Shown here: positions 1 to 64,000 of the stretch, piece by piece
How positions within the stretch are numbered: the stretch's first letter is position 1
Layout: each line of letters begins with the position of its first letter
Assembly (NCBI RefSeq): GCF_028372415.1
Contig: NC_092876.1
Span: forward strand, 65,482,885-65,546,884
Direction of reading: 5' to 3'
DNA from: Notamacropus eugenii
Lineage: Eukaryota; Chordata; Mammalia; Diprotodontia; Macropodidae
Length of the DNA: 64,000 bases
The notes under the pieces: generated by a model
Seen by the model: the letters and a program-made list of their open reading frames with translations, nothing else
The model's database searches: none
Told to the model about the DNA's origin: nothing
Made by a program: the position numbers and the translations under genes

Positions 1-64
<64 letters not shown>

Positions 65-97
65 CAGAGAGAGAGGAGAGAGAGAGAAGAGAGAGAA

Positions 98-130
<33 letters not shown>

Positions 131-176
131 AAGAGAGAGAGAGAGAAGACAGAGACAGAGACAGACAGAGAGAGAG

Positions 177-262
<86 letters not shown>
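1..262. repeat. (GA)n microsatellite
   Basis: Almost pure GA dinucleotides with scattered GACA, GGA and GAAA interruptions. The interrupted left half contains a repeated block around 40-90 and 140-190. The tract starts at the window edge, so its true length is unknown. It has no coding meaning. Confidence 0.97.
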
Positions 263-264
<2 letters not shown>

Positions 265-287
265 GTCTTCTGAATATTCAAATCTGA

Positions 288-450
288 ATTCTAGAAATCA
301 TAGATTTAGAAGGCACTGGATGAGACCTCTGAGGCTGTCTGGTTCAACCTTCTCAGGTGCCTTGTCCAGGGTCACCTAGGGAGTCAATGATGGAGGCAGG
401 ATTTGAATCCAGGTCCTCTGGTACCAGAACCTATAGGTTTTCAACTATCT
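288..450 (-). mobile_element. MIR/CORE-type SINE, antisense
   Basis: Reads as the reverse of the CORE-SINE body: an 'aatcatagatttag' start, a 'tggttcaacc' block, a decayed 'aaggtcac' core and a 'tttgaatccaggtcctctg' head. A sense-strand 3' fragment of the same family lies at about 553-620. The assignment to MIR/THER is from memory of the consensus. Confidence 0.7.
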
Positions 451-619
451 CAAGAAAGAATTTTCTAACAAAGAGAGCTACTCAGTAGGAAAACAGGCAG
501 CAGGAAGACCTTTTGAGAAGGTTGCAGAGGGAATTGTTCCTTCAGATGTGTATGCAACCTCAGTTGGTGGATTAGATGATCTCTAAAGTCTCTCTTGGTT
601 CAAAATCCAGTATTCCAAG

Positions 620-2270
620 CTGGTGGACTCATGAGACTCCTTTGAGCTTGGGGATTCTGGGAATCCATGATTAAGAAGAGAAGCGAACTGAGCTCTGTGT
701 GTGCTTAAGAAGCAAAGGGGGGTAGGGGTGGGAGTGGAGGACAGGGAGAGCTGCAAATGAAACAAATCCTCCTGGTGTTTGCAGAAGGAAATGAGACCGG
801 ATTGAGCACAAGTTCCAGAGTAAAGCAGTAAGTTTAGAAAAATACTTGGAAAGGGCCAGGAGAATGAAGTAAGTTTTCTAAGTTGATGGGGGGGATTAGC
901 AGTGGAATGAAGACATTGAAGGACTCTTTCTGCCGCAGCTCCTCCTGCCCACTCTTCTCTAAACAGACAAACAGTCCAGCATTAAAGTATGTATGATAGA
1001 CTTGGAGAAAAATGAGACCTCTAAGGGCTTGGGCACAACTTGTATGAATCAACTTAAGAAAATTTGAAGGAAATGTATCAAATCAGAGGCTCCCTCCTCA
1101 TGAAAGGTCTGGTCACACTTTGTAGATCTTTTGTTTTATTTATTTATTTTATTTATCCAGCCTATTGATCCTGAGATGGAATTTGGGGATGTCAGTATCT
1201 GGCATTTTTAAGGGTAACCATCAACTCCCCTTATAAGCACATAGGTTCACAAAGCTCAAGATATAGGAAAATCTGATTCACAAGTTAAAGGTACAAAAAG
1301 GACTCACTTCTGAGGTTACAAAGAAACAAATGTCCCCCTCCCCCAGGAGTCTATAGGGTCCAGAGAGCTTATAGTACTGCCATGGGTAGGGTCTCATCTA
1401 TGAGGAAGGTCAGGGTAAACTCCTCCTCACTGATGCCTTTGTGCACTGCTCTTTATCTGGCATCTATCCTTTAGTCAGTGCTTTACTGCTTTGCTATCAC
1501 TGTCCTCCATTCATGGCAAATATTATGAATCCTTGCAGATAGCCCTGTCCTCAGCTCTAATTTATGGCTTTACGTTTGGATCTTCTCCAGAATGTAATAC
1601 TAGTTATTCCCTTTCCGAGGCTCACTTCTTGAGAACCTGGTACCTGGAGCAATTTCTGAGGTTTCAGTCAACAGGATTAGATCTTTGCCACGTCTGAAGT
1701 AATTGAGTATTTCAAGATTATTTAAACCTCCCTTACGTTATACACAGGTCCCAGTGATCACAAAGGTTTTCTACATGTGACTATGGGGACATCTATTTCC
1801 TAGATTGTTTAAATGGGTTTATTTTTTCTATTCTTGGTCAAGCTCATCATGAATCTATCCCATTTACATCCTTCTTTCCCCAAAGCCTGGGCAGCATGCC
1901 TTCTGCTTACATCAGCACCTCTCTCTGAGTCGTTTGGGGTTTGGAGAGGTGCTCCTGACCTCATTCCATTTGCCTTCTATCTTCTATTATCCTCTGGGAA
2001 AGTGGGCTCAGGTTAAGAAAATAATTGTGGGTTGATTTTTAAGATATTCAAAAGGAAGAGAAGACTGTAGATGCTAATGGCCTAAAGCAGATGATCTGCA
2101 CCCCACCCCCATCTCCTGCTACATGTCTCCCTCTCCAAATGAAACTCAAAACCATTGTTCTCTATAGACTTTATCCTCACTAATGGCAGCTAGTGGCCTC
2201 CAGTGACTATGGAGGTCATGGATTTTTCAGACCCATTGCCTTGTCTCAGTCACTCTTAATAATAATATCT
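620..2270. other. No gene seen; non-repetitive intergenic DNA
   Basis: No ORF above 75 codons and no protein resemblance. It holds a short TTTATTTA-rich patch at about 1130-1158. The remaining sequence is not recognised. Confidence 0.6.
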
Positions 2271-2339
2271 TGCCTTTCTTTTTGAATTTTTTTAAAAAAC
2301 ATTTTTATAATAAGAATATTAAAAAAATTTTAAAGTATT

Positions 2340-2815
2340 ATCTTTTGTTTTTACATCACCTTTTCCCCCCAATATGTCCCTCCTCTTCTACTTAGAAAGC
2401 CATCTCTTAGAACAGAATATATTATAAAGAACAGAGAAATTAAAAAGTAGTTCAGTAATTGAATCTGAAAGTAAAGGTAGTTTTATGTATCCATAATCTT
2501 CCACCTTCACAAAGAAGGAAGGAAATTGAATTTTCACATCCCTTCTTGGAGCCAAGCATAATCCATTTTTAATTACATGTCCAATATGTTTTTGTGGTTA
2601 TTGTTAATTTCATTTTCAATGGCTGTAGCCATTGTGTGTATTATTTTCCTGACTTGCTCTGCATCAGTTCATAGAACTCTTCTCGTGCTTCCCTGGAGTC
2701 TTCACAGTCATTGTTTCTTTTGTCCAATAACATCCCCTCACACTCACTTATCACTATTTATCTGCTATTTGCTTCCAGATCTCTGCTATTACAAAAAGCT
2801 CACCTTTCTATAGCT
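2340..2815 (-). mobile_element. Decayed L1 3' end, minus strand
   Basis: Shares the 'agaaagccatc' 3' UTR block with the L1 at 8020-8910. It continues into the antisense L1 ORF2 C-terminal landmarks: 'gcatcagttcata', a 'cattgtttctt' block and a 'cacaaaga'-like region. It is heavily diverged. An AT-rich stretch precedes it at 2270-2340. Confidence 0.65.
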
Positions 2816-2879
2816 CTGGACACTTTGTAAAGTGCTTTCTTCACAGATTCCCCAGGGAAGAGGGTAATATAAATATCAC

Positions 2880-3655
2880 AGTCAGAGAGTGAGAAGGGAA
2901 TTAAATAGCCATTGAGTCCAACCCATACATAGAAGGAATCCCCACCAGAATATACAAAACCAGTGATTATCCAGCCTCTGCTTGAAGACCTCCAAGAAGA
3001 GGGAAGCCACTGTCTCTCTAGGCAGCCCTTTCTGTTTTGGGATAGCTTTACTTCTTAGGAAATTCCTCCTGGCTTCTAGTCTAAAGGTCCTCTTTGTAAC
3101 CTCTGCTTGTCATTACTCCTGGTTCTGCCCTCTGGGGTTGCAGAATATGAGTCTGATCTCTCTTTAATATGATAGCATTTGAGAGAGTCCCAGCCCCAAA
3201 GATGGCTGTCATGTTCCCTCTGAGTTCCTCGCAGGCTAAACTTGAGTCTACGGGCTGAAGGCACCTGGTTCCTTCAAATGACACTCATGTCATAGACTCA
3301 AGACTCTAGCATCCCAGTTGCCTTCTATTGAGATACTTGTGAAATTGGCAATGTTCCTCTTCAACTCTGGCTTCAACTAGAACTGAACACAATCCTTCAG
3401 AGAAAGTCTGGTAAGGGTGGAGCACTGTGGTAACTCTCACTCTCTATTTCTGGAAGCCTCATTTTTCTTAATGTGGCTCCAGATCAGAGAAGCTTTTAGG
3501 GCTGCCACATCTCACTCTTGCTTCACATTGAGCTTGTGGTCCACTAAAACTCCTAGAGTTTTCTCAGACCGACTGTTGTTTAATCATGTCTCCCCTGTGT
3601 TGTGCTTGTGATGCTCATTTTTTGTACCCAAGTGCAAGACTTTGCATTTATCCTT
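2880..3655 (-). mobile_element. L3/CR1 LINE 3' region, minus strand
   Basis: Shows antisense CR1/L3 landmarks in order: 'ttgagtccaaccc', 'tccagcctctgcttgaagac', 'ggcagccctttctgtttt', 'aattcctcctggcttc', 'ctgccctctgg', 'gtggtccactaaaactcc', and 'cccaagtgcaagactttgca' near 3640. The order matches the reverse complement of the avian and mammalian CR1/L3 3' region. Confidence 0.8.
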
Positions 3656-3659
3656 AAAA

Positions 3660-3803
3660 GTATAACAATATATCCATTTTATAGATGAATGAAACTGAAG
3701 ACCAAAGTGTCTTGCCTACAGTAACACAGTCAATGCATGACAAAGACAGGACTCAAACTGAGATCTTCACTCCAAGTCCAGTACTATTTCCACTATACTA
3801 AAA
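3660..3803 (-). mobile_element. MIR-type SINE, antisense
   Basis: 'ccattttatagatgaatgaaac', 'gtcttgcctacagtaacac' and 'tccaagtccagtactatttcc' are the antisense MIR core and head. It directly abuts the TTCC microsatellite. Confidence 0.75.
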
Positions 3804-3807
3804 AGTT

Positions 3808-4020
3808 TCCTTCCTTCCTTCCTTCTTTCCTTCCTTCCTTCCTTCCTTCCTTCCTTCCTTCCTTCCTTCCTTCCTTCCTTCCTTATCCTTCCTTCCTTTC
3901 TTCTTTCTCCCTCCTTCCCTCCTATGTATCTTTCTTTCTTTTTCTTTCTTCCTTCTTATCTCTCTCTCTCCCCCTTCCTTTTCTTCCTCCTTCCCTCTCT
4001 TTTTATCTCCTCCCTCCTAC
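3808..4020 (+). repeat. (TTCC)n microsatellite and pyrimidine-rich tract
   Basis: About 80 bases of near-perfect TTCC, then degenerate CT-rich DNA. The 132-codon frame across it, a proline/serine/leucine repeat, is an artefact of composition. Confidence 0.95.
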
Positions 4021-4479
4021 TCCCACAAGACTAATTTCCCTTAGGAAAGACTCCTTCAAGCAGGCCTCTAAGTTATCTCTTCAGGAGCCTATTGGCATAC
4101 ATATCTCTTGGAAGAAGAGCTTAGAGAGCCTGTAGTTTCTGTGGAAGAGACCGTTGGAAGTAAGATTTAGAACATTTGATATTTTGGGGGAGACCAGAAA
4201 CAACAAGTCACCCCAGAAGGCTATCTTCCCTCTTCCTGGAGACCCCCAGGGAAGAAAATTCTGCACTTCCATATACCCTCAGATACCTTCTCCACATCTT
4301 ACTTTGTGATGGCTTCTGTGTGATGACTTCATGGCAGGTCATTGAGACCTTCTATTGGCTAGGGATGGGAGAGCAAGAACAGCTATTCCTTTATCTATTC
4401 AGTAGCAAAATTTTCTGAACTTGAAGATGATACTTGGTCTTTCTTGGTCTTCTCTTCTTTGTACTCAATAATTACATTT

Positions 4480-4625
4480 TCCAAGACTATAGCTGGGAGA
4501 GATCTTAGAGATCAATGTTCATTTAATAAAGCAGGAAACTAGGGCCTAGAGTGAGGAAATAACTCAGTCAAGTTCTCCTGGTGAGTCAATTACAGCCAGC
4601 ATTCCTGATTCCTGGTCTGGGGCTT
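4480..4625 (-). mobile_element. MIR-type SINE, antisense
   Basis: The series 'agctgggagagatcttagag', 'gcaggaaactagggcc' and 'tcctgattcctggtct' follows the antisense MIR/CORE order. The flanks 4020-4480 and 4625-4810 show nothing recognisable. Confidence 0.65.
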
Positions 4626-4809
4626 TCCCTGACCTTGTACTGTGTGGCCACCTGCTGCCATTTTGCCTCTTGAGGCTCACTCTCTGACTTTTCTTCTCTT
4701 TTCATTTCCTGAATGATATCTGTATAGTCTTTAGGTTCCTTGGTTTATCCCATTGGTATGATTAGTCTACTGCCTCTTCAGGACCAAATACTAGGTCCCA
4801 TTAGGGGCA

Positions 4810-5105
4810 TCATGGAAGCACACAATCTCAAAAGGAGAGGGACCTTGGAGATCCTAGGGACCTCCTAGGACCCTCGATCTAGAGCCAAAGAAACCTCAGA
4901 GACAATCTAGTTGAGCTTGATTTTTGTGTGGATCACCTGTTCTCTCTGACAAGTAGTCACCCAGTCTCTGCTTGATGACATCTGGTGATGGGAAACTCAC
5001 AGCCTTCCATGTTGGCCCATTCCACTCTTGGACAGCTCTGGGAAGTATTCTAGAAAGAAATCAGCCCAAATCTGATTTTTCTCCCTCTTCCACCAAAGGC
5101 TCCAA
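4810..5105 (-). mobile_element. L3/CR1 fragment, minus strand
   Basis: Antisense L3 blocks: 'cccagtctctgcttgatgac', 'gatgggaaactcacagcc' and 'cattccactcttggacagct'. It may belong to the same insertion as 5618-5960, from which an L2 end and a MAR1 SINE now separate it. Confidence 0.7.
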
Positions 5106-5117
5106 ATCAAAGCTAGC

Positions 5118-5330
5118 ACCAAGAGTCCTTTCCTAATGTCCTCAGCTGCTAGCACCTGCCCCTCCCCCCTTATCTTGTTTCTGTTTTTTATATACATACA
5201 CTGAGACATACTTTCTTCCCTATTTAGAATTTAAATTTCTTGAGGGCAGGGTTGGTTTCCCTTTATACTTGTATCTCTAGCATCTAGCACAGTGCCAGGC
5301 TCATAGTAGATATTAATGTTTGATTGATAG
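5118..5330 (+). mobile_element. L2 LINE 3' end, plus strand
   Basis: Contains 'cttgagggcagggttg', 'tagcacagtgccaggctcat' and 'atattaatgtttgattgata', which is the L2 3' UTR signature ending in the NNTTGATTGA tail. Upstream it has the typical 'cctcagctgctagcacctgc' block. Confidence 0.8.
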
Positions 5331-5367
5331 GGCTAAACAAAACAAATCTAATCCTCTTCCAAGGTCA

Positions 5368-5615
5368 GCTAGGAGGATGCCATAGTGCACAGAGCACTGG
5401 ACCTGGAGTCAGGAAGACTCATCTTATGAGTTCAAATTTGACTTCAGACACTTACTGGCTGTATGACCCTGGGCAAATCACTCAACCTTGTTTGCCTCAG
5501 TTTCCCCATCTGTAAATGATTTGGAGAAGGAAATAGTAAACTACTCTAGTATCTTTGCCAAGAAAACCCCAAATGGGATCATGGGGAATCAGATATGACT
5601 GAACAACAAAAAAAT
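5368..5615 (+). mobile_element. MAR1-type marsupial CORE-SINE
   Basis: Near full length: 'cactggacctggagtcagga', 'cttactggctgtatgaccct', 'tgcctcagtttccccatctg', 'gagaaggaaatagtaaacta', 'ccaagaaaaccccaaatggg' and the end 'tgactgaacaacaaaaaaa'. The tRNA-like head, CORE and 'actgaacaac' tail are diagnostic of the marsupial MAR1 SINE and support a marsupial source. Confidence 0.9.
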
Positions 5616-5617
5616 CA

Positions 5618-5960
5618 TCTTCCACCTTGCCAATCTCCAAATATTTGATGATGGGCTATCATGTCACTTTCCCTCGAATGCTTCTCTTTTCTACATTAAA
5701 CGTTCTGAGGTTCTTCCTCCTGATCATCACCTATGACAGTTCACTCATCAATCCAGTCTCTCTCCTCTGGATATGCTTCAACTTGTCAATGCTCTTCATG
5801 AAATATCACCCTGAGAATCTAATACAATACAGTAGATGTGGTCTGACCAGGCCAGAGAACAGTAGACCTCTCTCCTCGGTCTCTATGGACACCAACACGG
5901 TTCTAGACTCCTGTCTCTGGGTAACCTTTCTTACTCCAGTCCAGCGATGGTCAATTCTGG
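5618..5960 (-). mobile_element. L3/CR1 LINE fragment, minus strand
   Basis: Antisense L3 landmarks: 'gggctatcatgtcactttcc', a 'ctacattaaacgttctgagg' region, 'ctcctctggatatgcttcaa' and 'agtagatgtggtctgaccag'. The 120-codon frame here is a by-product. Confidence 0.75.
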
Positions 5961-5984
5961 GAGAAGAGCAGTCAACTCAGCTTA

Positions 5985-6180
5985 TATGACAAATTATCCA
6001 GCTGCTCAAACCCTGGACTTGGAGTCTGGAAGACGTGGGTTCAAATTTCCATCTCAGATATTTATTGGCCCTAAGCAAGTCACTTTGCCTTTAGAAACCT
6101 CAGTTTCATTATTTGTACAATTAAGGGGTCAGGCTTTATGATGTCTAAGGTCTTTTCTATCTCAACTTTATTATCTAGGA
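5985..6180 (+). mobile_element. MIR-type SINE, sense
   Basis: 'cttggagtctggaagacgtg', 'aagcaagtcactttgccttt', 'cctcagtttcattatttgta' and a 3' end 'tctaaggtcttttctatctc'. The 3' end belongs to the same tail family that seeds the 33-bp arrays. Confidence 0.8.
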
Positions 6181-6870
6181 TCCTCTCAGTCTGCCTCACT
6201 TGGGGGATGTTCACAGGGTCTATTTTCACACCAGTTTCCACAAACCTCTGTCACCTGGAATGCTGCCTGAGCTCCCACAAAGCCCCAGCTTCCCTCAGGG
6301 ATCCAATGTCTCCAGAGAACAGGAGCATCCAGATTGAAAGCAGATGGCAGGTCCCCCACCCCCGTGGGTCGGGGCTGAAAACACATGCTAAAGCCACATT
6401 TTTTTCCCTAGATACCCCACAGATGTGGAGTGTGGGGGGAAAACAGTCATACACCCCCTGATTTTATAAGGAACTGAGGTTCAACCTTCTCTTTTATCCC
6501 AGGTCCTGGCTTGCCTGTGAAATTCTCCAGCCTTCCATGATGAGCTGATAGCGGAAAATGGCCCTGTGGGTGGTCACATCTTCCTAAAGCCCTGTCCTCC
6601 CTTCAGTTTCAGTAATTGATTTCATTCCAGGCTTCTGTTGGCTTCAGCATCCCAAGCCCTTACCTGTTCCTGGGGCTCAGGCTGGGCACTCACTCACTGT
6701 TGGGGTTTAGGCACTCCTTCCACTCTACTGGGCTGTGGATTTACCCTTCTCAGATGCTCAGCCTTCCAGCTGCCCTGGAAAGGGGTATTTTATAGAAAGC
6801 CAAAGAAGCCATGTCTATCCATGTGGAAAGACTCCCTACGGTCCCATTAGACCTGTTAGGTTTCCCACCT
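6180..6870. other. No gene seen; unassigned intergenic DNA
   Basis: Short frames of 60-107 codons on both strands have no family resemblance. Their composition does not differ from the surroundings, and no repeat is recognised. Confidence 0.5.
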
Positions 6871-7110
6871 AGAACTCAGTTTCCTTCTCTGTGAAATCAG
6901 AGCGTTGGACTAGGTGATGTTAGAGATGCCTTAGAACATCTCATATTGTGTGTTCTAGGATTACAAAATTTCAGAGCTCAAAGGGACCTCAGAATTCACC
7001 CAGTCCTGACCAACGATCCCCTTAGCACCATCTTAGACCCTTGCATGAAGACCTCCAAGAGGTAGGGGATGAGTCAGACCCCCTCTCCTTCCCCCTCCTT
7101 CTCTGGGGTA
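6870..7110. mobile_element. MIR 3' fragment followed by L3/CR1-like fragment
   Basis: 'tcagtttccttctctgtgaa' with a CORE-SINE tail (to about 6960) is followed by an 'agggacctcagaattcaccc' and 'catgaagacctccaagagg' series resembling antisense L3. Both pieces are decayed. Confidence 0.5.
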
Positions 7111-7249
7111 TCTGCTTCTAGCTTTGCCACTCATCCCATGATGGAAGTGCTTGGCCAGCTCTGTAGTTTATGTTTAATTTAATCCAAGAAGTGTTTATTA
7201 AGTTCAAAAGCTACTGGTCAGGAGAGGGCCATACAAAAATTTTGACTAA

Positions 7250-7437
7250 CTTCAATATTCTATGTTCCTAGAACTTTACCTTTAGAATTTTGAGAAACCA
7301 TAGAAGCCATCAAGTCCATGAAGAAACTGAGCCCCAGAGAAATATCCAAGGTCACTGAAATAGTAAATGGCAGGACAGGGTTGTAAATACAAGTCATCTC
7401 ACTCCAAATCCATCACCCTTTCCATGGTACCATGGTA
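7250..7437 (-). mobile_element. MIR-type SINE, antisense, abutting an array
   Basis: 'agaaactgagccccagagaa', 'tccaaggtcactgaaatagt' and 'ctccaaatccatcacccttt' mark an antisense MIR/CORE body. It runs into the 33-bp minisatellite starting near 7437. Confidence 0.7.
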
Positions 7438-7925
7438 CTATTCTAAAGTTCTCTCTACTCTCTGGTATCATAGGTTCTAATTTTCTTTTTACCCTCTGAC
7501 ATTCTGAGTTCTAAGGTTCTTTCTGCTTTCTGAGGTCTTGTGTTCTAAGGTCCCTCCCAGCTCTGATATTCCATGTTCTAAGATCCCTATTAGCCTTGAC
7601 ATCCTGAGTTCTAAGGGCCCTCCCAGCTCTGGCATTCTGTGTTCTAAGGGCCCTCCCAGGTCTGATATCCTGTGTTCCAAGGGCCCTCCCAACTCTGATA
7701 TCCTGTCTTCTAAGTTTCCTCCTACCTTTGCCATTCTCTTTTCTAAGGACCTTCCCAGCACTTACATCCTGTTCTGAGATCTATATTGTTAGATCTTATG
7801 CATTCTAAGATCCCTGCCAGGTCTGGCATTCTCTGTTCTAAGATCCCTCCCAGTCTTGACATTCTCTTTTCTAAGATCTCTTCAAAATGTTGTATTTTGC
7901 ATTCTAAGTGCCCTCCCAGCAGTAC
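7437..7925 (-). repeat. 33-bp minisatellite array 1 (reverse orientation, about 14 units)
   Basis: Tandem units with period 33, each carrying 'CCCTCCCAGCTCTG', then a 'gacatcctgtgttctaagg'-like stretch. The central units (7590-7720) are the best conserved and both ends are worn. As 33 is a multiple of three, long frames stay open on both strands (90, 79, 88 and 75 codons); these are not genes. Confidence 0.93.
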
Positions 7926-8019
7926 CTCTCCAAAGTGCCAAAGTGCTTTTTGCAGAGAGCAGCCCATTCTAGTGGAGATTGTTGTAAGCATTTGCAATGA
8001 CCTGGGCACTTAAAAATGT

Positions 8020-8910
8020 CACCCCATTTTGATTGATCTTTTTTGTTTCTATATACTTACATTTCCTGGTGTATGTAGGTCTCTTCCTTTCCTTCCCAGA
8101 AAGCCATCCCTTGTAAGAAATAAAAGGACCCTAAAAAAACAGTTCAAGAAAAATAACCAACATATCAAACAAAAGTCAGATGTTAAATGTCGCGTCTCAC
8201 ACCCATAGCCCTCCACCTCTGCAAAGTATTCAGGAAGTCATGGGCTCATAGATCTGAAGATAGAAGGAACATCAGAGAACTTCCAGTCCAACACCATCAT
8301 TTTACAGATGAGGAAAATGAGGCCCAGGGAAGGGCAGTGATTTGCCCAAGATCACACAGGTGGTAAAAAAAAACCAGAGGCAGAATTTGAACTCAGGCCC
8401 TCTGACTCTAATGTTAGAAGTCTTTCCACCAGATAGAGGGCCTGCTTGCTCATTATATTTTCATAGCATTTCATTTAATTGTTGTATTGTTGGTTTTCTC
8501 ATTCACATTGTTGTAGACAATGTGTCTACTGTTTTCCAGGTTCTGCTTTTCATCAGTTCATGTAAATCTTCACATGCCTCTCTATATTCATTATGTTCAT
8601 TGTTTGTTATAATTCTATTTCATTACATTCATGGACCACAAGTTATTTAGCCATTCTCTAGTCTATAGGTGTCTATTTTGTTTCCAGTTCCTTTTTTTAA
8701 CTACAAAAAAAGTGTTGCTTAGCATATTTGAGTCCTTTCTTTAGGTCATAAATTTTCTTAGCATATCTGCCTAGAAAAGTGATTGCTGTATCACCGGGTA
8801 CTGACATTTTAGTCATGTTCTTTGCATTATTTCAAATTACTTTCCAGAGTGGTTGGACCCATTTACAGTTCCACCAATGATGCATGAGTGTGCCTGTCTT
8901 TTTTCAAGAT
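8020..8910 (-). mobile_element. L1 3' end, minus strand, split by a SINE
   Basis: Antisense L1 3' UTR ('cccagaaagccatcccttgt') is followed by the antisense ORF2 C-terminal region: 'catcagttcatgtaaatctt', 'tcattacattcatggaccac', 'ttatttagccattctctagt' and 'agttccaccaatgatgcatg'. A SINE at about 8238-8440 interrupts it. It is 5'-truncated and strongly decayed. Confidence 0.85.
8238..8440 (-). mobile_element. MIR/CORE-type SINE inside L1, antisense
   Basis: 'catcattttacagatgagga', 'aaatgaggcccagggaaggg', 'gcccaagatcacacaggtgg' and 'tttgaactcaggccctctga' are the antisense CORE-SINE. L1 sequence resumes on its far side, so the SINE inserted later. Confidence 0.85.
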
Positions 8911-9143
8911 CTGGGCACTTCTGAGTCACAGGCAGGGCTCTGAATCAGGCAGAATGCTTTGTTCGACTGTCTGGAGGTTTATGGTGCTCCTCCAGCAATT
9001 CCAATATTTCCATTGGAGAAAGTGAGTATGAAGCCTGTTTCTATCTTGACTTTCTTCTTGTTTGGTTTGAAAGTCCAGGGAAGCAGTCAGGATTGCCTTT
9101 TGATTTCCCCTTTGCCTCTTTTCCCAGATTGGTGTGAGCCAGT

Positions 9144-9161
9144 GGGGGGGGGGGGGGGGGG
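9144..9161 (+). repeat. Poly-G tract, 18 bases
   Basis: Uninterrupted run of 18 G. It is one of three G runs of 14 or more in the window. The length may be uncertain because of sequencing slippage. Confidence 0.9.
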
Positions 9162-9254
9162 ACGGGAAAGAATGTCTATGGATGAGGCATTCACCCAGTC
9201 CACTGGTTTCCTACCTTCTTTTTATAACTTTTCAGAAGCATGAGGGTGGGATAG

Positions 9255-9535
9255 AAACAGCCCTGAGCTAGGAAGAGGTTCTGGAGCCTTAATTTCCTCA
9301 TTTGTAAAATGAACATAACACTTGCCCTCTCCCCCAACTCCCCTAATCCTTAATATATCATGTTGTGGAAAGAACCTTGGACTTCAAGAGTCAGAAGGCA
9401 GGGGTTCATTGTCTCTCTTGTTCGGGTGTAAGCTCCCCAAGGGAGCATATCCTTATATTCTCAGCCCCTAGCCCAATGCCTGACATACAGTAGCGGCTTT
9501 ATAAACGCTTGTTGATTTAGTGATTAATTTGACTT
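9255..9535 (+). mobile_element. MIR fragment and L2 3' end
   Basis: A MIR piece ('aatttcctcatttgtaaaat') at 9290-9330 is followed by an L2 end at about 9405-9535 ('taagctccccaagggagcat', 'cagcccctagcccaatgcct', 'aacgcttgttgatttagtga'). Confidence 0.65.
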
Positions 9536-9775
9536 GAATTCTGACTGTGGTGCTCATAAGCTGTGTTATCAATGGGCAGTCCCTTCATCTCTTAGACCAT
9601 CCATTTGCTCATCTGCTAAATGCAGATACATATTGCAATACAAGGATGTTTGGAGAACCAGATGAGAGTGTGGTTTTTGTCATGTATACCAGCACAGAAA
9701 GTACTGCTTTAATTGTTACAGACGCTAGACTCTCCTTCACTTTAGGGAATTAAAGGTCATGGAACCAGATGAGGC
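9535..9775. other. No feature recognised
   Basis: A 68-codon frame at 9547-9753 has no recognisable domain and no supporting context. The lone frame is likely chance. Confidence 0.4.
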
Positions 9776-9779
9776 CTTG

Positions 9780-9965
9780 AAACAATAGAAGAATACTGCC
9801 CCCTGAAGTCAGAAGGCCTGTGCTCAAATCTTACCTTTGATGTTGATGAATGGTATGATTTAAAGAAATCTCCTCATATCCAGAGCCTCATCTTCCTTAA
9901 ATGTAAAATCAGTTGGACTAGATAGCCTCTGAGATCCTCTCCAGTTCTAGAACTAGGGTCCTAAT
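9780..9965 (+). mobile_element. MIR/CORE SINE, sense, leading into an array
   Basis: Sense SINE with 'gcctgtgctcaaatcttacc', 'gagcctcatcttccttaaat' and 'ggactagatagcctctgaga', ending in the tail 'cctctccagttctagaacta'. It sits directly against array 2. Confidence 0.7.
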
Positions 9966-9967
9966 AT

Positions 9968-10290
9968 TGAATGTTAAAATGGAGAATATTAGAGCTGTGA
10001 GGTTTCTTAGAACACGGAATGTTCTTAGAATACAGGATGTCAGAGCTGGGAGGGCCCTTAGAACACAGGGTGTCAGAGCTGGGAGGGTCCTTAGAACACA
10101 GGATGTCAGAGTTGGGAGGGGCCTTAGAACACAGGATGTCAGAGCTGGGAGGGCCCTTAGAGCACAGGTTGTCAGAGCTGGGGAGGACCTTAGGACAGAA
10201 AATCAGCTGAAACAGACCTTAAAACAGAAAAAGTCAGAACTAGGAGGGCTCTTAAAACTTAGAATATTTGTGCTGGAAAAGACCAAAAAA
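9968..10290 (+). repeat. 33-bp minisatellite array 2 (forward, about 9 units)
   Basis: Units of the form TCAGAGCTGGGAGGGCCCTT plus AGAACACAGGATG repeat every 33 bases from 9968 to about 10200, then degrade. The right end passes without a break into an antisense SINE body (10260-10420), so the array occupies the SINE tail position on both sides. Confidence 0.94.
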
Positions 10291-10420
10291 CCTTAGATAT
10301 CATATAATTTAGACTTCTCATTTTACATGAGGGAACTAAGTCCCATTAAGTGACTTGCCCATGTCCCAGCCAAGAGAATGGGTTGGTTCTGCCTCTTGGC
10401 CAGCCCTGACAGTGTCTGAA
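10290..10420 (-). mobile_element. MIR/CORE SINE body, antisense
   Basis: 'acttctcattttacatgagg' and 'aagtgacttgcccatgtccc' are the antisense core. Its 3' end is continuous with array 2. Confidence 0.65.
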
Positions 10421-10660
10421 CAGAAGCAGGCCCCATCTCTTAGTGCATCTTTTTTAAAATGACAGATATCTGTTACTGTGGACAACCTGAAAGCAGTGAA
10501 GCTCAAGCAGCCCCTCAGGAAATCTTGTTCCTTTTAGTTTCCTGACTTTCAAAGGGAACTAGCCCAGAAGAGCTGCTGTTCTGGCATTAGTTGATGGGAC
10601 GGCTTATGTGTCTGCTGACCTCATCCTTAGGTGTTAAAGTTGACTCTGATTACCTGTATA

Positions 10661-10801
10661 CCAGGGGTGGGGAACCTGCAGCCTCCAGGCCACATGTGGC
10701 CCTCTAGGTCCTCAAGTGATACCCTTTGACTGACTTCAAACTTCACAGAACAAATCCTTGAGGCCACATGTGGCCTCGAGGCTGAAGGTTCCCCATCCCT
10801 G
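10661..10801. mobile_element. hAT-type MITE with terminal inverted repeats
   Basis: A 141-bp near-palindrome opening CAGGGGTGGGGAACCT and closing with the inverted copy AGGTTCCCCATCCCTG. Inner arms 'ggccacatgtggcc' and 'ggccacatgtggcctcga' also mirror each other. Flanks ctgtatac and gtctagac agree at 5 of 8 positions; the right flank fits the 8-bp nTCTAGAn target of Charlie-like hATs. It is too short to encode a transposase. OposCharlie is a likely family name, not verified. Confidence 0.88.
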
Positions 10802-10804
10802 GTC

Positions 10805-10915
10805 TAGACTTTTAAGTTCCCTGAGGGCAAAAGCTATTTTTATTTTTGCCTTATTATAACCATGTCTGGCACGTAATAGATGCTTACCAAATGTTTGTTG
10901 ATCGACTGATTCATT
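10805..10915 (+). mobile_element. L2 3' end
   Basis: 'gttccctgagggcaaaagct', 'ccatgtctggcacgtaatag' and 'aaatgtttgttgatcgactg' are the L2 3' UTR and tail. The hAT MITE lies immediately upstream and probably inserted in or beside it. Confidence 0.75.
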
Positions 10916-10964
10916 GGCTCCAAATTTAGGATTTCAACTTAAATATACTCTCTGTGGATTGTTG

Positions 10965-11075
10965 AAAAAGTCTCTGCCCCTTTCTTAGCTTCAGTTTCCC
11001 CATCTGTAAAATGGGGCAAAATTAGACTAGATGACCTCCAACGTTCCTTCTAAGAAGTCTTAAGATCTTATGCTA
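10965..11075 (+). mobile_element. MIR/CORE SINE 3' half, sense
   Basis: 'tcagtttccccatctgtaaa' is followed by 'actagatgacctccaacgtt' and a worn tail 'aagtcttaagatcttatg'. Confidence 0.75.
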
Positions 11076-11079
11076 GGTC

Positions 11080-11910
11080 TTTCCCTCAGTTAAGGAAATT
11101 TCCTCCTTATCCAATTTCTCCCCCAACCTTCCTCCTTCCAGAAATTCATTATTGCCTGCTATCTTGGGAAGGAGACTTTAGCAATTCTCTTTCCTTGACT
11201 GCCTCACCTCCTTTCCCCTCCATCTAGTCCCTAGACCAGGTCAGATTTCTCCTCAGATCAGAGCAGGGACCTTTCTGGGGACCTGGTTTCCAAAGAATCT
11301 TTGAGATTCCTTTCTAGGCCCTGGCTAATGGAGTCCCTGCCTGTGGCCAAGGTAGTTCCATCCTCTATGGGTGGAAAGTCATAGCAGTGAGTTTCACATG
11401 CCCCTCCTCCCCTTTTGTCCTCCTCCTTTCCTTTGAAAGATAATTATCTTTAAGCAGAAATATGAGGGCACTTGAGATTGTCAACATTTGTGTTGAAGTG
11501 CCTAAATAAACCTCTCTTTATACTTGCCTTACTCTACTTCCAGGTGAGTCCCCTTTGTTCCTCTTCTGAAAAGTGGTGGAGGGCTCCTCCCCAATATTTT
11601 TCAGCTTCAGTTGTGTCATGGTAGTATAGGGGCTTATGAATAGAAGAACAAGGATGTCTGGTGCTTGGGTTGCTATTTTCTCCCAGAGAGTAGCTCTGAA
11701 TTCATGGAAGTGATGCCGTTGAGTGACCTCCACTCCTACTCAGACAGTCGTGTGGAGAGAAGCCATAGGTATCAAGGCATAATTCCAGTCCGATGCCAGA
11801 GATGCAACCCTGGAGGCCTACCTCCTGACATTTTGATATGTTGGATCATGGTGGGGATGGGGGGAAGGGAGAGGGAGGAAACCCATCATAGACTCCCTGA
11901 AGGGGAAGAG
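11080..11910. other. No gene seen; non-repetitive intergenic DNA
   Basis: Unique-looking sequence with short frames of 71-84 codons on both strands and no recognisable protein or repeat signature. Confidence 0.5.
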
Positions 11911-11916
11911 ACTTCA

Positions 11917-12100
11917 TGAGATAAGATCACAGATATAGAACCAAAATTCATCTAGTCCAACCCTCATTTTTTAGAGATGAGGAAACTGAGGCCCAAGAGA
12001 TGATTGAGGTCATACAAGTCAAGTAAATCACCAAGTTGGAATGGGAACCCAAATGTCCAAATCCAATGCATTTTCCATTGAGCTCTGCTCACCCAATTCA
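11917..12100 (-). mobile_element. MIR/CORE SINE, antisense
   Basis: 'catctagtccaaccctcatt', 'agatgaggaaactgaggccc', 'gaggtcatacaagtcaagta' and 'aatccaatgcattttccatt' form an almost complete antisense CORE-SINE. Confidence 0.85.
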
Positions 12101-12429
12101 TTCTTTCTTGGATTCTTTTCTCTAACAAATCTGATAAGGGGCCTTTGGGCCTCAACTTGGAGGTCTCCAACGAGCAACCCTAAAGGAAGAGAAATCACAG
12201 GGTGGCTAAGCTTTGTTTATGTTCATTTGTATCTCCTAGGTGAGCTTTCAGAAGCCTGGCAACGAGGTGGCTGCCATCAGATGTGGCTGTCCAGACAGCA
12301 GTGAGGGATGGTTTATGTCCCGTGACATACCTGCTGTTCTCTGCTTTATCTGGATATTTTTCTTCTTTCCCCCTAGATTCCTCCTGAACCTCATTAAATG
12401 CATTTTATCCCTAAGCAAGAGACTTTTCA

Positions 12430-12527
12430 TTCAATCCAGCATAATTCAATTGAGCACCTACTATGTGTCAGGCACTGTACTAAACTGGGAATATGATTAA
12501 GGAAACAAAGACAATTCTTGCCCTCTA
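12430..12527 (+). mobile_element. Ancient interspersed repeat, left half (split by RTE)
   Basis: 'gagcacctactatgtgtcag' and 'gcactgtactaaactgggaa', then 'aagacaattcttgccctc', match a widespread mammalian repeat also seen near 19560, 30850, 53265 and 54125. It breaks at 12527 and resumes at 15945 ('ttcttgccatctaatgggga'), so the RTE LINE inserted into it. Confidence 0.75.
12515..12527. repeat. Target-site duplication of the RTE insertion, left copy
   Basis: ttcttgccctcta here matches ttcttgccatcta at 15945-15957 at 12 of 13 positions. The two copies bracket the twin-primed RTE. Confidence 0.85.
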
Positions 12528-13722
12528 GTAGTAGTAGTAGCTATCCTTCTTTCTCGAAGAGGACCAAAACAACTTCACCATGACAAAGTGAAGTTTCAGT
12601 GTGTCTGACTGTGGCTGATCAGACCAATACGAGCTTGGAATGTTCTACCACAGGTTGGGCACAGACAGTCTGTATGAATATTTGGGGTGGATAGCCCAAA
12701 TTTGCGCATCCTGTGTTTACTTTGTGCTGTCTCAATTCTACTTTGCTCACAGAGAGCAGCACTTTTTCTGATGTGGGCATGCCATGCTGAGCAGTCCTGT
12801 GGCAGTGTCTCCCATGTTACAAATTCAAATCCAAAGTTCTTGAGAGAGACCTTGAGTGTGTCCTTGTATTGCTTCTTCTGACCACCATGTGATCACCTGC
12901 CCCATGTGAGTTCTCCATGAAATAATCTTTTTGACAAGTGTACATTTTGCATTCAAACAATGTGGCCAGCCCATCGGAGTTACACTATCTTAAGCATAGT
13001 TTGAATGCTTGGCAGTTCAGCTTGAGCAAGGACTTCAGTGTCTGGTACCTTATCCTGCCAGGTGATCCTCAGAATCTTCCTAACACAGTTCAAATGGAAG
13101 CGATTCAGTTTCCTGGCATGGCGCTGGTAGACTGTTCATGTTTCACAGGCATACAACAGTGAAGTCAGCACAATGGCTCTGTAGACCTTCAGTTTGGTAG
13201 TCAGTCAAATACCTCTTCTCTTCCAAACTTTCCTTCAGAGCCTCCCAAACACTGAGCTAGCTCTGGCAATGTGTGCATCAACCTCATTGTAAATGTGTAC
13301 AACCCTGGAAAGTATACTACCAAGGTAAGTGAGCTTATCCACAGCATTCAAAACTTTTCCATTTGTTGTAACCGATAGTTCCACATATGTATGGTGTGGT
13401 GGTGGCTGATGGAGCATCTGTGTTTTCTTGGTGTTAATTTTTAGGCCAAAATTATCACAGGCAGCAGAGAATTGATCCATACTTTGTTGCATCTTGGCTT
13501 CAGAGGCTGCATTGAGTGCACAATCATCTACAAAGGGAAGATCATGCACCAACACTCCCTCCACTTTGGTCTTGGCTTGTAGCCTTTTCAAACTGAAGAA
13601 CTTATTTCTCACTGGAAGCAGCAGTGGCATTCGGCAGCCCCTTGGGTGTCTGAGCAGCCTTTTAAGGATCACACTGCTCACCTCCTGGTGTGAGGAAGGG
13701 AGCTAGAAAAGGTGCCCTAAAC
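12528..13722 (-). mobile_element. RTE-clade LINE, 3' half (RT core to tail), minus strand
   Basis: Minus-strand translation of 13681-13235 gives the reverse transcriptase core and thumb: 'SLKRLQAKTKV', catalytic 'FVDDCALNAASEAKMQQSMD' (usual YADD), 'CDNFGLKINTKKTQMLHQ' and 'LTYLGSILSRVVHI'. These are typical of RTE/CFDP2-like elements. Further 3' sequence ends in a (CTA)n tail at 12528-12540. This is the sense-oriented 3' part of a twin-primed insertion; its 5' part is inverted at 13735-15944. The open reading frame is broken past the thumb. RTE1_MD is the likely family. Confidence 0.88.
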
Positions 13723-13734
13723 ATTATCTGCTTA

Positions 13735-15944
13735 CCCAACCCTGGTCTGATTACCACGGCAGGAGGGGAATCCCACTATGCAGTCAAAACACACACACAC
13801 AAAATGTAAAAAGTATACAAAAACATCTACAAAAATGATTCCACTCACCATTGACACACTTATGGACAACACAAAATTCAGTAGACCTGAAAGATGAACT
13901 ATTCTTGTTGCAAGAGAACTCAACAGGTATCACATCCAAATAGCAGCCCTGAGTGAAACAAGGCTGGCAAATGAAGGCCAGCTTACTGAAGTTGGAGCTG
14001 GATACACATTTTTCTGGAGTGGTTGCAGTGAAGGGGAGCCCCATGAAGCTGGTGCGGGTTTTGCAATCAAAATTTTGCAAATAAAACTAATCTAGTCAGC
14101 AAGTTGGCATGCCTACCAAAAAGAGTGAATGACAGGCTCATGTTAATGCAATTGCCACTTGCAGGAAAATGTCATGCCACCATCATCAGTGCCTATGCTC
14201 CCACCATGACGAACCCTGATGAGGTCACAGAAAAATTTTATGAAGACCTAGAGACCCTTATCATCAATGTGCCAAAAGAAGACAAGCTTATCATTCTGGG
14301 TGACTTTAATACTAGAGTAGGCTCTGACTACCAGACTTGGCAGGGAGTCCTAGGGAGGAAAGGAGTTGGAAACAGCAACAGCAGTGATCATTTACTACTG
14401 AAGACTTGTGCATCACATGACCTTCTTATCACCAACACTAAACACAATAAAACTTCATAGATGCACCCTTGCAGCAAACATTAGCATCTAAAAGACTATG
14501 TGATTGTAAGGAGAAGAGACAGACAAGATGCGAGAGTGACAGAGGCAATGTGTGGTGCAGAGTGTTGGACTGATCATAGGCTTATCTTTTCCAAGCTAAA
14601 TATTTGCATTCATTAAAAGCACCTCTCCCAAGACAAAATGACTACTAGAAGAATTAATGTCAACAAATTAGAGCTCTTCTCTGAGCGTGAACAGTTTGTC
14701 GCTAACTAGGAGGGAAAGTTGAGCCAACACATAGTTGGCAACAGTGGGGCAGAAATGGAGTGGTCAATTTTCAGAGATTTGGTATACAGCACTGCATTTG
14801 ATCATCTGGTTCAGAATGCTCACAAACACCAAGACTGGTTTGATGAAAATTATAGGGAAATTCAGAAGCTGCCAAATGAAAAACGAGAACTCCATAGGAT
14901 ATACCAGCAGGATAGTTCATCCACCTCTAAGAAGGCAGCATTTAATTCCATCAAAAGCAAAGTACAAGCAAAGTATAGAGAGATGCAGGATTCCTGGCTC
15001 AGTAAGAAGGCAGAAATTCAGTTTTATGCTGACAATAACAATCCAAAACGCTTTTATGATTCTCTGAAAGCTATTTATAGACGAAAAACCTATGGTGCAT
15101 CACAACTACTCAGTGCTGATGGAGCCACATTGATTAGTGATAAGGACATGATTCTAGAGAGATGGGCTGAATACTCCCTTAGTGTTCTCAACAGAACATC
15201 ATCAATCAATGCTGAGGTCATTGGCCATTTACCTCAGGTTGAAGTCAATCCCTCCTTAGCTGAACTTTCAACTGAAGAAGAGGTTTTGAGGGCCATTAGG
15301 CTCCTTTCATGTGGCAAAGCACCTGGTGCTGGTTTTATTCCAGCTGACATTTACAAGGTAGGGGGACCATTGCTCATACAAAAGCCAATTGAAATTCTCC
15401 AGGTTATATAGCAAGAGGAAGTTATCCCCCAGGAGTTCAAGGATGCCTCCATTGTCCTTCTTTATAAAGGTAAAGAGAATAAATTGTCCTGAGACAATCA
15501 TAGGGGGATTTCTTTCTTAGCCATTGCTGGCAAAATTCTTGCTAGAGTCCTCCTTAATAGGCTGATCCTTCACCTGGAAGATGGTCATATACTTGAGAGC
15601 CAGTGTGGCTTCAGAAAGGGCCAAGGAACAGCCAATATGGTGTTTGCTGACCACCAACTCCAGGAGAAATGCCAGGAGCAGAACAGAGGTCTGTACACAA
15701 CTAGATCTGACCAAGTTCTTTGATGCTGTTAATTGTGAGGGCTTATAGAAAATTATGTCAAAATTTTGGTTGCCTGGAGAAGTTCATCAGAACTGTACAT
15801 CAATTTCATGATGGCATATTTGCCCAGGTTCTGGATAATGGATAATGCTCTTGTGCCTTCTCAGTCACCAATGGAGTGAGACAGGGCTGTGTGCTTGCTC
15901 CCATGCTTTTTAGCATGATGTTTTCAGCTATGTTGTCAAATACT
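13735..15944 (+). mobile_element. RTE-clade LINE, 5' half (endonuclease to RT), inverted, plus strand
   Basis: Plus-strand translations show the apurinic endonuclease ('IISAYAPTMTNPDEVTEKFY', 'IILGDFNTRVGSD', 'ASHDLLITNT'), the linker ('HQDWFDENYREIQKLPNEKR', 'KAPGAGFIPADIYKVGGP') and the first RT blocks ('SQCGFRKGQGTANMVF' and 'RQGCVLAPMLFSMMFSAML'). The coding frame has several stops and shifts. It breaks at the 'AMLSN' point, where the opposite-strand half begins, so the two halves together cover one RTE. Right flank 15945-15957 repeats the left flank 12515-12527. Confidence 0.9.
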
Positions 15945-15957
15945 TTCTTGCCATCTA
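15945..15957. repeat. Target-site duplication of the RTE insertion, right copy
   Basis: Partner of 12515-12527. The ancient host repeat continues rightwards from here as 'aatggggagacaacatgtaa'. Confidence 0.85.
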
Positions 15958-15989
15958 ATGGGGAGACAACATGTAAAAGGAAGATGAGA

Positions 15990-16885
15990 CTTCCCAGAGC
16001 CAAGATGGTGGAAGAAGTAGTAAATTGCCATCACTCTCTCATATTCGCTTACAAAGAATCATAAAATAACACCCCAAAATAAATCTTGGAACAGCAGAAC
16101 CAGCAAAAAGATGGGTAAACAATCTTTGAGCCCAAGAAACTTGGACAATTGGCAGGAAAGGTCTGTATCACTTCAGGAAAAGGGGAGGGTAGATCAAGAC
16201 AGGAAGCATCCCAGCAAACCAGCAGCAAGCCCCACATCAGCAAACCAGTAGGAGATCCTGAGCCCCAGGGCAGTGGAGCAGGCAACACCAGGACCCTACA
16301 CTTGCCTCAGTATAGCCAGGGGGACAGGCAGACTCCACTCTGCTCCACATGCTTCCGCATAGCCCTGAGTAAGCAGATGGCTGCCAGTGGCCAGACCACC
16401 ACATGCTTCAGTGTGGATCCAGGAAAACACAGAAACACCCCACCAGCCTCAGCACATGCAAGACGCCACCACTAGGACCCCAGCTCAGCACCAGATAAGC
16501 TGCCAGACCCCTATGACCTTCAGCAATGCCACCCACCCTTCCCACCCCACCCGCTCCCTTAGTACAGCACAAGACTTGAGGGTCCTGAATGGGGCTCAGA
16601 GAAACATCAGTACAGCACCAGGCAAACAGCAACTACCTGCAGTCTCTCACACAAGAAGCCTGAGACAATACCCCTCCCACCCTGCAGCTTAAAAGTCATT
16701 ATAAAAGAGTTGGAGAAAAACTGGGAAAAGAAGTGAGAGTGATACAAGAGAATTATGGGTAAAGAGTCAACAACTTGAAGAGAGAAAACAATTTTAAAAA
16801 GTAGAATTGGCCAAATGGAAAAGGAGATACAAAAATCCATGGAAGAAAGCAACTCCTTAAAAAGTACAATTGGCTAAATGGAAAA
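15990..16885 (+). mobile_element. L1/HAL1 5' fragment, plus strand
   Basis: Starts with the marsupial L1-type 5' end 'cagagccaagatggtggaag', shared with the HAL1 at 20616. It runs through 5' UTR and enters the ORF1 coiled-coil region ('ggaaaaggagatacaaaaat', 'gaagaaagcaactccttaaa'). It stops abruptly near 16885 with a short A run, so it lacks the rest of ORF1 and the 3' end. It sits within the same ancient repeat that hosts the RTE. An autonomous L1 or a HAL1 could be the source. Confidence 0.75.
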
Positions 16886-17210
16886 AATAAGTACACAAGC
16901 TAATTGAAGACAATAAAAGGAAGGTAGAAAGTGGGGGGAGGGAGGTAGGCATCAGGGAGTACCCTGAGAGGGGGAAGGGAAACAAGCAGAGCTGCTGATG
17001 GAAAGTGGAGAATTACCTATATCTTACTTTATAGTCCAAGAAGCAAATTCCTTCCTGCACCACTTTAGAAAACTTTGAGTCAGATTGATCTTCACTTTAC
17101 ATATTCTTTTTCATTTTCCAAAAATCCTATCTTCAGCTGGCAACTGAGATAAAGGCACTACCTACACTTTTCAGTTTCCTGCCAGGTTTTTGTAATGCCT
17201 GGCGGAGGGA
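16885..17210. other. Ancient repeat remnant and unassigned DNA
   Basis: The first about 100 bases ('aagtacacaagctaattgaa') look like the continuation of the repeat interrupted at 12527 and 15985. The rest is purine-rich and not recognised. Confidence 0.4.
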
Positions 17211-17212
17211 TT

Positions 17213-17372
17213 CTACACTTAGGGGGGCCATGAATGTGTTTTAAAAAAAATTTGATTGTGATATTTCAATATGCTTGGTTCCTATGGATTTTGTTGAATG
17301 TATTTAAAAATATGATTCTGAGAAAGGGGTGTGTGTCTCTAGACTTCCTTGGACTGCTCAAGGGGGCCAAGT
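17213..17372 (+). mobile_element. hAT-Charlie-like non-autonomous transposon fragment
   Basis: 'gattgtgatatttcaatatg', 'ggatttttgttgaatgta'-like sequence and 'tgattctgagaaaggggtg' are the internal and right-end landmarks of the same element family found at 49013-49195 and 63243-63650. The terminal 'aagaacccctg' repeat is lost. Confidence 0.6.
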
Positions 17373-17502
17373 TTTCCCTCCAGAAGTGAAGAAGCTCTCC
17401 CTTAGAGTCTCTTTCCAGGTTCATTCCCACATGGATTGCCAGAAGAGGGTAAAAAACATTTAGCACAGTGCCTGGAACATAGTAGGTATTATATACATAC
17501 AT

Positions 17503-17720
17503 ATTCTTTTCCCGTTCCTCCTCCCCTTTTCCATTTCCCTATTTCCTTCCTCTCTTCCTTTTCCCCTTTCTCCCTCACTCCTCCCCCTTTTCTTTCCCCT
17601 TTTCTCTTTCCCCTCCCCCTCCCTCTTCTCCTTCCTTCCTCTTTAGTCTCCCCCTCCCCCTTCCCCTTGCCTTCTTCCTTCTTTTCCTTCTCCCCCTCCC
17701 TTTCCCTCCTCTTTACCAGG
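17503..17720 (+). repeat. Pyrimidine-rich (CCCTTT)n-like tract
   Basis: About 218 bases almost free of purines on this strand, with mirror-like CCCTTTTCC blocks. An L2/MIR tail ('agcacagtgcctggaacata') precedes it at 17455. The long frames across both strands are due to composition. Confidence 0.9.
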
Positions 17721-17764
17721 TTTGTCATGCCATGGGAAGGCAATACACCTCTTCATTGTCTATT

Positions 17765-17925
17765 ATGATAAGCAAGGTATCACAGTAGAAAGAGAACTGA
17801 ACCTGGAGTCAAAAGACATGAGTTCAAATCTTGTCTCAGGCACTTAATAGCTGTGTGTCTGTGACCAAATCACTGAACCTCTCAGACCACAGCCTCCTCA
17901 TCTGTAAAATGGGGATAATAACCCT
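17765..17925 (+). mobile_element. MIR-type SINE, sense
   Basis: 'gaacctggagtcaaaagaca', 'ttaatagctgtgtgtctgtg' and 'cagcctcctcatctgtaaaa' give a nearly complete sense MIR head and core. Confidence 0.85.
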
Positions 17926-18245
17926 CAAACCTGGAACACTCTCCCTCCTCTGCTCTGACCACTGACCGCCCTGTCTCCCTTAAGTCCCAACTAAAATCCT
18001 TCCTCCTACAGGAAGCCTTCTCCAACCCACCTTGATTGTAGCAAACTGCCTTGTGGTCATTATCTCCTATTTATACCTTACAGAACTGGCTTTGCTTAGA
18101 TTTATTCACATGGTGTCTCCCCCATTAGATTGTAAAGTCTCTCAGGGCAGGGGCTGTCTTTTGCCTCATTTTGTATTTCTGGCACTTGGCACAGTTCTTG
18201 ACACATAGTAGGTGCTTAATAAATGTTTGTTGATTGGTTGACTGA
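17925..18245 (+). mobile_element. L2 LINE 3' end
   Basis: 'aagtcccaactaaaatcctt', 'caggaagccttctccaaccc', 'cattagattgtaaagtctct', 'cagggcaggggctgtctttt' and 'aataaatgtttgttgattgg' follow the L2 ORF2 end, 3' UTR and tail in order. Confidence 0.88.
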
Positions 18246-18398
18246 TTGTGGTCTTCCTAGCTCCAGTTAGCATTTATAGAGCACCTTGGGAACAGAGATA
18301 GGGACCAAAGTTGTGATTTTATTGGTATAGGGACCTCCCAGATGAGGAAACTCCCTCTACCTGTGCAGGTAGACACCTTCCAAGGTGGTTGCCTGGTT

Positions 18399-18412
18399 GG
18401 GGGGGGGGGGGG
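18399..18412 (+). repeat. Poly-G tract, 14 bases
   Basis: Uninterrupted G14 between a SINE remnant (18265-18360) and unassigned sequence. Confidence 0.9.
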
Positions 18413-18539
18413 AAGGTGTGATGGGACATGGAAGAGGAGTGATTTGGGTAGCAGATGTGTAGCAGGCAGACATAGTGAGTGCAAAGTGATTTTCAGACAT
18501 TGTCATCTGAGCTTTCCCTTCCCGCTGTGACAAAAGTGC

Positions 18540-19330
18540 TGATATTATCCCCATTTTGTAACTGAAGAAATTGATGATCAGAGAGGCTAGTAACATGCCC
18601 AAAGTCATGCACATGTGTCAGAGGCAGGCTTGAGTCTCTCTTCACTCAAAGTCCATGACTTTGAATCTTCTCCATCTTTCCCCCCCACCCCCAACCTTGC
18701 CTTCAAGGCTCAGACCCACCATTTACCAACCTAGTGACCTTGGATAAGTCTCTTCCTTGTTTCTTGACTCATTTTTTATATAGACCAAATGAGAACAGCA
18801 GCCCTCGACCTACCTATTTCACAGGGTTGGGGAGAGAGTCAGATGACATTATGAACACAAAGATTCTTTTAAAGGGGGAGGGAGGAATTAACCTAGGAGA
18901 CAGTGGGATATACTAAGAAGAACGTTAAGCTGTGAAGTCAGACGACTTGGGTTCAGATCTTGCCTCTGATGCTTGATACCTGTGTGACCTTCAGCAAATC
19001 ACTCCACTTCCCTGAGCCTCAGTTTCCTTACCTATAAAATAATTACCCTACAAGGTAACAGCTAGTCTGGAGCCCTGGGTTAACTGTGAGCCTGACCAGC
19101 TGTGTGACCACCTCTCTGGCCCTCAGTTCCCCATTCATGTTGTCTCTCCTAACCTCCACTTCTTGACATTTCTGGCTTCCCTTAGGACAGTTCAAATCCC
19201 ACCTTTGGCCAAACCCCTAAGCCTTGGTTTCTTCATCCGTAAAATGGGGATGCAAATGGCCCTTACTTCACTGGGCTGTGTCCAGGATCACATGAGATAA
19301 TCAGTGAGAGAAGTGTTTATAAATCTTCAT
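18540..19330. mobile_element. Cluster of four MIR-type SINEs
   Basis: 18540-18690 antisense ('ccccattttgtaactgaaga'); 18705-18860 sense ('gtgaccttggataagtctct'); 18905-19050 sense ('gtgaagtcagacgacttggg', 'tcagtttccttacctataaa'); 19210-19325 sense 3' half ('ttcttcatccgtaaaatggg', 'cacatgagataatcagtgag'). All are decayed CORE-SINEs. Confidence 0.75.
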
Positions 19331-20070
19331 AGAATTAACAAGACAAAAGCTGGAAGAGACCCCAGAGGTCTCTTGGTCCAACCCCTTTGTGTTACTATTG
19401 TCAGAGAAAAAATATCCATACTGGAAACCTTCCCCAGGTGTTAGACAGGCATTGATGATTATTATCATAGCTGCTTATAGAGTAGTACCAATTAGCTCTT
19501 AACCAATCACAAAGCACTTTCCCCTCACCCACCGAGTGAGTAGAAATACAGCATCAATCAATCAGTTGGACAACAAACACTTATTAAATGCCTACTGTGT
19601 GTGGGCCATCGTGCTAAGGGCTGAGGTTACAAAGAAAGGCAAAAACACAGTTCCTCCCATGGAGGGTTTGACGCCTAGTGGAGGAGATGTGTAATTAATT
19701 AGGTACTTACAAGATTTATAACCAGAAGAAAGAATGAGATCTTCAAGGAGAAGGGACTAGCAGCTAGAGGGATTATATCAGCTACGTTGCTACTATTATT
19801 GCTATCATTGCTGTTATTACCAGCAGTTATAGGGATAGGCAGAGACTTTTTGCAGAAGATGGGATCTGAACTGAGTCTTCAAGGAAGCCAGGGGTGTCAG
19901 GCGGTGGAGGTGAGGAGGGCAAGCATTGGTGGGAGGGAACGGAGTATCAGAGAGGGATCTGCCCAGAGTCACGCAGCTAGTTAACAATGGAGCAAAATCT
20001 CGAACCCAGAGTTTCTGGTTTTGAGTCAGAAACTCTTTCCACTAGACCACACTGCTCCTTGCATAGAATG
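19325..20070. mobile_element. Ancient repeat remnants and an antisense MIR
   Basis: 19325-19440 resembles the antisense 3' end of L3 or SINE ('ggaagagaccccagaggtct'). 19550-19760 is the 'ttattaaatgcctactgtgt' ancient repeat. 19930-20065 is an antisense MIR ('ctgcccagagtcacgcagct', 'gagtcagaaactctttccac'). Confidence 0.6.
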
Positions 20071-20600
20071 CATTTATTATAAGTTGGAAAACCCAGAATC
20101 TGTGGAAAGGGGCCAGGTCCATTGCAGTCTTCCACTTGTGGTCCACCCACACAGCAGCCTGGCTGTTTCCCCTCCCTGCTCCCTGAGTCCTGGCTCTGGG
20201 TGGTCATTCCTTCTCCCAGACCTACTAAGTATGCTCAGGGTGTCTGCTCCTGCCACCTCTGCCTGTGGTTTGGCAGGGACTGTGGTTTCTAAGCTGTGGA
20301 TTAATAGGGATATGAACCACTCAGGGCCACAGAAGCACTGACCTCCCATACTGGCCTGGTCTGGGCCTCTCCTCATAAGGGAAGCCTAAGTCTGAAAGAA
20401 ATCTCTAAAAGCCAGCCATTCCAGGTCCCTGCCCCCAGGCAGCCTCATAGTAAAACATCCATCACTGTGGATTCCTCTCATTTGTGATCATTTGGATAGG
20501 CCCTCAATGAGCTGATCTTTATACTAGTACAAAAAATAGATGGCTGAGAATGGGAGTGATGGAAATGGTCAGAGATAATTTTATTCAAATTGTCTTGCAT
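20070..20600. other. No gene seen; non-repetitive DNA
   Basis: Frames of 76-106 codons on both strands have no recognisable domain. No repeat recognised. Confidence 0.45.
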
Positions 20601-20601
20601 A

Positions 20602-20615
20602 GAATAGGATTGGGG
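20602..20615. repeat. HAL1 target-site duplication, left
   Basis: gaataggattgggg, against gaagaggattgggg at 23404-23417: 13 of 14 identical. Confidence 0.82.
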
Positions 20616-23403
20616 GGGGGGCAGAGCCAAGATGGCAGAGTAGAAGGATGACTTGTAGGAGCTTTCCTCCCCATAGCCCATAAAATACCTGTAAAAAATG
20701 ACTCTAAACAAATTCTAGAGCAGCAGAAGCCATAAAATGACATAGTGAAAGAGATTTCCAGCCCAAGTCAACCTGGAAGGCTGACAGGAAAGGTCTATCA
20801 CACCAGGCTCAGAGCAGAGCACAGCGTGGCAGGGAAAGGATTGCAGCAGGCTTCAGGGCTCCACTAGCAGCAGCTGTGGTTCCCAGATCCCTCAACCCAC
20901 AAATGCCAGAGATGGCTTCAAAGGTCAGTGAGAAAACTCTTTCATTTAGGTGAGAAGTGAGCAGGGTCCTCCCCTAGCCCTAGTTCCTAGGCAGCGGTAG
21001 CAGCATCCAGTTTTGGAACCCCTGACCTAAAGACCCTGGGGGAGTCAAGTGGCTGATCTGAATCTCAGCCCTGAGTGGTGGTCCTGGGGTCAAGAGGAGT
21101 ACTGGCTGGTAGAGATGGTGGAAGCTCTGGAGAGGGAATTCTACTCACAGATCCTGGGCAGAAAAGCAGACCAGGAGAGGCGTAAACTCCTCTTTTGATT
21201 GTGCCACCTTGGAGGAACTGAGAACTTACAGGTCCCCAGAGTATACCCTCCTCTTGACAAAGGACTCAAAAGTCAAGTAACTTCCCAAAAAAGGGAAAAA
21301 AATAAGACTATAGAAGGCTACCTTCTTGATGAACAGATATTTTCTTCCATCTTTTCAGATGAGGAAGAACAATGCATACCATCAGAGGAAGACAAAAAAG
21401 TTAAGGCTTCTGCATCCAAAACCTCCAAAATAAATATGCAATGGTCTCAGGCCATGGAAGAGCTCAAAAAGATTCTGAAAATCAAGTAAGAGAGGTGGAG
21501 GAAAAATTGGGAAGAGAAATGAGAGCAATGCAAGAAAATCATGAAAAGCGATTCAACAGCTTGCTAAAGGAGACCCAAAAATGCTGAAGAAAATAACACC
21601 TTTAAAAAGAGACTAACTCAAATGGCAAAAGAGGCCCAAAAAGCCAGTGAGGAGAAGAATGCTTTAAAAAGCAGAATTAGTCAAATAGAAAAGGAGGTTC
21701 AAAAGTTCACTGAAGAAAACAGTTCTTTAAAAATTAGAATGGAGTAGATGGAAGCTAATGATTTTACGAGAAATCAAGAAATTACAAAACAAAACCAAAA
21801 GAATAAAAAAGTAGAAGACAATGTGAAATATTTCATTGGAAAAACAACTGACCTGAAAAATAGATCCAGAAGAGACAATTTAAAAATTTTGGGGACTACC
21901 TGAAAGCCATAATCAAAAAAAAGAGCCTAGACATCATCTTTCATGAAATTATCAAGGAAAACTGCCCTGATATTCTAGAACCAGAGGGTAAAATAAATAT
22001 TGGAAGAATCCACTGATCACCTCCTGAAAGAGATCTGAAAAGAAAAACTCCTAAGAATATTTTAGCCAAATTCCAGAGTTCCCAGGTCAAGGAGAAAATA
22101 TTGCAAGCAGCCAGAAAGAAACAATTCGAGTATTGTGGAAATACAACCAGGATAACTCAAGATCTAGCAGCTTCTACATTAAGGGATTGAAGGGCTTAGA
22201 ATATAATATTCCAGAAGTCAAAGGTACTAGGATTAAAACCAAGAATCACCTTCCCAGCAAAACTGAGTATAATACTTCAGGGGAAAAAATGGTCATTCAA
22301 TGAAATAGAGGACTTTCAAGCATTCTTGAGGAAAAGACCAGAGCTGAAAAGAAAATTTGATCTTCAATCACAAGAATCAAGAGAAGCATGAAAAGGTTAA
22401 CAGCAAAGAGAAGTCATAAGGGACTTACTAAAGTTGAACTGTTTACATTCCTACATGGAAAGACAATATTTGTAACTCTTGAAACTTTTCTCAGTATTTG
22501 GGTAGTTGGAGGGATTATACACTCACTCTCTCTCTCACACACACACACATTCATATAGACAGAGGGCACAGGGTGAGTTGAATAAGAAGGAATGATATCT
22601 AAAAAAATAAAATTAAGGGATGAGAGAGGAATATATTGGGAGGAGAAAGGGAGAAATGGAATGGGACAAATAATCTGTCATAAAAGAGGCAAGAGAAAGC
22701 GTTTTCAGTGGAGGGGAAAAGGGGAGAGGTGAGAGGGAAAAAGTGAAGCTTACTATCATCACATTTGGCTCAAGGAGGAAATAACATGCACACTCAATTT
22801 GATATGAAAATCTACCTTACACTTCTGGAAAGCAGGCGAGAAGGAGATAAGTGGGGTGGGGGATGATAGAAGGGAGGGCAAATGGGAGGAGAGAGTAATT
22901 AGAAGTAAACACTTTTGAGGAGGGACAAGGTCAAAAAAGAGAATAGAATAAATGGGGGCAGGATAGGATGGAGGGAAATATAGTTAGTCTTTCACAACAT
23001 GATTATTATGGAAGTCTTTTGCAAAACTACACATATTTAGCCTATATTGAATTACTTGCCTTCTCAGTGGGGATGGGTGGAAGGAGAAAGGGAAAGAAGT
23101 TGGAACTCAAAGTTTTAGGAACAAATGTTGAGAATTGTTTTTGCATGCAACTGGGAAATAAGAAATACAGGTAATGGGGTATAGAAATCTATCTTGCCCT
23201 ACAAGAAAAGAGAGAAGATGGGGATGAGGGAAGGAAGGGGTATGATAGAAGGGAGGGCAGATTGGGGGAAGGGGTAATCAGAATGTACGGTGTCTTGGGG
23301 TGGGAGGAGGGAGAGAAGGGGAGAAAATTTGGAACTCAAAATCTTGTGGAAATGAATGTTGAAAACTAAAAATAAATTAAATTTAAAAAGTAAAAATAAA
23401 AAA
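20616..23403 (+). mobile_element. HAL1 (half-L1), near full length, plus strand
   Basis: Opens with the 'cagagccaagatggcagagt' L1-type 5' end. After a GC-richer 5' UTR, broken frames encode L1 ORF1p: a coiled coil with heptads like 'QIEKEVQKFTEENSSLKIRM' (about 21690-21750), the RRM block 'DLKNRSRRDNLK' (about 21855) and the C-terminal domain 'AARKKQFEY' and 'RITQDLAASTL' (about 22105-22180). ORF1 is followed directly by a GA-rich 3' UTR and a poly(A)-like tail; there is no ORF2. That layout, about 2.8 kb long, is HAL1. A 14-base target duplication flanks it (20602-20615 and 23404-23417, one mismatch). Confidence 0.9.
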
Positions 23404-23417
23404 GAAGAGGATTGGGG
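23404..23417. repeat. HAL1 target-site duplication, right
   Basis: Directly follows the A-rich tail of the HAL1 and pairs with 20602-20615. Confidence 0.82.
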
Positions 23418-23815
23418 CTCTAAATCTGGAAGGAATCTCAGAGAATCCATTCTTGTTTTAAAGAGGAGGAAGCTAGGGGCCAGAAAAGGTAGGTGACATC
23501 ATTCAAGGTCACACAGGAAGTAAGTGGCAAAGTCAGGATTTGAACTCAAGCCTTTGGACTCCAGAACCAGCATTCTGTCTACTGAACCACACAGAAGCCT
23601 TCCCAGAGACATCATTCATAGCATTGTCATCATGACAATTTTTATTTCTCTGGGTCTTCCAGGCTTACAAGTACTTTCTTTGTGACTATCCTGGGAAGAA
23701 AGGAGAGGATATGATTCTGTCCATTTTGCAGATTTTGTCTTTGTATCCCCTATGCTGCTCACAGTGACTGGTCCATAGTAGTCACTTAAAGAAAGTTTAT
23801 TGAATGAATGAGTGA
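23418..23815. mobile_element. Antisense MIR/CORE SINE and L2 3' end
   Basis: 23418-23600 antisense SINE ('caaggtcacacaggaagtaa', 'ggatttgaactcaagccttt'). 23735-23815 sense L2 end ('tctttgtatcccctatgctg', 'agtttattgaatgaatgagt'). Confidence 0.8.
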
Positions 23816-24400
23816 AGACTCAGATGACCAGAGACTGTCCTGGACTAATATCCCTCCCACTAGGCTTCACTACCTCCAATTACTGTGATCCTGAGTCACA
23901 GAGAAAAGGTTATTTGATGTTTAGATTCCCCCTGCATTAGAGGGAAAGGGTGTAGGCACTTTTCCATCCAGAATGGCTAAATGATTTTGTAAAAGATGTA
24001 AATCCTCAGCGATCCAGAATTACTCATTGTCCATTGAGTAAAGATTGTTGAGGTTTTATGTTTCAAGTATTTTTCTATTTAAACATATGGTTGCTTTTGC
24101 CCTACAATTTTTTGAGGTTTTCTGAGATCACTTTAAAGTCGATGAAGAGTGAAGAAAGCAGAGTCAAAAAAACAGTGATTTCAGTGATTGCCTGCTGTCT
24201 ATAAAGTCTACATGGAAAGTCAAGTTTAACGGTCAATGTCAGGACCATACGGTCAAAGCTGGTTTGTCGTTCACCCTGCTTCCCTCTCAGGGAATTGTGT
24301 TTGATGATTGGGGTCATTGTGAAGCCATGAACTGGGTTTAAACCTTCATTAAAGGTTTGGATGAGATGACAGCAAAGGTACTTTCCAGTTATAACAGTCT
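23815..24400. other. No gene seen; non-repetitive DNA
   Basis: AT-rich unique-looking sequence without a coding signature. Confidence 0.45.
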
Positions 24401-24401
24401 A

Positions 24402-24605
24402 TACTCTAACATTCTCTCTTCAAGGGCCCTCCCAGCTCTGACGTTCTGTGTTCTAAGGGCCTTCCCAGCTCTGATGTTCTGTGTTCTAAGGACTCTCCCA
24501 GCTCTGACATCCTGTGTTCTAAGGGCCTTCCCAGCTCTGACATCCTGTGTTCTAAGGGTCCTCCCAGCTCTGATGTTCTGTGTTCTACCATTTTGTGTTC
24601 TGAGA
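24402..24605 (-). repeat. 33-bp minisatellite array 3 (reverse, about 6 units)
   Basis: Well-conserved units 'CCCTCCCAGCTCTGACATCC' with 'TGTGTTCTAAGG' at 33-base spacing. Open frames of 88, 144 and 119 codons cross it in three frames, as expected of a period divisible by three. Confidence 0.95.
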
Positions 24606-25490
24606 AGTGATTTAGTGCAGTAGAGAACCCTACTTGCAAAGGTGAAGGGGAAAATCCAAGGAGGGTCTCCCTTGACCTGCCCTTTCTGGATCCCATGAAA
24701 TCCTTGCTTGGCCTGCCAATCTCTTGTTGGCCCATAGTCCCAGATGGGGTTGACCCAGGCCGCAAGAAAACATCGTAATGTTTTTAATAAAACCTCAGAG
24801 TCAATAAAGGTAACCGTTCTCACTTGCCTCTCACACCCGACCTAGCTGTTGACTTTATAGCTTATGTGGAACCAAGTGGTTGAGGCCTCTGTCTAACTCC
24901 CATGTAGTTTGGGGAGATATAAGATAGAGAAGCAGGGGCCATTTTATAAGAAACAACAACGAAAAAAAACACACACACCCCACCAAAAACACACACACAC
25001 CAGCTCCTGGAAAGATTCCACCATCAGCCAGAATCAAAGGCCCATTCAAAGGGACAGAACCCCTCACATTCACTGTTTAATGAAAACCAAATTTCTCTTG
25101 CCTCTGAGCATTTCCAGGGGGATACTACTGAAACAGACTGATTTAGAGAAATTGGCTACCCTGGCTTGTCACCAATAGGGCCTTACTGTGCTCAAATATT
25201 TTTATGATAATATGGGCCCCGTATTTTTATAATTTTAGGCCTTGGCGATTTGGGCCTGGCTTGTTTTCGTTGAACAAGAAACTGAAACCCAGGAAAGGGA
25301 ATGAAAGTGACACCTCGGCAGCTACTCCCGCCACGTCTATACAATGTTTATACAATGATTGGCAAGTGGGAGGATGGGCCACAGTACACACCTTGGTACC
25401 TTGGTGTCCTAGGTCAAGGTGACTAGGCCCCCTGGGGGGGATGCTCACTGACTCTCCATTCTCATAAAGGAAGCATCTATTTCTCATGAA
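24605..25490. other. No gene seen; unique DNA with a possible conserved block
   Basis: No repeat recognised except a short CA-rich patch at 24965-25005. 25170-25430 is unlike the surrounding repeats and contains GAAACTGAAA at about 25280, which matches the interferon-regulatory-factor site GAAANNGAAA. Whether the block is functional is unknown. Confidence 0.4.
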
Positions 25491-26470
25491 CCAGAGAATG
25501 CCAGGGCTAAGAGGGAGCCTGAGAGAGAATCCAAGTACCTGGAGCGCCTGGACTTGTTTTTAAAATATTTGGGTAACTGCCCAATGTCACCTAGTTAATG
25601 AGTGGCAATGGAAACTAGAACCTGGGTCTTGTGGGACTCTGAGTCTTGTCGCCCCCTTTCCCTTGAAAATAACTCTGAAACATCTCTCCACTTGGGTCAG
25701 TATAATGGATAGAGAGCCAACCCCAAAGTCAAGAAGACCTGAGCTCACAACCTGCCCCTGAAAGATACTGGTGGCGAAATCTTGGGCAAATCACTTAACC
25801 TTTGTGTCTCAGGCGAGTCTTAAAAACTACAGATTGCAAAGTAGCTGCTGACCTTCATTGGGAGAAGGAGATTTCCTCATAGGCATTTCACTGTTCCTGA
25901 TAAAATCATGGATCTGAATAAAAACAAACCAATGACAAGACCCCTGTCCCTCCAAGGTCCCTTTCTCCCTCCCAAGGTTGCTAACATATTCATAGAATAA
26001 TAGTTTTAGGGCTGGAAAGCACTTCAGAGGCCATCTGGTTCAAACTCCTTTCATACATGAGGCCTAGAGAGGCTTAGCAATTATCAAAGGTGATACAGAG
26101 AATAAGTATTAGAGGAGGATTTGAATCCAGGGCCTCTGACTCTAGAACCAGGGCTTTTTCTACCATTGTTAAGGGAACATACGAATGCTTGGAGTAGGCT
26201 GATGACTTTTGGGTCAGGCATTAAGAGATGTCTGTTATCCTCATAGAATGACAAGCCCAGAGTCAGGAAGTTCTGAGTTCAAATGTGACCTCAGATGCTT
26301 CCTAGCTGTGATTGTGGGCTGGTTAGTTAACCTCCATTCGTTTCAGTTTTCAGATCTCTAAAACGGAGACAACAGAACCCACATCCCAGGGTTATTGTGA
26401 GGATTGAATGAGATAATAAATGTAAAACATTTAACGCAGTAGCTGGTACACAGCAAGAGCTTCATAAATG
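25490..26470. mobile_element. Four MIR/CORE SINEs in succession
   Basis: 25560-25670 antisense; 25690-25830 sense ('aatcttgggcaaatcactta'); 25985-26175 antisense and nearly complete ('tttgaatccagggcctctga'); 26235-26470 sense and full length, with 'ttattgtgaggattgaatga' and a 'cttcataaatgtgtttcc' end. Confidence 0.78.
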
Positions 26471-26479
26471 TGTTTCCTT

Positions 26480-27190
26480 CCTTTCATTTTGGACCCTTAT
26501 AATGACTTTTTAAGTTGGTCTTCCTGACTCAAGTCTCTCCCCACTCTAATCCAGCTTCCATACTAATCATTACTAGTAGGAAATCACTAAGTGATTTTCC
26601 CAGAGTATAGATCTACCCATGTCATTCCCCAATTCAATAAATTCCATTGGCTCCGCATTACTTCTAAGATCAAGCATAAACTATTCTGTTTGGCTTTCAA
26701 TATCCTTCATAATCTGGCCCCAAACTACTTGACCTTTCCAAAGTCATTATGCATTAATCATCTTCCTACACTTTATGGACTAGACCATAGAGCTTTGCTG
26801 CTCTACACACATGACATTCCATCTCCCATCACCACTCTTTTGCATTGGCTGTGCCTCATCTCTAAGAATACATTCCCTTCTCATCTCTGCCTCTTAGAAC
26901 CTTTTGTCTCCTTCAACACTCTACACAAATGCCACCACTTACAGGAAGACTTTCCTGATTCTCCTAACTGCTGGCATCCTCCAACTTCCTCCCCCAACTC
27001 CATCCAGTCAGAATTAGCTTTTTCTCATCTTATATCAATCTTGTTTATTCTTACCTAGGTACTTGCAGTCTCCCCAATAGAATGTGGACTCCTGGAGGGC
27101 AGGAACTGTTTTTTAAATCTTTGTTTTTATAAGCTGAATGCTTAGCAAAGTGCCTGGCACATAGTAGATAATTAATATTTCTTGAATGAT
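26480..27190 (+). mobile_element. L2 LINE 3' part, plus strand
   Basis: The 155-codon frame 26591-27058 and its surroundings carry L2 ORF2 C-terminal DNA landmarks: 'attccattggctccgcatta', 'ttctaagatcaagcataaac', 'tcataatctggccccaaact', 'aggaagactttcctgattct', 'gaatgtggactcctggaggg' and 'aagtgcctggcacatagtag'. The frame keeps no intact RT core. It is a fossil LINE, not a host gene. Confidence 0.85.
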
Positions 27191-27310
27191 AGCTCATAGT
27201 AGTTGCTTAATAAATGCTTGCTGACTGGTGGCACATAATAGGTGCTGAATAAATGCCTGTTGACTGATGAAACATAGTAGGTGTTTAATAAATGCTTGTT
27301 GATTGGATTT
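27147..27310 (+). repeat. Tandem copies of the L2 3' tail (about 39 bp, four units)
   Basis: Four successive versions of 'cacatagtaggtgcttaata' plus 'aatgcttgttgactg' with period near 38-40. They begin at the true L2 end and run to about 27310, followed by a fifth worn copy at 27320-27370. Confidence 0.85.
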
Positions 27311-27369
27311 GTGTCCTCAGGGCCTAGCACAGTGCCCTACATAAGGCAAGCCTCAATAAACACTTATTC

Positions 27370-28340
27370 AATTGAACTGAGCCCACGGTGTAGGACAGCC
27401 ATAGGCAGCCAGGGATCCTGGGGCTGGAATTTCCCTCCAATCAGGGACTCTCAAGCTTGCTTCAAGCTGTAAAACAGGAAGCCAGGAATCCGGAGCCCCC
27501 CACCCCTCGCAGCCCTGGACCACCCAGATGCAGGCTGTGGGGTAGATATTAGCCCCTGGCCCAGGCTGGCCATCCCCAGCCTGTCTGAGTCGGAATCTGC
27601 GGGGCATTGCAGGTTTCCGCTCCCGATGTGGGGGAGAACAGCCCAGGCTTTCATTTGGGCCCCCCAGGCCCCATCACTGCTTTACAGATCATTTCGTTTA
27701 TGACTGAGGAATGAAGCTGTTCACACACACGATGGCCAAAAATGCTGGGCCTTTGGAGCTGTCGGAGGTGCCCACCCGGCGACAGGTCAAGGCCAGAGCC
27801 CAGGAAGGAGCCCTGGGAGTTCCCCAGCGGCATCAGAGGCCAGGCATGGGTGGGGCGGGGTCTAGAGGGTCTGTATCCAGATTGGGGCAGGGAAGAATAA
27901 TATCGTTATTACGGTTTCTGACTTAGCCTGGGGGGAGAGGGACTATAAAGTTCTCTCTGCCCCTGGCCCACCTCAGCTCCTGATTTTCAGCGGCAAAACA
28001 GTGCAGTGTTTCTCTAACATTTTTTTCAGACCCTAGGGCCTCCCTGCTTACTTGAGGAAAGGTAAAGACCCCTCCCTCCCCCCACCATAAGCAGACCATG
28101 CTGCCTGGAGTGCTGCCAGGGGCCTCCAGAAATCCGTTGGAAGAGAAGGAAGGGCCAGGGAAAAGTCAATTCACCGCAGCTGGAAGGGGAGGCTTAGGAG
28201 CAGACTAGGAAGAATGAAGGAGACCCAGGTGGTCTTATGGGAGCCTTGGAAGGAGACAGCCTGGGCTAGATGGAGATCCAGGGCAGTGAGCCCCCCAACA
28301 CCTTCTAGGCACTCATACCAGATGATGCAGGGGAGGGGGC
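27370..28340. other. GC-rich unique block; no gene assigned
   Basis: The largest stretch outside RUNX3 with no recognisable repeat. It is GC-rich with several CpGs ('cccggcgacagg', 'tccgctcccgatg'). Short frames on both strands (60-79 codons) have no family resemblance. It could be a conserved non-coding element downstream of RUNX3, or old decayed DNA. Confidence 0.4.
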
Positions 28341-28500
28341 ATTCAGTTGGAAGTCATAGGCCCTGAATTGGAATTTGGGCTCCACCATTTACTGTCTGTG
28401 TCATCTCAGTAAAGTCACTTCTTCTGGGCCTCAGTTTCCTCATCTATAATGGGCTAGAGGCCTCTAAGGACACTCCCAGCTCAACGTATGACCCCCAAGG
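28340..28500 (+). mobile_element. MIR/CORE SINE, sense
   Basis: 'gctccaccatttactgtctg', 'tgggcctcagtttcctcatc' and the tail 'aggacactcccagctcaacg', another copy of the tail that the 33-bp unit resembles. Confidence 0.8.
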
Positions 28501-28729
28501 TCCTTTTATAAAGCAGGCACAATCTATTCTGTGGCTAATGGGACAGCCACTCACTTTCTTACCAGCCTCTAGATCCTGAGTGCCAAGGCTAATTTGTCAC
28601 TGACCACATTTTACTAGATACCAGCGTTCTGCCTCCATCCCCAAGCCCTTAACTCTTCTGTAGAACTTAACTAGATCATCCCCTTCCCTCTCTGCTCTAG
28701 CAAGTATTTGGTACATCTATGCCTCTCCT

Positions 28730-28955
28730 CAAGAGGTAGCTAGATGGCTTGGTGGATAGAGTGCCGGGTCTGGAGTCAGGAAGACCTGAATTCAAATCCA
28801 GCCTCAGACACTTATTAGCTGTGTGACCCTAGGCAAGTCACTTCACCCTGTTTGCCTCAGTTTCCCCTGTAAAATGAGAAAGAAATGGCAAACCACTCCA
28901 GTATCTCAGCCAAGTGAGATCAGGAAGAATCAGACACAACTGAACAACAATGCCT
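28730..28955 (+). mobile_element. MAR1-type marsupial SINE, sense
   Basis: Full length: 'ggatagagtgccgggtctgg', 'gaagacctgaattcaaatcc', 'tgtgtgaccctaggcaagtc', 'gaaatggcaaaccactccag' and 'cagacacaactgaacaacaa'. It is the best-preserved MAR1 copy in the window. Confidence 0.92.
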
Positions 28956-29048
28956 CTCTTTCCATCCCCCCACCCTAACCATCTTCTCATCCTGTCCATG
29001 TCTCTAGAAACCCTCCACCCAAGATCCATTAATTAGGAATTCTTCCTA

Positions 29049-29090
<42 letters not shown>
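29049..29090 (+). repeat. (CA)n microsatellite
   Basis: About 20 uninterrupted AC dinucleotides. Confidence 0.97.
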
Positions 29091-29124
29091 CCCATCCCTG
29101 TGAGTAATATCACGATTCATATTG

Positions 29125-29425
29125 AAACTAAAATTTTGTAATAATCATGATAGCTAGTATCTATGTAGCACTTTAAGGTTTGTAAAGCACTTTAAAAATA
29201 TTATATTATCTCATTTGATCCTCACAACAACTCTGGGAGGTAGGTTGAGGTTCTTATTATCCCCATTTTACAGATGAGGAAACTGAGGCAGGCAGTGGTG
29301 GTTTTTTTGGGGTTTTTTTTTTATGTTACTTATTTGCTCAGGGTCAGTCACCCAGCTAATGAGTTTCTGAGGCCAGGTTTACACTCAGGTGTTCTGACTC
29401 TGGGTCCATAGCTCTCAGCTGATTC
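29125..29425 (-). mobile_element. MIR SINE, antisense, near full length
   Basis: 'gcactttaaggtttgtaaag', 'tctcatttgatcctcacaac', 'ttatccccattttacagatg' and 'aggaaactgaggca' are followed by a T/G-rich interruption (29300-29325) and the head 'gctaatgagtttctgaggcc'. Confidence 0.88.
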
Positions 29426-29429
29426 TTTT

Positions 29430-30405
29430 TATTTTTAAATTTTTAAATTTTTTATTTTTAATTAATTTTATTTATTTTCAGTGTTCTACAATCACTACAA
29501 TATAACTTTGATTTTCCCCCTTCCTTCCCCCTACCTCCTCCCTCCCTCCCCGAGACAGCATACAATTTTATATAGGCGCTACACATACATTCCTATTAAA
29601 TACATTTTCACTTATAGTCATGCTGTGTAGCAGAATTAAAATAAATGGGAGAAACCATATAACAAACCAAAACACAATACACACACAAAAAATGATCTGC
29701 TTCATTCTGCGATTGAATTCCATAGTTCTTTCTCTGGATGTGGAAGGCATTTTGCCTTAAAAGACCATTGGGAATTTTTTTAAGTCCTTGCATTGCAATA
29801 AAGTTCCAAGTCTACCAGAAAAAATTCTCACACATTGTGGTCATTGCTGTGCACAAAGTTCTCCTGGTTCTGCTCCTTTCGCTCAGCATCAGATCATGTG
29901 AGTCTTTCCAAGCCTCTCTGAAGTCTTCCTGTTCATCATTTCTTATAGCACAACAGTATTCCATTACATTCATATACCATAATTTATTCAGCCATTCCCC
30001 AATTGACGGGCATCCCCTTGATTTCCAGCACCACAAAGAGTGCTGCTATAAATATTCTTGTACGTGTGGGACCCTTTCCCATTTTTCTGATCTCTTGGGA
30101 TATAGTCCTAGAAGCAATATTGCTGGGTCAATGGGTATGCATATTTTTGTAGTCCTTTGGGCATAGTTCCAAATTGTTCTCCAGAATAGTTGGATCAGCT
30201 CACAGCTCCACCAACAATGAATTAGTGTTCCAACTCTCCCACATCCTCTCCAACATTTATCATCTTCCTGTTCTGTCATGTTTGCCAATCTGATAGGTGT
30301 GATGTGGTACACCTAAGAGTTGTTTTGATTTGCATCTCTCTAATCAATAGTGATTTAGAGCACTTTTTCATATAACTATAGATATCTTTAATTTCTTCCT
30401 CTCTC
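29430..30405 (-). mobile_element. L1 LINE 3' end, minus strand
   Basis: Minus-strand frames give the L1 ORF2p C-terminus: 'KCWRGCGRVGTLIHCWWSCE', 'IQLFWRTIWNY', 'LNKLWYMNVMEYCCAIRND' and 'HDLMLSERSRTRRTLCTAM'. A T-rich 3' UTR and tail end near 29430. It is 5'-truncated and the reading frame is broken between these blocks. The AT-rich tail region at 29425-29475 is the A-rich end on this strand. Confidence 0.9.
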
Positions 30406-30414
30406 AGCTGATAC

Positions 30415-30600
30415 TGTGAGAGGCATAGAGTCCAGGAATATAGCCGGGATAGTGTTAATGACCTCTGCATTTATCAGACTATACCTGGAGAACTGGGTTC
30501 AGGTCTGGGGGCCATGTTTCAAGAAGGACATGCCCACCTAGAGGATAGCAAAGGGCCTTTGAGATGCTGCCAAAGGAAGGTCAGTGGAAGGAGCTAAGGG
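30415..30600 (+). mobile_element. L3/CR1 fragment, sense
   Basis: 'ggcatagagtccaggaatat', 'ctggagaactgggttcaggt' and 'gtttcaagaaggacatgccc' align in order with the CR1/L3 segment just downstream of the RT domain. Confidence 0.75.
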
Positions 30601-30639
30601 GGCAAGAGTGGGGATGGGGAGGAGACATGTCTAGGATTT

Positions 30640-31000
30640 GGAAGGCTGACTCATTAAACAGTGGGGAAAGGGCTGAATTTTGACTTCCAAGATCTGGGTT
30701 TGAATCTTGGCTTTGCCACTTGGGCTCTAAGACCCGAGGTAAGTGAATCATTTAGCCTTTCTGCGTCTTGGTTTCCTGATCTATGAAGTGGGGGGATTAA
30801 ATTAGAGGACCTCTGAGACAGGCATCTAAATCTGTGATTAATCAGCCAACAAAATTTTATTGATGCCTACGGTGCACCAGACAGGATGCTAGACTACAGG
30901 GATACAAAACCAAAAAGGTCTTCCATTCTGTTGTTGGAGACAATAGCACAAGCACACAATATAATCTTGGAAAGAGGTCTCTACTGGAGCATCCCATGAA
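30640..31000 (+). mobile_element. MIR SINE and ancient repeat
   Basis: 30640-30838 sense SINE ('gggtttgaatcttggctttg', 'ttaaattagaggacctctga'). 30840-30960 is the 'attgatgcctacggtgcacc' ancient repeat also split by the RTE at 12527. Confidence 0.7.
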
Positions 31001-31379
31001 TGTATGCTTGATCCTATGTACAGACATTAGGTTTACCAAATTTGTAATAATGACATGGAGCTGGGAGGCATGACATAGTGGATGAGGATCAGGATGCAGA
31101 AAATAAAAACAAAACAAAACCATGCTGAAAAACTGGGGCAAATCTGGCACAATGGAACTTAGTAGAGTTCAATATATAGTTTTCCACTTGAGTTAAAAAA
31201 ATCACTTTCACAAGCACAAAATGGGGGAAGATGGTGATTCATCTGATAAAGAACCAAGATATGCTAATGAATTGTAAATCCAAGATGAGTGAACAGTGTA
31301 ACAACGTGGCCAAGAAAGGGTACTGCAATAATACAGGCACCAACAGAGAGGTGGGAGCCCTGGTGAACTCTCTCTTTTT
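31000..31379 (+). mobile_element. L3/CR1 LINE, left part (split by HAL1)
   Basis: 'aaatttgtaataatgacatg', 'cactttcacaagcacaaaat', 'gggggaagatggtgattcat' and 'gtgaacagtgtaacaacgtg' follow the CR1/L3 order after the catalytic RT motif. The same element continues at 34014. Confidence 0.82.
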
Positions 31380-34013
31380 TAAAAAAAATTTAATTAATTA
31401 ATTAATTTTAAGTTTTCAACATTCATTTCCACAAGGTTTTGAGTTCCAAATTTTCTCCTCATCTCTCCTTTCCCCTCACCCCAAGACACTGTGCATTCAG
31501 ATTACCCCTTCCCCCAATCTGCCCTCTCTTCTATCACACCCCTCCCTTCCTTTATCCCCATCTCCTCTATTTTCTTGTAGGGCAAGATAGATTTCTATAC
31601 CCTATTACCTGTATTTCTTATTTTCCAGTTGCATGTAAAAACAATTTTTAACATTAGTTTTTAAAACTTTTAGAGTTCCAACTTCTCTCCCTCCCTCCTC
31701 CCTCTCCACCCATTCTCACTCAGAAGGCAAGCAATTCAATATAGGTTATACATGTGTAGTTATGCAAAAGACTTCCATAAAAGTAATGTTGTGAAAGACT
31801 ATATTTCCCTTCATCCTATCTTGCCCCCCTTCTATTCTCTCTTTTGACCTTGTCCCTCCCCAAAAGTGTGTTTACTTCTAATTACCCCCTCCTCCCATTT
31901 GCCCTCCCTTCTATCATCCCCCCCACATCACTTATCCCCTTCTCCACTACTTTCCTGTAATGTAAGAAAGATTTTCATACCAAATTGAGTGTACATATTA
32001 TGTTCTCAAGCCAAAAGTGATGAGAGTAAGCTTCACTTTTTCCCTCTTACCTCCTTACTTTTCCCCTCCATTGAAAAAGCTTTTTCTTGCCTCTTTTATG
32101 AGAGATAGTTTGCCCTATTCCATTTCTCCCTTTCTCCTCCCAATCTATTCCTCTCTCATCCCTTACTTTTATATTTTTAAGTTCTCATCCCTTCCTATTC
32201 AACTCGCTCTGTGCCCTCTGTCTATATGTATATAATCTCTCCAACTACCCTAATAATGAGAAAAGTCTCAAGAGTTGCAAATATTATCTTTCCATGTAGA
32301 AATGTAAACAATTCAACTTTTGTAAGTCCCTTACAATTTCTTTTTCCTGTTTACCTTTTCATGCTTCTCTTGATTCTCATGTTTGAAAGTCAAATTTTCT
32401 ATTCAGTTCTGGTCTTTTCCTCAAGAATTCTTGAAAGTCCTCTATTTCATTGAATGACCATTTTTTCCCCTGAAGTATTATACTCAATTAGGTGATTCTT
32501 GGCTTGAATCCTAGTTCCTTTGACTTGTGAAATATCATATTCCAAGCCCTTTGATTCCTTAATGTAGAAGCTGCTAGATCTTGTGTAATCCTGATTGTAT
32601 TTCCACAATACTTGAATTGTTTCTTTCTGGCTGTTTGCAATATTTTCTCCTTGACCTGGGAACTCTGGAATTTGGCCACAATATTCCTAGGAGTTTTTCT
32701 TTTCTGATCTCTTTCAGGGGGGGATTGATAGATTCTTTCAATATTTATTTTACCCTCTGGTTCTAGAATATCAGGGCAGTTTTCCCTGATAATTTCATGA
32801 AAGATGGATGTCTAGGCTCTTTTTTTGATCATGGCTTTCAGGTAGTTCCATAATTTTAAAATTATCTCTCCTGGATCTATTTGCCAGGTCAGTTGTTTTT
32901 CCAATGAGATGTTTCACATTGTCTTCTATTTTTTCATGGCTTTGTTTTGTAACTTCTTGATGTTTCATAATGTCATTAGCTTCCATCTGCTCCATTCTAA
33001 TCTTTAAAGAATTATTTTCTTCAGTGAACTTTTGGACCTCCTTTTCCATCTGGCCAATTCTACTTTTCAGGACATCCTTCTTCTCATTGGCTTTTTGGAT
33101 CTCTTTGCCATTTGGATTACCCTATTTTTTAAACTGTTATTTTCTTCAGCATTTTTGGGTCTCCTTTAGCAAGCAGTTGACTCATTTTTCATAATTTTCT
33201 TGCATCTCTCTCATTTCTCTTCCCAATTTTTGCTCTACTCACCTGATTTTCAAAACCCTTTTTGAGTTCTTCCATGGCCTGAGACCAACTCATATTTTTC
33301 TTGGAGGCTTTGGATGGAGGAGCTTTGACTTTATCTTCTTCTGTTTGTATATTTTAGTTTTCTTTGTCACCAAAGTAAGTTTCTATAGTCTGATTCTTTT
33401 TCCAGTTTTTGCTCATTTCCCCAGCCATTTACTTGACTTTTGAGCTCTTTGTCAAGGTAGTTCTCTGCTTCCAGTGGGGTTAGGGGATGTGCTGTCAGCT
33501 GCTGGATCCCCCCCCACCCCAATATGTGGGCCTAGAGCTCTGAAAACAGTCTGTGCTTCTGCCCCTGCTTCTGCTGTGGCTGCTGCAGGTTCCTCGGCCC
33601 CCTCCCTGCTCTGCCGCCCTGACACTGGGTTGGACCACTCCACTCTCCTGCACTGGTCCCACAGGCTTTTTCCACTGACCTTCTAGTTTATCCTTAGGTC
33701 ATTTTGGGCTAGGGTCATGAAGTCTGGAAACCACCACAGGTAACTGAGATTCAGTCCCCCCAAGGCCTGTTCAAGTCCCATCTATACTGGCATGGCCTAC
33801 ACTTGACTGTGCTCTGCTCCCAGTGTGACGTGATAGATACTTCCTGGTGACCTTCCAGGCTGTCTTGGGCTGAAGATTTGCTTTACTCCATCATTCTGTG
33901 GGTTCTGCAGCTCCAGAATTTCTTTAGAGCCATTTTTTTGCAGGTATTTGGCTGGGTTTGGCAGAAGCCCTCTAGAAAGTATGTGCTGTTACTCCGCCAT
34001 CTTGGCTCCACCC
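31380..34013 (-). mobile_element. HAL1 (half-L1), near full length, minus strand, nested in L3
   Basis: Minus strand starts at about 34013 with 'ggagccaagatggcggagta'. Broken ORF1 frames give 'MEKEVQKFTEENNSLKIRME' and 'ANRSRRDNFKIMELPESHDQ' (33049-32795), then 'KILQTARKKQFKYCG' and 'RITQDLAASTLRNQRAWNMI' (32679-32488). The 3' UTR and an A-rich tail at 31380-31410 follow directly; no ORF2 is present. Length and plan match the copy at 20616-23403. Flanks aactctctc (left) and acctctccc (right) may be a worn target duplication. Confidence 0.9.
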
Positions 34014-34560
34014 ACCTCTCCCTTTTCTAGACTCCATCTGGAGCACTGTGTTCAGGACTGAGGTCAGGGTCACATTAGACAAAAGATGTTGATGAGCTGG
34101 AGGGGCTGTGGAGGAAGGGAAGGCCAATGATGAAGAGCCCAAGATTGCACTATCTGGAGATTGGTTGAAGGAACTAGGGACATTTAACTTGCAGAACAGA
34201 AGACTTAGAGGAAATGTGATAACTATTTATGAGTACTTGAAGTGCTATTGTGAGGAAGATAGATTGAACTAGTTCTGCTCGATCCCAGAGGAGATGTCTG
34301 GGAGCAGTTGGGTAGACGTGGCCAAAAAACACATTTCCACTTGACATAAATAAAAACAATTTAAGGACAATTCCAAAAATGGAATGAGTTATCTCAGGAA
34401 GGAGTGAGTTCCCTTTCACAGGGGTTTATCCCAGGACCCCAATCCTTCTTTGAAAAGGAGGAAAGCAAGATGGACCAATCTTCCCACTCTGGGAACAAGG
34501 GCAGGGGGATAGCCAAATACCCTCTATTGAGGTCCCTTTCCAACAGTTCCTCTTTGGAAA
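34014..34560 (+). mobile_element. L3/CR1 LINE, right part
   Basis: Resumes at the point where 31379 stops: 'ctggagcactgtgttcagga', 'gagattggttgaaggaacta', 'agaacagaagacttagagga' and 'aaaaatggaatgagttatct'. This shows that the HAL1 inserted into a pre-existing L3. Confidence 0.85.
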
Positions 34561-34890
34561 TGAGCAAACCATGATGTTTCAAGTTCAGCCAAAGCCTGAC
34601 TTAATAGGTGGTTTCTCAGTGGCTGTAAGCCTGGGGAAGGGTATTTAAAGCCATTCTGAGGACAGAGACAGAGGCCCTCCTGGAATGACCCCTAATGAAA
34701 AATGATTTCTCTCCATGGGAAAAGCTAGAGTGGCCTCCTCCCTGTTCAGGCTGCCTTTTCAAAGGTTCTGAGGGGATTCCTGGCAGGATGTGGGTTGAGG
34801 GTTGGAAGCAGGCTTCTTTGAATTACTATGTTTGGTCTAGTTGCTAGTACACAAAATGACATTCTAAGGTGGGGCTGGGGGAAGAGTTGA
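34560..34890. other. No feature recognised
   Basis: Unique-looking sequence without coding or repeat signature. Confidence 0.4.
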
Positions 34891-35340
34891 GCATTTTGAG
34901 ACCTAGGGCAGCTAGGTGGCCTTGGAGTCACAAAAATCTGTGTTTGAATCCTTCCTCAGAGATTTACTAGCTATATAACCTTGGGCAAGTCACTTAATCT
35001 CTTCACCTCAGTTTTATCACCTTAAAATGAAGGAATTGCATTTGATGGTCTCTGAGGTCCCTTCCTAAGATCCCATGACCTTGAGCTAAAGAAAAGAGAG
35101 AAGCAATGGCCAAAGGTCATGACTTATTTCTCTATCAAGGTTATAGTTCCTTCCTCCGCATCACCAACTTTTCTTGCGTACTGGGAAAATTGACTCCCAC
35201 CCTTGACTGGGCAGGGGGAAAACTAACCTTTCAAGATTCAGTTAAATTCCATCTTCTCCACTAGCTTTCCCTGATCATCCCAACCCAAAGTGACCTTTCC
35301 CTTTTCTGATCTTAAGTACTTCTCTCACTTATGAAATGGG
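34890..35340 (+). mobile_element. SINE (MIR/CORE) and L2-like fragment
   Basis: 34895-35085: 'agggcagctaggtggccttg', 'ttgggcaagtcacttaatct' and tail 'tctctgaggtcccttcctaa'. 35195-35340: L2 ORF2-end-like 'aaattccatcttctccacta' and 'gctttccctgatcatcccaa'. Confidence 0.7.
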
Positions 35341-37120
35341 AGACATGGGAGAGAGATGGGAGAAATCTTGGATTTTTACTTCCTACTTTCATGGTTGAAG
35401 AAGCTGGAAGAAAGATTTGAACTGAATAAGAAAGGAGAAGGAAATTTTGAAGGTGACGAAGGTCTTTACACTAGTAGCTAGGTCAAATTTGAATTTGGGG
35501 AGGGGAAAATCTGATGACATGTAGGAGATATTGAGGAAGCCAGATTCTACATGGAAGAGGAGCAAACACAAAGCTAGGTAAGGAGGATATAGGAAGATTA
35601 ATAAGGATAAAGGAGAATTAGGGAGTAGGATCTGAAGAGGAAGACTCAAGAAAGAAAAGGTAGTTGGCAAGAAAGGACAAGTTAACTAAGAAAAGGAAAA
35701 TGTAGTAATTAGAAGATAAGGCTCATTGAGAGAGTGGGTTGTTGGGTGGGGTAAATTGGGGAAACAGGTAGGAGAAAAGGCTCTTGGGAAGGTGGGTTAT
35801 GTTTTTCAGACCAAGGAAAAGGAGTTGATTGGGGACATCAGGTTATTAAGAAGTGATAATTACTTGTAAATGTTTTAACCAACCGCTTAGAGTTGAGGTT
35901 AATCACTCACAGCTAGTTAAAAATAAAACAAAACCAAGGATAAAAATTTTCATCATCTCCTAGAGTAGAAGAAATTGTGCCATGACTATCATTAAATGTG
36001 CAGATGCTTTTATTTCTACCACAGACAAATAACCATTATCTGTGTCCAAGTGTAAGCTGATGTACCTCCTGGAAAAGGTGAAGTGACCCAAAGAATGCCT
36101 CTCCACACTCTAGGTTGTTAGTGTTCCTAGGGGAAACATCATTGAGTCTTCAATGGGGAAAAACAATGGGAAATGGAGTAGATAATCATTGTCAAGATGT
36201 CTGGGAGTGGAAAAGTACTATACACGAGAGACAGGACAGGTCAAGGGCAGCTGTACAACTAGAGTTTAAAACCAGAATTGGAGCTCCTCATGTCGAGAAA
36301 GGAGATGGATCCTCTGAGGAAGGAGAAGTGCCTTTTCTCCCAAGAAGGAGAGAGTAGAACCTTGGAATTCATTGGGTGTGAGTCCATCAGTGAGAAAGGG
36401 TAAAGGGAAGAAGAAAAGATCATTCTCTGCTCAGGTTTACTGAGGCAGCTATCTGGCACCTTGATAACAACAACAGACAGATCTGTTGTCTTCCTGGGAA
36501 ATGGATGACAGAGAACCCCCCAAGACCTATCCAAACAGATGACAGCTACCTGAAAATGTCAGAATGACCCTCACAAGTACTGGCAGCAGTTCTGAAGCCT
36601 TGGTCAAGGTGTTTCCCCTAGTATTTGTCCGTTAAAAGCAAATGATGCAAAGGAACAAAATGAATTTGGGAAGTGAACACCTGGCTAAGAAGGAAGGAGG
36701 TAGCTGAATATGGGATATGGACCTCTGGATCATGGGTTAAAATTATAGGGATGACCAATTCTGAGTCAAAGATAGAACACAACGTAACAAAGCCTGGGAA
36801 GACTGCATTAGCCAGGTAAATGTGTAGATCTAATCAAAAGGCCCTTAAACTAAAATGGGGGATGGAGGATGGGGGAGGGAAAAAACTACTTATGTAGATA
36901 CCACAGAGATTAGCTATAAAGCAAAAAGACTAACATTTAAGATACATAGAAGTTGATGATATAAACTCCAAGAAAGAAGCCAGTACTAAAAACCCATGGC
37001 CCCAAATGCCTTTACAAATGTCTGAGCTATATGATCAAAGTTTGAGTAATGTACAAGAAGAACTATAGATTCTAACTCAAGCAGGCAAATTTTACTTGAA
37101 AAGTATCCTGGGGGTATATG
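35340..37120. other. No gene seen; purine-rich unassigned DNA
   Basis: Long AG-rich sequence with frames of 80-93 codons and no recognisable domain. It may be an old LINE interior, but nothing aligned by eye. Confidence 0.4.
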
Positions 37121-37540
37121 ATTGTGATGGAATATTATTGTGCATGAGCAGGATGATTTCAGAAAAACCTGAAAAGACTTACATGGACTGATACAAAGTG
37201 AAGGGAATAGAACCTGGAGAACATTGTACATAACAACAGCAACATTGTTCAACGAACTGTGAATAACTTAGCTATTCTCAGCAATACAATGATCCAAGAC
37301 AATCCCAAAGGACTAATGATGAAACCCGCTATCCACATCCAGAGAAAGGACTGATGTTGTTTGAGTACAAACTGAAGCATGCTATTTTTCACTTTTTATT
37401 TTGATTTTTTATTCAAGACTCAGGGAGGGGAGAAGGGAGGGAAGGATATAATTTGGAGCTCAAAACTTAAAAAAGCCAAATGTTAAAATTGTTTTGACAT
37501 GTAATTGGGGAAAAATAAAATATATTACATTAGAAAAAAA
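37121..37540 (+). mobile_element. Marsupial-type L1 3' end, plus strand
   Basis: 'gatggaatattattgtgc', 'gcaggatgatttcagaaaaa', 'agacttacatggactgatac', 'cttagctattctcagcaata', 'caatgatccaagacaatccc' and a terminal 'taattggggaaaaataaaat' are the 3' end of marsupial L1. It is 5'-truncated, with a short A tail. Confidence 0.9.
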
Positions 37541-37575
37541 TTATCAGAGGGATCAAGTGGTATGAAATCTGTGAC

Positions 37576-38130
37576 TTTTTTTAAGTGCAGGCAGTTTATT
37601 GAAGATTCATATGCCAACTGCCATTCTGCACCAGGGTGAGGAGGAAAGGAACACTGGGTAAGGAGAAGCACTATTGATTCAGTGTAAGAATCTTTATGGA
37701 TCAGTTGCCAAGTGTGAAGATTCAGGATAAGTCTAGGCATTCAGTTGATTGACATCCTCTGTAAGTCAACAGAGCATACACTGGCATTTATTTTCTTCAT
37801 TAAGTTGACAGCAGCATCCTTGTCTTCCATTGTCAGTTTTGAATCAATACAGGCTTTCAGGGTTCTGGCATTTTTTAAAATTGCCCGGTTATCTGTGTTT
37901 TTGCTCATTATATCTATATACTGTTCAGATGCACCATTAATAAATACAAAGACATCCTCTGTCACAGGTGGGCATAGTGTGCAGTCAAATGCTTCTCTGC
38001 CTTGGGAGCAGGTGCTAGTTGGGAAGTCTGCTCTCATGAGCACCTACTCACTGGGAACTCCAACAGCATGGCAACGTCACTGAACAGCATGAAGACCGCT
38101 ACCGACTTCATGATGCAGGAATGAGTAGAT
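37576..38130 (-). pseudogene. Secretoglobin (ABPA/Fel d 1-like) processed pseudogene
   Basis: Secretoglobins are small secreted, disulphide-linked dimers that bind hydrophobic ligands. The minus strand starts MKSVAVFMLFSDVAML (38111-38064), a signal-peptide-like N-terminus. In another frame (38043-37741) it continues CTLCPPVTEDVFVFINGASE, then ILKNARTLKACIDSKLTMED and AVNLMKKINASVC. Spacing of the three cysteines and the NARxLKxCxDxKxTxEDK core match Fel d 1 chain 1 and ABPA. Signal and mature parts are joined without a normal intron, an AATAAA (37595-37600) follows, then a 7-A tail (37576-37582), so it looks like a retrocopy. A frame break between signal and mature parts makes it a pseudogene. 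The 52 bases at the break begin GTGAGT and end AAG, splice-like but too short for an intron. No target duplication was found. Confidence 0.83.
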
Positions 38131-38380
38131 GGACATTTCTTATTCAAAAGAAATAAAATAGGTTGAGAGTGTGGGGGCATATTAAGAAGGTATATTCATG
38201 TGAGGAAATCCAGGAACATATAGTAGGTGGGGTAGAGAGGAAGAAGGAAGCATAACTGAGAGAATTTGGCTGAAAATGAACAGAAAGAAAAACAAAATTG
38301 GAAATTCTATCATGAATCTGATTCTTACTGATAGGGAAAAAAAAAACTGGTTATTGGGTTGAAATAATGGGAACCCTGTA
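38130..38380. other. Unassigned A-rich DNA, possibly L3 5' part
   Basis: No clear signature. It may be the upstream end of the L3 that becomes recognisable near 38380. Confidence 0.35.
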
Positions 38381-38959
38381 AGGGAAGTGGCTGTTTCTTC
38401 CTAGAGACTGTGACAGAGGAGAGGAAATCTGGGCACAGGCTGACATGCACCTTAGATCTTGGAAAAGCTACTTTCAAGGGATTAATTGGATTCTATGCAA
38501 TATTGCAAGTCAAAATGCTACAGGGGAAGTTAGCCCAGAAGGCATACGAGATGTTCAAGAATGAATTTTGAAGACACAATTCCAATAAGGAAGAAAAATG
38601 GGATCTCTCTGAAGATAGCAGTGTGGATTCAAAGGAAACTCCCCAACCAACTCTGATCCTAAAAAGAAATATCCAGAAGATGGAATTATGGCTAAATAAC
38701 AGAGGATGAAAATAAGAGTGTGGCAGAGCCCTGCAAAAATAGTGTCAGGAATGCTAAAACCCAGAATCAGCTAAGGCTGACAAGGGGCACTCTAGACCAA
38801 TAGAAAGGATTTTAAAATTTCAATCAGGAGAAAAAAAGAATCAAAGAGACTGTTGCTAGGGTGAAAGGACAATGCTAACAGACAACAGAGAGAAGGCCAA
38901 GCTGCTCAGCTTTGATTTTTCTTTTTTTTCTCTGTTTGAAAATTTCACAACAAAAGTGA

Positions 38960-39230
38960 CTAATGGGGGTTTGATACCAAGAGCATGTGGAAGCCAACTC
39001 AAATTGACCAATTGTTCAATTTTCATTACAAGCATTTACATGTAAGAAATTGGCAAATGCTACTAATTAAGGCTTGATTTATTGTTCTGTTGATTGTCTA
39101 GACTTAAATCAGTGGAGGAAACGTTAGCAGTACATATTAAACTTAAAAGTGTGCCAGGTGTACATTTTTGGAAAGCTGGTTATTAAACCTTTACCAAAAC
39201 ATTCCTGATTGATAGTTGAGAGATGTAAAG
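38960..39230 (+). repeat. Unidentified repeat inserted in L3, copy A
   Basis: 'aattgttcaattttcattac', 'aaggcttgatttattgttct' and 'gattgtctagacttaaatca' recur in opposite orientation at 39385-39605. L3 sequence resumes on the right. An AT-rich DNA transposon is possible; no family recognised. Confidence 0.55.
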
Positions 39231-39384
39231 TGATAGTAAGAGAGTCCCAGACTGTCCTTGACGAATTCAAGTCCCCTGGCTCAGATGAACTATATCCTCA
39301 GATATGGAAAGAATTGGCAGATGGGACTGCTACATCACTGCCAGTGATTTTCAGTGGCATATTGGCAAATGCTTAAAAAAAAAT

Positions 39385-39605
39385 CTCCTTTGGTGGAAAA
39401 TGTTACCATGACATACTTTAAGATTTAAACTGCATTATGAAGACTTTAATTAAGTTATTAAGACTAGACTTTCTTAAGTCTAGACACTATAAATCAAGCC
39501 CTCATTTGCAGTGTTTGCTTCCAAGGTGTAAATGCTCATGCTGAAAATTTAACAATTAGCTCTTGGGAGCTGGTTCTACACCACTACCCCCTCCAATGAC
39601 ATCTG
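39385..39605 (-). repeat. Unidentified repeat inserted in L3, copy B (inverted)
   Basis: The reverse complement contains 'gcttgatttatagtgtctag', 'gagcatttac' and 'aattgttaaattttca', matching copy A in the same order. About 150 bases of L3 separate the two copies. Confidence 0.55.
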
Positions 39606-40154
39606 TAAGATCATAGAAAATGGGAGCAGTGTCACAAGACTGGAGAAGGACAAATATCCTACTTTGCAAAAAAAAATAAATAAAAGGGAATGGAACAATG
39701 TCTGACAATTATAGGCCAGTTAGCTTGTCTTAAATTCCTGGGAAAATTCTGGAACAAATCAGTAAAAGGATGTTGGTGACCATCTAAACAGGAAGGGAGG
39801 CAATAATTAAGAAGAAGCCATTACTAACCTCATTTTCTTTTTTTGGACATAACTACGAACTTGGTAGATAGCAGGAATGTTATGGGCATAGTTTATTAAA
39901 TTTTCAGCAAAGCTTTTGACAGCTCTAATAATTTTTTTGTAGAGCAAATGAAAAAATATAGATTAGATGATAATACAAGTAGAGGGTTACAGAATTTTTT
40001 AGAAGGCTGGATTCAGAAAGTTAATGGTTCAGTGTCAACATGGTAAGAGAACTCCTGTGGAATGCCCAGTGGAATAATTTATGCTCAGCCTTGTGATGTT
40101 TAGAAATTTTTATCAATGACTTAGATAAAGGCATAGATAGTGTAAGCACCAAGT

Positions 40155-40530
40155 TTTCTGCTAATCCCAAAATATCTTCAGTTCCATATTTTCCCTTTTG
40201 TTTATCTTTCTGTTGGACTTGTCCAAAACTAAGAAGAGGATATTGAAATCTCCTGTCATTATTGTGTTAAATTGTGTCATATTGTGTCAATATCTTCTTG
40301 AAGCTCAGATGTTCCCTTTATGAATTTGGATGCTAAAGCATTTGGTGTATATAATATTATTATTGATATTGATTTATTGTTTATGTTCCTTTCAGCATAA
40401 TATAGTTTCCTTGTTTATCTCCTTTTATTTTTGAATGGTTGTTTCTGCTTTGTCAGATAACACGATCACAACTTACTTTTACTGGATTCACTTGATTCAT
40501 AGTAAATTCTACACCCCCCCCCCCGCCATT
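40155..40530 (-). mobile_element. L1 ORF2 fragment nested in L3, minus strand
   Basis: 'tttgtttatctttctgttgg', 'ttgaaatctcctgtcattat', 'gctaaagcatttggtgtata' and 'ttgtttatctccttttattt' are antisense L1 ORF2 interior. It ends at a C11 run (40514-40524), after which L3 resumes ('tggttcaaaaggatcttgac'). Confidence 0.75.
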
Positions 40531-41249
40531 GGTTCAAAAGGATCTTGACAGTTCTAAGTGTTGGGCTGAATCTAATTAGGTGAAACAGTGGGGATAAATG
40601 TGAAGTGCTACATGTGGGTACAAAAAAAATATCCCCTCAAAAATACACAATAGGGAAGGCATTATTGAATAGCAGCTGTTCTGAAGAAGATCTGAGGGTA
40701 TTAGAAGACTCCAAGCTCAGTACAAATTGGCAATAGGGTACAGTTAATAAAAAAGCTAATGAGATCTTGAATTGTATTAGGAGGCATGAGAGTCCTACTG
40801 TCTTTTGCCATCACCATACCTCATTCTGAATACTGTGGTCAGTTCTGGGTGATACAGTTTAAGGAGATTGATAAACTGGAGAGGAGAGAAATTCAGTTAG
40901 TAAAGGGTTGTGAATTCTGTCATACAAAGATTGGTTGAAGGAATGGGGTGTGTTCACTCTGGAAAGGGAAAGATTCAGGAGGGAACATACTAGCTGTCTT
41001 CAAATATCTGAGGGACAAAATTGAGGAGAGATGAGGCAGAACTAGCACAACTGGGGAGGTTTGCTAAGAGGTCAATAGGAGTTTGAGGTCATAAATAGCT
41101 TCCTAACAATGAGAGGTGGAAGGCTACCCCTGCCTGGAGATCCTCAAACAGAGCATGAAGGACCCCTTCTGAGGTTTTGGAGAATGGATTCCTTTGTACA
41201 GATGTTGGCTGAGGTCCCTGCCTATTCTCACATTCTGTGAGTCTGTAAA

Positions 41250-41408
41250 TAGAGAATGTCAGAGCTGAGAGGGGCCTTAGAACCCAGGATGTCAGAGCTG
41301 GGAGGGCCCTTAGAACACAGAATGTCAGAACTGGGAGGGCCCTTAGAACACAGGATGCCAGAGCTGGGAGGGGCCTTAGAACACGGGATGTCAGGTTTGG
41401 AGGGGCCT
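41250..41408 (+). repeat. 33-bp minisatellite array 4 (forward, 5 units)
   Basis: Clean units from 'gaatgtcagagctgagaggg' on, each with AGAACACAGGATG-like spacers. It begins where the L3 3' end stops and leads straight into a sense SINE at 41410. Confidence 0.95.
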
Positions 41409-41409
41409 A

Positions 41410-41680
41410 AGCAATCATGTAATATAGTAGAAAGAGCACTGGACTTTTGAATCATCTGATCCGAGCTTGACCTCTGGCTATGACAGGTATTGTCCATTTT
41501 GACCTTAATAGTTGTGTGACATTGGGTGAGTCCCTTAATTTCTCTGAGTCTTATTTCCTCACCTGTCAAAAGAGGATGATGATACTGGTTGTTTTTGAAG
41601 AATCAGGTGGAGAGAAATGACTCACGCAAGATCTCATAATGATTCAGTGGCAGAAGTGAGATTTGAACCCATGAACAAGA
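41410..41680. mobile_element. MIR/CORE SINE pair
   Basis: 41410-41585 sense ('agtagaaagagcactggact', 'ttgtgtgacattgggtgagt'). 41600-41680 antisense ('caagatctcataatgattca', 'gtgagatttgaacccatgaa'). Confidence 0.75.
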
Positions 41681-42720
41681 CACATGGCAATCAAGAAAAT
41701 GTAAACCTGCGGTCATCTTTAGTGAAAAGATGGTTAATTTGTCCAAGTCCTTTCCACGTGAAAGGGAGACTAAGCTCTGCGGTTCTTAACTGTCCCCAGT
41801 GAAGAGAGCTACCTTGAATGTGGATTGGGGGAGAGGAGGTATGGAGAGCTTTTCTGAGATCATCTGAAACCAAGTACCTTTGATGAGCTTCTGGAGAGAG
41901 CTGCAAGGGCCCCCTCCCCCAGAGATGGTTAAGCCCATCCCCTTCCCAACCCATCAGCGTGCACATACCTCTCTCCCTCTACCCCATTGCTTTCTGAAGG
42001 CATTCAACTCCAGAAGCAGCCGTAGCCACAAGGAAATTTGGAACCTTCGATGAAACGCTTCCTTTCAGTTTAACATTTGCTTTGCACGGATTTCCTTCCC
42101 TCCCTGAGCTGACAGGAGACACCAGTTAACCCTGGAGTCTCTACTAGAGTTAGAGACTAGTTAGCCCCAGCCTGGGGAGACAGGGGACAACATGATTAGA
42201 AGGGTTTAGGGGAATGGGGAAGGGAAGATGCACAGTTTTGGGGTGTATAATAAATGGGACGTCTGTGGTCAGTTTTGACATTCGGTCTGATCCCCCCAGG
42301 TCCTTGGGAGAGCCCATGTTAAAGCATGGGGACAAACAAAGTTCATCAGAAGCCAGTCCTAACAGCATCCTTGAGAGCACATCTCATCGTTTCTGGAAGT
42401 TCCTGGTTTTCTCTACTCTCTTCCTAGGTTCTATGGTTGACAGCAAATCAGGGGCTGCCTTCCCCAGCTCCAACAGCTGAGCCTCGAGGTACAGCAGCTA
42501 CTCTGAAGGAACAGCAGGGAGAGCTGTGACCACGTGTTTATTCATGCAAGGTGAGAAGTTCCATGGTAAACAGAAAGTGGGGTAGAGGAGCATTCTGGGG
42601 GGGGTGGGGATCAAGTGTTCATGGGAGCCATCTCACCCTGCAGGGGCTGCCCAGGTGGGCTGCTCCGAAGAAGGCTGATTTCACGGCCCTTTTTCCATAC
42701 AGAGCAGATCAGGAGGGCCA
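41680..42720. other. Unique DNA just downstream of RUNX3
   Basis: No repeat or gene recognised. A second AATAAA on the minus strand lies at 42537-42542, so the longest RUNX3 transcripts might extend to about 42510. Confidence 0.4.
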
Positions 42721-42741
42721 GAGGCTATGGACTCAGGGGTT

Positions 42742-42747
42742 TTTATT
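42742..42747 (-). promoter_or_regulatory. RUNX3: Candidate RUNX3 polyadenylation signal
   Basis: AATAAA on the minus strand, directly past the conserved-looking UTR block. An alternative AATAAA is at 42542-42537. Confidence 0.5.
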
Positions 42748-43031
42748 GGTTAATTGACTTCTTTCTTAGTAACCCTAAGTGACTACTGCATTCAAATCTA
42801 TTACACAAACTGGCACCATCATCTTGGCTTTGCCCTAAGGGCCAGTGGGTGGCACACACACATACTAACACACACATACACAGTCTTAGGACAGGTTGCT
42901 TCAATGTCTCTCAGAATTATATTATTATAACAAGTACAACAAAATCGGATTTTACCATTAAATAGTACAGAAGGCAGACCCAGGTTTACCGTACAAGCAT
43001 TAAAAATACTCCGGACACTCAAGCGAATTAC

Positions 43032-43038
43032 AGTGCAA
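43032..43038 (-). promoter_or_regulatory. RUNX3: miR-130/301 seed match in RUNX3 3' UTR
   Basis: Minus strand TTGCACT, within TTTGCACTG, which also contains the miR-148/152 seed match TGCACTG. Seed identities are from established miRNA families; function here is inferred. Confidence 0.45.
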
Positions 43039-43877
43039 AGCCTATTTTCACCACCCAACAAGAGACAGGGGAACGGGGGTGGAAGTTTTCAAAAGACTTG
43101 GGGGAAGGGTTGGTATCTGGGCACCAAAATGGAAGGGGATCCTTTGGCTGGGCAGGGGGAGAAACCTCGCCACCTGTCTCCTGCCATCAGCAGCATGTTA
43201 GGCCCTTCCTTCCTGTTCCTGCTGCTGTGCATAGGGGTGGCCCCGTTCTACTTTCTAGGTGGAGATCAGGGTCAGAGCCCCTGCCTCTGCTGGGCGTGGC
43301 TGATGGGGGCACAGCGCTAGGTGGGAGCCACATGACGAGGAAGAAGTCACTGTTTCTGCTGGTATCCTTCTGGCTGGCAGGAAGGTGGCCACACAGGGGG
43401 GTGGTCCCTGGGACAATGGGTTTTAGAGATTTCCCAAAAGGCCAAGGTTAGGATGTTTGAAGAAAACAGGGTGATTAAGAAGGTAGTGACTATGCCTTTT
43501 TCTCCAGGGAACAGAGCAAGAAGGTACATAGGGGAGAATTTAGGTGAGCACTTCATAACGGCTCCCTATATCTACAGGAAACCTTCCTAGGAGCAGGCAT
43601 GCTCCTGGTAGCATCAGGGATGGGCGACCTCACTGCAACAAACCCCATGGCAACCAATGACCTTTTCTTTTTTCCTCTTAGAAATTATTTCCACATCCCA
43701 GTAAACAGTTCTAAGTAACAAGTGCTTTCTTATCTGTTTACAGCAAACTGGAGGCAATGGATAGGTTCTGTACAAGAAGCTTCCTGCTTCCTAAATCCTT
43801 TCACTTAACAGTCATTTTCTATAACAAAAGAACCTGATGCTGACTGCACTATGGGTAGAGAATTGGGCCAGGGGAAA

Positions 43878-44170
43878 CTCAGAATGTCACAGCTGGGAGG
43901 GCCCTTAGAACACAATGTCAGAGCTGAAAGGAGCTTTAGAACACAGGGTGTCAGAGTTGGGAGGGACCTTAGAACACAGAATGTCAGAGCTGGGAGGGGC
44001 CTTAGAACAGAGAAGGACAGAACCACAAGGGGCCTTAGAAGAGTATCAAAGCTACATAGGAACTTCTCACAGTGACAGACTGATCACAGCATGTGGCAGC
44101 TGGAAGGGCCCTTCCAACAAAGTGCCAGGAACAGAATGTAAGTGTTGTGGGTGGGAGGGGCACAGTAGAA
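43878..44170 (+). repeat. 33-bp minisatellite array 5 (forward, about 9 units), within RUNX3 3' UTR
   Basis: The first four or five units are clean and later ones degrade. The array passes into an antisense SINE body (44200-44330: 'taagggtcatgtaatccaac', 'gaaggaagaaactgaagaca'). In the RUNX3 transcript the units appear as the reverse complement. Confidence 0.93.
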
Positions 44171-44199
44171 TATAGAATATGAGAGTTGGTAGAGATTGC

Positions 44200-44330
44200 A
44201 GACTGTCAAGGCCTTAGATACCATAAAAAAAATGGAATTTAGGTGGAAAAGCACCTTAAGGGTCATGTAATCCAACTTGTCTCATCATTCGAAGGAAGAA
44301 ACTGAAGACAAGAGGGGAAATGCCTGACTT
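44200..44330 (-). mobile_element. MIR/CORE SINE body, antisense
   Basis: Contiguous with array 5; the array takes the place of its 3' tail. Confidence 0.7.
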
Positions 44331-45034
44331 TGAGCTAAGGCCCTACTCTGTGTGCTCCAGTCAAGGCAAGCCTTCTGGTCTCCTTCAGGGATCTCTGTAC
44401 CTCCCTGTGCACTTTCACCCTTAAAGTTAGGGTGAAAGATCTCTATCCTTTTGCTCTCCACCCCTTTTTATGAACCTCAAATAGAGCTGTCCTGCAAGGA
44501 AAACTTTTGATAAAGATGGTACCCAGTCAAGGGACCTGTGTGTGGACTTTACTGGGAGGCCTTTGCACCCTTCTCCCAGGACTCTCTGTCCCAAGGGAGA
44601 AGCCCTGGGCTTCATATCACTAGGAACTGGATCTCCCTAAAGCCATGGTCCTATTGTGTCCTTGGCCTGATACTTGGCCCATCCCAGGCTGTGAAAGAGA
44701 GATAGGGTCTAGCAAAGGCAGGGAGCAGAAAGATGTGGGAGGGTAGTGGGAGACCTCCTTTGCCTTTCAAAGGATGAGAGGACACTGACCAGGAGCAGAG
44801 GCTGTCAGGCACCAGATGAAGCAGGAGCCTAGAGCTAAGCAGGTGGATGGCTTTCCTGGTGATTGACAGTGCTCCATTGGGCAATCACTAAGGAAGGGAT
44901 ACAGTCCCTGTCTTAAGGAATCAAGTACTCTGATGGATAGAATGCAGACCTTGGAAAACGGAACAGGGAAGAACAAAGGCAGGGGATGTTGGGCAGGAGG
45001 AAAGGGGAAAGTTTTCCTTCTCTGGGGATTCAGT

Positions 45035-45260
45035 CTGAAGCGAATCCTAGAACATACATAGAATGCTAGAAGAGGCCTTAGAACACTGGCTAGAGAAGGA
45101 AAGGACCTTAGAACACAGAACGTTAGAGTGGCTCTAAAGGATCTAAGGGCACAGAACATTAGAACTGGAAGGAACATCAGAACACAGAAAGTTGAAGCAT
45201 GAAGGTGCCCTAGAACACTGAAAAAAGTGGCATTTGAAGGGAACCTTAGAACACAAGATT
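45035..45260 (+). repeat. 33-bp minisatellite array 6 (forward, about 7 degenerate units)
   Basis: 'ccttagaacac' recurs at about 33-base spacing with many changes between. It runs directly into the antisense SINE at 45255-45380 ('ggagggaccttggaggtcac', 'agaggaaactgaagctcaga'). This junction shows most clearly that the array grew from a SINE tail. It lies within the inferred RUNX3 3' UTR. Confidence 0.85.
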
Positions 45261-45385
45261 TGGAGCTAGGAGGGACCTTGGAGGTCACTGGGTCCGGCTC
45301 CCTCATTTTACAGAAGAGGAAACTGAAGCTCAGAGCGGGGAGGGACTTGGTCTGAGGTCACACAGCACCTCACAGTCCTCGCCCA
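45255..45385 (-). mobile_element. MIR/CORE SINE body, antisense, in RUNX3 3' UTR
   Basis: 'ccctcattttacagaagagg' and 'cttggtctgaggtcacacag' are the antisense core. It continues array 6. Confidence 0.8.
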
Positions 45386-45668
45386 GGTTCTCCCATTGCT
45401 TCCATGATGGTTCTTGGAACATGGGTCCTATGTACACAGCAGTCAGCAACTGAAACGCATCCCCCCTCCCTCCCCAAGCCTGGGTTTGATGTGTGGACAG
45501 CTCCATCTCCTTCCTCCCCTGAGTCTCAGGGCTCCCTCTCTCTGGGAAGGAGGGGCCCTCGCAGTGAGGCTGGCAAAGCCCTGCTCAGAGCCTGGTACTT
45601 CAGGCCAGAGATACTCCATAGGGACCTGGAGTCAGCGTTGGCATGGGAGGATTCCAAGGAGCTGCCCA

Positions 45669-46214
<546 letters not shown>

Positions 46215-46315
46215 TCAGTAAAATGGGGAAGGATTTATTAGGGATGTTATCAGGGGGCAGGGCAGGGAGAAGAGTATGAGGCCTTAGAACCCAGACTACC
46301 TGAAAATAACACAAC

Positions 46316-46665
46316 ATGACACTCAGAGACTATGGGATGTCAGAGCTGGGAGGGCTCTTAGAACACAGGATGTCAGAACTGAGAGGACCCTTAGAACACT
46401 GGATGTCAGAGCTGGGAGGGCCCTTAGAACACAGGATGTCAGAGCTGAGAGGACCCTTAGAACACTGGATATCAGAGCTGGGAGGGCCCTTAGAACACAG
46501 GATGTCAGAGCTGAGAGGACCCTTAGAACACTGGATGTCAGAGCTGGGAGGGCCCTTAGAACACTGGATGTCAGAGCTGGGAGGGGCCTTAGAACACAGG
46601 ATGTCAGAGCTGGGAGGGACCTTAGAACATATGATGTCAGAGCTGGGAGGGACCTTAGAAGTATA
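46316..46665 (+). repeat. 33-bp minisatellite array 7 (forward, 10 units, 66-bp higher order)
   Basis: The cleanest array. Ten units at exact 33-base spacing, about 125 bases inside the intron from the RUNX3 acceptor. Units alternate between an 'acaggatgtcagagctgaga' type and an 'actggatgtcagagctggga' type three times over, giving a 66-bp dimer repeat. All frames are open for 116-159 codons; these are not genes. Confidence 0.97.
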
Positions 46666-46759
46666 AAAACATTCAAGTCTCCTAGACTGCCACACAGTAT
46701 CTGCTTCCAGGATTTCAAACCCCCAGCTTATGAGATGAAGGAAGGCTGATTCATGGAAT

Positions 46760-47030
46760 GCTAGGACACAGGAAGAGGATAATGACTCCCACGGTTGTTG
46801 TGAGAACAAAAAGATAATATTTGTAAAACATGCTTAGCCTAGTGCCTGGCACACAGTAGGTTCTATGTAATGCAGACCATCCCCTCTCTCCATGTTCCCT
46901 TCCTTTTGCTCCCCAGAAGATAAAAGCTTGGGGGCAGGGGTTGTTTCATTCTTAATTTTTTTCTGTACAGTGTCTACCCAGGCTGGGTACCTAGTAGGTG
47001 CTTAATAAAAGCTGGTTGATTCACTGCTGA
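46760..47030 (+). mobile_element. MIR 3' half and L2 3' end
   Basis: 46775-46880: 'gttgttgtgagaacaaaaag', 'tagcctagtgcctggcacac'. 46900-47025: 'aaaagcttgggggcaggggt', 'taggtgcttaataaaagctg'. Confidence 0.75.
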
Positions 47031-47084
47031 GCACCTAGAACATTCTATGTTCTAAACATAGGGGAAGTGACTGCTCTGGGTCAT

Positions 47085-47850
47085 TTTGGTAGAAAGTGCG
47101 ATAGATGGAGTATGAGAAGACCTGAGTCTGAGACCCAGCTCTGGGACTAACCGGATGCATGGTCTTGGGCAAGTTCACTTAGCCACTCTGGGACTCAGTT
47201 TTCTCTCTTGCTATGTGGGCGCATCGAACTTGGAAGGACTGGGCAGGTCCACCCTGCTCTGAATTCTCTAGTCCTAGATTTAGAATACAGTGTCAGAGCT
47301 GGACCAGGGCACAGGCCATAGCAGTAGCTGCCATTTCTACTGCCTGTAGAGATAACAGTGGCCAAAGGGCTGTCCTTGGACACCAGAAACCTGGGTTCAA
47401 ATTCTGTCTTGCATACTAACTGTGTGACTTTAGGAAAGTCACCTGACCTTTGACTGCCTCAGTTTCCTCAACTATAAAACGGGGATGATAACAGCATTTA
47501 TCTCCTCAGGTTGTTGTGGGGATTAAATGGAATAATGTTTGTGAAGTGTTTAGCCCAGTGCCTGGCACAGAGCTGGGGCTACAGAAATGCCAGTATTATT
47601 ATCATCACAAGAACCTGGTGAGGCTGGGCTCTTATTTCCCTCCTTTGAAGATAAGGTAACTGAGGCTCAGAGATATTAAGTGACTTGCCCACAGTTACAT
47701 TGCATTGTCAGGGATGGAATTTGAACCCAGGACCTTAAGAGGCCATTGAGCACAATGCTCTCATTTTAGAGACATGGAAAATCAAGGACAAAGAGGACTA
47801 GTGACTTGCCTGACGTTACATGGTAAGTTAAGGGCAGAACTGCGATAGAG
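47085..47850. mobile_element. Three MIR SINEs
   Basis: 47085-47215 sense ('gaagacctgagtctgagacc'). 47350-47605 sense, full length ('gaaacctgggttcaaattct', 'gcctcagtttcctcaactat', 'tagcccagtgcctggcacag'). 47620-47850 antisense, with a repeated core ('aagtgacttgcccacagtta' and 'agtgacttgcctgacgttac'). Confidence 0.82.
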
Positions 47851-47859
47851 ATCCCGGCT

Positions 47860-48770
47860 CCCTGATTTCTGGGGGTTGGGTTTTTAGCCCGGACACAGGA
47901 AACTGCTTCCCTCTCTCTGCCTTGCCCTGCCGTAGGCACATCAATGGCCAATGGAGTGTGGACTCAGAGCCCTCCCCATGCCCTTGGGTCCCCCAACATC
48001 AGAGTAGCGCCAGCCTCATCGACGTTGCCCACACGCCCTTCCCGAGGTTGGGCCAAGGGGCGGCCCCTGGAAACCTGAGATGCATACTGCTGCTGTCTGG
48101 TGGCCAATGAAAATAGTGGAAGGAAATGTTTATTTTCTTCTCAAAATTGCCCTGGCTGCTGTACTCACTGAATGAGTCCATTGAAGCTGTAAGAATTTCT
48201 CTGTGGCGGGGCGGTGCCTGGGCCCCATCCCCCAACTGAGCGGGACTGGAGAACGGCTGAGGTGCCTGGACCACTGGGGCTCTGTCCCCCCTCCTCCAGC
48301 AGACCTGGCTGCCTCCACCCTACACAACCCCAGGGCTGCTATTTCCTCTGAGGCCCCCAATGCCTGGGCCTGCCTGGTGGTCGGCAGATACACAGAAGCT
48401 GAGCTGGGGGCTCCCCACTATTAACAGATGAAGAAGGAAACCCCAGAGGAGGAAGGCCAGCTAGAGGTGGGAATGGGGGAGGCCAAAGGGAGAAAAGAGA
48501 ATGATGTCCCCCCAGCCTGCCCAGGTGGGAAGCAGAGCGAGGAGGAGGAGAGGCGACAGAGTACTGGGTTCAAATCCCACCTCACATGGTGTTGTGAACA
48601 GGGTACTAACTCTGCAATGAGAAAAGCTGGTTCTGAAACCCAGATTGGTCATGTACACCCTTTGTGACTTTGTTCAAGACGCTTGATTTGAAATGGGGGG
48701 CAACTCCTCCCCCATTCTCTATGCTGGGCAGAAGGGAATGCTACTGGAGGAATTCTCTGACCTGGAAACT
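47860..48770. other. Unique intronic DNA with a splice-site-flanked 18-base stretch
   Basis: No repeat recognised for most of this stretch; 48560-48700 has SINE-like pieces. On the minus strand 48186-48169 is bounded by TTCTTACAG and GTGAGTAC, giving a possible 18-nt exon that would keep the RUNX3 frame. There is no other evidence for it. Confidence 0.35.
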
Positions 48771-48774
48771 AAAT

Positions 48775-49012
48775 CTTAAGGCCCTTCCCAGCTCTGACAC
48801 CCTGTGTTCTAAGATCCCTCCCATCTCTGACATACTGTGTTCTAAGGGTCCTCCCAGCTTTAGCATCCTGTGTTCTAAGGGCCCTCTCAGCTCTGACATC
48901 ATGAATTGTAAGGGCCCTCCCATCTCTGACACGCTGTGTTCTAAGGGCCCTCCCAGCTCTTACATCCTTGGTTCTGAGGTCTCCTTCAATCTGACATTCT
49001 ATACCCTAAGAA
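48775..49012 (-). repeat. 33-bp minisatellite array 8 (reverse, about 7 units)
   Basis: 'CCCTCCCAGCTCTGACATC' with 'TGTGTTCTAAGG' units at 33-base spacing. Opposite in orientation to array 7, which lies in the same intron. Worn relatives continue at about 49205-49300 beyond a hAT insertion. Confidence 0.94.
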
Positions 49013-49195
49013 GGGGTTCTGAACCTTTTTGGAATTATGGACCCCCGTGACTGTTTAGTGAAACCTACATACAGATGGACCCCTTCTCAGAATATGATTT
49101 AAATGAATAAAATACAATCCATACGATTACAAAGGGACCAATTATATTTAAATAAAAACAAAGTTTATAGATCCTTGGTTAATAAGCCCTGCCCA
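49013..49195 (-). mobile_element. hAT-Charlie-like transposon inserted in array 8
   Basis: 'aaggggttctgaaccttttt', 'accccttctcagaatatgat', 'aatacaatccatacgattac' and 'caattatatttaaataaaaa' match a mammalian non-autonomous hAT with CAGGGGTTCTTAACC-type ends. Array-like sequence lies on both sides. Confidence 0.75.
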
Positions 49196-49299
49196 CCATG
49201 TCTTTAATGACCTATGTTCTAAGGTCCCTTTAACTCTTCACGGTCTTTCTTGTAAGGGCCCTACTAGCCCTGATGCCCCTTATTTCACATCCTTCCCAG

Positions 49300-50430
49300 G
49301 GCTACCATTTTCTGCCTCAAGGCAGAAGGCCTTCCATGATTTTCAATCTGGCTAAGTGGACTCTGGGCATTCCTGGCTGAGGCTGCTGAAGGTAAGTGTT
49401 ACTTGTCACTCACCAGATTCCCTGGTTGGGCCCTGTGCTGGGGAGTGGGAAGAAGGAAAGGGAGGTGGCATGGGATGGGAGGCACAGTGTGGCCAGCTCC
49501 CTCCTGGCTCCAGGGGGCCAGAGCTCTCCAATCTCCCAGTGCTTGCTAAAGGTCTCTGATTATGGCGAGTGTGACATCCAAATGAAGGTTTCCTTGGGGG
49601 TCCTCACTGGCATGGGGCTGGGCATGGATGCTTGGGCATAGCCAGTACCAGTGGGGAGACCTACAAGGCTACTCTGTCTGAATAAAAATCCCTGCTCTGG
49701 AATCACCTCATGTGTTCATCCAGCCTCTACCTGAAGCCCTGTGAGGTTGGGGAGCCCAGCACCTCCCTCGGAGGCCCATATCACTTTACTTTTTCTTGAC
49801 ACCCTACTGGCATCTTGGTGACCCTCACTCTTGGGCCTAATGTTCTGCCCTCTAGGGCCAGGCTGAATAAGACCCTTTTTCTGTGGGTTAGTGAAGATCA
49901 TATCCCCATGGGCCCCACCTTCCTCTTCTCATGGCATCATCCCTATATCTCACCTCACCCAGCTCCCAAAGCTAACATTCCTTTGAGATGCCACCAGTTT
50001 TCTCTCTGTCTGTGTAGTTTCCCTCAACTTGACAGGTCGTCCTAGGACACTGAAGTACTCCAGACCCAGCCACTCATTCAACAGACAAGGAACCCGAGCC
50101 CGAAGGGGTTCAGGTGAACCGCATGCTTCCAGTTACACGTAGGGACCAAGTGGCAGTATGTGAATTCTCCCTCTGCTCTGGAGCGTTTCCTGACTCCAGA
50201 CCAGGCTTCCCCCAGAAGCAGCTACTGTACTTCAGCCCTAGCTGAAAGTGGCTACTATCTGGCTCTCTTTTATCCCCTCAAGGCCAGTCCCCCTAGGCCA
50301 GTCCCTCTAGTCCAGCTGAGCCTGGCTCTCTGTCACCAAGGCACAGGGACAAACTCAATCAACTCGCTTCCTCCCGTACAGACTTGCTGTCACTAGGGCT
50401 GGCTGAAGGGCTGTGGTTTTATCCTGAGAA
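49300..50430. other. Mostly unique intronic DNA with an L3 fragment
   Basis: 49695-49915 resembles antisense L3/CR1 ('catccagcctctacctgaag', 'tgttctgccctctagggcca'). The rest has no recognisable feature; frames up to 81 codons lack support. Confidence 0.45.
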
Positions 50431-50661
50431 ATGGATATTCTAAGTAAAAAGGCAGCCAAGACAACAAAGCTTTTTGGCTGGACTATCTACCCCTACTGCA
50501 GCCCCAAACCTCTTCTGCAGAGGGATAAGGGTACCAAGGAAGGGGAAGATGTGGAGGTGGCCAATCAGCTGATCAGCAAGTATTTGATAAATATATCACT
50601 CACTGGAGAGGCAAAGACACAAATTAAACAGTTCCTATCTTCAAAAACACTGCATACCTTA

Positions 50662-50800
50662 GAAGAGAGAATGTTAGAGCTGGGAGGGCCCTTAGAACAC
50701 AGAATGTCTGAGCTGGGAGGGCCTTAGGACATAGCATGTCAGAGCTGGGAGGGCCCTTAGAACACAGAATGTCAGAGCTGGGAGGGCCCTTAGGATGTAG
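50662..50800 (+). repeat. 33-bp minisatellite array 9 (forward, 4 units)
   Basis: Four clean units of TCAGAGCTGGGAGGGCCCTT type, one lacking two bases. It lies in the RUNX3 last intron. Confidence 0.94.
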
Positions 50801-50809
50801 ACTGTAATA

Positions 50810-51365
50810 ACTTAAGACTTGGATGAGCCAGTCAAGGCTGAGCTCTCTGGACCTCTCCCTCCTGGTCAGCCAGGTATGGGTTTAGCCAATATTTTCTTAG
50901 GCAGCATGAGTACAGGTGAGGGAAAAAGAAGTAGCCCAGAGCTAAAGACCAGGGTGTCATTCAGACTTTCTCCATCCCTTTCTGTCTAGGCTTCTCTGCC
51001 TATGGACTTTATGCTACAACTTAACATGTACCCCTTCAAAGAAAGGAAGATCTTGGTGGAAGCTGCTGTCCTCAGAAATAGATTCCCAGTCATCTTTCAC
51101 AAAAGATGCCTTTCCTGTGAGAGAAGGGGGCAATTCTGGGGGCACACCCTGCCTGAGGCCTCACTAACTACATCAGGAGATGAGCCAAGCATTGATAGAG
51201 AAGAGGTAGCAAAGTCTCTGTTTGCTCAGGTGTCGAACACGTTAGGAGTAAAAGGTTTATTTATTTACGAGCTATAACTTAGGTGATGGTTTTATAAATC
51301 ATATAAAATAACCAGATCAGAGGAAAGTAAGGAAATAAAAAAATACACACATATACAAACATACA
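50810..51365. other. No feature recognised
   Basis: Unique-looking DNA with a 91-codon frame at 51002-51277 that has no family resemblance. A short CA-rich patch lies at 51345-51377. Confidence 0.4.
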
Positions 51366-51935
51366 CACACACACAAATGGTCTATGTTCTGAGGCTTCTT
51401 GGAACATCCTCAGACATCCTCTGAATTTCCAAGAGCACGACCTCTGTTTATATTCTAGGTTCTCAGGGTGCTTCTAGCTTTGATTTCCTATTTTCTAGAA
51501 TTTCTAGACTCATTCAGCAGCAAAAACCTCATGTTCTGGGGTGTTTCTCAGGTCTCACATTTTATGTTCTAATATCTTAGGTTTTACGTTCCTTCCTAAT
51601 GTTTTAAAAGTCTAAAACATTCTTGAAGGAACTGTTGAGCTTGTGTCTTTGTATTCTCAGAGTCTGGCTCAGTGCCTGATCTATAAGAGCTATTTAAGAA
51701 AGTTTTCTTGAGTTGAATTGAATCTTACCTTTAGCTCTGATATTCAGCGTTCTAAAGTCTCTTCCATCTCTGACATTCTGTGTTCTAAGCTTCCTGCCAG
51801 CTCTGATATTCTGTGCTCTAAGGATACATCCAGCTCTGACATCCTGTGTTCTAAGGGTCCTCCCAGCTCTGACATCCTGTGTTCTAAGACCTCCCAGCTC
51901 TGACATCCTGTGTTCTAAGCTTCCTCCCAGCTCTG
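51366..51935 (-). repeat. 33-bp minisatellite array 10 (reverse; degenerate left part, 7 clean units right)
   Basis: 51366-51600 contains worn 'ttctaggttctcagg'-like units. An L2 tail lies at 51640-51715 ('tggctcagtgcctgatctat'). 51725-51935 has clean units 'CCTCCCAGCTCTGACATCC' with 'TGTGTTCTAAG'. It passes directly into an antisense SINE at 51940. Confidence 0.9.
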
Positions 51936-51939
51936 AAGC

Positions 51940-52160
51940 TCATAGAACCCCAGTTCTAAACAGGAAAAGACCTCAGAGTTTGCAGAATTCAAGCCCCTCA
52001 TTTTACAAAGGAAGAACCTGAGGTGGAAAGAGGACAAGTGATCTGCCCAATATCACACAGATGTTAAGTACTCTCCCTTCTGCCCGGGCAGTGAGATAAT
52101 ATTTGTAATGTGCTGGGCACAGTGCCTGGCACCCAGTAGGTACACATAAATGTCTTCCCT
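51940..52160. mobile_element. Antisense SINE and MIR/L2 end
   Basis: 51945-52080 'cccctcattttacaaaggaa', 'atctgcccaatatcacacag'. 52090-52160 sense MIR end 'gggcacagtgcctggcaccc'. Confidence 0.75.
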
Positions 52161-52619
52161 TTCCCTCTCAGCCAGGCTACCCCCAGGCATCCCAGGCAGT
52201 CAGCCCTCTGTCTCTAAAGCTTCCCTTGTCTACCTGGGGTATTGTCAACTCCCTCTTGGAACAGCTGCCCTCCTGGGATGTGGAGAAGCCTAGCTGTTCC
52301 AGGGGATTCCATTGGAACAAGAAGGGGAGGGTTTACAAACATCCCTTCCTTTCTGGTGTCCTCACTTCCCCTGGGGACATGATCCAAATTGGCAGGGCCA
52401 AAGTGCCCTGGATCACCATGTCCCAGTATCCCTGACAAGCCTTCTAAGGTAGTGAGGCCTGGGGCAAGTCACCCTGTTCCATATCTTTACTATCAACCTT
52501 ACTCAGGGAGGAGGGGAAATCTCTGTGAACCTTTCATTCATCCCCTGCTACTTCTGGTTTCTCTCTTCTCCCCACTACTCCCCAATCCACCCTTCCCACC
52601 TCCTGCCCAAGTATTCTTT

Positions 52620-52920
52620 CTAATGTCCTGCTAAGGTTTATCTCTTTCCTGTTAAAAAATTTTCTGTGGCCTTCCCCATGGCATTCAAGGCCCCATCCAC
52701 ACTGTGGCTCCCATGTGCCCACTCAGGCTTATCTTCCCTTTAGGTCTTCCACCTTCCAGAGAATCTGTACCCTCCTCTGTCCCTAGTTCTCACCCTATCT
52801 ACTCCTAGCTCAGTACCTCTGCCCATGCTGCTCCCCATAGCTGGAACACTGTCCTTCTGTTGCTCTCTCCCTACTCCTGAGCTCCCCCTTTCAAAGTCCA
52901 TTTCTGTATATGGCCTCCAG
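52620..52920 (+). mobile_element. L2 LINE fragment, sense
   Basis: 'cccatggcattcaaggcccc', 'ctctgcccatgctgctcccc', 'atagctggaacactgtcctt' and 'ttcaaagtccatttctgtat' are the L2 ORF2 end. 52160-52620 shows no clear feature. Confidence 0.7.
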
Positions 52921-53009
52921 AAAACAGTCATTTTATAAAGTCATTTTATAAAGAAATCTTTTTATACACTTCTATATATACACACTTTTCTTTGAGACAA
53001 TGTAAGACC

Positions 53010-53255
53010 CTTGTTTCGTTGTTTGTTGTACAATCGTGCCCGACTCTCTGTGATCCCATTTGGGGTTTTCTTGGTAAAGATACCAGAGTAGTTTGCCATT
53101 TCCTTCTCCAGCTCATTTTACACATGAAGAAACTGAGGCAAACTAGCTTAAGTGACTTGCTCAAGGTCACACAGCTAGTAAGTGATTTGAACTCATGAAG
53201 AGGAGTCTTCCTGACTCCAAGCCTGGAGCTCTATCTGCTATGCCTCCTATCCTTG
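53010..53255 (-). mobile_element. MAR1-type marsupial SINE, antisense
   Basis: Reverse complement of the MAR1 order: 'gttgtttgttgtacaatcgt', 'atttggggttttcttggtaa', 'agtttgccatttccttctcc', 'aactgaggcaaactagctta' and 'ttcctgactccaagcctgga'. Confidence 0.9.
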
Positions 53256-53259
53256 AGGC

Positions 53260-53400
53260 AGGGCAAAAGTATTTATTAAACTCTTATTATATGCCAGGAA
53301 CTAAGTTGTGAAGATATAAATAAAGGCAAAAACCTGTCCATGCCCTCAAGAAGCTTACATTCAATGGAAGAGACAACGTGCAGGCACCTAAATCAATCTA
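53260..53400 (+). mobile_element. Ancient interspersed repeat
   Basis: 'ttattatatgccaggaacta', 'aagatataaataaaggcaaa' and 'tcaagaagcttacattcaat': the same family that hosts the RTE insertion. Confidence 0.6.
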
Positions 53401-53529
53401 TTCAAATCAGGATTAGCTATTTCTCCTGGCTTACCTTCCTTCCACACCCCACTTATCCAGAGGAGGGGCCCTTCCCCTGCTCCCTCCCTCTCCTGGGCAC
53501 TGGCCTCGATCTGGCCCCAGCCCCTGTAC

Positions 53530-53682
53530 CTTGTGCTGTAGCCGGAGTGCTGAAGTGAGTGGAGGTGGCCAGGGAGCCCCGGGGACTAGGCGTTGTTGGT
53601 GTCACTCGCATCCGAAGTCGGTCCAGGTCACCGAATCGATCAGGAAAGGCCTTTGGCTGGTCTTCCATTTTCTGCCTGTGCC
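53530..53682 (-). CDS. RUNX3: RUNX3, penultimate coding exon
   Basis: A 153-base exon with acceptor CCTGTCAG (53690-53683) and donor GTACAG (from 53529). It begins GG, completing the arginine codon split with the upstream Runt-domain exon (the EPRR junction). It reads HRQKMEDQPKAFPDRFGDLD, then RLRMRVTPTTPSPRGS and LATSTHFSTPATAQ, and ends with the G of the next glycine codon. Fifty whole codons. 'FPDRFGDL' and 'RLRMRVTP' match RUNX3 and not RUNX1 or RUNX2. The segment spans the end of the DNA-binding region's basic tail and the start of the trans-activation region. The exons before it are not in the window. Confidence 0.96.
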
Positions 53683-53884
53683 CTGACAGGAGGGAAGGAG
53701 AATCTATCAGCATCGCATTCAAGGACTTTACCTGCTTGTCGTCCATACCCACCTCATCTTGCCTCTACTTACCCAGGGAAGGAAAGATTTCACAATCCCC
53801 CCCACCATGACCTTGCCAGGAAGGGCTTCCTAAGGGTCTCAATGAAAAGTCTCTGTATGAATCTCCCACCCCAGAGAGCCAGGA

Positions 53885-54570
53885 TGATAGGATGGAAGTA
53901 GCATTGGAGAACATGAGCCTGAATCCTGACTTTGCTACTGTGTGACCTTGGGCAAGTTATTTCACCCTTCTAGGCTACAGCTTCTTCCTTTGTAACCTGA
54001 GGGACCTGGACCTAGAGCAGAACTTCTTTCTGCTCTAAATCCTATACTCTGAAACAGAAGCAAAACCTGGGGAGATTGGGGGAGGGGTGATGTACCTTGG
54101 TGGCTGTTACCAGCACCCTAAAAGATTCAATTCAGCCAACATTTGTTAAGCTCCCCTACTCTACCCGAGGCACCGAGAATACAAAGACAAAAGCAAAAAT
54201 GATGCTAGCCTCCAAGAAGCTTCCATCCTGTGAGGTGTGTGGGGGAGAATACAACGCAAACATACTCACAAGTAGATAACATTATATATGCAAAGTAACT
54301 TCAAGAGGGAGACAATGATAACAATTGGTTGGACGGCGGTAAAGAGAGGGAAATAAGGGAAAACTTCACTTAGGAGGTAGTTTTAAGGATTGCAAAGTGC
54401 TTTCCAGACACCTCTGTAAAGCAGGCAATGAAGACCTCAATTTCCCTTTTACCTACTAAGAAAATGAAGCTAACTTTCCACACAGGTGGAAAGTGGCACA
54501 ACTTGGATTTGAACTCAGATCTTCTAACTCAAGTTGGGCTCAATTTCCGGGTCTTCCAGATGTCTTCCTA
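53885..54570. mobile_element. MIR SINEs and ancient repeat
   Basis: 53885-54055 sense SINE ('gtgtgaccttgggcaagtta'). 54120-54360 ancient repeat ('ccaacatttgttaagctccc'). 54380-54570 antisense MIR ('atttgaactcagatcttcta'). Confidence 0.7.
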
Positions 54571-54955
54571 CATATGAAGGGGAATCATGTGGAAGAAGAC
54601 ATCAGTGGTACTGAGATGCCACTCTGGACTCCGGTGTTGTGACAAGTGGTGACAGGGACTTCTAGGGCTATGAGACTGAGTTGGAGTGAGGGATGGCCTC
54701 CCTCAAGAGTATCCTGGGGAGTCCAAAGGCCCTCTGGATTTTATCTGAACCAGGGGCAGGGAGGAAAATGACTCTCTTTTCTATTCAGGAGGAGGAGGGA
54801 AGGGGAAGCAACAGATGGGCCTCCAGAAAGGGGTCGGCACTCAGAAGCTCCAAGTGCCCAAACCGACTTGTCCAAAATGCTTTCTTAGTGCTAAGCCCTT
54901 CCCTGGGGCCTCATATTTCTCTAATAGAATATTAAACACTGATTAAGCATTTATG
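54570..54955. other. No feature recognised
   Basis: Unique intronic DNA; an 80-codon frame lacks support. Confidence 0.4.
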
Positions 54956-54959
54956 TAGA

Positions 54960-55385
54960 AAGGCAGCATGATGTAGGAGTTATAGTGTGGCATGGTGGAA
55001 AGACCATTAAATTTGGAGTCATGGGCCTGGAGTAAGAACATCTATTCTGTCAGTGAGTACTTTTGGGTCCTTAGGCAAGTCACCTAACCTCTCTGGGCCT
55101 CAGTTTCCTCATCTGTAAAATGAGGAGCACTAGACTAGAGGAACTCTGAAGTCCCATTCAGCTCAGAGCCTCTTCCAGAATGCTAGACTGGAGGCAAGAA
55201 GAGCTAGGTTCAGATCCTCAGTAGCTGTCTGACTTTGGGAAAACAACCTCTGTAAGCCTCAGTTTCCATATCTGTAGAATGGGGGAATGATAGCACCCTT
55301 CTCACAGGGATATTGTGAGGTTCTAATGATATGAAGTACACAAAGTGCTTGGTAAACCTTAAGGCCCTCTATAAATACGAATTAC
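54960..55385 (+). mobile_element. Two sense MIR/CORE SINEs in tandem
   Basis: 54985-55180: 'taaatttggagtcatgggcc', 'ggcctcagtttcctcatctg', tail 'tgaagtcccattcagctcag'. 55185-55385: 'cagtagctgtctgactttgg', 'tgagcaccctt'-like region and 'cctctataaatacgaattac'. Confidence 0.8.
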
Positions 55386-55388
55386 TTT

Positions 55389-55735
55389 CACCATCCACCA
55401 CCAACAGAACTATTTTCAACCACTACCATCAACCACTGCTACCACCATCTATCACTACCACTAACCACCACCGTCCACTCTCACCTATCACCCCCACCCC
55501 CATCTACCTCCACTCCCATTCACCACTCTTTATTGCCACCACCATCCACTACCATCACCACATAAACCACCTCCACCCCCCACCACCATTCACCACCATC
55601 ACTATCTATCACCACCAACATCTACTACCACAACCACTTAACCTATCTCCATACACCACCATAATCTACCACCATCACCTCCACCATCTATCACTACTAT
55701 CACTACCTATCACCTACCACCACCACATGCCAGGT
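55389..55735 (+). repeat. (ACC/ATC)n-rich low-complexity tract
   Basis: About 350 bases made of CACC, CATC and TACC steps, almost free of G. The 198-codon frame that spans it (His/Thr/Pro/Tyr-rich) is due to composition. Confidence 0.93.
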
Positions 55736-55739
55736 GCTA

Positions 55740-56690
55740 CACTAGAATGCGAAATATTCCTTGACCTCAAGGAGCTTAATGCCCTATTGAGGGAAAGACA
55801 CTCTCTCATGCATTTGGACATGACTTGTATGTCCAAACTCTTAATTCTTCCCCCTGAATCTAATGACCCCTCATGGTCTTATCTCAAGTCTGTTACATGC
55901 CTGGGGTCAAGCATAAAGCCCAGCTAATATGAGAAGTTTAACAAGTACTTTTGAATAAATATGAATTGGAAAGGGCACTTGATGGAGAGTCAGGAGACTC
56001 CCAGGTCTCCCAGGTCAGTCTCTGTGTGACCTCTTTATTTAGGTCTCAGACTTCTCATCTATAAAATGTGGAAGGAAGTGAGGATGTTACTAACATCTCA
56101 GGATGTTACTAACAATGACCAACAATGACACAGGTTCAAAATTTGCAAAATGCTTTTATGTACGTTATATGATAGGGCAAGAAGGCATATTAGTGATCAT
56201 CTAATCTTACTCCCCTCATTTTACAGAGGAAAAAACTGAGGTACAAAGAGATGAGATAGACTGCAATATATAGATGTACTGGGAAAGAGCACTGTCTCTG
56301 GATTCAAAGGGCCTGGGTTCAAATCTCACCTCTGACAGGTGTGACCTTAGGCAAATCACTTAAGCTTCCTGGGTCTCAGTTTCCTCAACTGTAGAAGAGG
56401 GGCACAGGGTTGGCCTCTGAGGTCTCTTTCCATCCTAAATCTACAATGTGGCCAAGCTAGAATTCAAAAAAGTACAAAGAATGTTGGGCCCGAAGGAACA
56501 GGCAGAGGAACTACTACCTGAATAACTCTGGAAAGTAAGGCTTCCCTGCTCCTCAGTTTCCTCATCTGTAAAATGAGGGAGTTGGGTTATATCGCATCTG
56601 AAGTCCCTCCTGGCTCCAGCTCCATATGATCTTGCGACCAAAAGCAACATTTTTTGTCCCAATATCACTGTCCCCCCAAATCTCTCACAT
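55740..56690. mobile_element. Ancient repeat and several MIR SINEs
   Basis: 55735-55800 ancient repeat end ('tccttgacctcaaggagctt'). 55965-56090 sense SINE. 56170-56270 antisense. 56275-56450 sense and nearly complete ('gcctgggttcaaatctcacc', 'ctgaggtctctttccatcct'). 56510-56640 sense 3' half ('cctcagtttcctcatctgta'). Confidence 0.72.
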
Positions 56691-57390
56691 CTCTTCTCAC
56701 TCTGATTCTACGAATGAATGAATCCCCTTGCCTTCATGAGAATACATGCGGGACAGAGGAGCAGGTGAGGAGGGACAGGGGGTCTGGGGAGGAAAAGAGC
56801 TCAGGTTACCCAAACAGAAGGTAGTAGAAGGCCCTGGAGCTCAAGGCAGAGAGGAAGAGGACTGAGAGGCAGAGAGGAGTGGTGTTCAGGGGCATTAGAA
56901 GAAGCACACAGAGCCCCCAGCCCAACCCAGCCTGATCCAGGGGAGGAGAGCTTTCTGAGGCCCGGACTAACTCATCCCTCACTCGTTTGAAGTGGGCCCG
57001 CTTACAACATCAGGTCATGCTATTCTTGGCACCGACCCCCTCGGTGGACTCACACACAGACTCTACTGTCTCTTCCCAGCCAGAGGCTGCAGGGGAAAGG
57101 GCTGGGGGAGGAGGTGTTGCAACAACAATGGCTTGTCAGGAGATTTACAACGATTGGCAGTCATCTCTGAAAAGCCAGATTAAACCGAAGAGAAAAAAAA
57201 ACAACCAGAAAACATCCTTGATCCTTTGACAAGGTCCCAAAGGCCATCATGACCTGGGATGCTGATGAATGTGTTTGTGAGGAGGCTGCAGAGGTAGACC
57301 TGGCAGCCAGAACACCTCACAGCTGAAAATGAGAGATGGAAGGGTCTGGCATGGAAGAGCCCTGAGCCCCGGAGGCCATTTTCTACTAGA
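56690..57390. other. Unique intronic block, possible regulatory element
   Basis: GC-rich and free of recognisable repeats, with AACAATGG (SOX-like) at about 57124. Two overlapping 63-80-codon frames show no family resemblance. Conservation not testable here. Confidence 0.4.
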
Positions 57391-58140
57391 TTTGTGATAG
57401 TATCTGAGTTTGAATGCTACTTCTGATGCTAGCTGCATAATATTAGGCAAGTCCCTCAATTTCTCTGATATTTCATCATTTGGGAAACAAGCAGGGTCAG
57501 CCCAGCACTGAACCCTGATAATTCTTCCCCTCTATGATTATTCCACCTGATACTCTGGAGGGGTAAGAAGATTGAGTCGAGGCTGGCCATTCTAAACCCA
57601 TTCCTGAACATGGATATAGGGGTTGAAAGAAAACTGGTGCTTTTCCTTCACCTGAAACAATCACAGCTCATTCTCCTATAGCCCTAGTAATGTTACATGT
57701 ACTTCCAGTTACCTTCTCCGATTTTCAGAAGATGAGGATAATTCTGCCCATTTACAGTTAAGAGAACAGAGGCTTGGAAAAGGAGGAACACAGAATCTCA
57801 AGAGATGGAACCAGTAACGGACTCCAAATCCCCTCTATAACAGGTGCCAACAAGTGGTGGTCTGGCCTGCACTAGAAGATTTTAGGTCAACAGTGAACCA
57901 ATTAACGACAACTCTTTGGGTCCCCATCATTCAACTCGATCCTAATTCACTCACACAAACTATCTATCAGCTAACCTATCTCTCCATCTGGTCCACAAAG
58001 GCAGCAGGGAAGACCACGCTTCAGAAATAAAGACAAGCCCACTCAACTCATGGAAGCACTACTGCTATAAAACCAAATGAGATGACAGATTTGGTAACAC
58101 ACATCACAAACCTTAAGGCACCAGATAGGCAGTAACTGTT
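57390..58140. mobile_element. SINE fragments in mostly unique DNA
   Basis: 57400-57480 sense SINE piece ('gcaagtccctcaatttctct'). 57720-57850 antisense SINE piece ('atgaggataattctgcccat'). 57850-58140 nothing recognised. Confidence 0.5.
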
Positions 58141-58335
58141 AGGATAGAATCAACTGTTAATCTTATTAACATAAAAGAATTATGATGATAATAAATAATA
58201 AAAAGGACTATTATAGTCAGTTATTAATAATAATAATATGTAATTATATAAAACATAGAATATATTCTATATGTTCTATAGAATATATAGTAATTATTAT
58301 TATAACATGATAATAATAATCTTATTAATATAAAA
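58140..58335. repeat. AT-rich (TAA)n region with a palindrome
   Basis: TAATAA-type repeats surround 'agaatatattctat' and 'tctatagaatatata', which can fold back on each other. Confidence 0.8.
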
Positions 58336-58549
58336 TGGTCTATTGGAAAGGGGAACATCCTGAGTGGGCAGGAATCAGAAAGGTCAGCCATTCCTGGTGT
58401 CACTCCATCCAAAGTGAGGCAGCTGGTAAAGGCTGGACTTGACCCAGGTCTCCAGATTCCCCACCCAGGGTTCTTCATTCTATCATCTCCAGATGACTTC
58501 CATCCCTCCTATTGCAGTATCACCTTTGCTCTGGTGTCCCAAAGATGAA

Positions 58550-58805
58550 GGTCAGGGAGCTTATAAGCATATAACTTGGGAATCAGGAAGACCCGAGTTC
58601 AAATCCCATCTCGGACACCAGCTGTGAGACCCTGGACAAGTCACTTAACTTGCCTGCCTCAGTTTCCTCATCTGAAAATTGGAGATAATAACAGCACCCA
58701 CTTTGTATAGTTATGAGGAATGAATGACATATACATAAAATGCTTTGTAAACTCTGAAGCACTATAAAAATGCTACCTATATTATTATTGTTACAAGTAG
58801 TAATA
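58550..58805 (+). mobile_element. MIR SINE, sense, full length
   Basis: 'gggaatcaggaagacccgag', 'ttcaaatcccatctcggaca', 'gcctcagtttcctcatctga', 'ttgtatagttatgaggaatg' and 'tgctacctatattattattg'. Confidence 0.88.
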
Positions 58806-59240
58806 AGACAATGAAGGAAAGAAAGGACAAAAAAGTCCTAGTCCTCAAGGAACTGACAGTTTAATAAAGGGAGTAAGACACGCATGCAAATGAAAATGAT
58901 CCAACACAGAGTGTAAAGGGACAAAGGAAAGATTCTGACCGCAAGCTCAAAGACAATCTGAGGAGGGAGTAGAAGGTTTCCAGCTTAGACAAGGGAACGT
59001 CCTGGCAGACTTCATGGAGGAGGTAGTACAAACTGGGCCTGGGCAGAAGAAGGGGCAGGGAGGTGTTCCGGGCACAGGGGGTGAGGTTGGGGGTGGACAG
59101 CCTGTCTGGAACAGAAAGTACAGGAAGCTTAGAATATAATACTGGAAAGGTGGCTTGCACCAGCTCACAGAAGGCCTTGAAGGCCAAAGTCAGGCAATGG
59201 GTTATCCTATAGGTGTCAGGGAGACGCTGATGGTCTGAAG
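58805..59240 (+). mobile_element. Ancient interspersed repeat, long copy
   Basis: 'agtcctcaaggaactgacag', 'gcagacttcatggaggaggt', 'gtctggaacagaaagtacag' and 'gccttgaaggccaaagtcag' follow the order of a mammalian-wide repeat whose name could not be settled. The left part continues the family seen at 12430 and 53265. Confidence 0.6.
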
Positions 59241-59640
59241 AGAAGAGGGCTGGTCTGGTCTAATTGTTTGGCCACTGCGTGGGGGGCGGGTGAGAGGGAA
59301 GGGAAGAGAGGACTGAGAGAGAGACAGAGACAGAGGACAGAGAAGGGACTCAGGATACAAATGCTCAGAGGGTGGACAAAAGATTATGGAGATGGAAATG
59401 CCAGTGGTGCGAGGGGAACCAGGAGAGACCCTCACAGGAGCCAAGAGGAGTGTTTGGAGAGAAAGGGTTGGCCAATGGTGTCAAAATAAAGGTCAAAGCA
59501 TCCAGGTGTCAGAGTAGTTACAGCACTGGGCAAAACTGGAGGGATCCGAGTTCAAATTCTTCCTCAGACTCTCACTAGCTGTGTGACACTCTTTACTCCT
59601 GCCTCAGATGAAGTGTCTCCTCTCTTGGCCAAGGCCAACC
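59240..59640. mobile_element. Purine-rich DNA and a SINE head
   Basis: 59290-59340 GA-rich. 59490-59590 sense SINE head ('tccgagttcaaattcttcct', 'tcactagctgtgtgacactc'). No gene. Confidence 0.55.
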
Positions 59641-61420
59641 CTTCTACCTGCACCTTTGATCTCATTCCTTCCCATCCTCTCCAGACTGTCCTACTATCAC
59701 CCCACTGTTTAATCTGTAATCTCTCCCTTTCTCCTGTCTTCTTCCCCGATGCCTACCAGCAGGTCCATGTCTCCTCCATCCTTGAAAAAAACCTAACTAG
59801 ATCCTGCTGCATCTGCAATCTATTAAAATAAAATTATTTCTTCATTCCTTTGAAGCTGAGCTCCCTGAGAAAGTCGTCCACACTAGGTGTCTCCTTCTCT
59901 CTTGTGTCTTCTGCAGTCTGGCTTCCAAATTCATCCTTTATCTCATCCTTTTCCTGGTCTCCCCAGAGTATCAACACTCTCTCAGTGGTGACATCTCACG
60001 GCTTCTCCATAAACCGATGCAGTCACCCTCTCTTACCAGACCCTCTGTCTTCTCCAGGTTTTCACTATGTTATTCTTTCCCTGGTCTCCTCCTACCCTCC
60101 CCACACTCCTTCTCAGTCTCCTTTTCTCGATCTTCATCCAGGTCACAAGCACTAGGCCATGGACTGTTCTGGGTCCACTCTACTCTCTCACCTGATGAGC
60201 TCATGAACTCTTGTGCATTTAATTACTATATCCAGGTGGATGACTCCAGGATTTATCCATCCAGTTCCAGCCCCGAATCACCAAATGCCTCATGAATGTC
60301 TCTGAATGTCTCATAAACATCTTCAACACAATAAAGTGTGACGGGTTTAAAAGAAGATCCGTTATCTAGCCCTCAATTTCTCTTTCCAAGTTCCTTGCAG
60401 GTAGTCATAGAACCCCCATCCTTCTAGTCACCTGGACTTAGGTCTTTGGTGTCACCCAATCTTCACACAATGGCCCATCTATGTTCCTTTCTCTTCACTC
60501 ACAAAGCCACCAACCTCATCCCTGCCCTCATCAGCACTTTCCTGGACCACAGTAACAGTCATCAAGTGGGTGCCCTTGTCTCAAATCTCTCCCCACTTTG
60601 TTCCATCCTCCACTCAGAGGTCAAAGGGATTTCTCTAAAGGTAAGTCTGAACCACAATACACTTCCCTCTCTGCAAAAACTCCAGTACCTCCCTATTACC
60701 TTCAGGATCAAACACAGTCTCCTGACTTTTTTCTTTCTAACTTCTTCAGCCTTCCCAGACTTTACTTCTCCCCAGGCACTCTATGATCCAGAGATACCCA
60801 CTTCCTTCTTACTCCCTGAATGTGACACTTCATCTCCACACTCTGCCTTTGCACTTGGCTGTCCTCCCACCTCCACCTCCACCTTTTTGGTTTCTTTATC
60901 ATCAAGTCTCAACTCAAATCCTGCTTTCTACAGCAGAAGATCCTTCCCTCTTTTCTTTACCCTCCTCTCCCCTACCCCACCTGCTAGTGCCTTCCCTTTG
61001 GGATTCCCTTCTATTTACTCTGTGTATGTGGAAAGAGAGAGGCAAGAGACAGAGATATATACAGAGAGATACAGAGAGATACAGAAATAGATAGAGACAG
61101 AGAGACAAAGACAGGGAGGGAGAGAAACAGAGTAAGAGATAGAGAAAGAGAGGGAGAGAAAAAGAGAGACACAGAGAAAGAGACAGAGAGAGATACAGAA
61201 AGAGAGAAAGAAGAGAGAGAGAGAATGAGAGAGTGAGGCAGAGATAGACAGAGAGCTTGTGCTCACAGGACTACACACATGGTCCTCTGTACATGGTACA
61301 GTACAGTTATTTACCTGCTCTATCTCCCATTAGAATGTGAGTCCGTAGAAGGAATGGCCTCTGCTCTTGCCTTCTTCTTGTGGATCTCCAGTGTTTACTT
61401 AGCATGGTGTCCAGTCCACT
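59640..61420 (+). mobile_element. L2-type LINE, RT to 3' end, with internal GA expansion
   Basis: DNA and translated landmarks in order: 'gtgacatctcacggcttctc', 'ggtccactctactctctcac', 'YYIQVDDSRIYPS' (a worn YADD RT motif, 60224-60262), 'cctggaccacagtaacagtc', 'aaactccagtacctccctat', 'caggatcaaacacagtctcc', 'gcctttgcacttggctgtcc', 'caagtctcaactcaaatcct', and the 3' UTR 'cccattagaatgtgagtccg' at 61327. The frames (214, 103 and 101 codons) are pieces of broken ORF2. A GA-rich tract at 61030-61260 sits within the L2 3' region. Confidence 0.78.
61030..61279 (+). repeat. GA-rich tract; first copy of a direct duplication
   Basis: GAGA, GACAGA and GATACAGA repeats. 61128-61279, from 'cagagtaagagatagagaaa' to 'ctcacaggactacacaca', recurs at 62050-62230. 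Confidence 0.92.
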
Positions 61421-62046
61421 GACTGACTTAGGATAAGTCACTTGACCTCCCTCTGAGCCTCAGGCCTTGAAGGTCCCTTCCAGCTCTGAATTCACAGTCC
61501 TGTGTTTAAGGGGGTCACTGGCAATGACAGCTTTGAGGGGTGGGATTAAAAGGCAGATTGCCAAGAGCTCAGGAAGGAGTGGTTGGTGAGAAACTGTAGG
61601 CAGTGAATACCGGTAATTAGAAGTTTGGCAGTCAAAGGGGAGGAGAGGAGGATGAACAGGGCTTAAGGAGTTGGCAGGATCAAGAGAAGGTGGTTTGGGG
61701 TTTGTTTGCTTTTTTTTAGGGTAAGGGTAAGAAGCTAGCTGAGAGACTGTTGAATATGCTTGAGAAGGGCTGGGCCAAAGTCAGAGAGGGATGGAATCCA
61801 AGGTACAAGTTAAGGCACCAGCCATGGCAAGAAGGGCCAACTTCCTATGCTGAGACATAACACAGAGAGCATCCAAAGGGAAAGGCTTTAGTCTTCTGGA
61901 TCAAGTAGGAGGTAAGGTCGCCAATGGGGACTCAAAGGATAGAGATGGTGGCAGTGGTAGAATAGGGCAGGGCTGATACGAGGGACCAGAGTGAGGAAGA
62001 GGAAGCCTGGAACAATGACGAGGAGGCTGGCTGTAAGCTACCCAGC
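61420..62046. mobile_element. SINE tail and ancient repeat
   Basis: 61425-61505 sense SINE 3' end with 'aaggtcccttccagctctga', the sequence that best explains the 33-bp unit. 61505-62040 resembles an ancient repeat ('gaagtttggcagtcaaaggg') whose family is not assigned. Confidence 0.55.
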
Positions 62047-62049
62047 TTA

Positions 62050-62230
62050 CAGAGTAAGAGATAGAGAAAGAGAGGGAGAGGAAAAGAGAGAGAGACACAG
62101 AGAGAGGAGAGGAAGAGAGAGACACAGAGAAAGAGACAGAGAGAGATACAGAAAGAGAAAGAAGAGAGAGAGAGAATGAGAGAGTGAGGCAGAGATAGAC
62201 AGAGAACTTGTGCTCACAGGACTACACACA
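62050..62230 (+). repeat. GA-rich tract; second copy of the direct duplication
   Basis: Begins and ends with the same non-repetitive sequence as 61128-61279 and differs mainly by about 29 extra bases of GA. A short palindrome 'gctgtaagctacccagcttacag'-like arm precedes it at 62030. Confidence 0.92.
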
Positions 62231-62940
62231 GGGAAGGAGCCAAGCTGGGGACACAGGAGCTATGTCTCCTAACTCCACGCTCCACTTTCTGAGCCCGGAG
62301 CCCGGGAATATACCCACTCATGGTCCTATGTATTGATGAGACCAGCATCTACTGGTCCCTGGGGAAGGCCTGGGGTCCTTGGGAATCTGAGGACAATTTC
62401 CACCACAGGGCAAGGATGGTGACAGGTCAAGTGATTGCCTAGATTCAAGAGGCTCTTAAGGGGAGGCACCTGATAGTCCCTCACACTAACTGGGGTGGGA
62501 CATGGTTCTAACCAGCTTACTCTGAAGGTGGTCACAGAGGGCAGGGCAGGGAGCAACCAGAAGCCAGAGTTCCAGAGGAATTAATCTCCTGGGGCCCTAA
62601 GCAGGTGGGAGTCATTTCCTCCCTTAGGCTGGGGGCTCCCAAAGAGCCAAGATGATCTGGGGTATGGACTAGAGACCATCTCCTCCCCACAGATTGAGAA
62701 CTCCCTCAGGGCAGAGACCATGATTCTCCAAGGGGGAGGAGAGTTCTCTAAGGATAATGATCATCTTGGCCCTCAAACTTCGATGCTCCTTGGGGGTACT
62801 GAGGTCACGAGCCATTCACCCCATAAAATAAGCCTCATGTGGCATCTCTTCAAGGAAGCCTTTCTTCATCCTCCCCAGGTGAATAAAAACACCACCGACA
62901 TCTAAAGGATGAAGGTGGTGTTGGTGGTGGTGAGGATGAT
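62230..62940. other. No gene seen; unique intronic DNA with a weak L2 trace
   Basis: 62690-62730 resembles an L2 3' UTR ('gagaactccctcagggcaga'). Nothing else recognised. Confidence 0.45.
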
Positions 62941-62944
62941 TAAC

Positions 62945-63165
62945 ACACACTGAGTGCTTTAAGGTCTAAAAAGTACTTTCTTCACTACACTGAGTCTATG
63001 ATAGAAACAGTATAGAGAATGCTATAACCATTTAATGGACGAGGAAAATGAAGTTTAGAGGGGAAAGGGATTTGCCTGGGTTCTAACAACTGGTAAGGGC
63101 CAGGGGCAGGATTCCAAACCAGGTCTACTGACTCTATGCCCAGCAATCTAGTCACTACTCAATGG
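62945..63165 (-). mobile_element. MIR SINE, antisense
   Basis: 'gagtgctttaaggtctaaaa', 'ataaccatttaatggacgag', 'gaaaatgaagtttagagggg' and 'caggtctactgactctatgc'. Confidence 0.78.
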
Positions 63166-63242
63166 TATTTCTGGCAAGAGATGATGTTTAATGGTGTTTC
63201 AGTGGGGGTAAAGTTTAAACACCTCAAGGATGGTACAGGACA

Positions 63243-63650
63243 GAGTTTTTAACTAGGGCCTGTGAACTTATTTCAAAAATATTTTAATATAACCACGTCA
63301 AGAGAATTAATAATAATAAAGCTAATGATAGCTACGTATCACAGACCATGCTAAGCACTTTCCAAATATTATTTCATTTTATCCTTACAATCCTTACAAT
63401 ATCCTCACAATATATCCTTACAATCACCCTAGGAGGTGCTATTTCTATCCCCATTTACCAGTTGAGGAAACTGAGGCAAACTGAGTTTAAGTGATTTGTC
63501 CAGGGTCTCAAAGCTAGGAAGTGTCAGATGCCAGATCTGAACTCAGATCTTCCTGAATCTAAGCCCACCTCTCTTCATGATCTCATGCATTTTATGATTT
63601 AAAAACCTTCTTCTGAGAAGGGGCCCATGGGCTTTCCGAGTGCCGAGGGA
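63243..63650 (+). mobile_element. hAT-Charlie-like transposon split by a MIR
   Basis: Left part 63243-63317: 'agtttttaactagggcctgt', 'tttcaaaaatattttaatat'. Right part about 63580-63650: 'tcatgcattttatgatttaa', 'cttcttctgagaaggggccc'. The order matches the element at 49013-49195 in the opposite orientation. Confidence 0.72.
63318..63578 (-). mobile_element. MIR SINE inserted in the hAT, antisense
   Basis: 'aagcactttccaaatattat', 'tatccccatttaccagttga', 'ggaaactgaggcaaactgag' and 'gatctgaactcagatcttcc'. Near full length, and flanked by hAT sequence on both sides. Confidence 0.85.
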
Positions 63651-63689
63651 GCCCAGGACATGGAGCATTTTAGGAGAGATTAAGATACC

Positions 63690-63840
63690 ATCCCAGACTC
63701 ACAGGTTGAGAGCTAGAAGAACGGCCAAGTCCCTCACTGTGCAGGTGAGGAAAGCCAGGCCCAGAGAATCTGACTTCCAACTAGGCCACACAGGTAGAAA
63801 GAATGCAGAATTCAAACCCAGGTCCTCTGACTGGATAACA
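63690..63840 (-). mobile_element. MIR/CORE SINE, antisense
   Basis: 'gtccctcactgtgcaggtga', 'ggaaagccaggcccagagaa' and 'ttcaaacccaggtcctctga'. Confidence 0.8.
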
Positions 63841-63934
63841 GAACCCAGAGGGGATGCTAAGCCCAAGGGGACATGTCCAGGCTATGCTACTGTCTCCATC
63901 TCTCTCCCACATTGTCCACCAGAGTCAGGATGCA

Positions 63935-63951
63935 GGGGGGGGGGGGGGGGG
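63935..63951 (+). repeat. Poly-G tract, 17 bases
   Basis: Uninterrupted G17 close to the window end. The apparent frame ending in a Gly-rich tail is due to this run. Confidence 0.9.
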
Positions 63952-64000
63952 TTAGGCTAGGGAAGATACAAAGGAAGCTTCAGAACCAGAGACCCAGGAC

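Follow-up and report, generated by a model that had tools for sequence, protein, structure and literature searches.

How a single minisatellite unit comes to be shared by many separate loci is the question raised by a 64,000-nt stretch of the Notamacropus eugenii genome (GCF_028372415.1, NC_092876.1:65,482,885-65,546,884, forward strand), which is called the window below. In the Jeffreys core minisatellites, with their 33-bp myoglobin-intron repeat, a motif is also common to many loci, but only a short core is shared, whereas here it is the whole unit.

As the initial annotation had described, a single 33-bp unit forms ten arrays in the window, some on each strand (Table 1). Decayed remnants of the unit are present as well. 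Tandem Repeats Finder (TRF) recovers nine of the ten, with period-33 starts at 7539, 10024, 24404, 41256, 43876, 46335, 48777, 50657 and 51733. The remaining one, previously placed at 45035, is real and too decayed for TRF, and it is found by wrap-around alignment, which gives the unit divergence listed for array 6, and by an nhmmer match. The array formerly set at 51366 also exists, but it starts at about 51725, and nhmmer detects only the faint traces listed in the table before that point. Matches to at least 24 of the 33 unit positions occur at 54 places in the window (both strands) and at none in 20 third-order Markov simulations, while a threshold of at least 22 gives 65 in the window and 7 in total over all 20 simulations. 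Array 7 displays a partial alternation of two unit types.

Table 1. Arrays of the 33-bp unit and neighbouring MIR3 sequence in the window (divergence from the unit consensus for arrays, decay for SINE bodies).
Feature	Position	Strand	Details
MIR3 abutting array 1	7283-7439		opposite orientation to array 1
Array 1	7441..7925	+	~14 full units; units 7609-7707 6-12% from consensus; both ends decayed
Array 2	9965..10290	-	~10 units; those at 10031-10162 differ from consensus by 3-6%, the outer ones by 15-42%
MIR3 body adjoining array 2, upstream in tail orientation	10291..10371	-	decay 21%
Decayed MIR3 3' end leading into array 3	24351..24402	+	weak match, 11.4 bits; outside the 26 adjacent-body arrays
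Array 3	24389..24600	+	5 units 3-12% from consensus, and decayed ends
Array 4	41250..41414	-	5 units
MIR3 on upstream (tail-sense) side of array 4	41420-41581		opposite orientation to array 4
Array 5	43876..44240	-	units 43876-44007 6-16% from consensus; decayed units (30-43%) to 44240
MIR3 body upstream of array 5	44242..44415	-	decay 34%
Array 6	45040..45300	-	decayed throughout; full units 22-36% from consensus
MIR3 body upstream of array 6	45301..45373	-	51.8 bits over 45253-45373; outside the 26 adjacent bodies
Array 7	46290..46660	-	10 units 3-9% from consensus; distal part decayed
MIR3 body upstream of array 8	48586..48770	+	decay 41%
Array 8	48773..49012	+	6 units 9-12% from consensus; one end decayed
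Decayed remnant of array 8	49202..49322	+	past an inserted stretch; best unit 23/33
Array 9	50657..50812	-	4 units 6-12% from consensus
Array 10	51725..51940	+	~6 units, 3-18% from consensus; faint decayed traces at 51409-51497

Array ends are older than array centres, as divergence falls from 16.4% at the ends to 5.2% at the centres. The units of array 7 had been described as far more alike than units between arrays, and local homogenisation as therefore active. Array 7 is more uniform, with 9.8% divergence inside it and 14.5% against the other arrays (units within 20% of the consensus), but the wording was too strong. Over the complete set of 78 full units from the ten arrays, divergence is the same within arrays (28.6%) as between them (28.4%, permutation p 0.59). 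Restricting the comparison to the 50 units that lie within 20% of the consensus gives a small gap, 14.1% within and 16.1% between, and none of 2000 permutations produced one as large. Local homogenisation does occur, but it is weak beside the sharing between arrays.

The unit corresponds to the terminal ~33 bp (3' end) of MIR3-type SINEs, where MIR3 identity means matches to an approximate, uncurated MIR3 consensus and to a consensus of the window copies. Of 71 arrays, 26 have a SINE body immediately upstream in the same orientation under a strict criterion, compared with 5.9% of 2340 random places, and 31 have one under a lenient criterion, compared with 9.4% of random places. The three other possible configurations are found at 2, 3 and 4 of the 71 arrays, which does not exceed their random rates of 5.8-7.1%, and a recognisable adjacent SINE body in any configuration is absent at 38 arrays (strict) or 33 (lenient). 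The adjacent bodies have diverged by 29% from their own consensus (22 rows with at least 40 aligned bases, of the 26). Between loci, the bodies are 44% apart and the units 22%, and the units are closer than the bodies in 153 of 155 locus pairs with at least 50 comparable bases. Many arrays have thus grown in tandem from the 3' tails of old MIR3-type SINEs, each at an insertion of its own. Slippage that paired the terminal TTCTA of a tail with the internal CTCTAAGG may have produced the first duplication.

LINE3-mobilised MIR3 and MIR3_MarsA have been reported from marsupials (PMC2910653), and MIR3/Ther-2 is described as having had the longest activity period among the SINEs of the devil (PMC3403934). 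The present arrays resemble these CORE-SINEs (the marsupial MIR3_Mars types) in that the unit is a SINE 3' end and that a MIR3-type body runs on into the array, in the right orientation, at 26 of the 71; they differ in the tandem growth of the tail, and the word 'tandem' is absent from the main texts of both papers.

Across the 3.4-Gb genome, 2773 period-33 junctions were counted, a number that, like all genome-wide repeat counts given here, is a lower bound, and such arrays therefore extend far beyond the window. The unit itself is also present on C1, C2, C4, C14, C15, C23 and C25, and is thus not confined to the window, an outcome that the initial annotation had named as evidence against its reading. 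A perfect two-unit 70-mer occurs at 57 sites in 23 loci, all of them in C14:52-53 and C15:54-69 Mb; its T-flavoured sister occurs at 10 sites, 8 in the C14/C15 domain and 2 at one C25 locus, and 56 of 77 variant units fall in C14:50-61 or C15:45-72 Mb. The domain comprises C15:45-72 and C14:50-71 Mb and, in addition, small spots on C1, C4 and C25, and its array centres carry one derived unit, TTCTAAGGGCCCTCCCAGCTCTGACATCCTGTG. Unit copies inside the domain are more alike than copies elsewhere, and divergence in the variable part of the unit is 39.2% between 80 listed C1 places compared with 17.0% between the window loci under the same sampling pattern. Outside the domain, units are mostly private to their place. 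The core consensus is identical in 21 of 31 fetched C15 arrays, so that the unit is not private to a locus, and the exact consensus is less frequent on C14 (3/13) and in the window (3/9). Because the fetched loci were picked for holding exact units, their closeness is partly selected, and only the window, itself noticed for its arrays, and the C1 listing are free of that choice. Four random 5-kb samples of the domain hold one weak unit match in total, which indicates that arrays are patchy even there. Control patterns for the ancestral unit gave 0, 3 and 2 matches and cannot serve as a background map, since an intact ancestral unit hardly survives. The contig for C3 is only 1.25 Mb long, and absence on C3 and C5-C13 is therefore not used as an argument.

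Clustering by region would be in keeping with segmental duplication of one ancestral array, which the initial annotation had linked to shared flanks; however, with MIR3 masked, 12 between-locus HSPs remain, none of which reaches at least 100 bp at an identity of at least 80%. As the flanks are unrelated between loci, segmental duplication is rejected and has practically no probability left. A young retrotransposed SINE or LINE that carried an array as its tail and inserted at these loci would agree with the position of arrays on SINE tails, but the bodies are old, and the perfect 70-mer is restricted to its two intervals, although retrotransposition is not expected to stay in one domain. A retrotransposed mobile seed of this kind is highly improbable and is likewise rejected. 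If a DNA element, or excised circles bearing an array, had hopped locally, this would account both for the regional spread and for the 38 arrays that lack a neighbouring SINE body. Such hopping is nevertheless unlikely, given that flanking sequence is not shared between loci, that most adjacent bodies have the expected side and strand (26, compared with 2, 3 and 4 in the other configurations), and that fresh units are flanked by decayed ones. Were circles reinserted by homology, this explanation would become one with the copying explanation considered below.

The initial annotation had offered a choice between a mobile seed and repeated tandem growth of one interspersed repeat. Tandem growth is right for the origin of the arrays, but local growth alone leaves unexplained why arrays on SINEs decayed by 29% share one unit inside one domain. 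Another local process would be parallel evolution. Here, each SINE-tail array would have turned over independently in a domain rich in GC and in recombination, with GC-biased conversion driving the same G/C variants to fixation from standing variation, and with homology-dependent recombination retaining intact units while shutting out mutated ones. Relative to the C1 majority unit, the domain unit has four differences, each a change from A/T to G/C, and among 80 C1 units two of these alleles stand at 26-30% and two at 9-13%. Furthermore, variants found in at least 3 units are enriched for changes from A/T to G/C (32 W>S and 25 S>W, compared with 46 and 95 among singletons; p 0.0036), private alleles are not shared between loci, and unit flavour shows no fine-scale autocorrelation along C15 (p 0.37). 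On the other hand, the core consensus common to 21 of the 31 fetched C15 arrays keeps the unit's other A/T sites as A/T, which argues against strong independent GC-biased conversion, and a local expansion outside the domain, at L084, has a private decayed unit. In simulations that were simple, with few settings and few replicates, units under purely local turnover ended at 28-33% divergence in all settings, given single copies that reach 29%, and without homology dependence the consensus drifted by 19-30% as well. Parallel evolution is rather unlikely.

The same simple simulations fit better with a star-like common origin at ~4-6% divergence than with independent growth or steady exchange. No multi-variant unit allele is common to different loci among 583 low-divergence units from 59 loci (null 3.05 +- 2.04), whereas in simulations, exchange at a strength that brings most loci into line leaves 157-433 of them. 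Ongoing exchange of variants between loci is therefore rejected. What we favour, with roughly an even chance of being right, is an origin from SINE tails, then past homology-directed overwriting of old arrays across the domain, and then local GC-biased turnover. In such an episode, some 4-6% of neutral divergence ago, the derived unit would have been copied by homology between arrays, possibly through ectopic gene conversion or template switching in recombination repair, with the old SINE-tail arrays acting as landing pads; afterwards, each array would have undergone private growth and mutation, with amplification biased towards G/C variants. That separate SINE insertions provided homologous landing pads and that a single unit was swept by ectopic copying over tens of Mb and two chromosomes, overwriting old arrays, is a possible but doubtful proposal. 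Since no copying event is seen among the units compared, which hold no shared multi-variant alleles, it is from the shared consensus alone that we infer the episode.

Several observations weigh against copying: exchange between C14 and C15 requires contact of non-homologous chromosomes or a later rearrangement, distance-limited copying might have given an autocorrelation of flavour along C15, the exact consensus is rarer on C14 and in the window than at the fetched C15 loci, arrays are patchy even in the domain, and the 38 arrays mentioned above have no recognisable adjacent SINE body. The distance to a chromosome end is ~45-72 Mb for the main spots on C14, C15, C1 and C4, a pattern that would agree with exchange between telomere-aligned non-homologous chromosomes in meiosis. 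Exceptions to this distance pattern are C1:520.8, C2:509.2 and C15:124-133 Mb.

A star-like pattern round one consensus at many loci could also result from purifying selection if the unit served, for instance, as a site for a binding protein or a recombination protein. Such selection is decidedly unlikely, as it is not expected to end at a domain border or to let array ends or whole arrays (array 6) decay, and per-site deviation counts, judged by eye, show no clear protected block. A host function is not needed to explain the pattern.

If past copying is the right reading, arrays that began at separate SINE insertions and were rewritten to one sequence over tens of Mb would be a natural record of ectopic exchange in the mammalian germline. 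The decayed SINE body adjoining an array would then serve as an internal clock, and it would become measurable, locus by locus, how far non-allelic gene conversion reaches and when it took place. A minisatellite unit common to several loci thus need not imply a mobile element or a duplication.

No description of the 33-bp family was found in open-licence PMC papers, but related systems are known. One survey of the human genome gives 7,276 cases of transposon-derived minisatellites with expansion by local duplication (PMC3389668), and SINE cases have been reported as well (PMC9659126). The human Alu and LTR and mouse B1 examples likewise show tandem growth from part of a transposon, whereas here one version of the unit is common to dozens of loci in one chromosome domain. 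The Drosophila 1.688 satellite is described as having chromosome-specific clustering, with concerted evolution in heterochromatic copies and a more ordinary pattern in euchromatic ones (PMC7642928). Its euchromatic arrays are similar in that they are short, belong to one family, and are scattered through euchromatin with an excess on one chromosome, but the present family has a 33-bp unit, separate SINE insertions as founders, and sharing over a domain rather than a whole chromosome. In random samples, GC content is 40.5-42.9% inside the domain (4 x 5 kb) and 35.7-41.9% outside it (3 x 5 kb), a set too small for a comparison. The arrays sit along the chromosome arms, among genes.

Nine of the ten 33-bp arrays claimed in the initial annotation are reported at period 33 by Tandem Repeats Finder (TRF), and profile and wrap-around alignment recover the tenth, near 45.1 kb, which has decayed too far for TRF; the array placed at 51366 exists, with its start at about 51725. 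In tail orientation (reading toward the SINE 3' end) the unit is TTCTAAGGGCCCTCCCAGCTCTGACATCCTGTG, and unit matches of at least 24/33 number 54 in the window versus 0 in 20 Markov simulations. The local homogenisation stressed from sequence inspection is present but weak, as divergence is 28.6% within versus 28.4% between arrays across all 78 full window units, and 14.1% versus 16.1% across the freshest 50. In array 8, units are fresh before an inserted stretch and decayed beyond it, as if the insertion had cut off the outer part of the array from homogenisation.

Features in the window and in three fetched loci outside it (C15 is NC_092876.1, C1 another contig)
Feature	Location	Strand	Observation
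GA dinucleotide repeat	window 1-262		long, imperfect, about 133 copies (TRF); at window edge
Open frame	window 45669-46214	-	181 codons, ends ...SVWRPY; between arrays 6 and 7; resembles the final coding exon of a RUNX-family (RUNX3-like) gene
Stretch within array 8	window 49013-49201		resembles old interspersed repeat
L081	C15:124.42 Mb, locus positions 163-1374		array, 38 aligned units
L084	C1:258.5 Mb		local expansion with own decayed unit
L003	C1:699.73 Mb		52-unit array far from main domain; GG flavour, four private consensus changes

As judged by sequence comparison, the 33-bp unit is the terminal ~33 bp of a MIR3-type SINE. An approximate MIR3 consensus matches the unit at its 3' end, and the CORE region continues directly into the unit both in a consensus built from 109 matches in the window, including many array units, and in one built after the array units had been taken out. 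Among 71 arrays 90 bp or longer, from 49 fetched loci and the window, a same-strand SINE body lies directly upstream of 26 (5.9% at random places), while the three other body configurations occur at 2, 3 and 4 arrays, not above their random rates, and 38 arrays have no adjoining body in any configuration at this strict threshold. The lenient threshold gives 31/71 versus 9.4%, with 33/71 lacking any body. Duplication as the source of the arrays is ruled out by the flanks, which, with units and SINE bodies masked, yield 12 matches between loci, none reaching both 100 bp and 80%. Passages in PMC3389668 and PMC9659126 treat transposon-derived minisatellites as well known, and others in PMC2910653 and PMC3403934 describe MIR3 as a SINE that LINE3 mobilises and that stayed active in marsupials for a long time; no description of the 33-bp SINE-tail family or of its domain-wide sharing was found in open PMC text.

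Averaged over the 22 of 26 rows in which 40 or more bases align, the SINE bodies contiguous with arrays lie 29% from their own consensus. Between loci these bodies are 44% apart and the units of the same arrays, ends included, 22%, the units being closer than the bodies in 153 of the 155 locus pairs that offer 50 or more comparable bases. Purely local turnover fits the shared unit poorly, since in simulation, with or without homology dependence, it leaves units at 28-33% divergence by the time single copies are at 29%. In arrays of at least seven units, the end unit is 16.4% away from the shared consensus, and units six or more positions further in are 5.2% away; in an accepted model, stated in PMC10048060, homogenisation is less efficient at array ends. 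An exact match between core consensus and shared unit is seen in 21/31 fetched C15 arrays, 3/13 on C14, 3/9 in the window and 0/7 on C1, C2 and C4 together. Because the fetched loci were chosen for holding exact units, a fairer test is to compare window and C1 by a junction pattern in which only CTTAGAACA is fixed at both ends of the 33-bp period and the 24 bases that separate them are free. At least 2773 such junctions occur in the genome (reversed control 0), which shows that decayed SINE-tail arrays also lie far outside the window. The free bases differ by 39.2% between 80 of the 100 places listed, all on C1, and the C1 arrays among those listed have thus drifted apart; the 20 junctions at 8 window loci differ by 17.0% between loci and by 12.3% inside a locus.

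The genome comprises 3.445 Gb in 254 contigs (C1 762 Mb, C2 540, C4 490, C14 478, C15 462 Mb), the window occupies C15:65482885-65546884, and the domain in which array centres carry the one derived unit spans C15:45-72 Mb and C14:50-71 Mb. The 35-base form of this unit has at least 401 matches (control 0); among the 100 listed, in contig order, 6 lie on C1, 1 on C2, 5 on C4, 38 in C14:50-71 Mb and 50 in C15:45-55 Mb. A variant form, listed in full, has 77 matches: 53 in C15:45-72, 14 in C15:124-133, 3 on C14, 5 on C1, C2 and C4 together, and one each on C23 and C25. A perfect two-unit 70-mer was found only in C14:52-53 and C15:54-69 Mb (57 matches, 23 loci); of the 10 matches found for its T-flavoured sister, 8 fall in that domain and the other 2 share a locus on C25.

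Four A/T to G/C changes separate the domain unit from the C1 majority unit, and among 80 C1 units two of the domain alleles have frequencies of 26-30% and the other two of 9-13%. The W>S:S>W ratio is 32:25 for variants in at least three units of an array versus 46:95 for singletons (p 0.0036, 34 arrays), and this W>S excess among amplified variants suggests GC-biased conversion. If GC bias had acted alone, the other A/T sites of the unit should have changed as well, but 21/31 C15 arrays keep them in their core consensus. Steady exchange between loci likewise fits poorly: when simulated strongly enough to give one consensus at most loci, it produces 157-433 shared multi-variant alleles, the same unit carrying several variants at different loci (means of two runs), and the data hold 0 (null 3.05 +- 2.04). 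A simulated star-like common origin with 4-6% single-copy divergence comes close to observation: 24-97% of loci, according to turnover, have the exact consensus, unit divergence is 4-6%, and shared alleles average 0-0.4 (further single runs 0, 0, 1). Since this origin fits, and local turnover and steady exchange do not, the best reading is a past episode, which we infer (the copying event itself was not seen), in which the unit would have been copied by homology into pre-existing SINE-tail arrays, each array then growing privately. For the Drosophila 1.688 family, part of PMC7642928 describes chromosome-specific clustering and assigns concerted evolution to heterochromatic copies.

In the full listing of the variant form, the T (GAATG) flavour occurs at 9/9 loci in C15:124-133 versus 14/51 places in C15:45-72, one of the 51 being the second place of one locus (Fisher p 5.5e-5), and no spatial clustering of flavour is found inside the main domain (p 0.37). 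In L081, all full units that have a base at the flavour site show the T of the second domain, C15:124-133, and a rare unit type recurs unchanged at offsets 532 and 961 (429 bp, or 13 units, apart), indicating a higher-order repeat. The main derived-unit spots (C1:699.7-700.8, C4:427.6-430.9, C14:50-71 and C15:45-72 Mb) are each some 45-72 Mb away from a chromosome end; C1:520.8, C2:509.2 and C15:124-133 Mb are exceptions.
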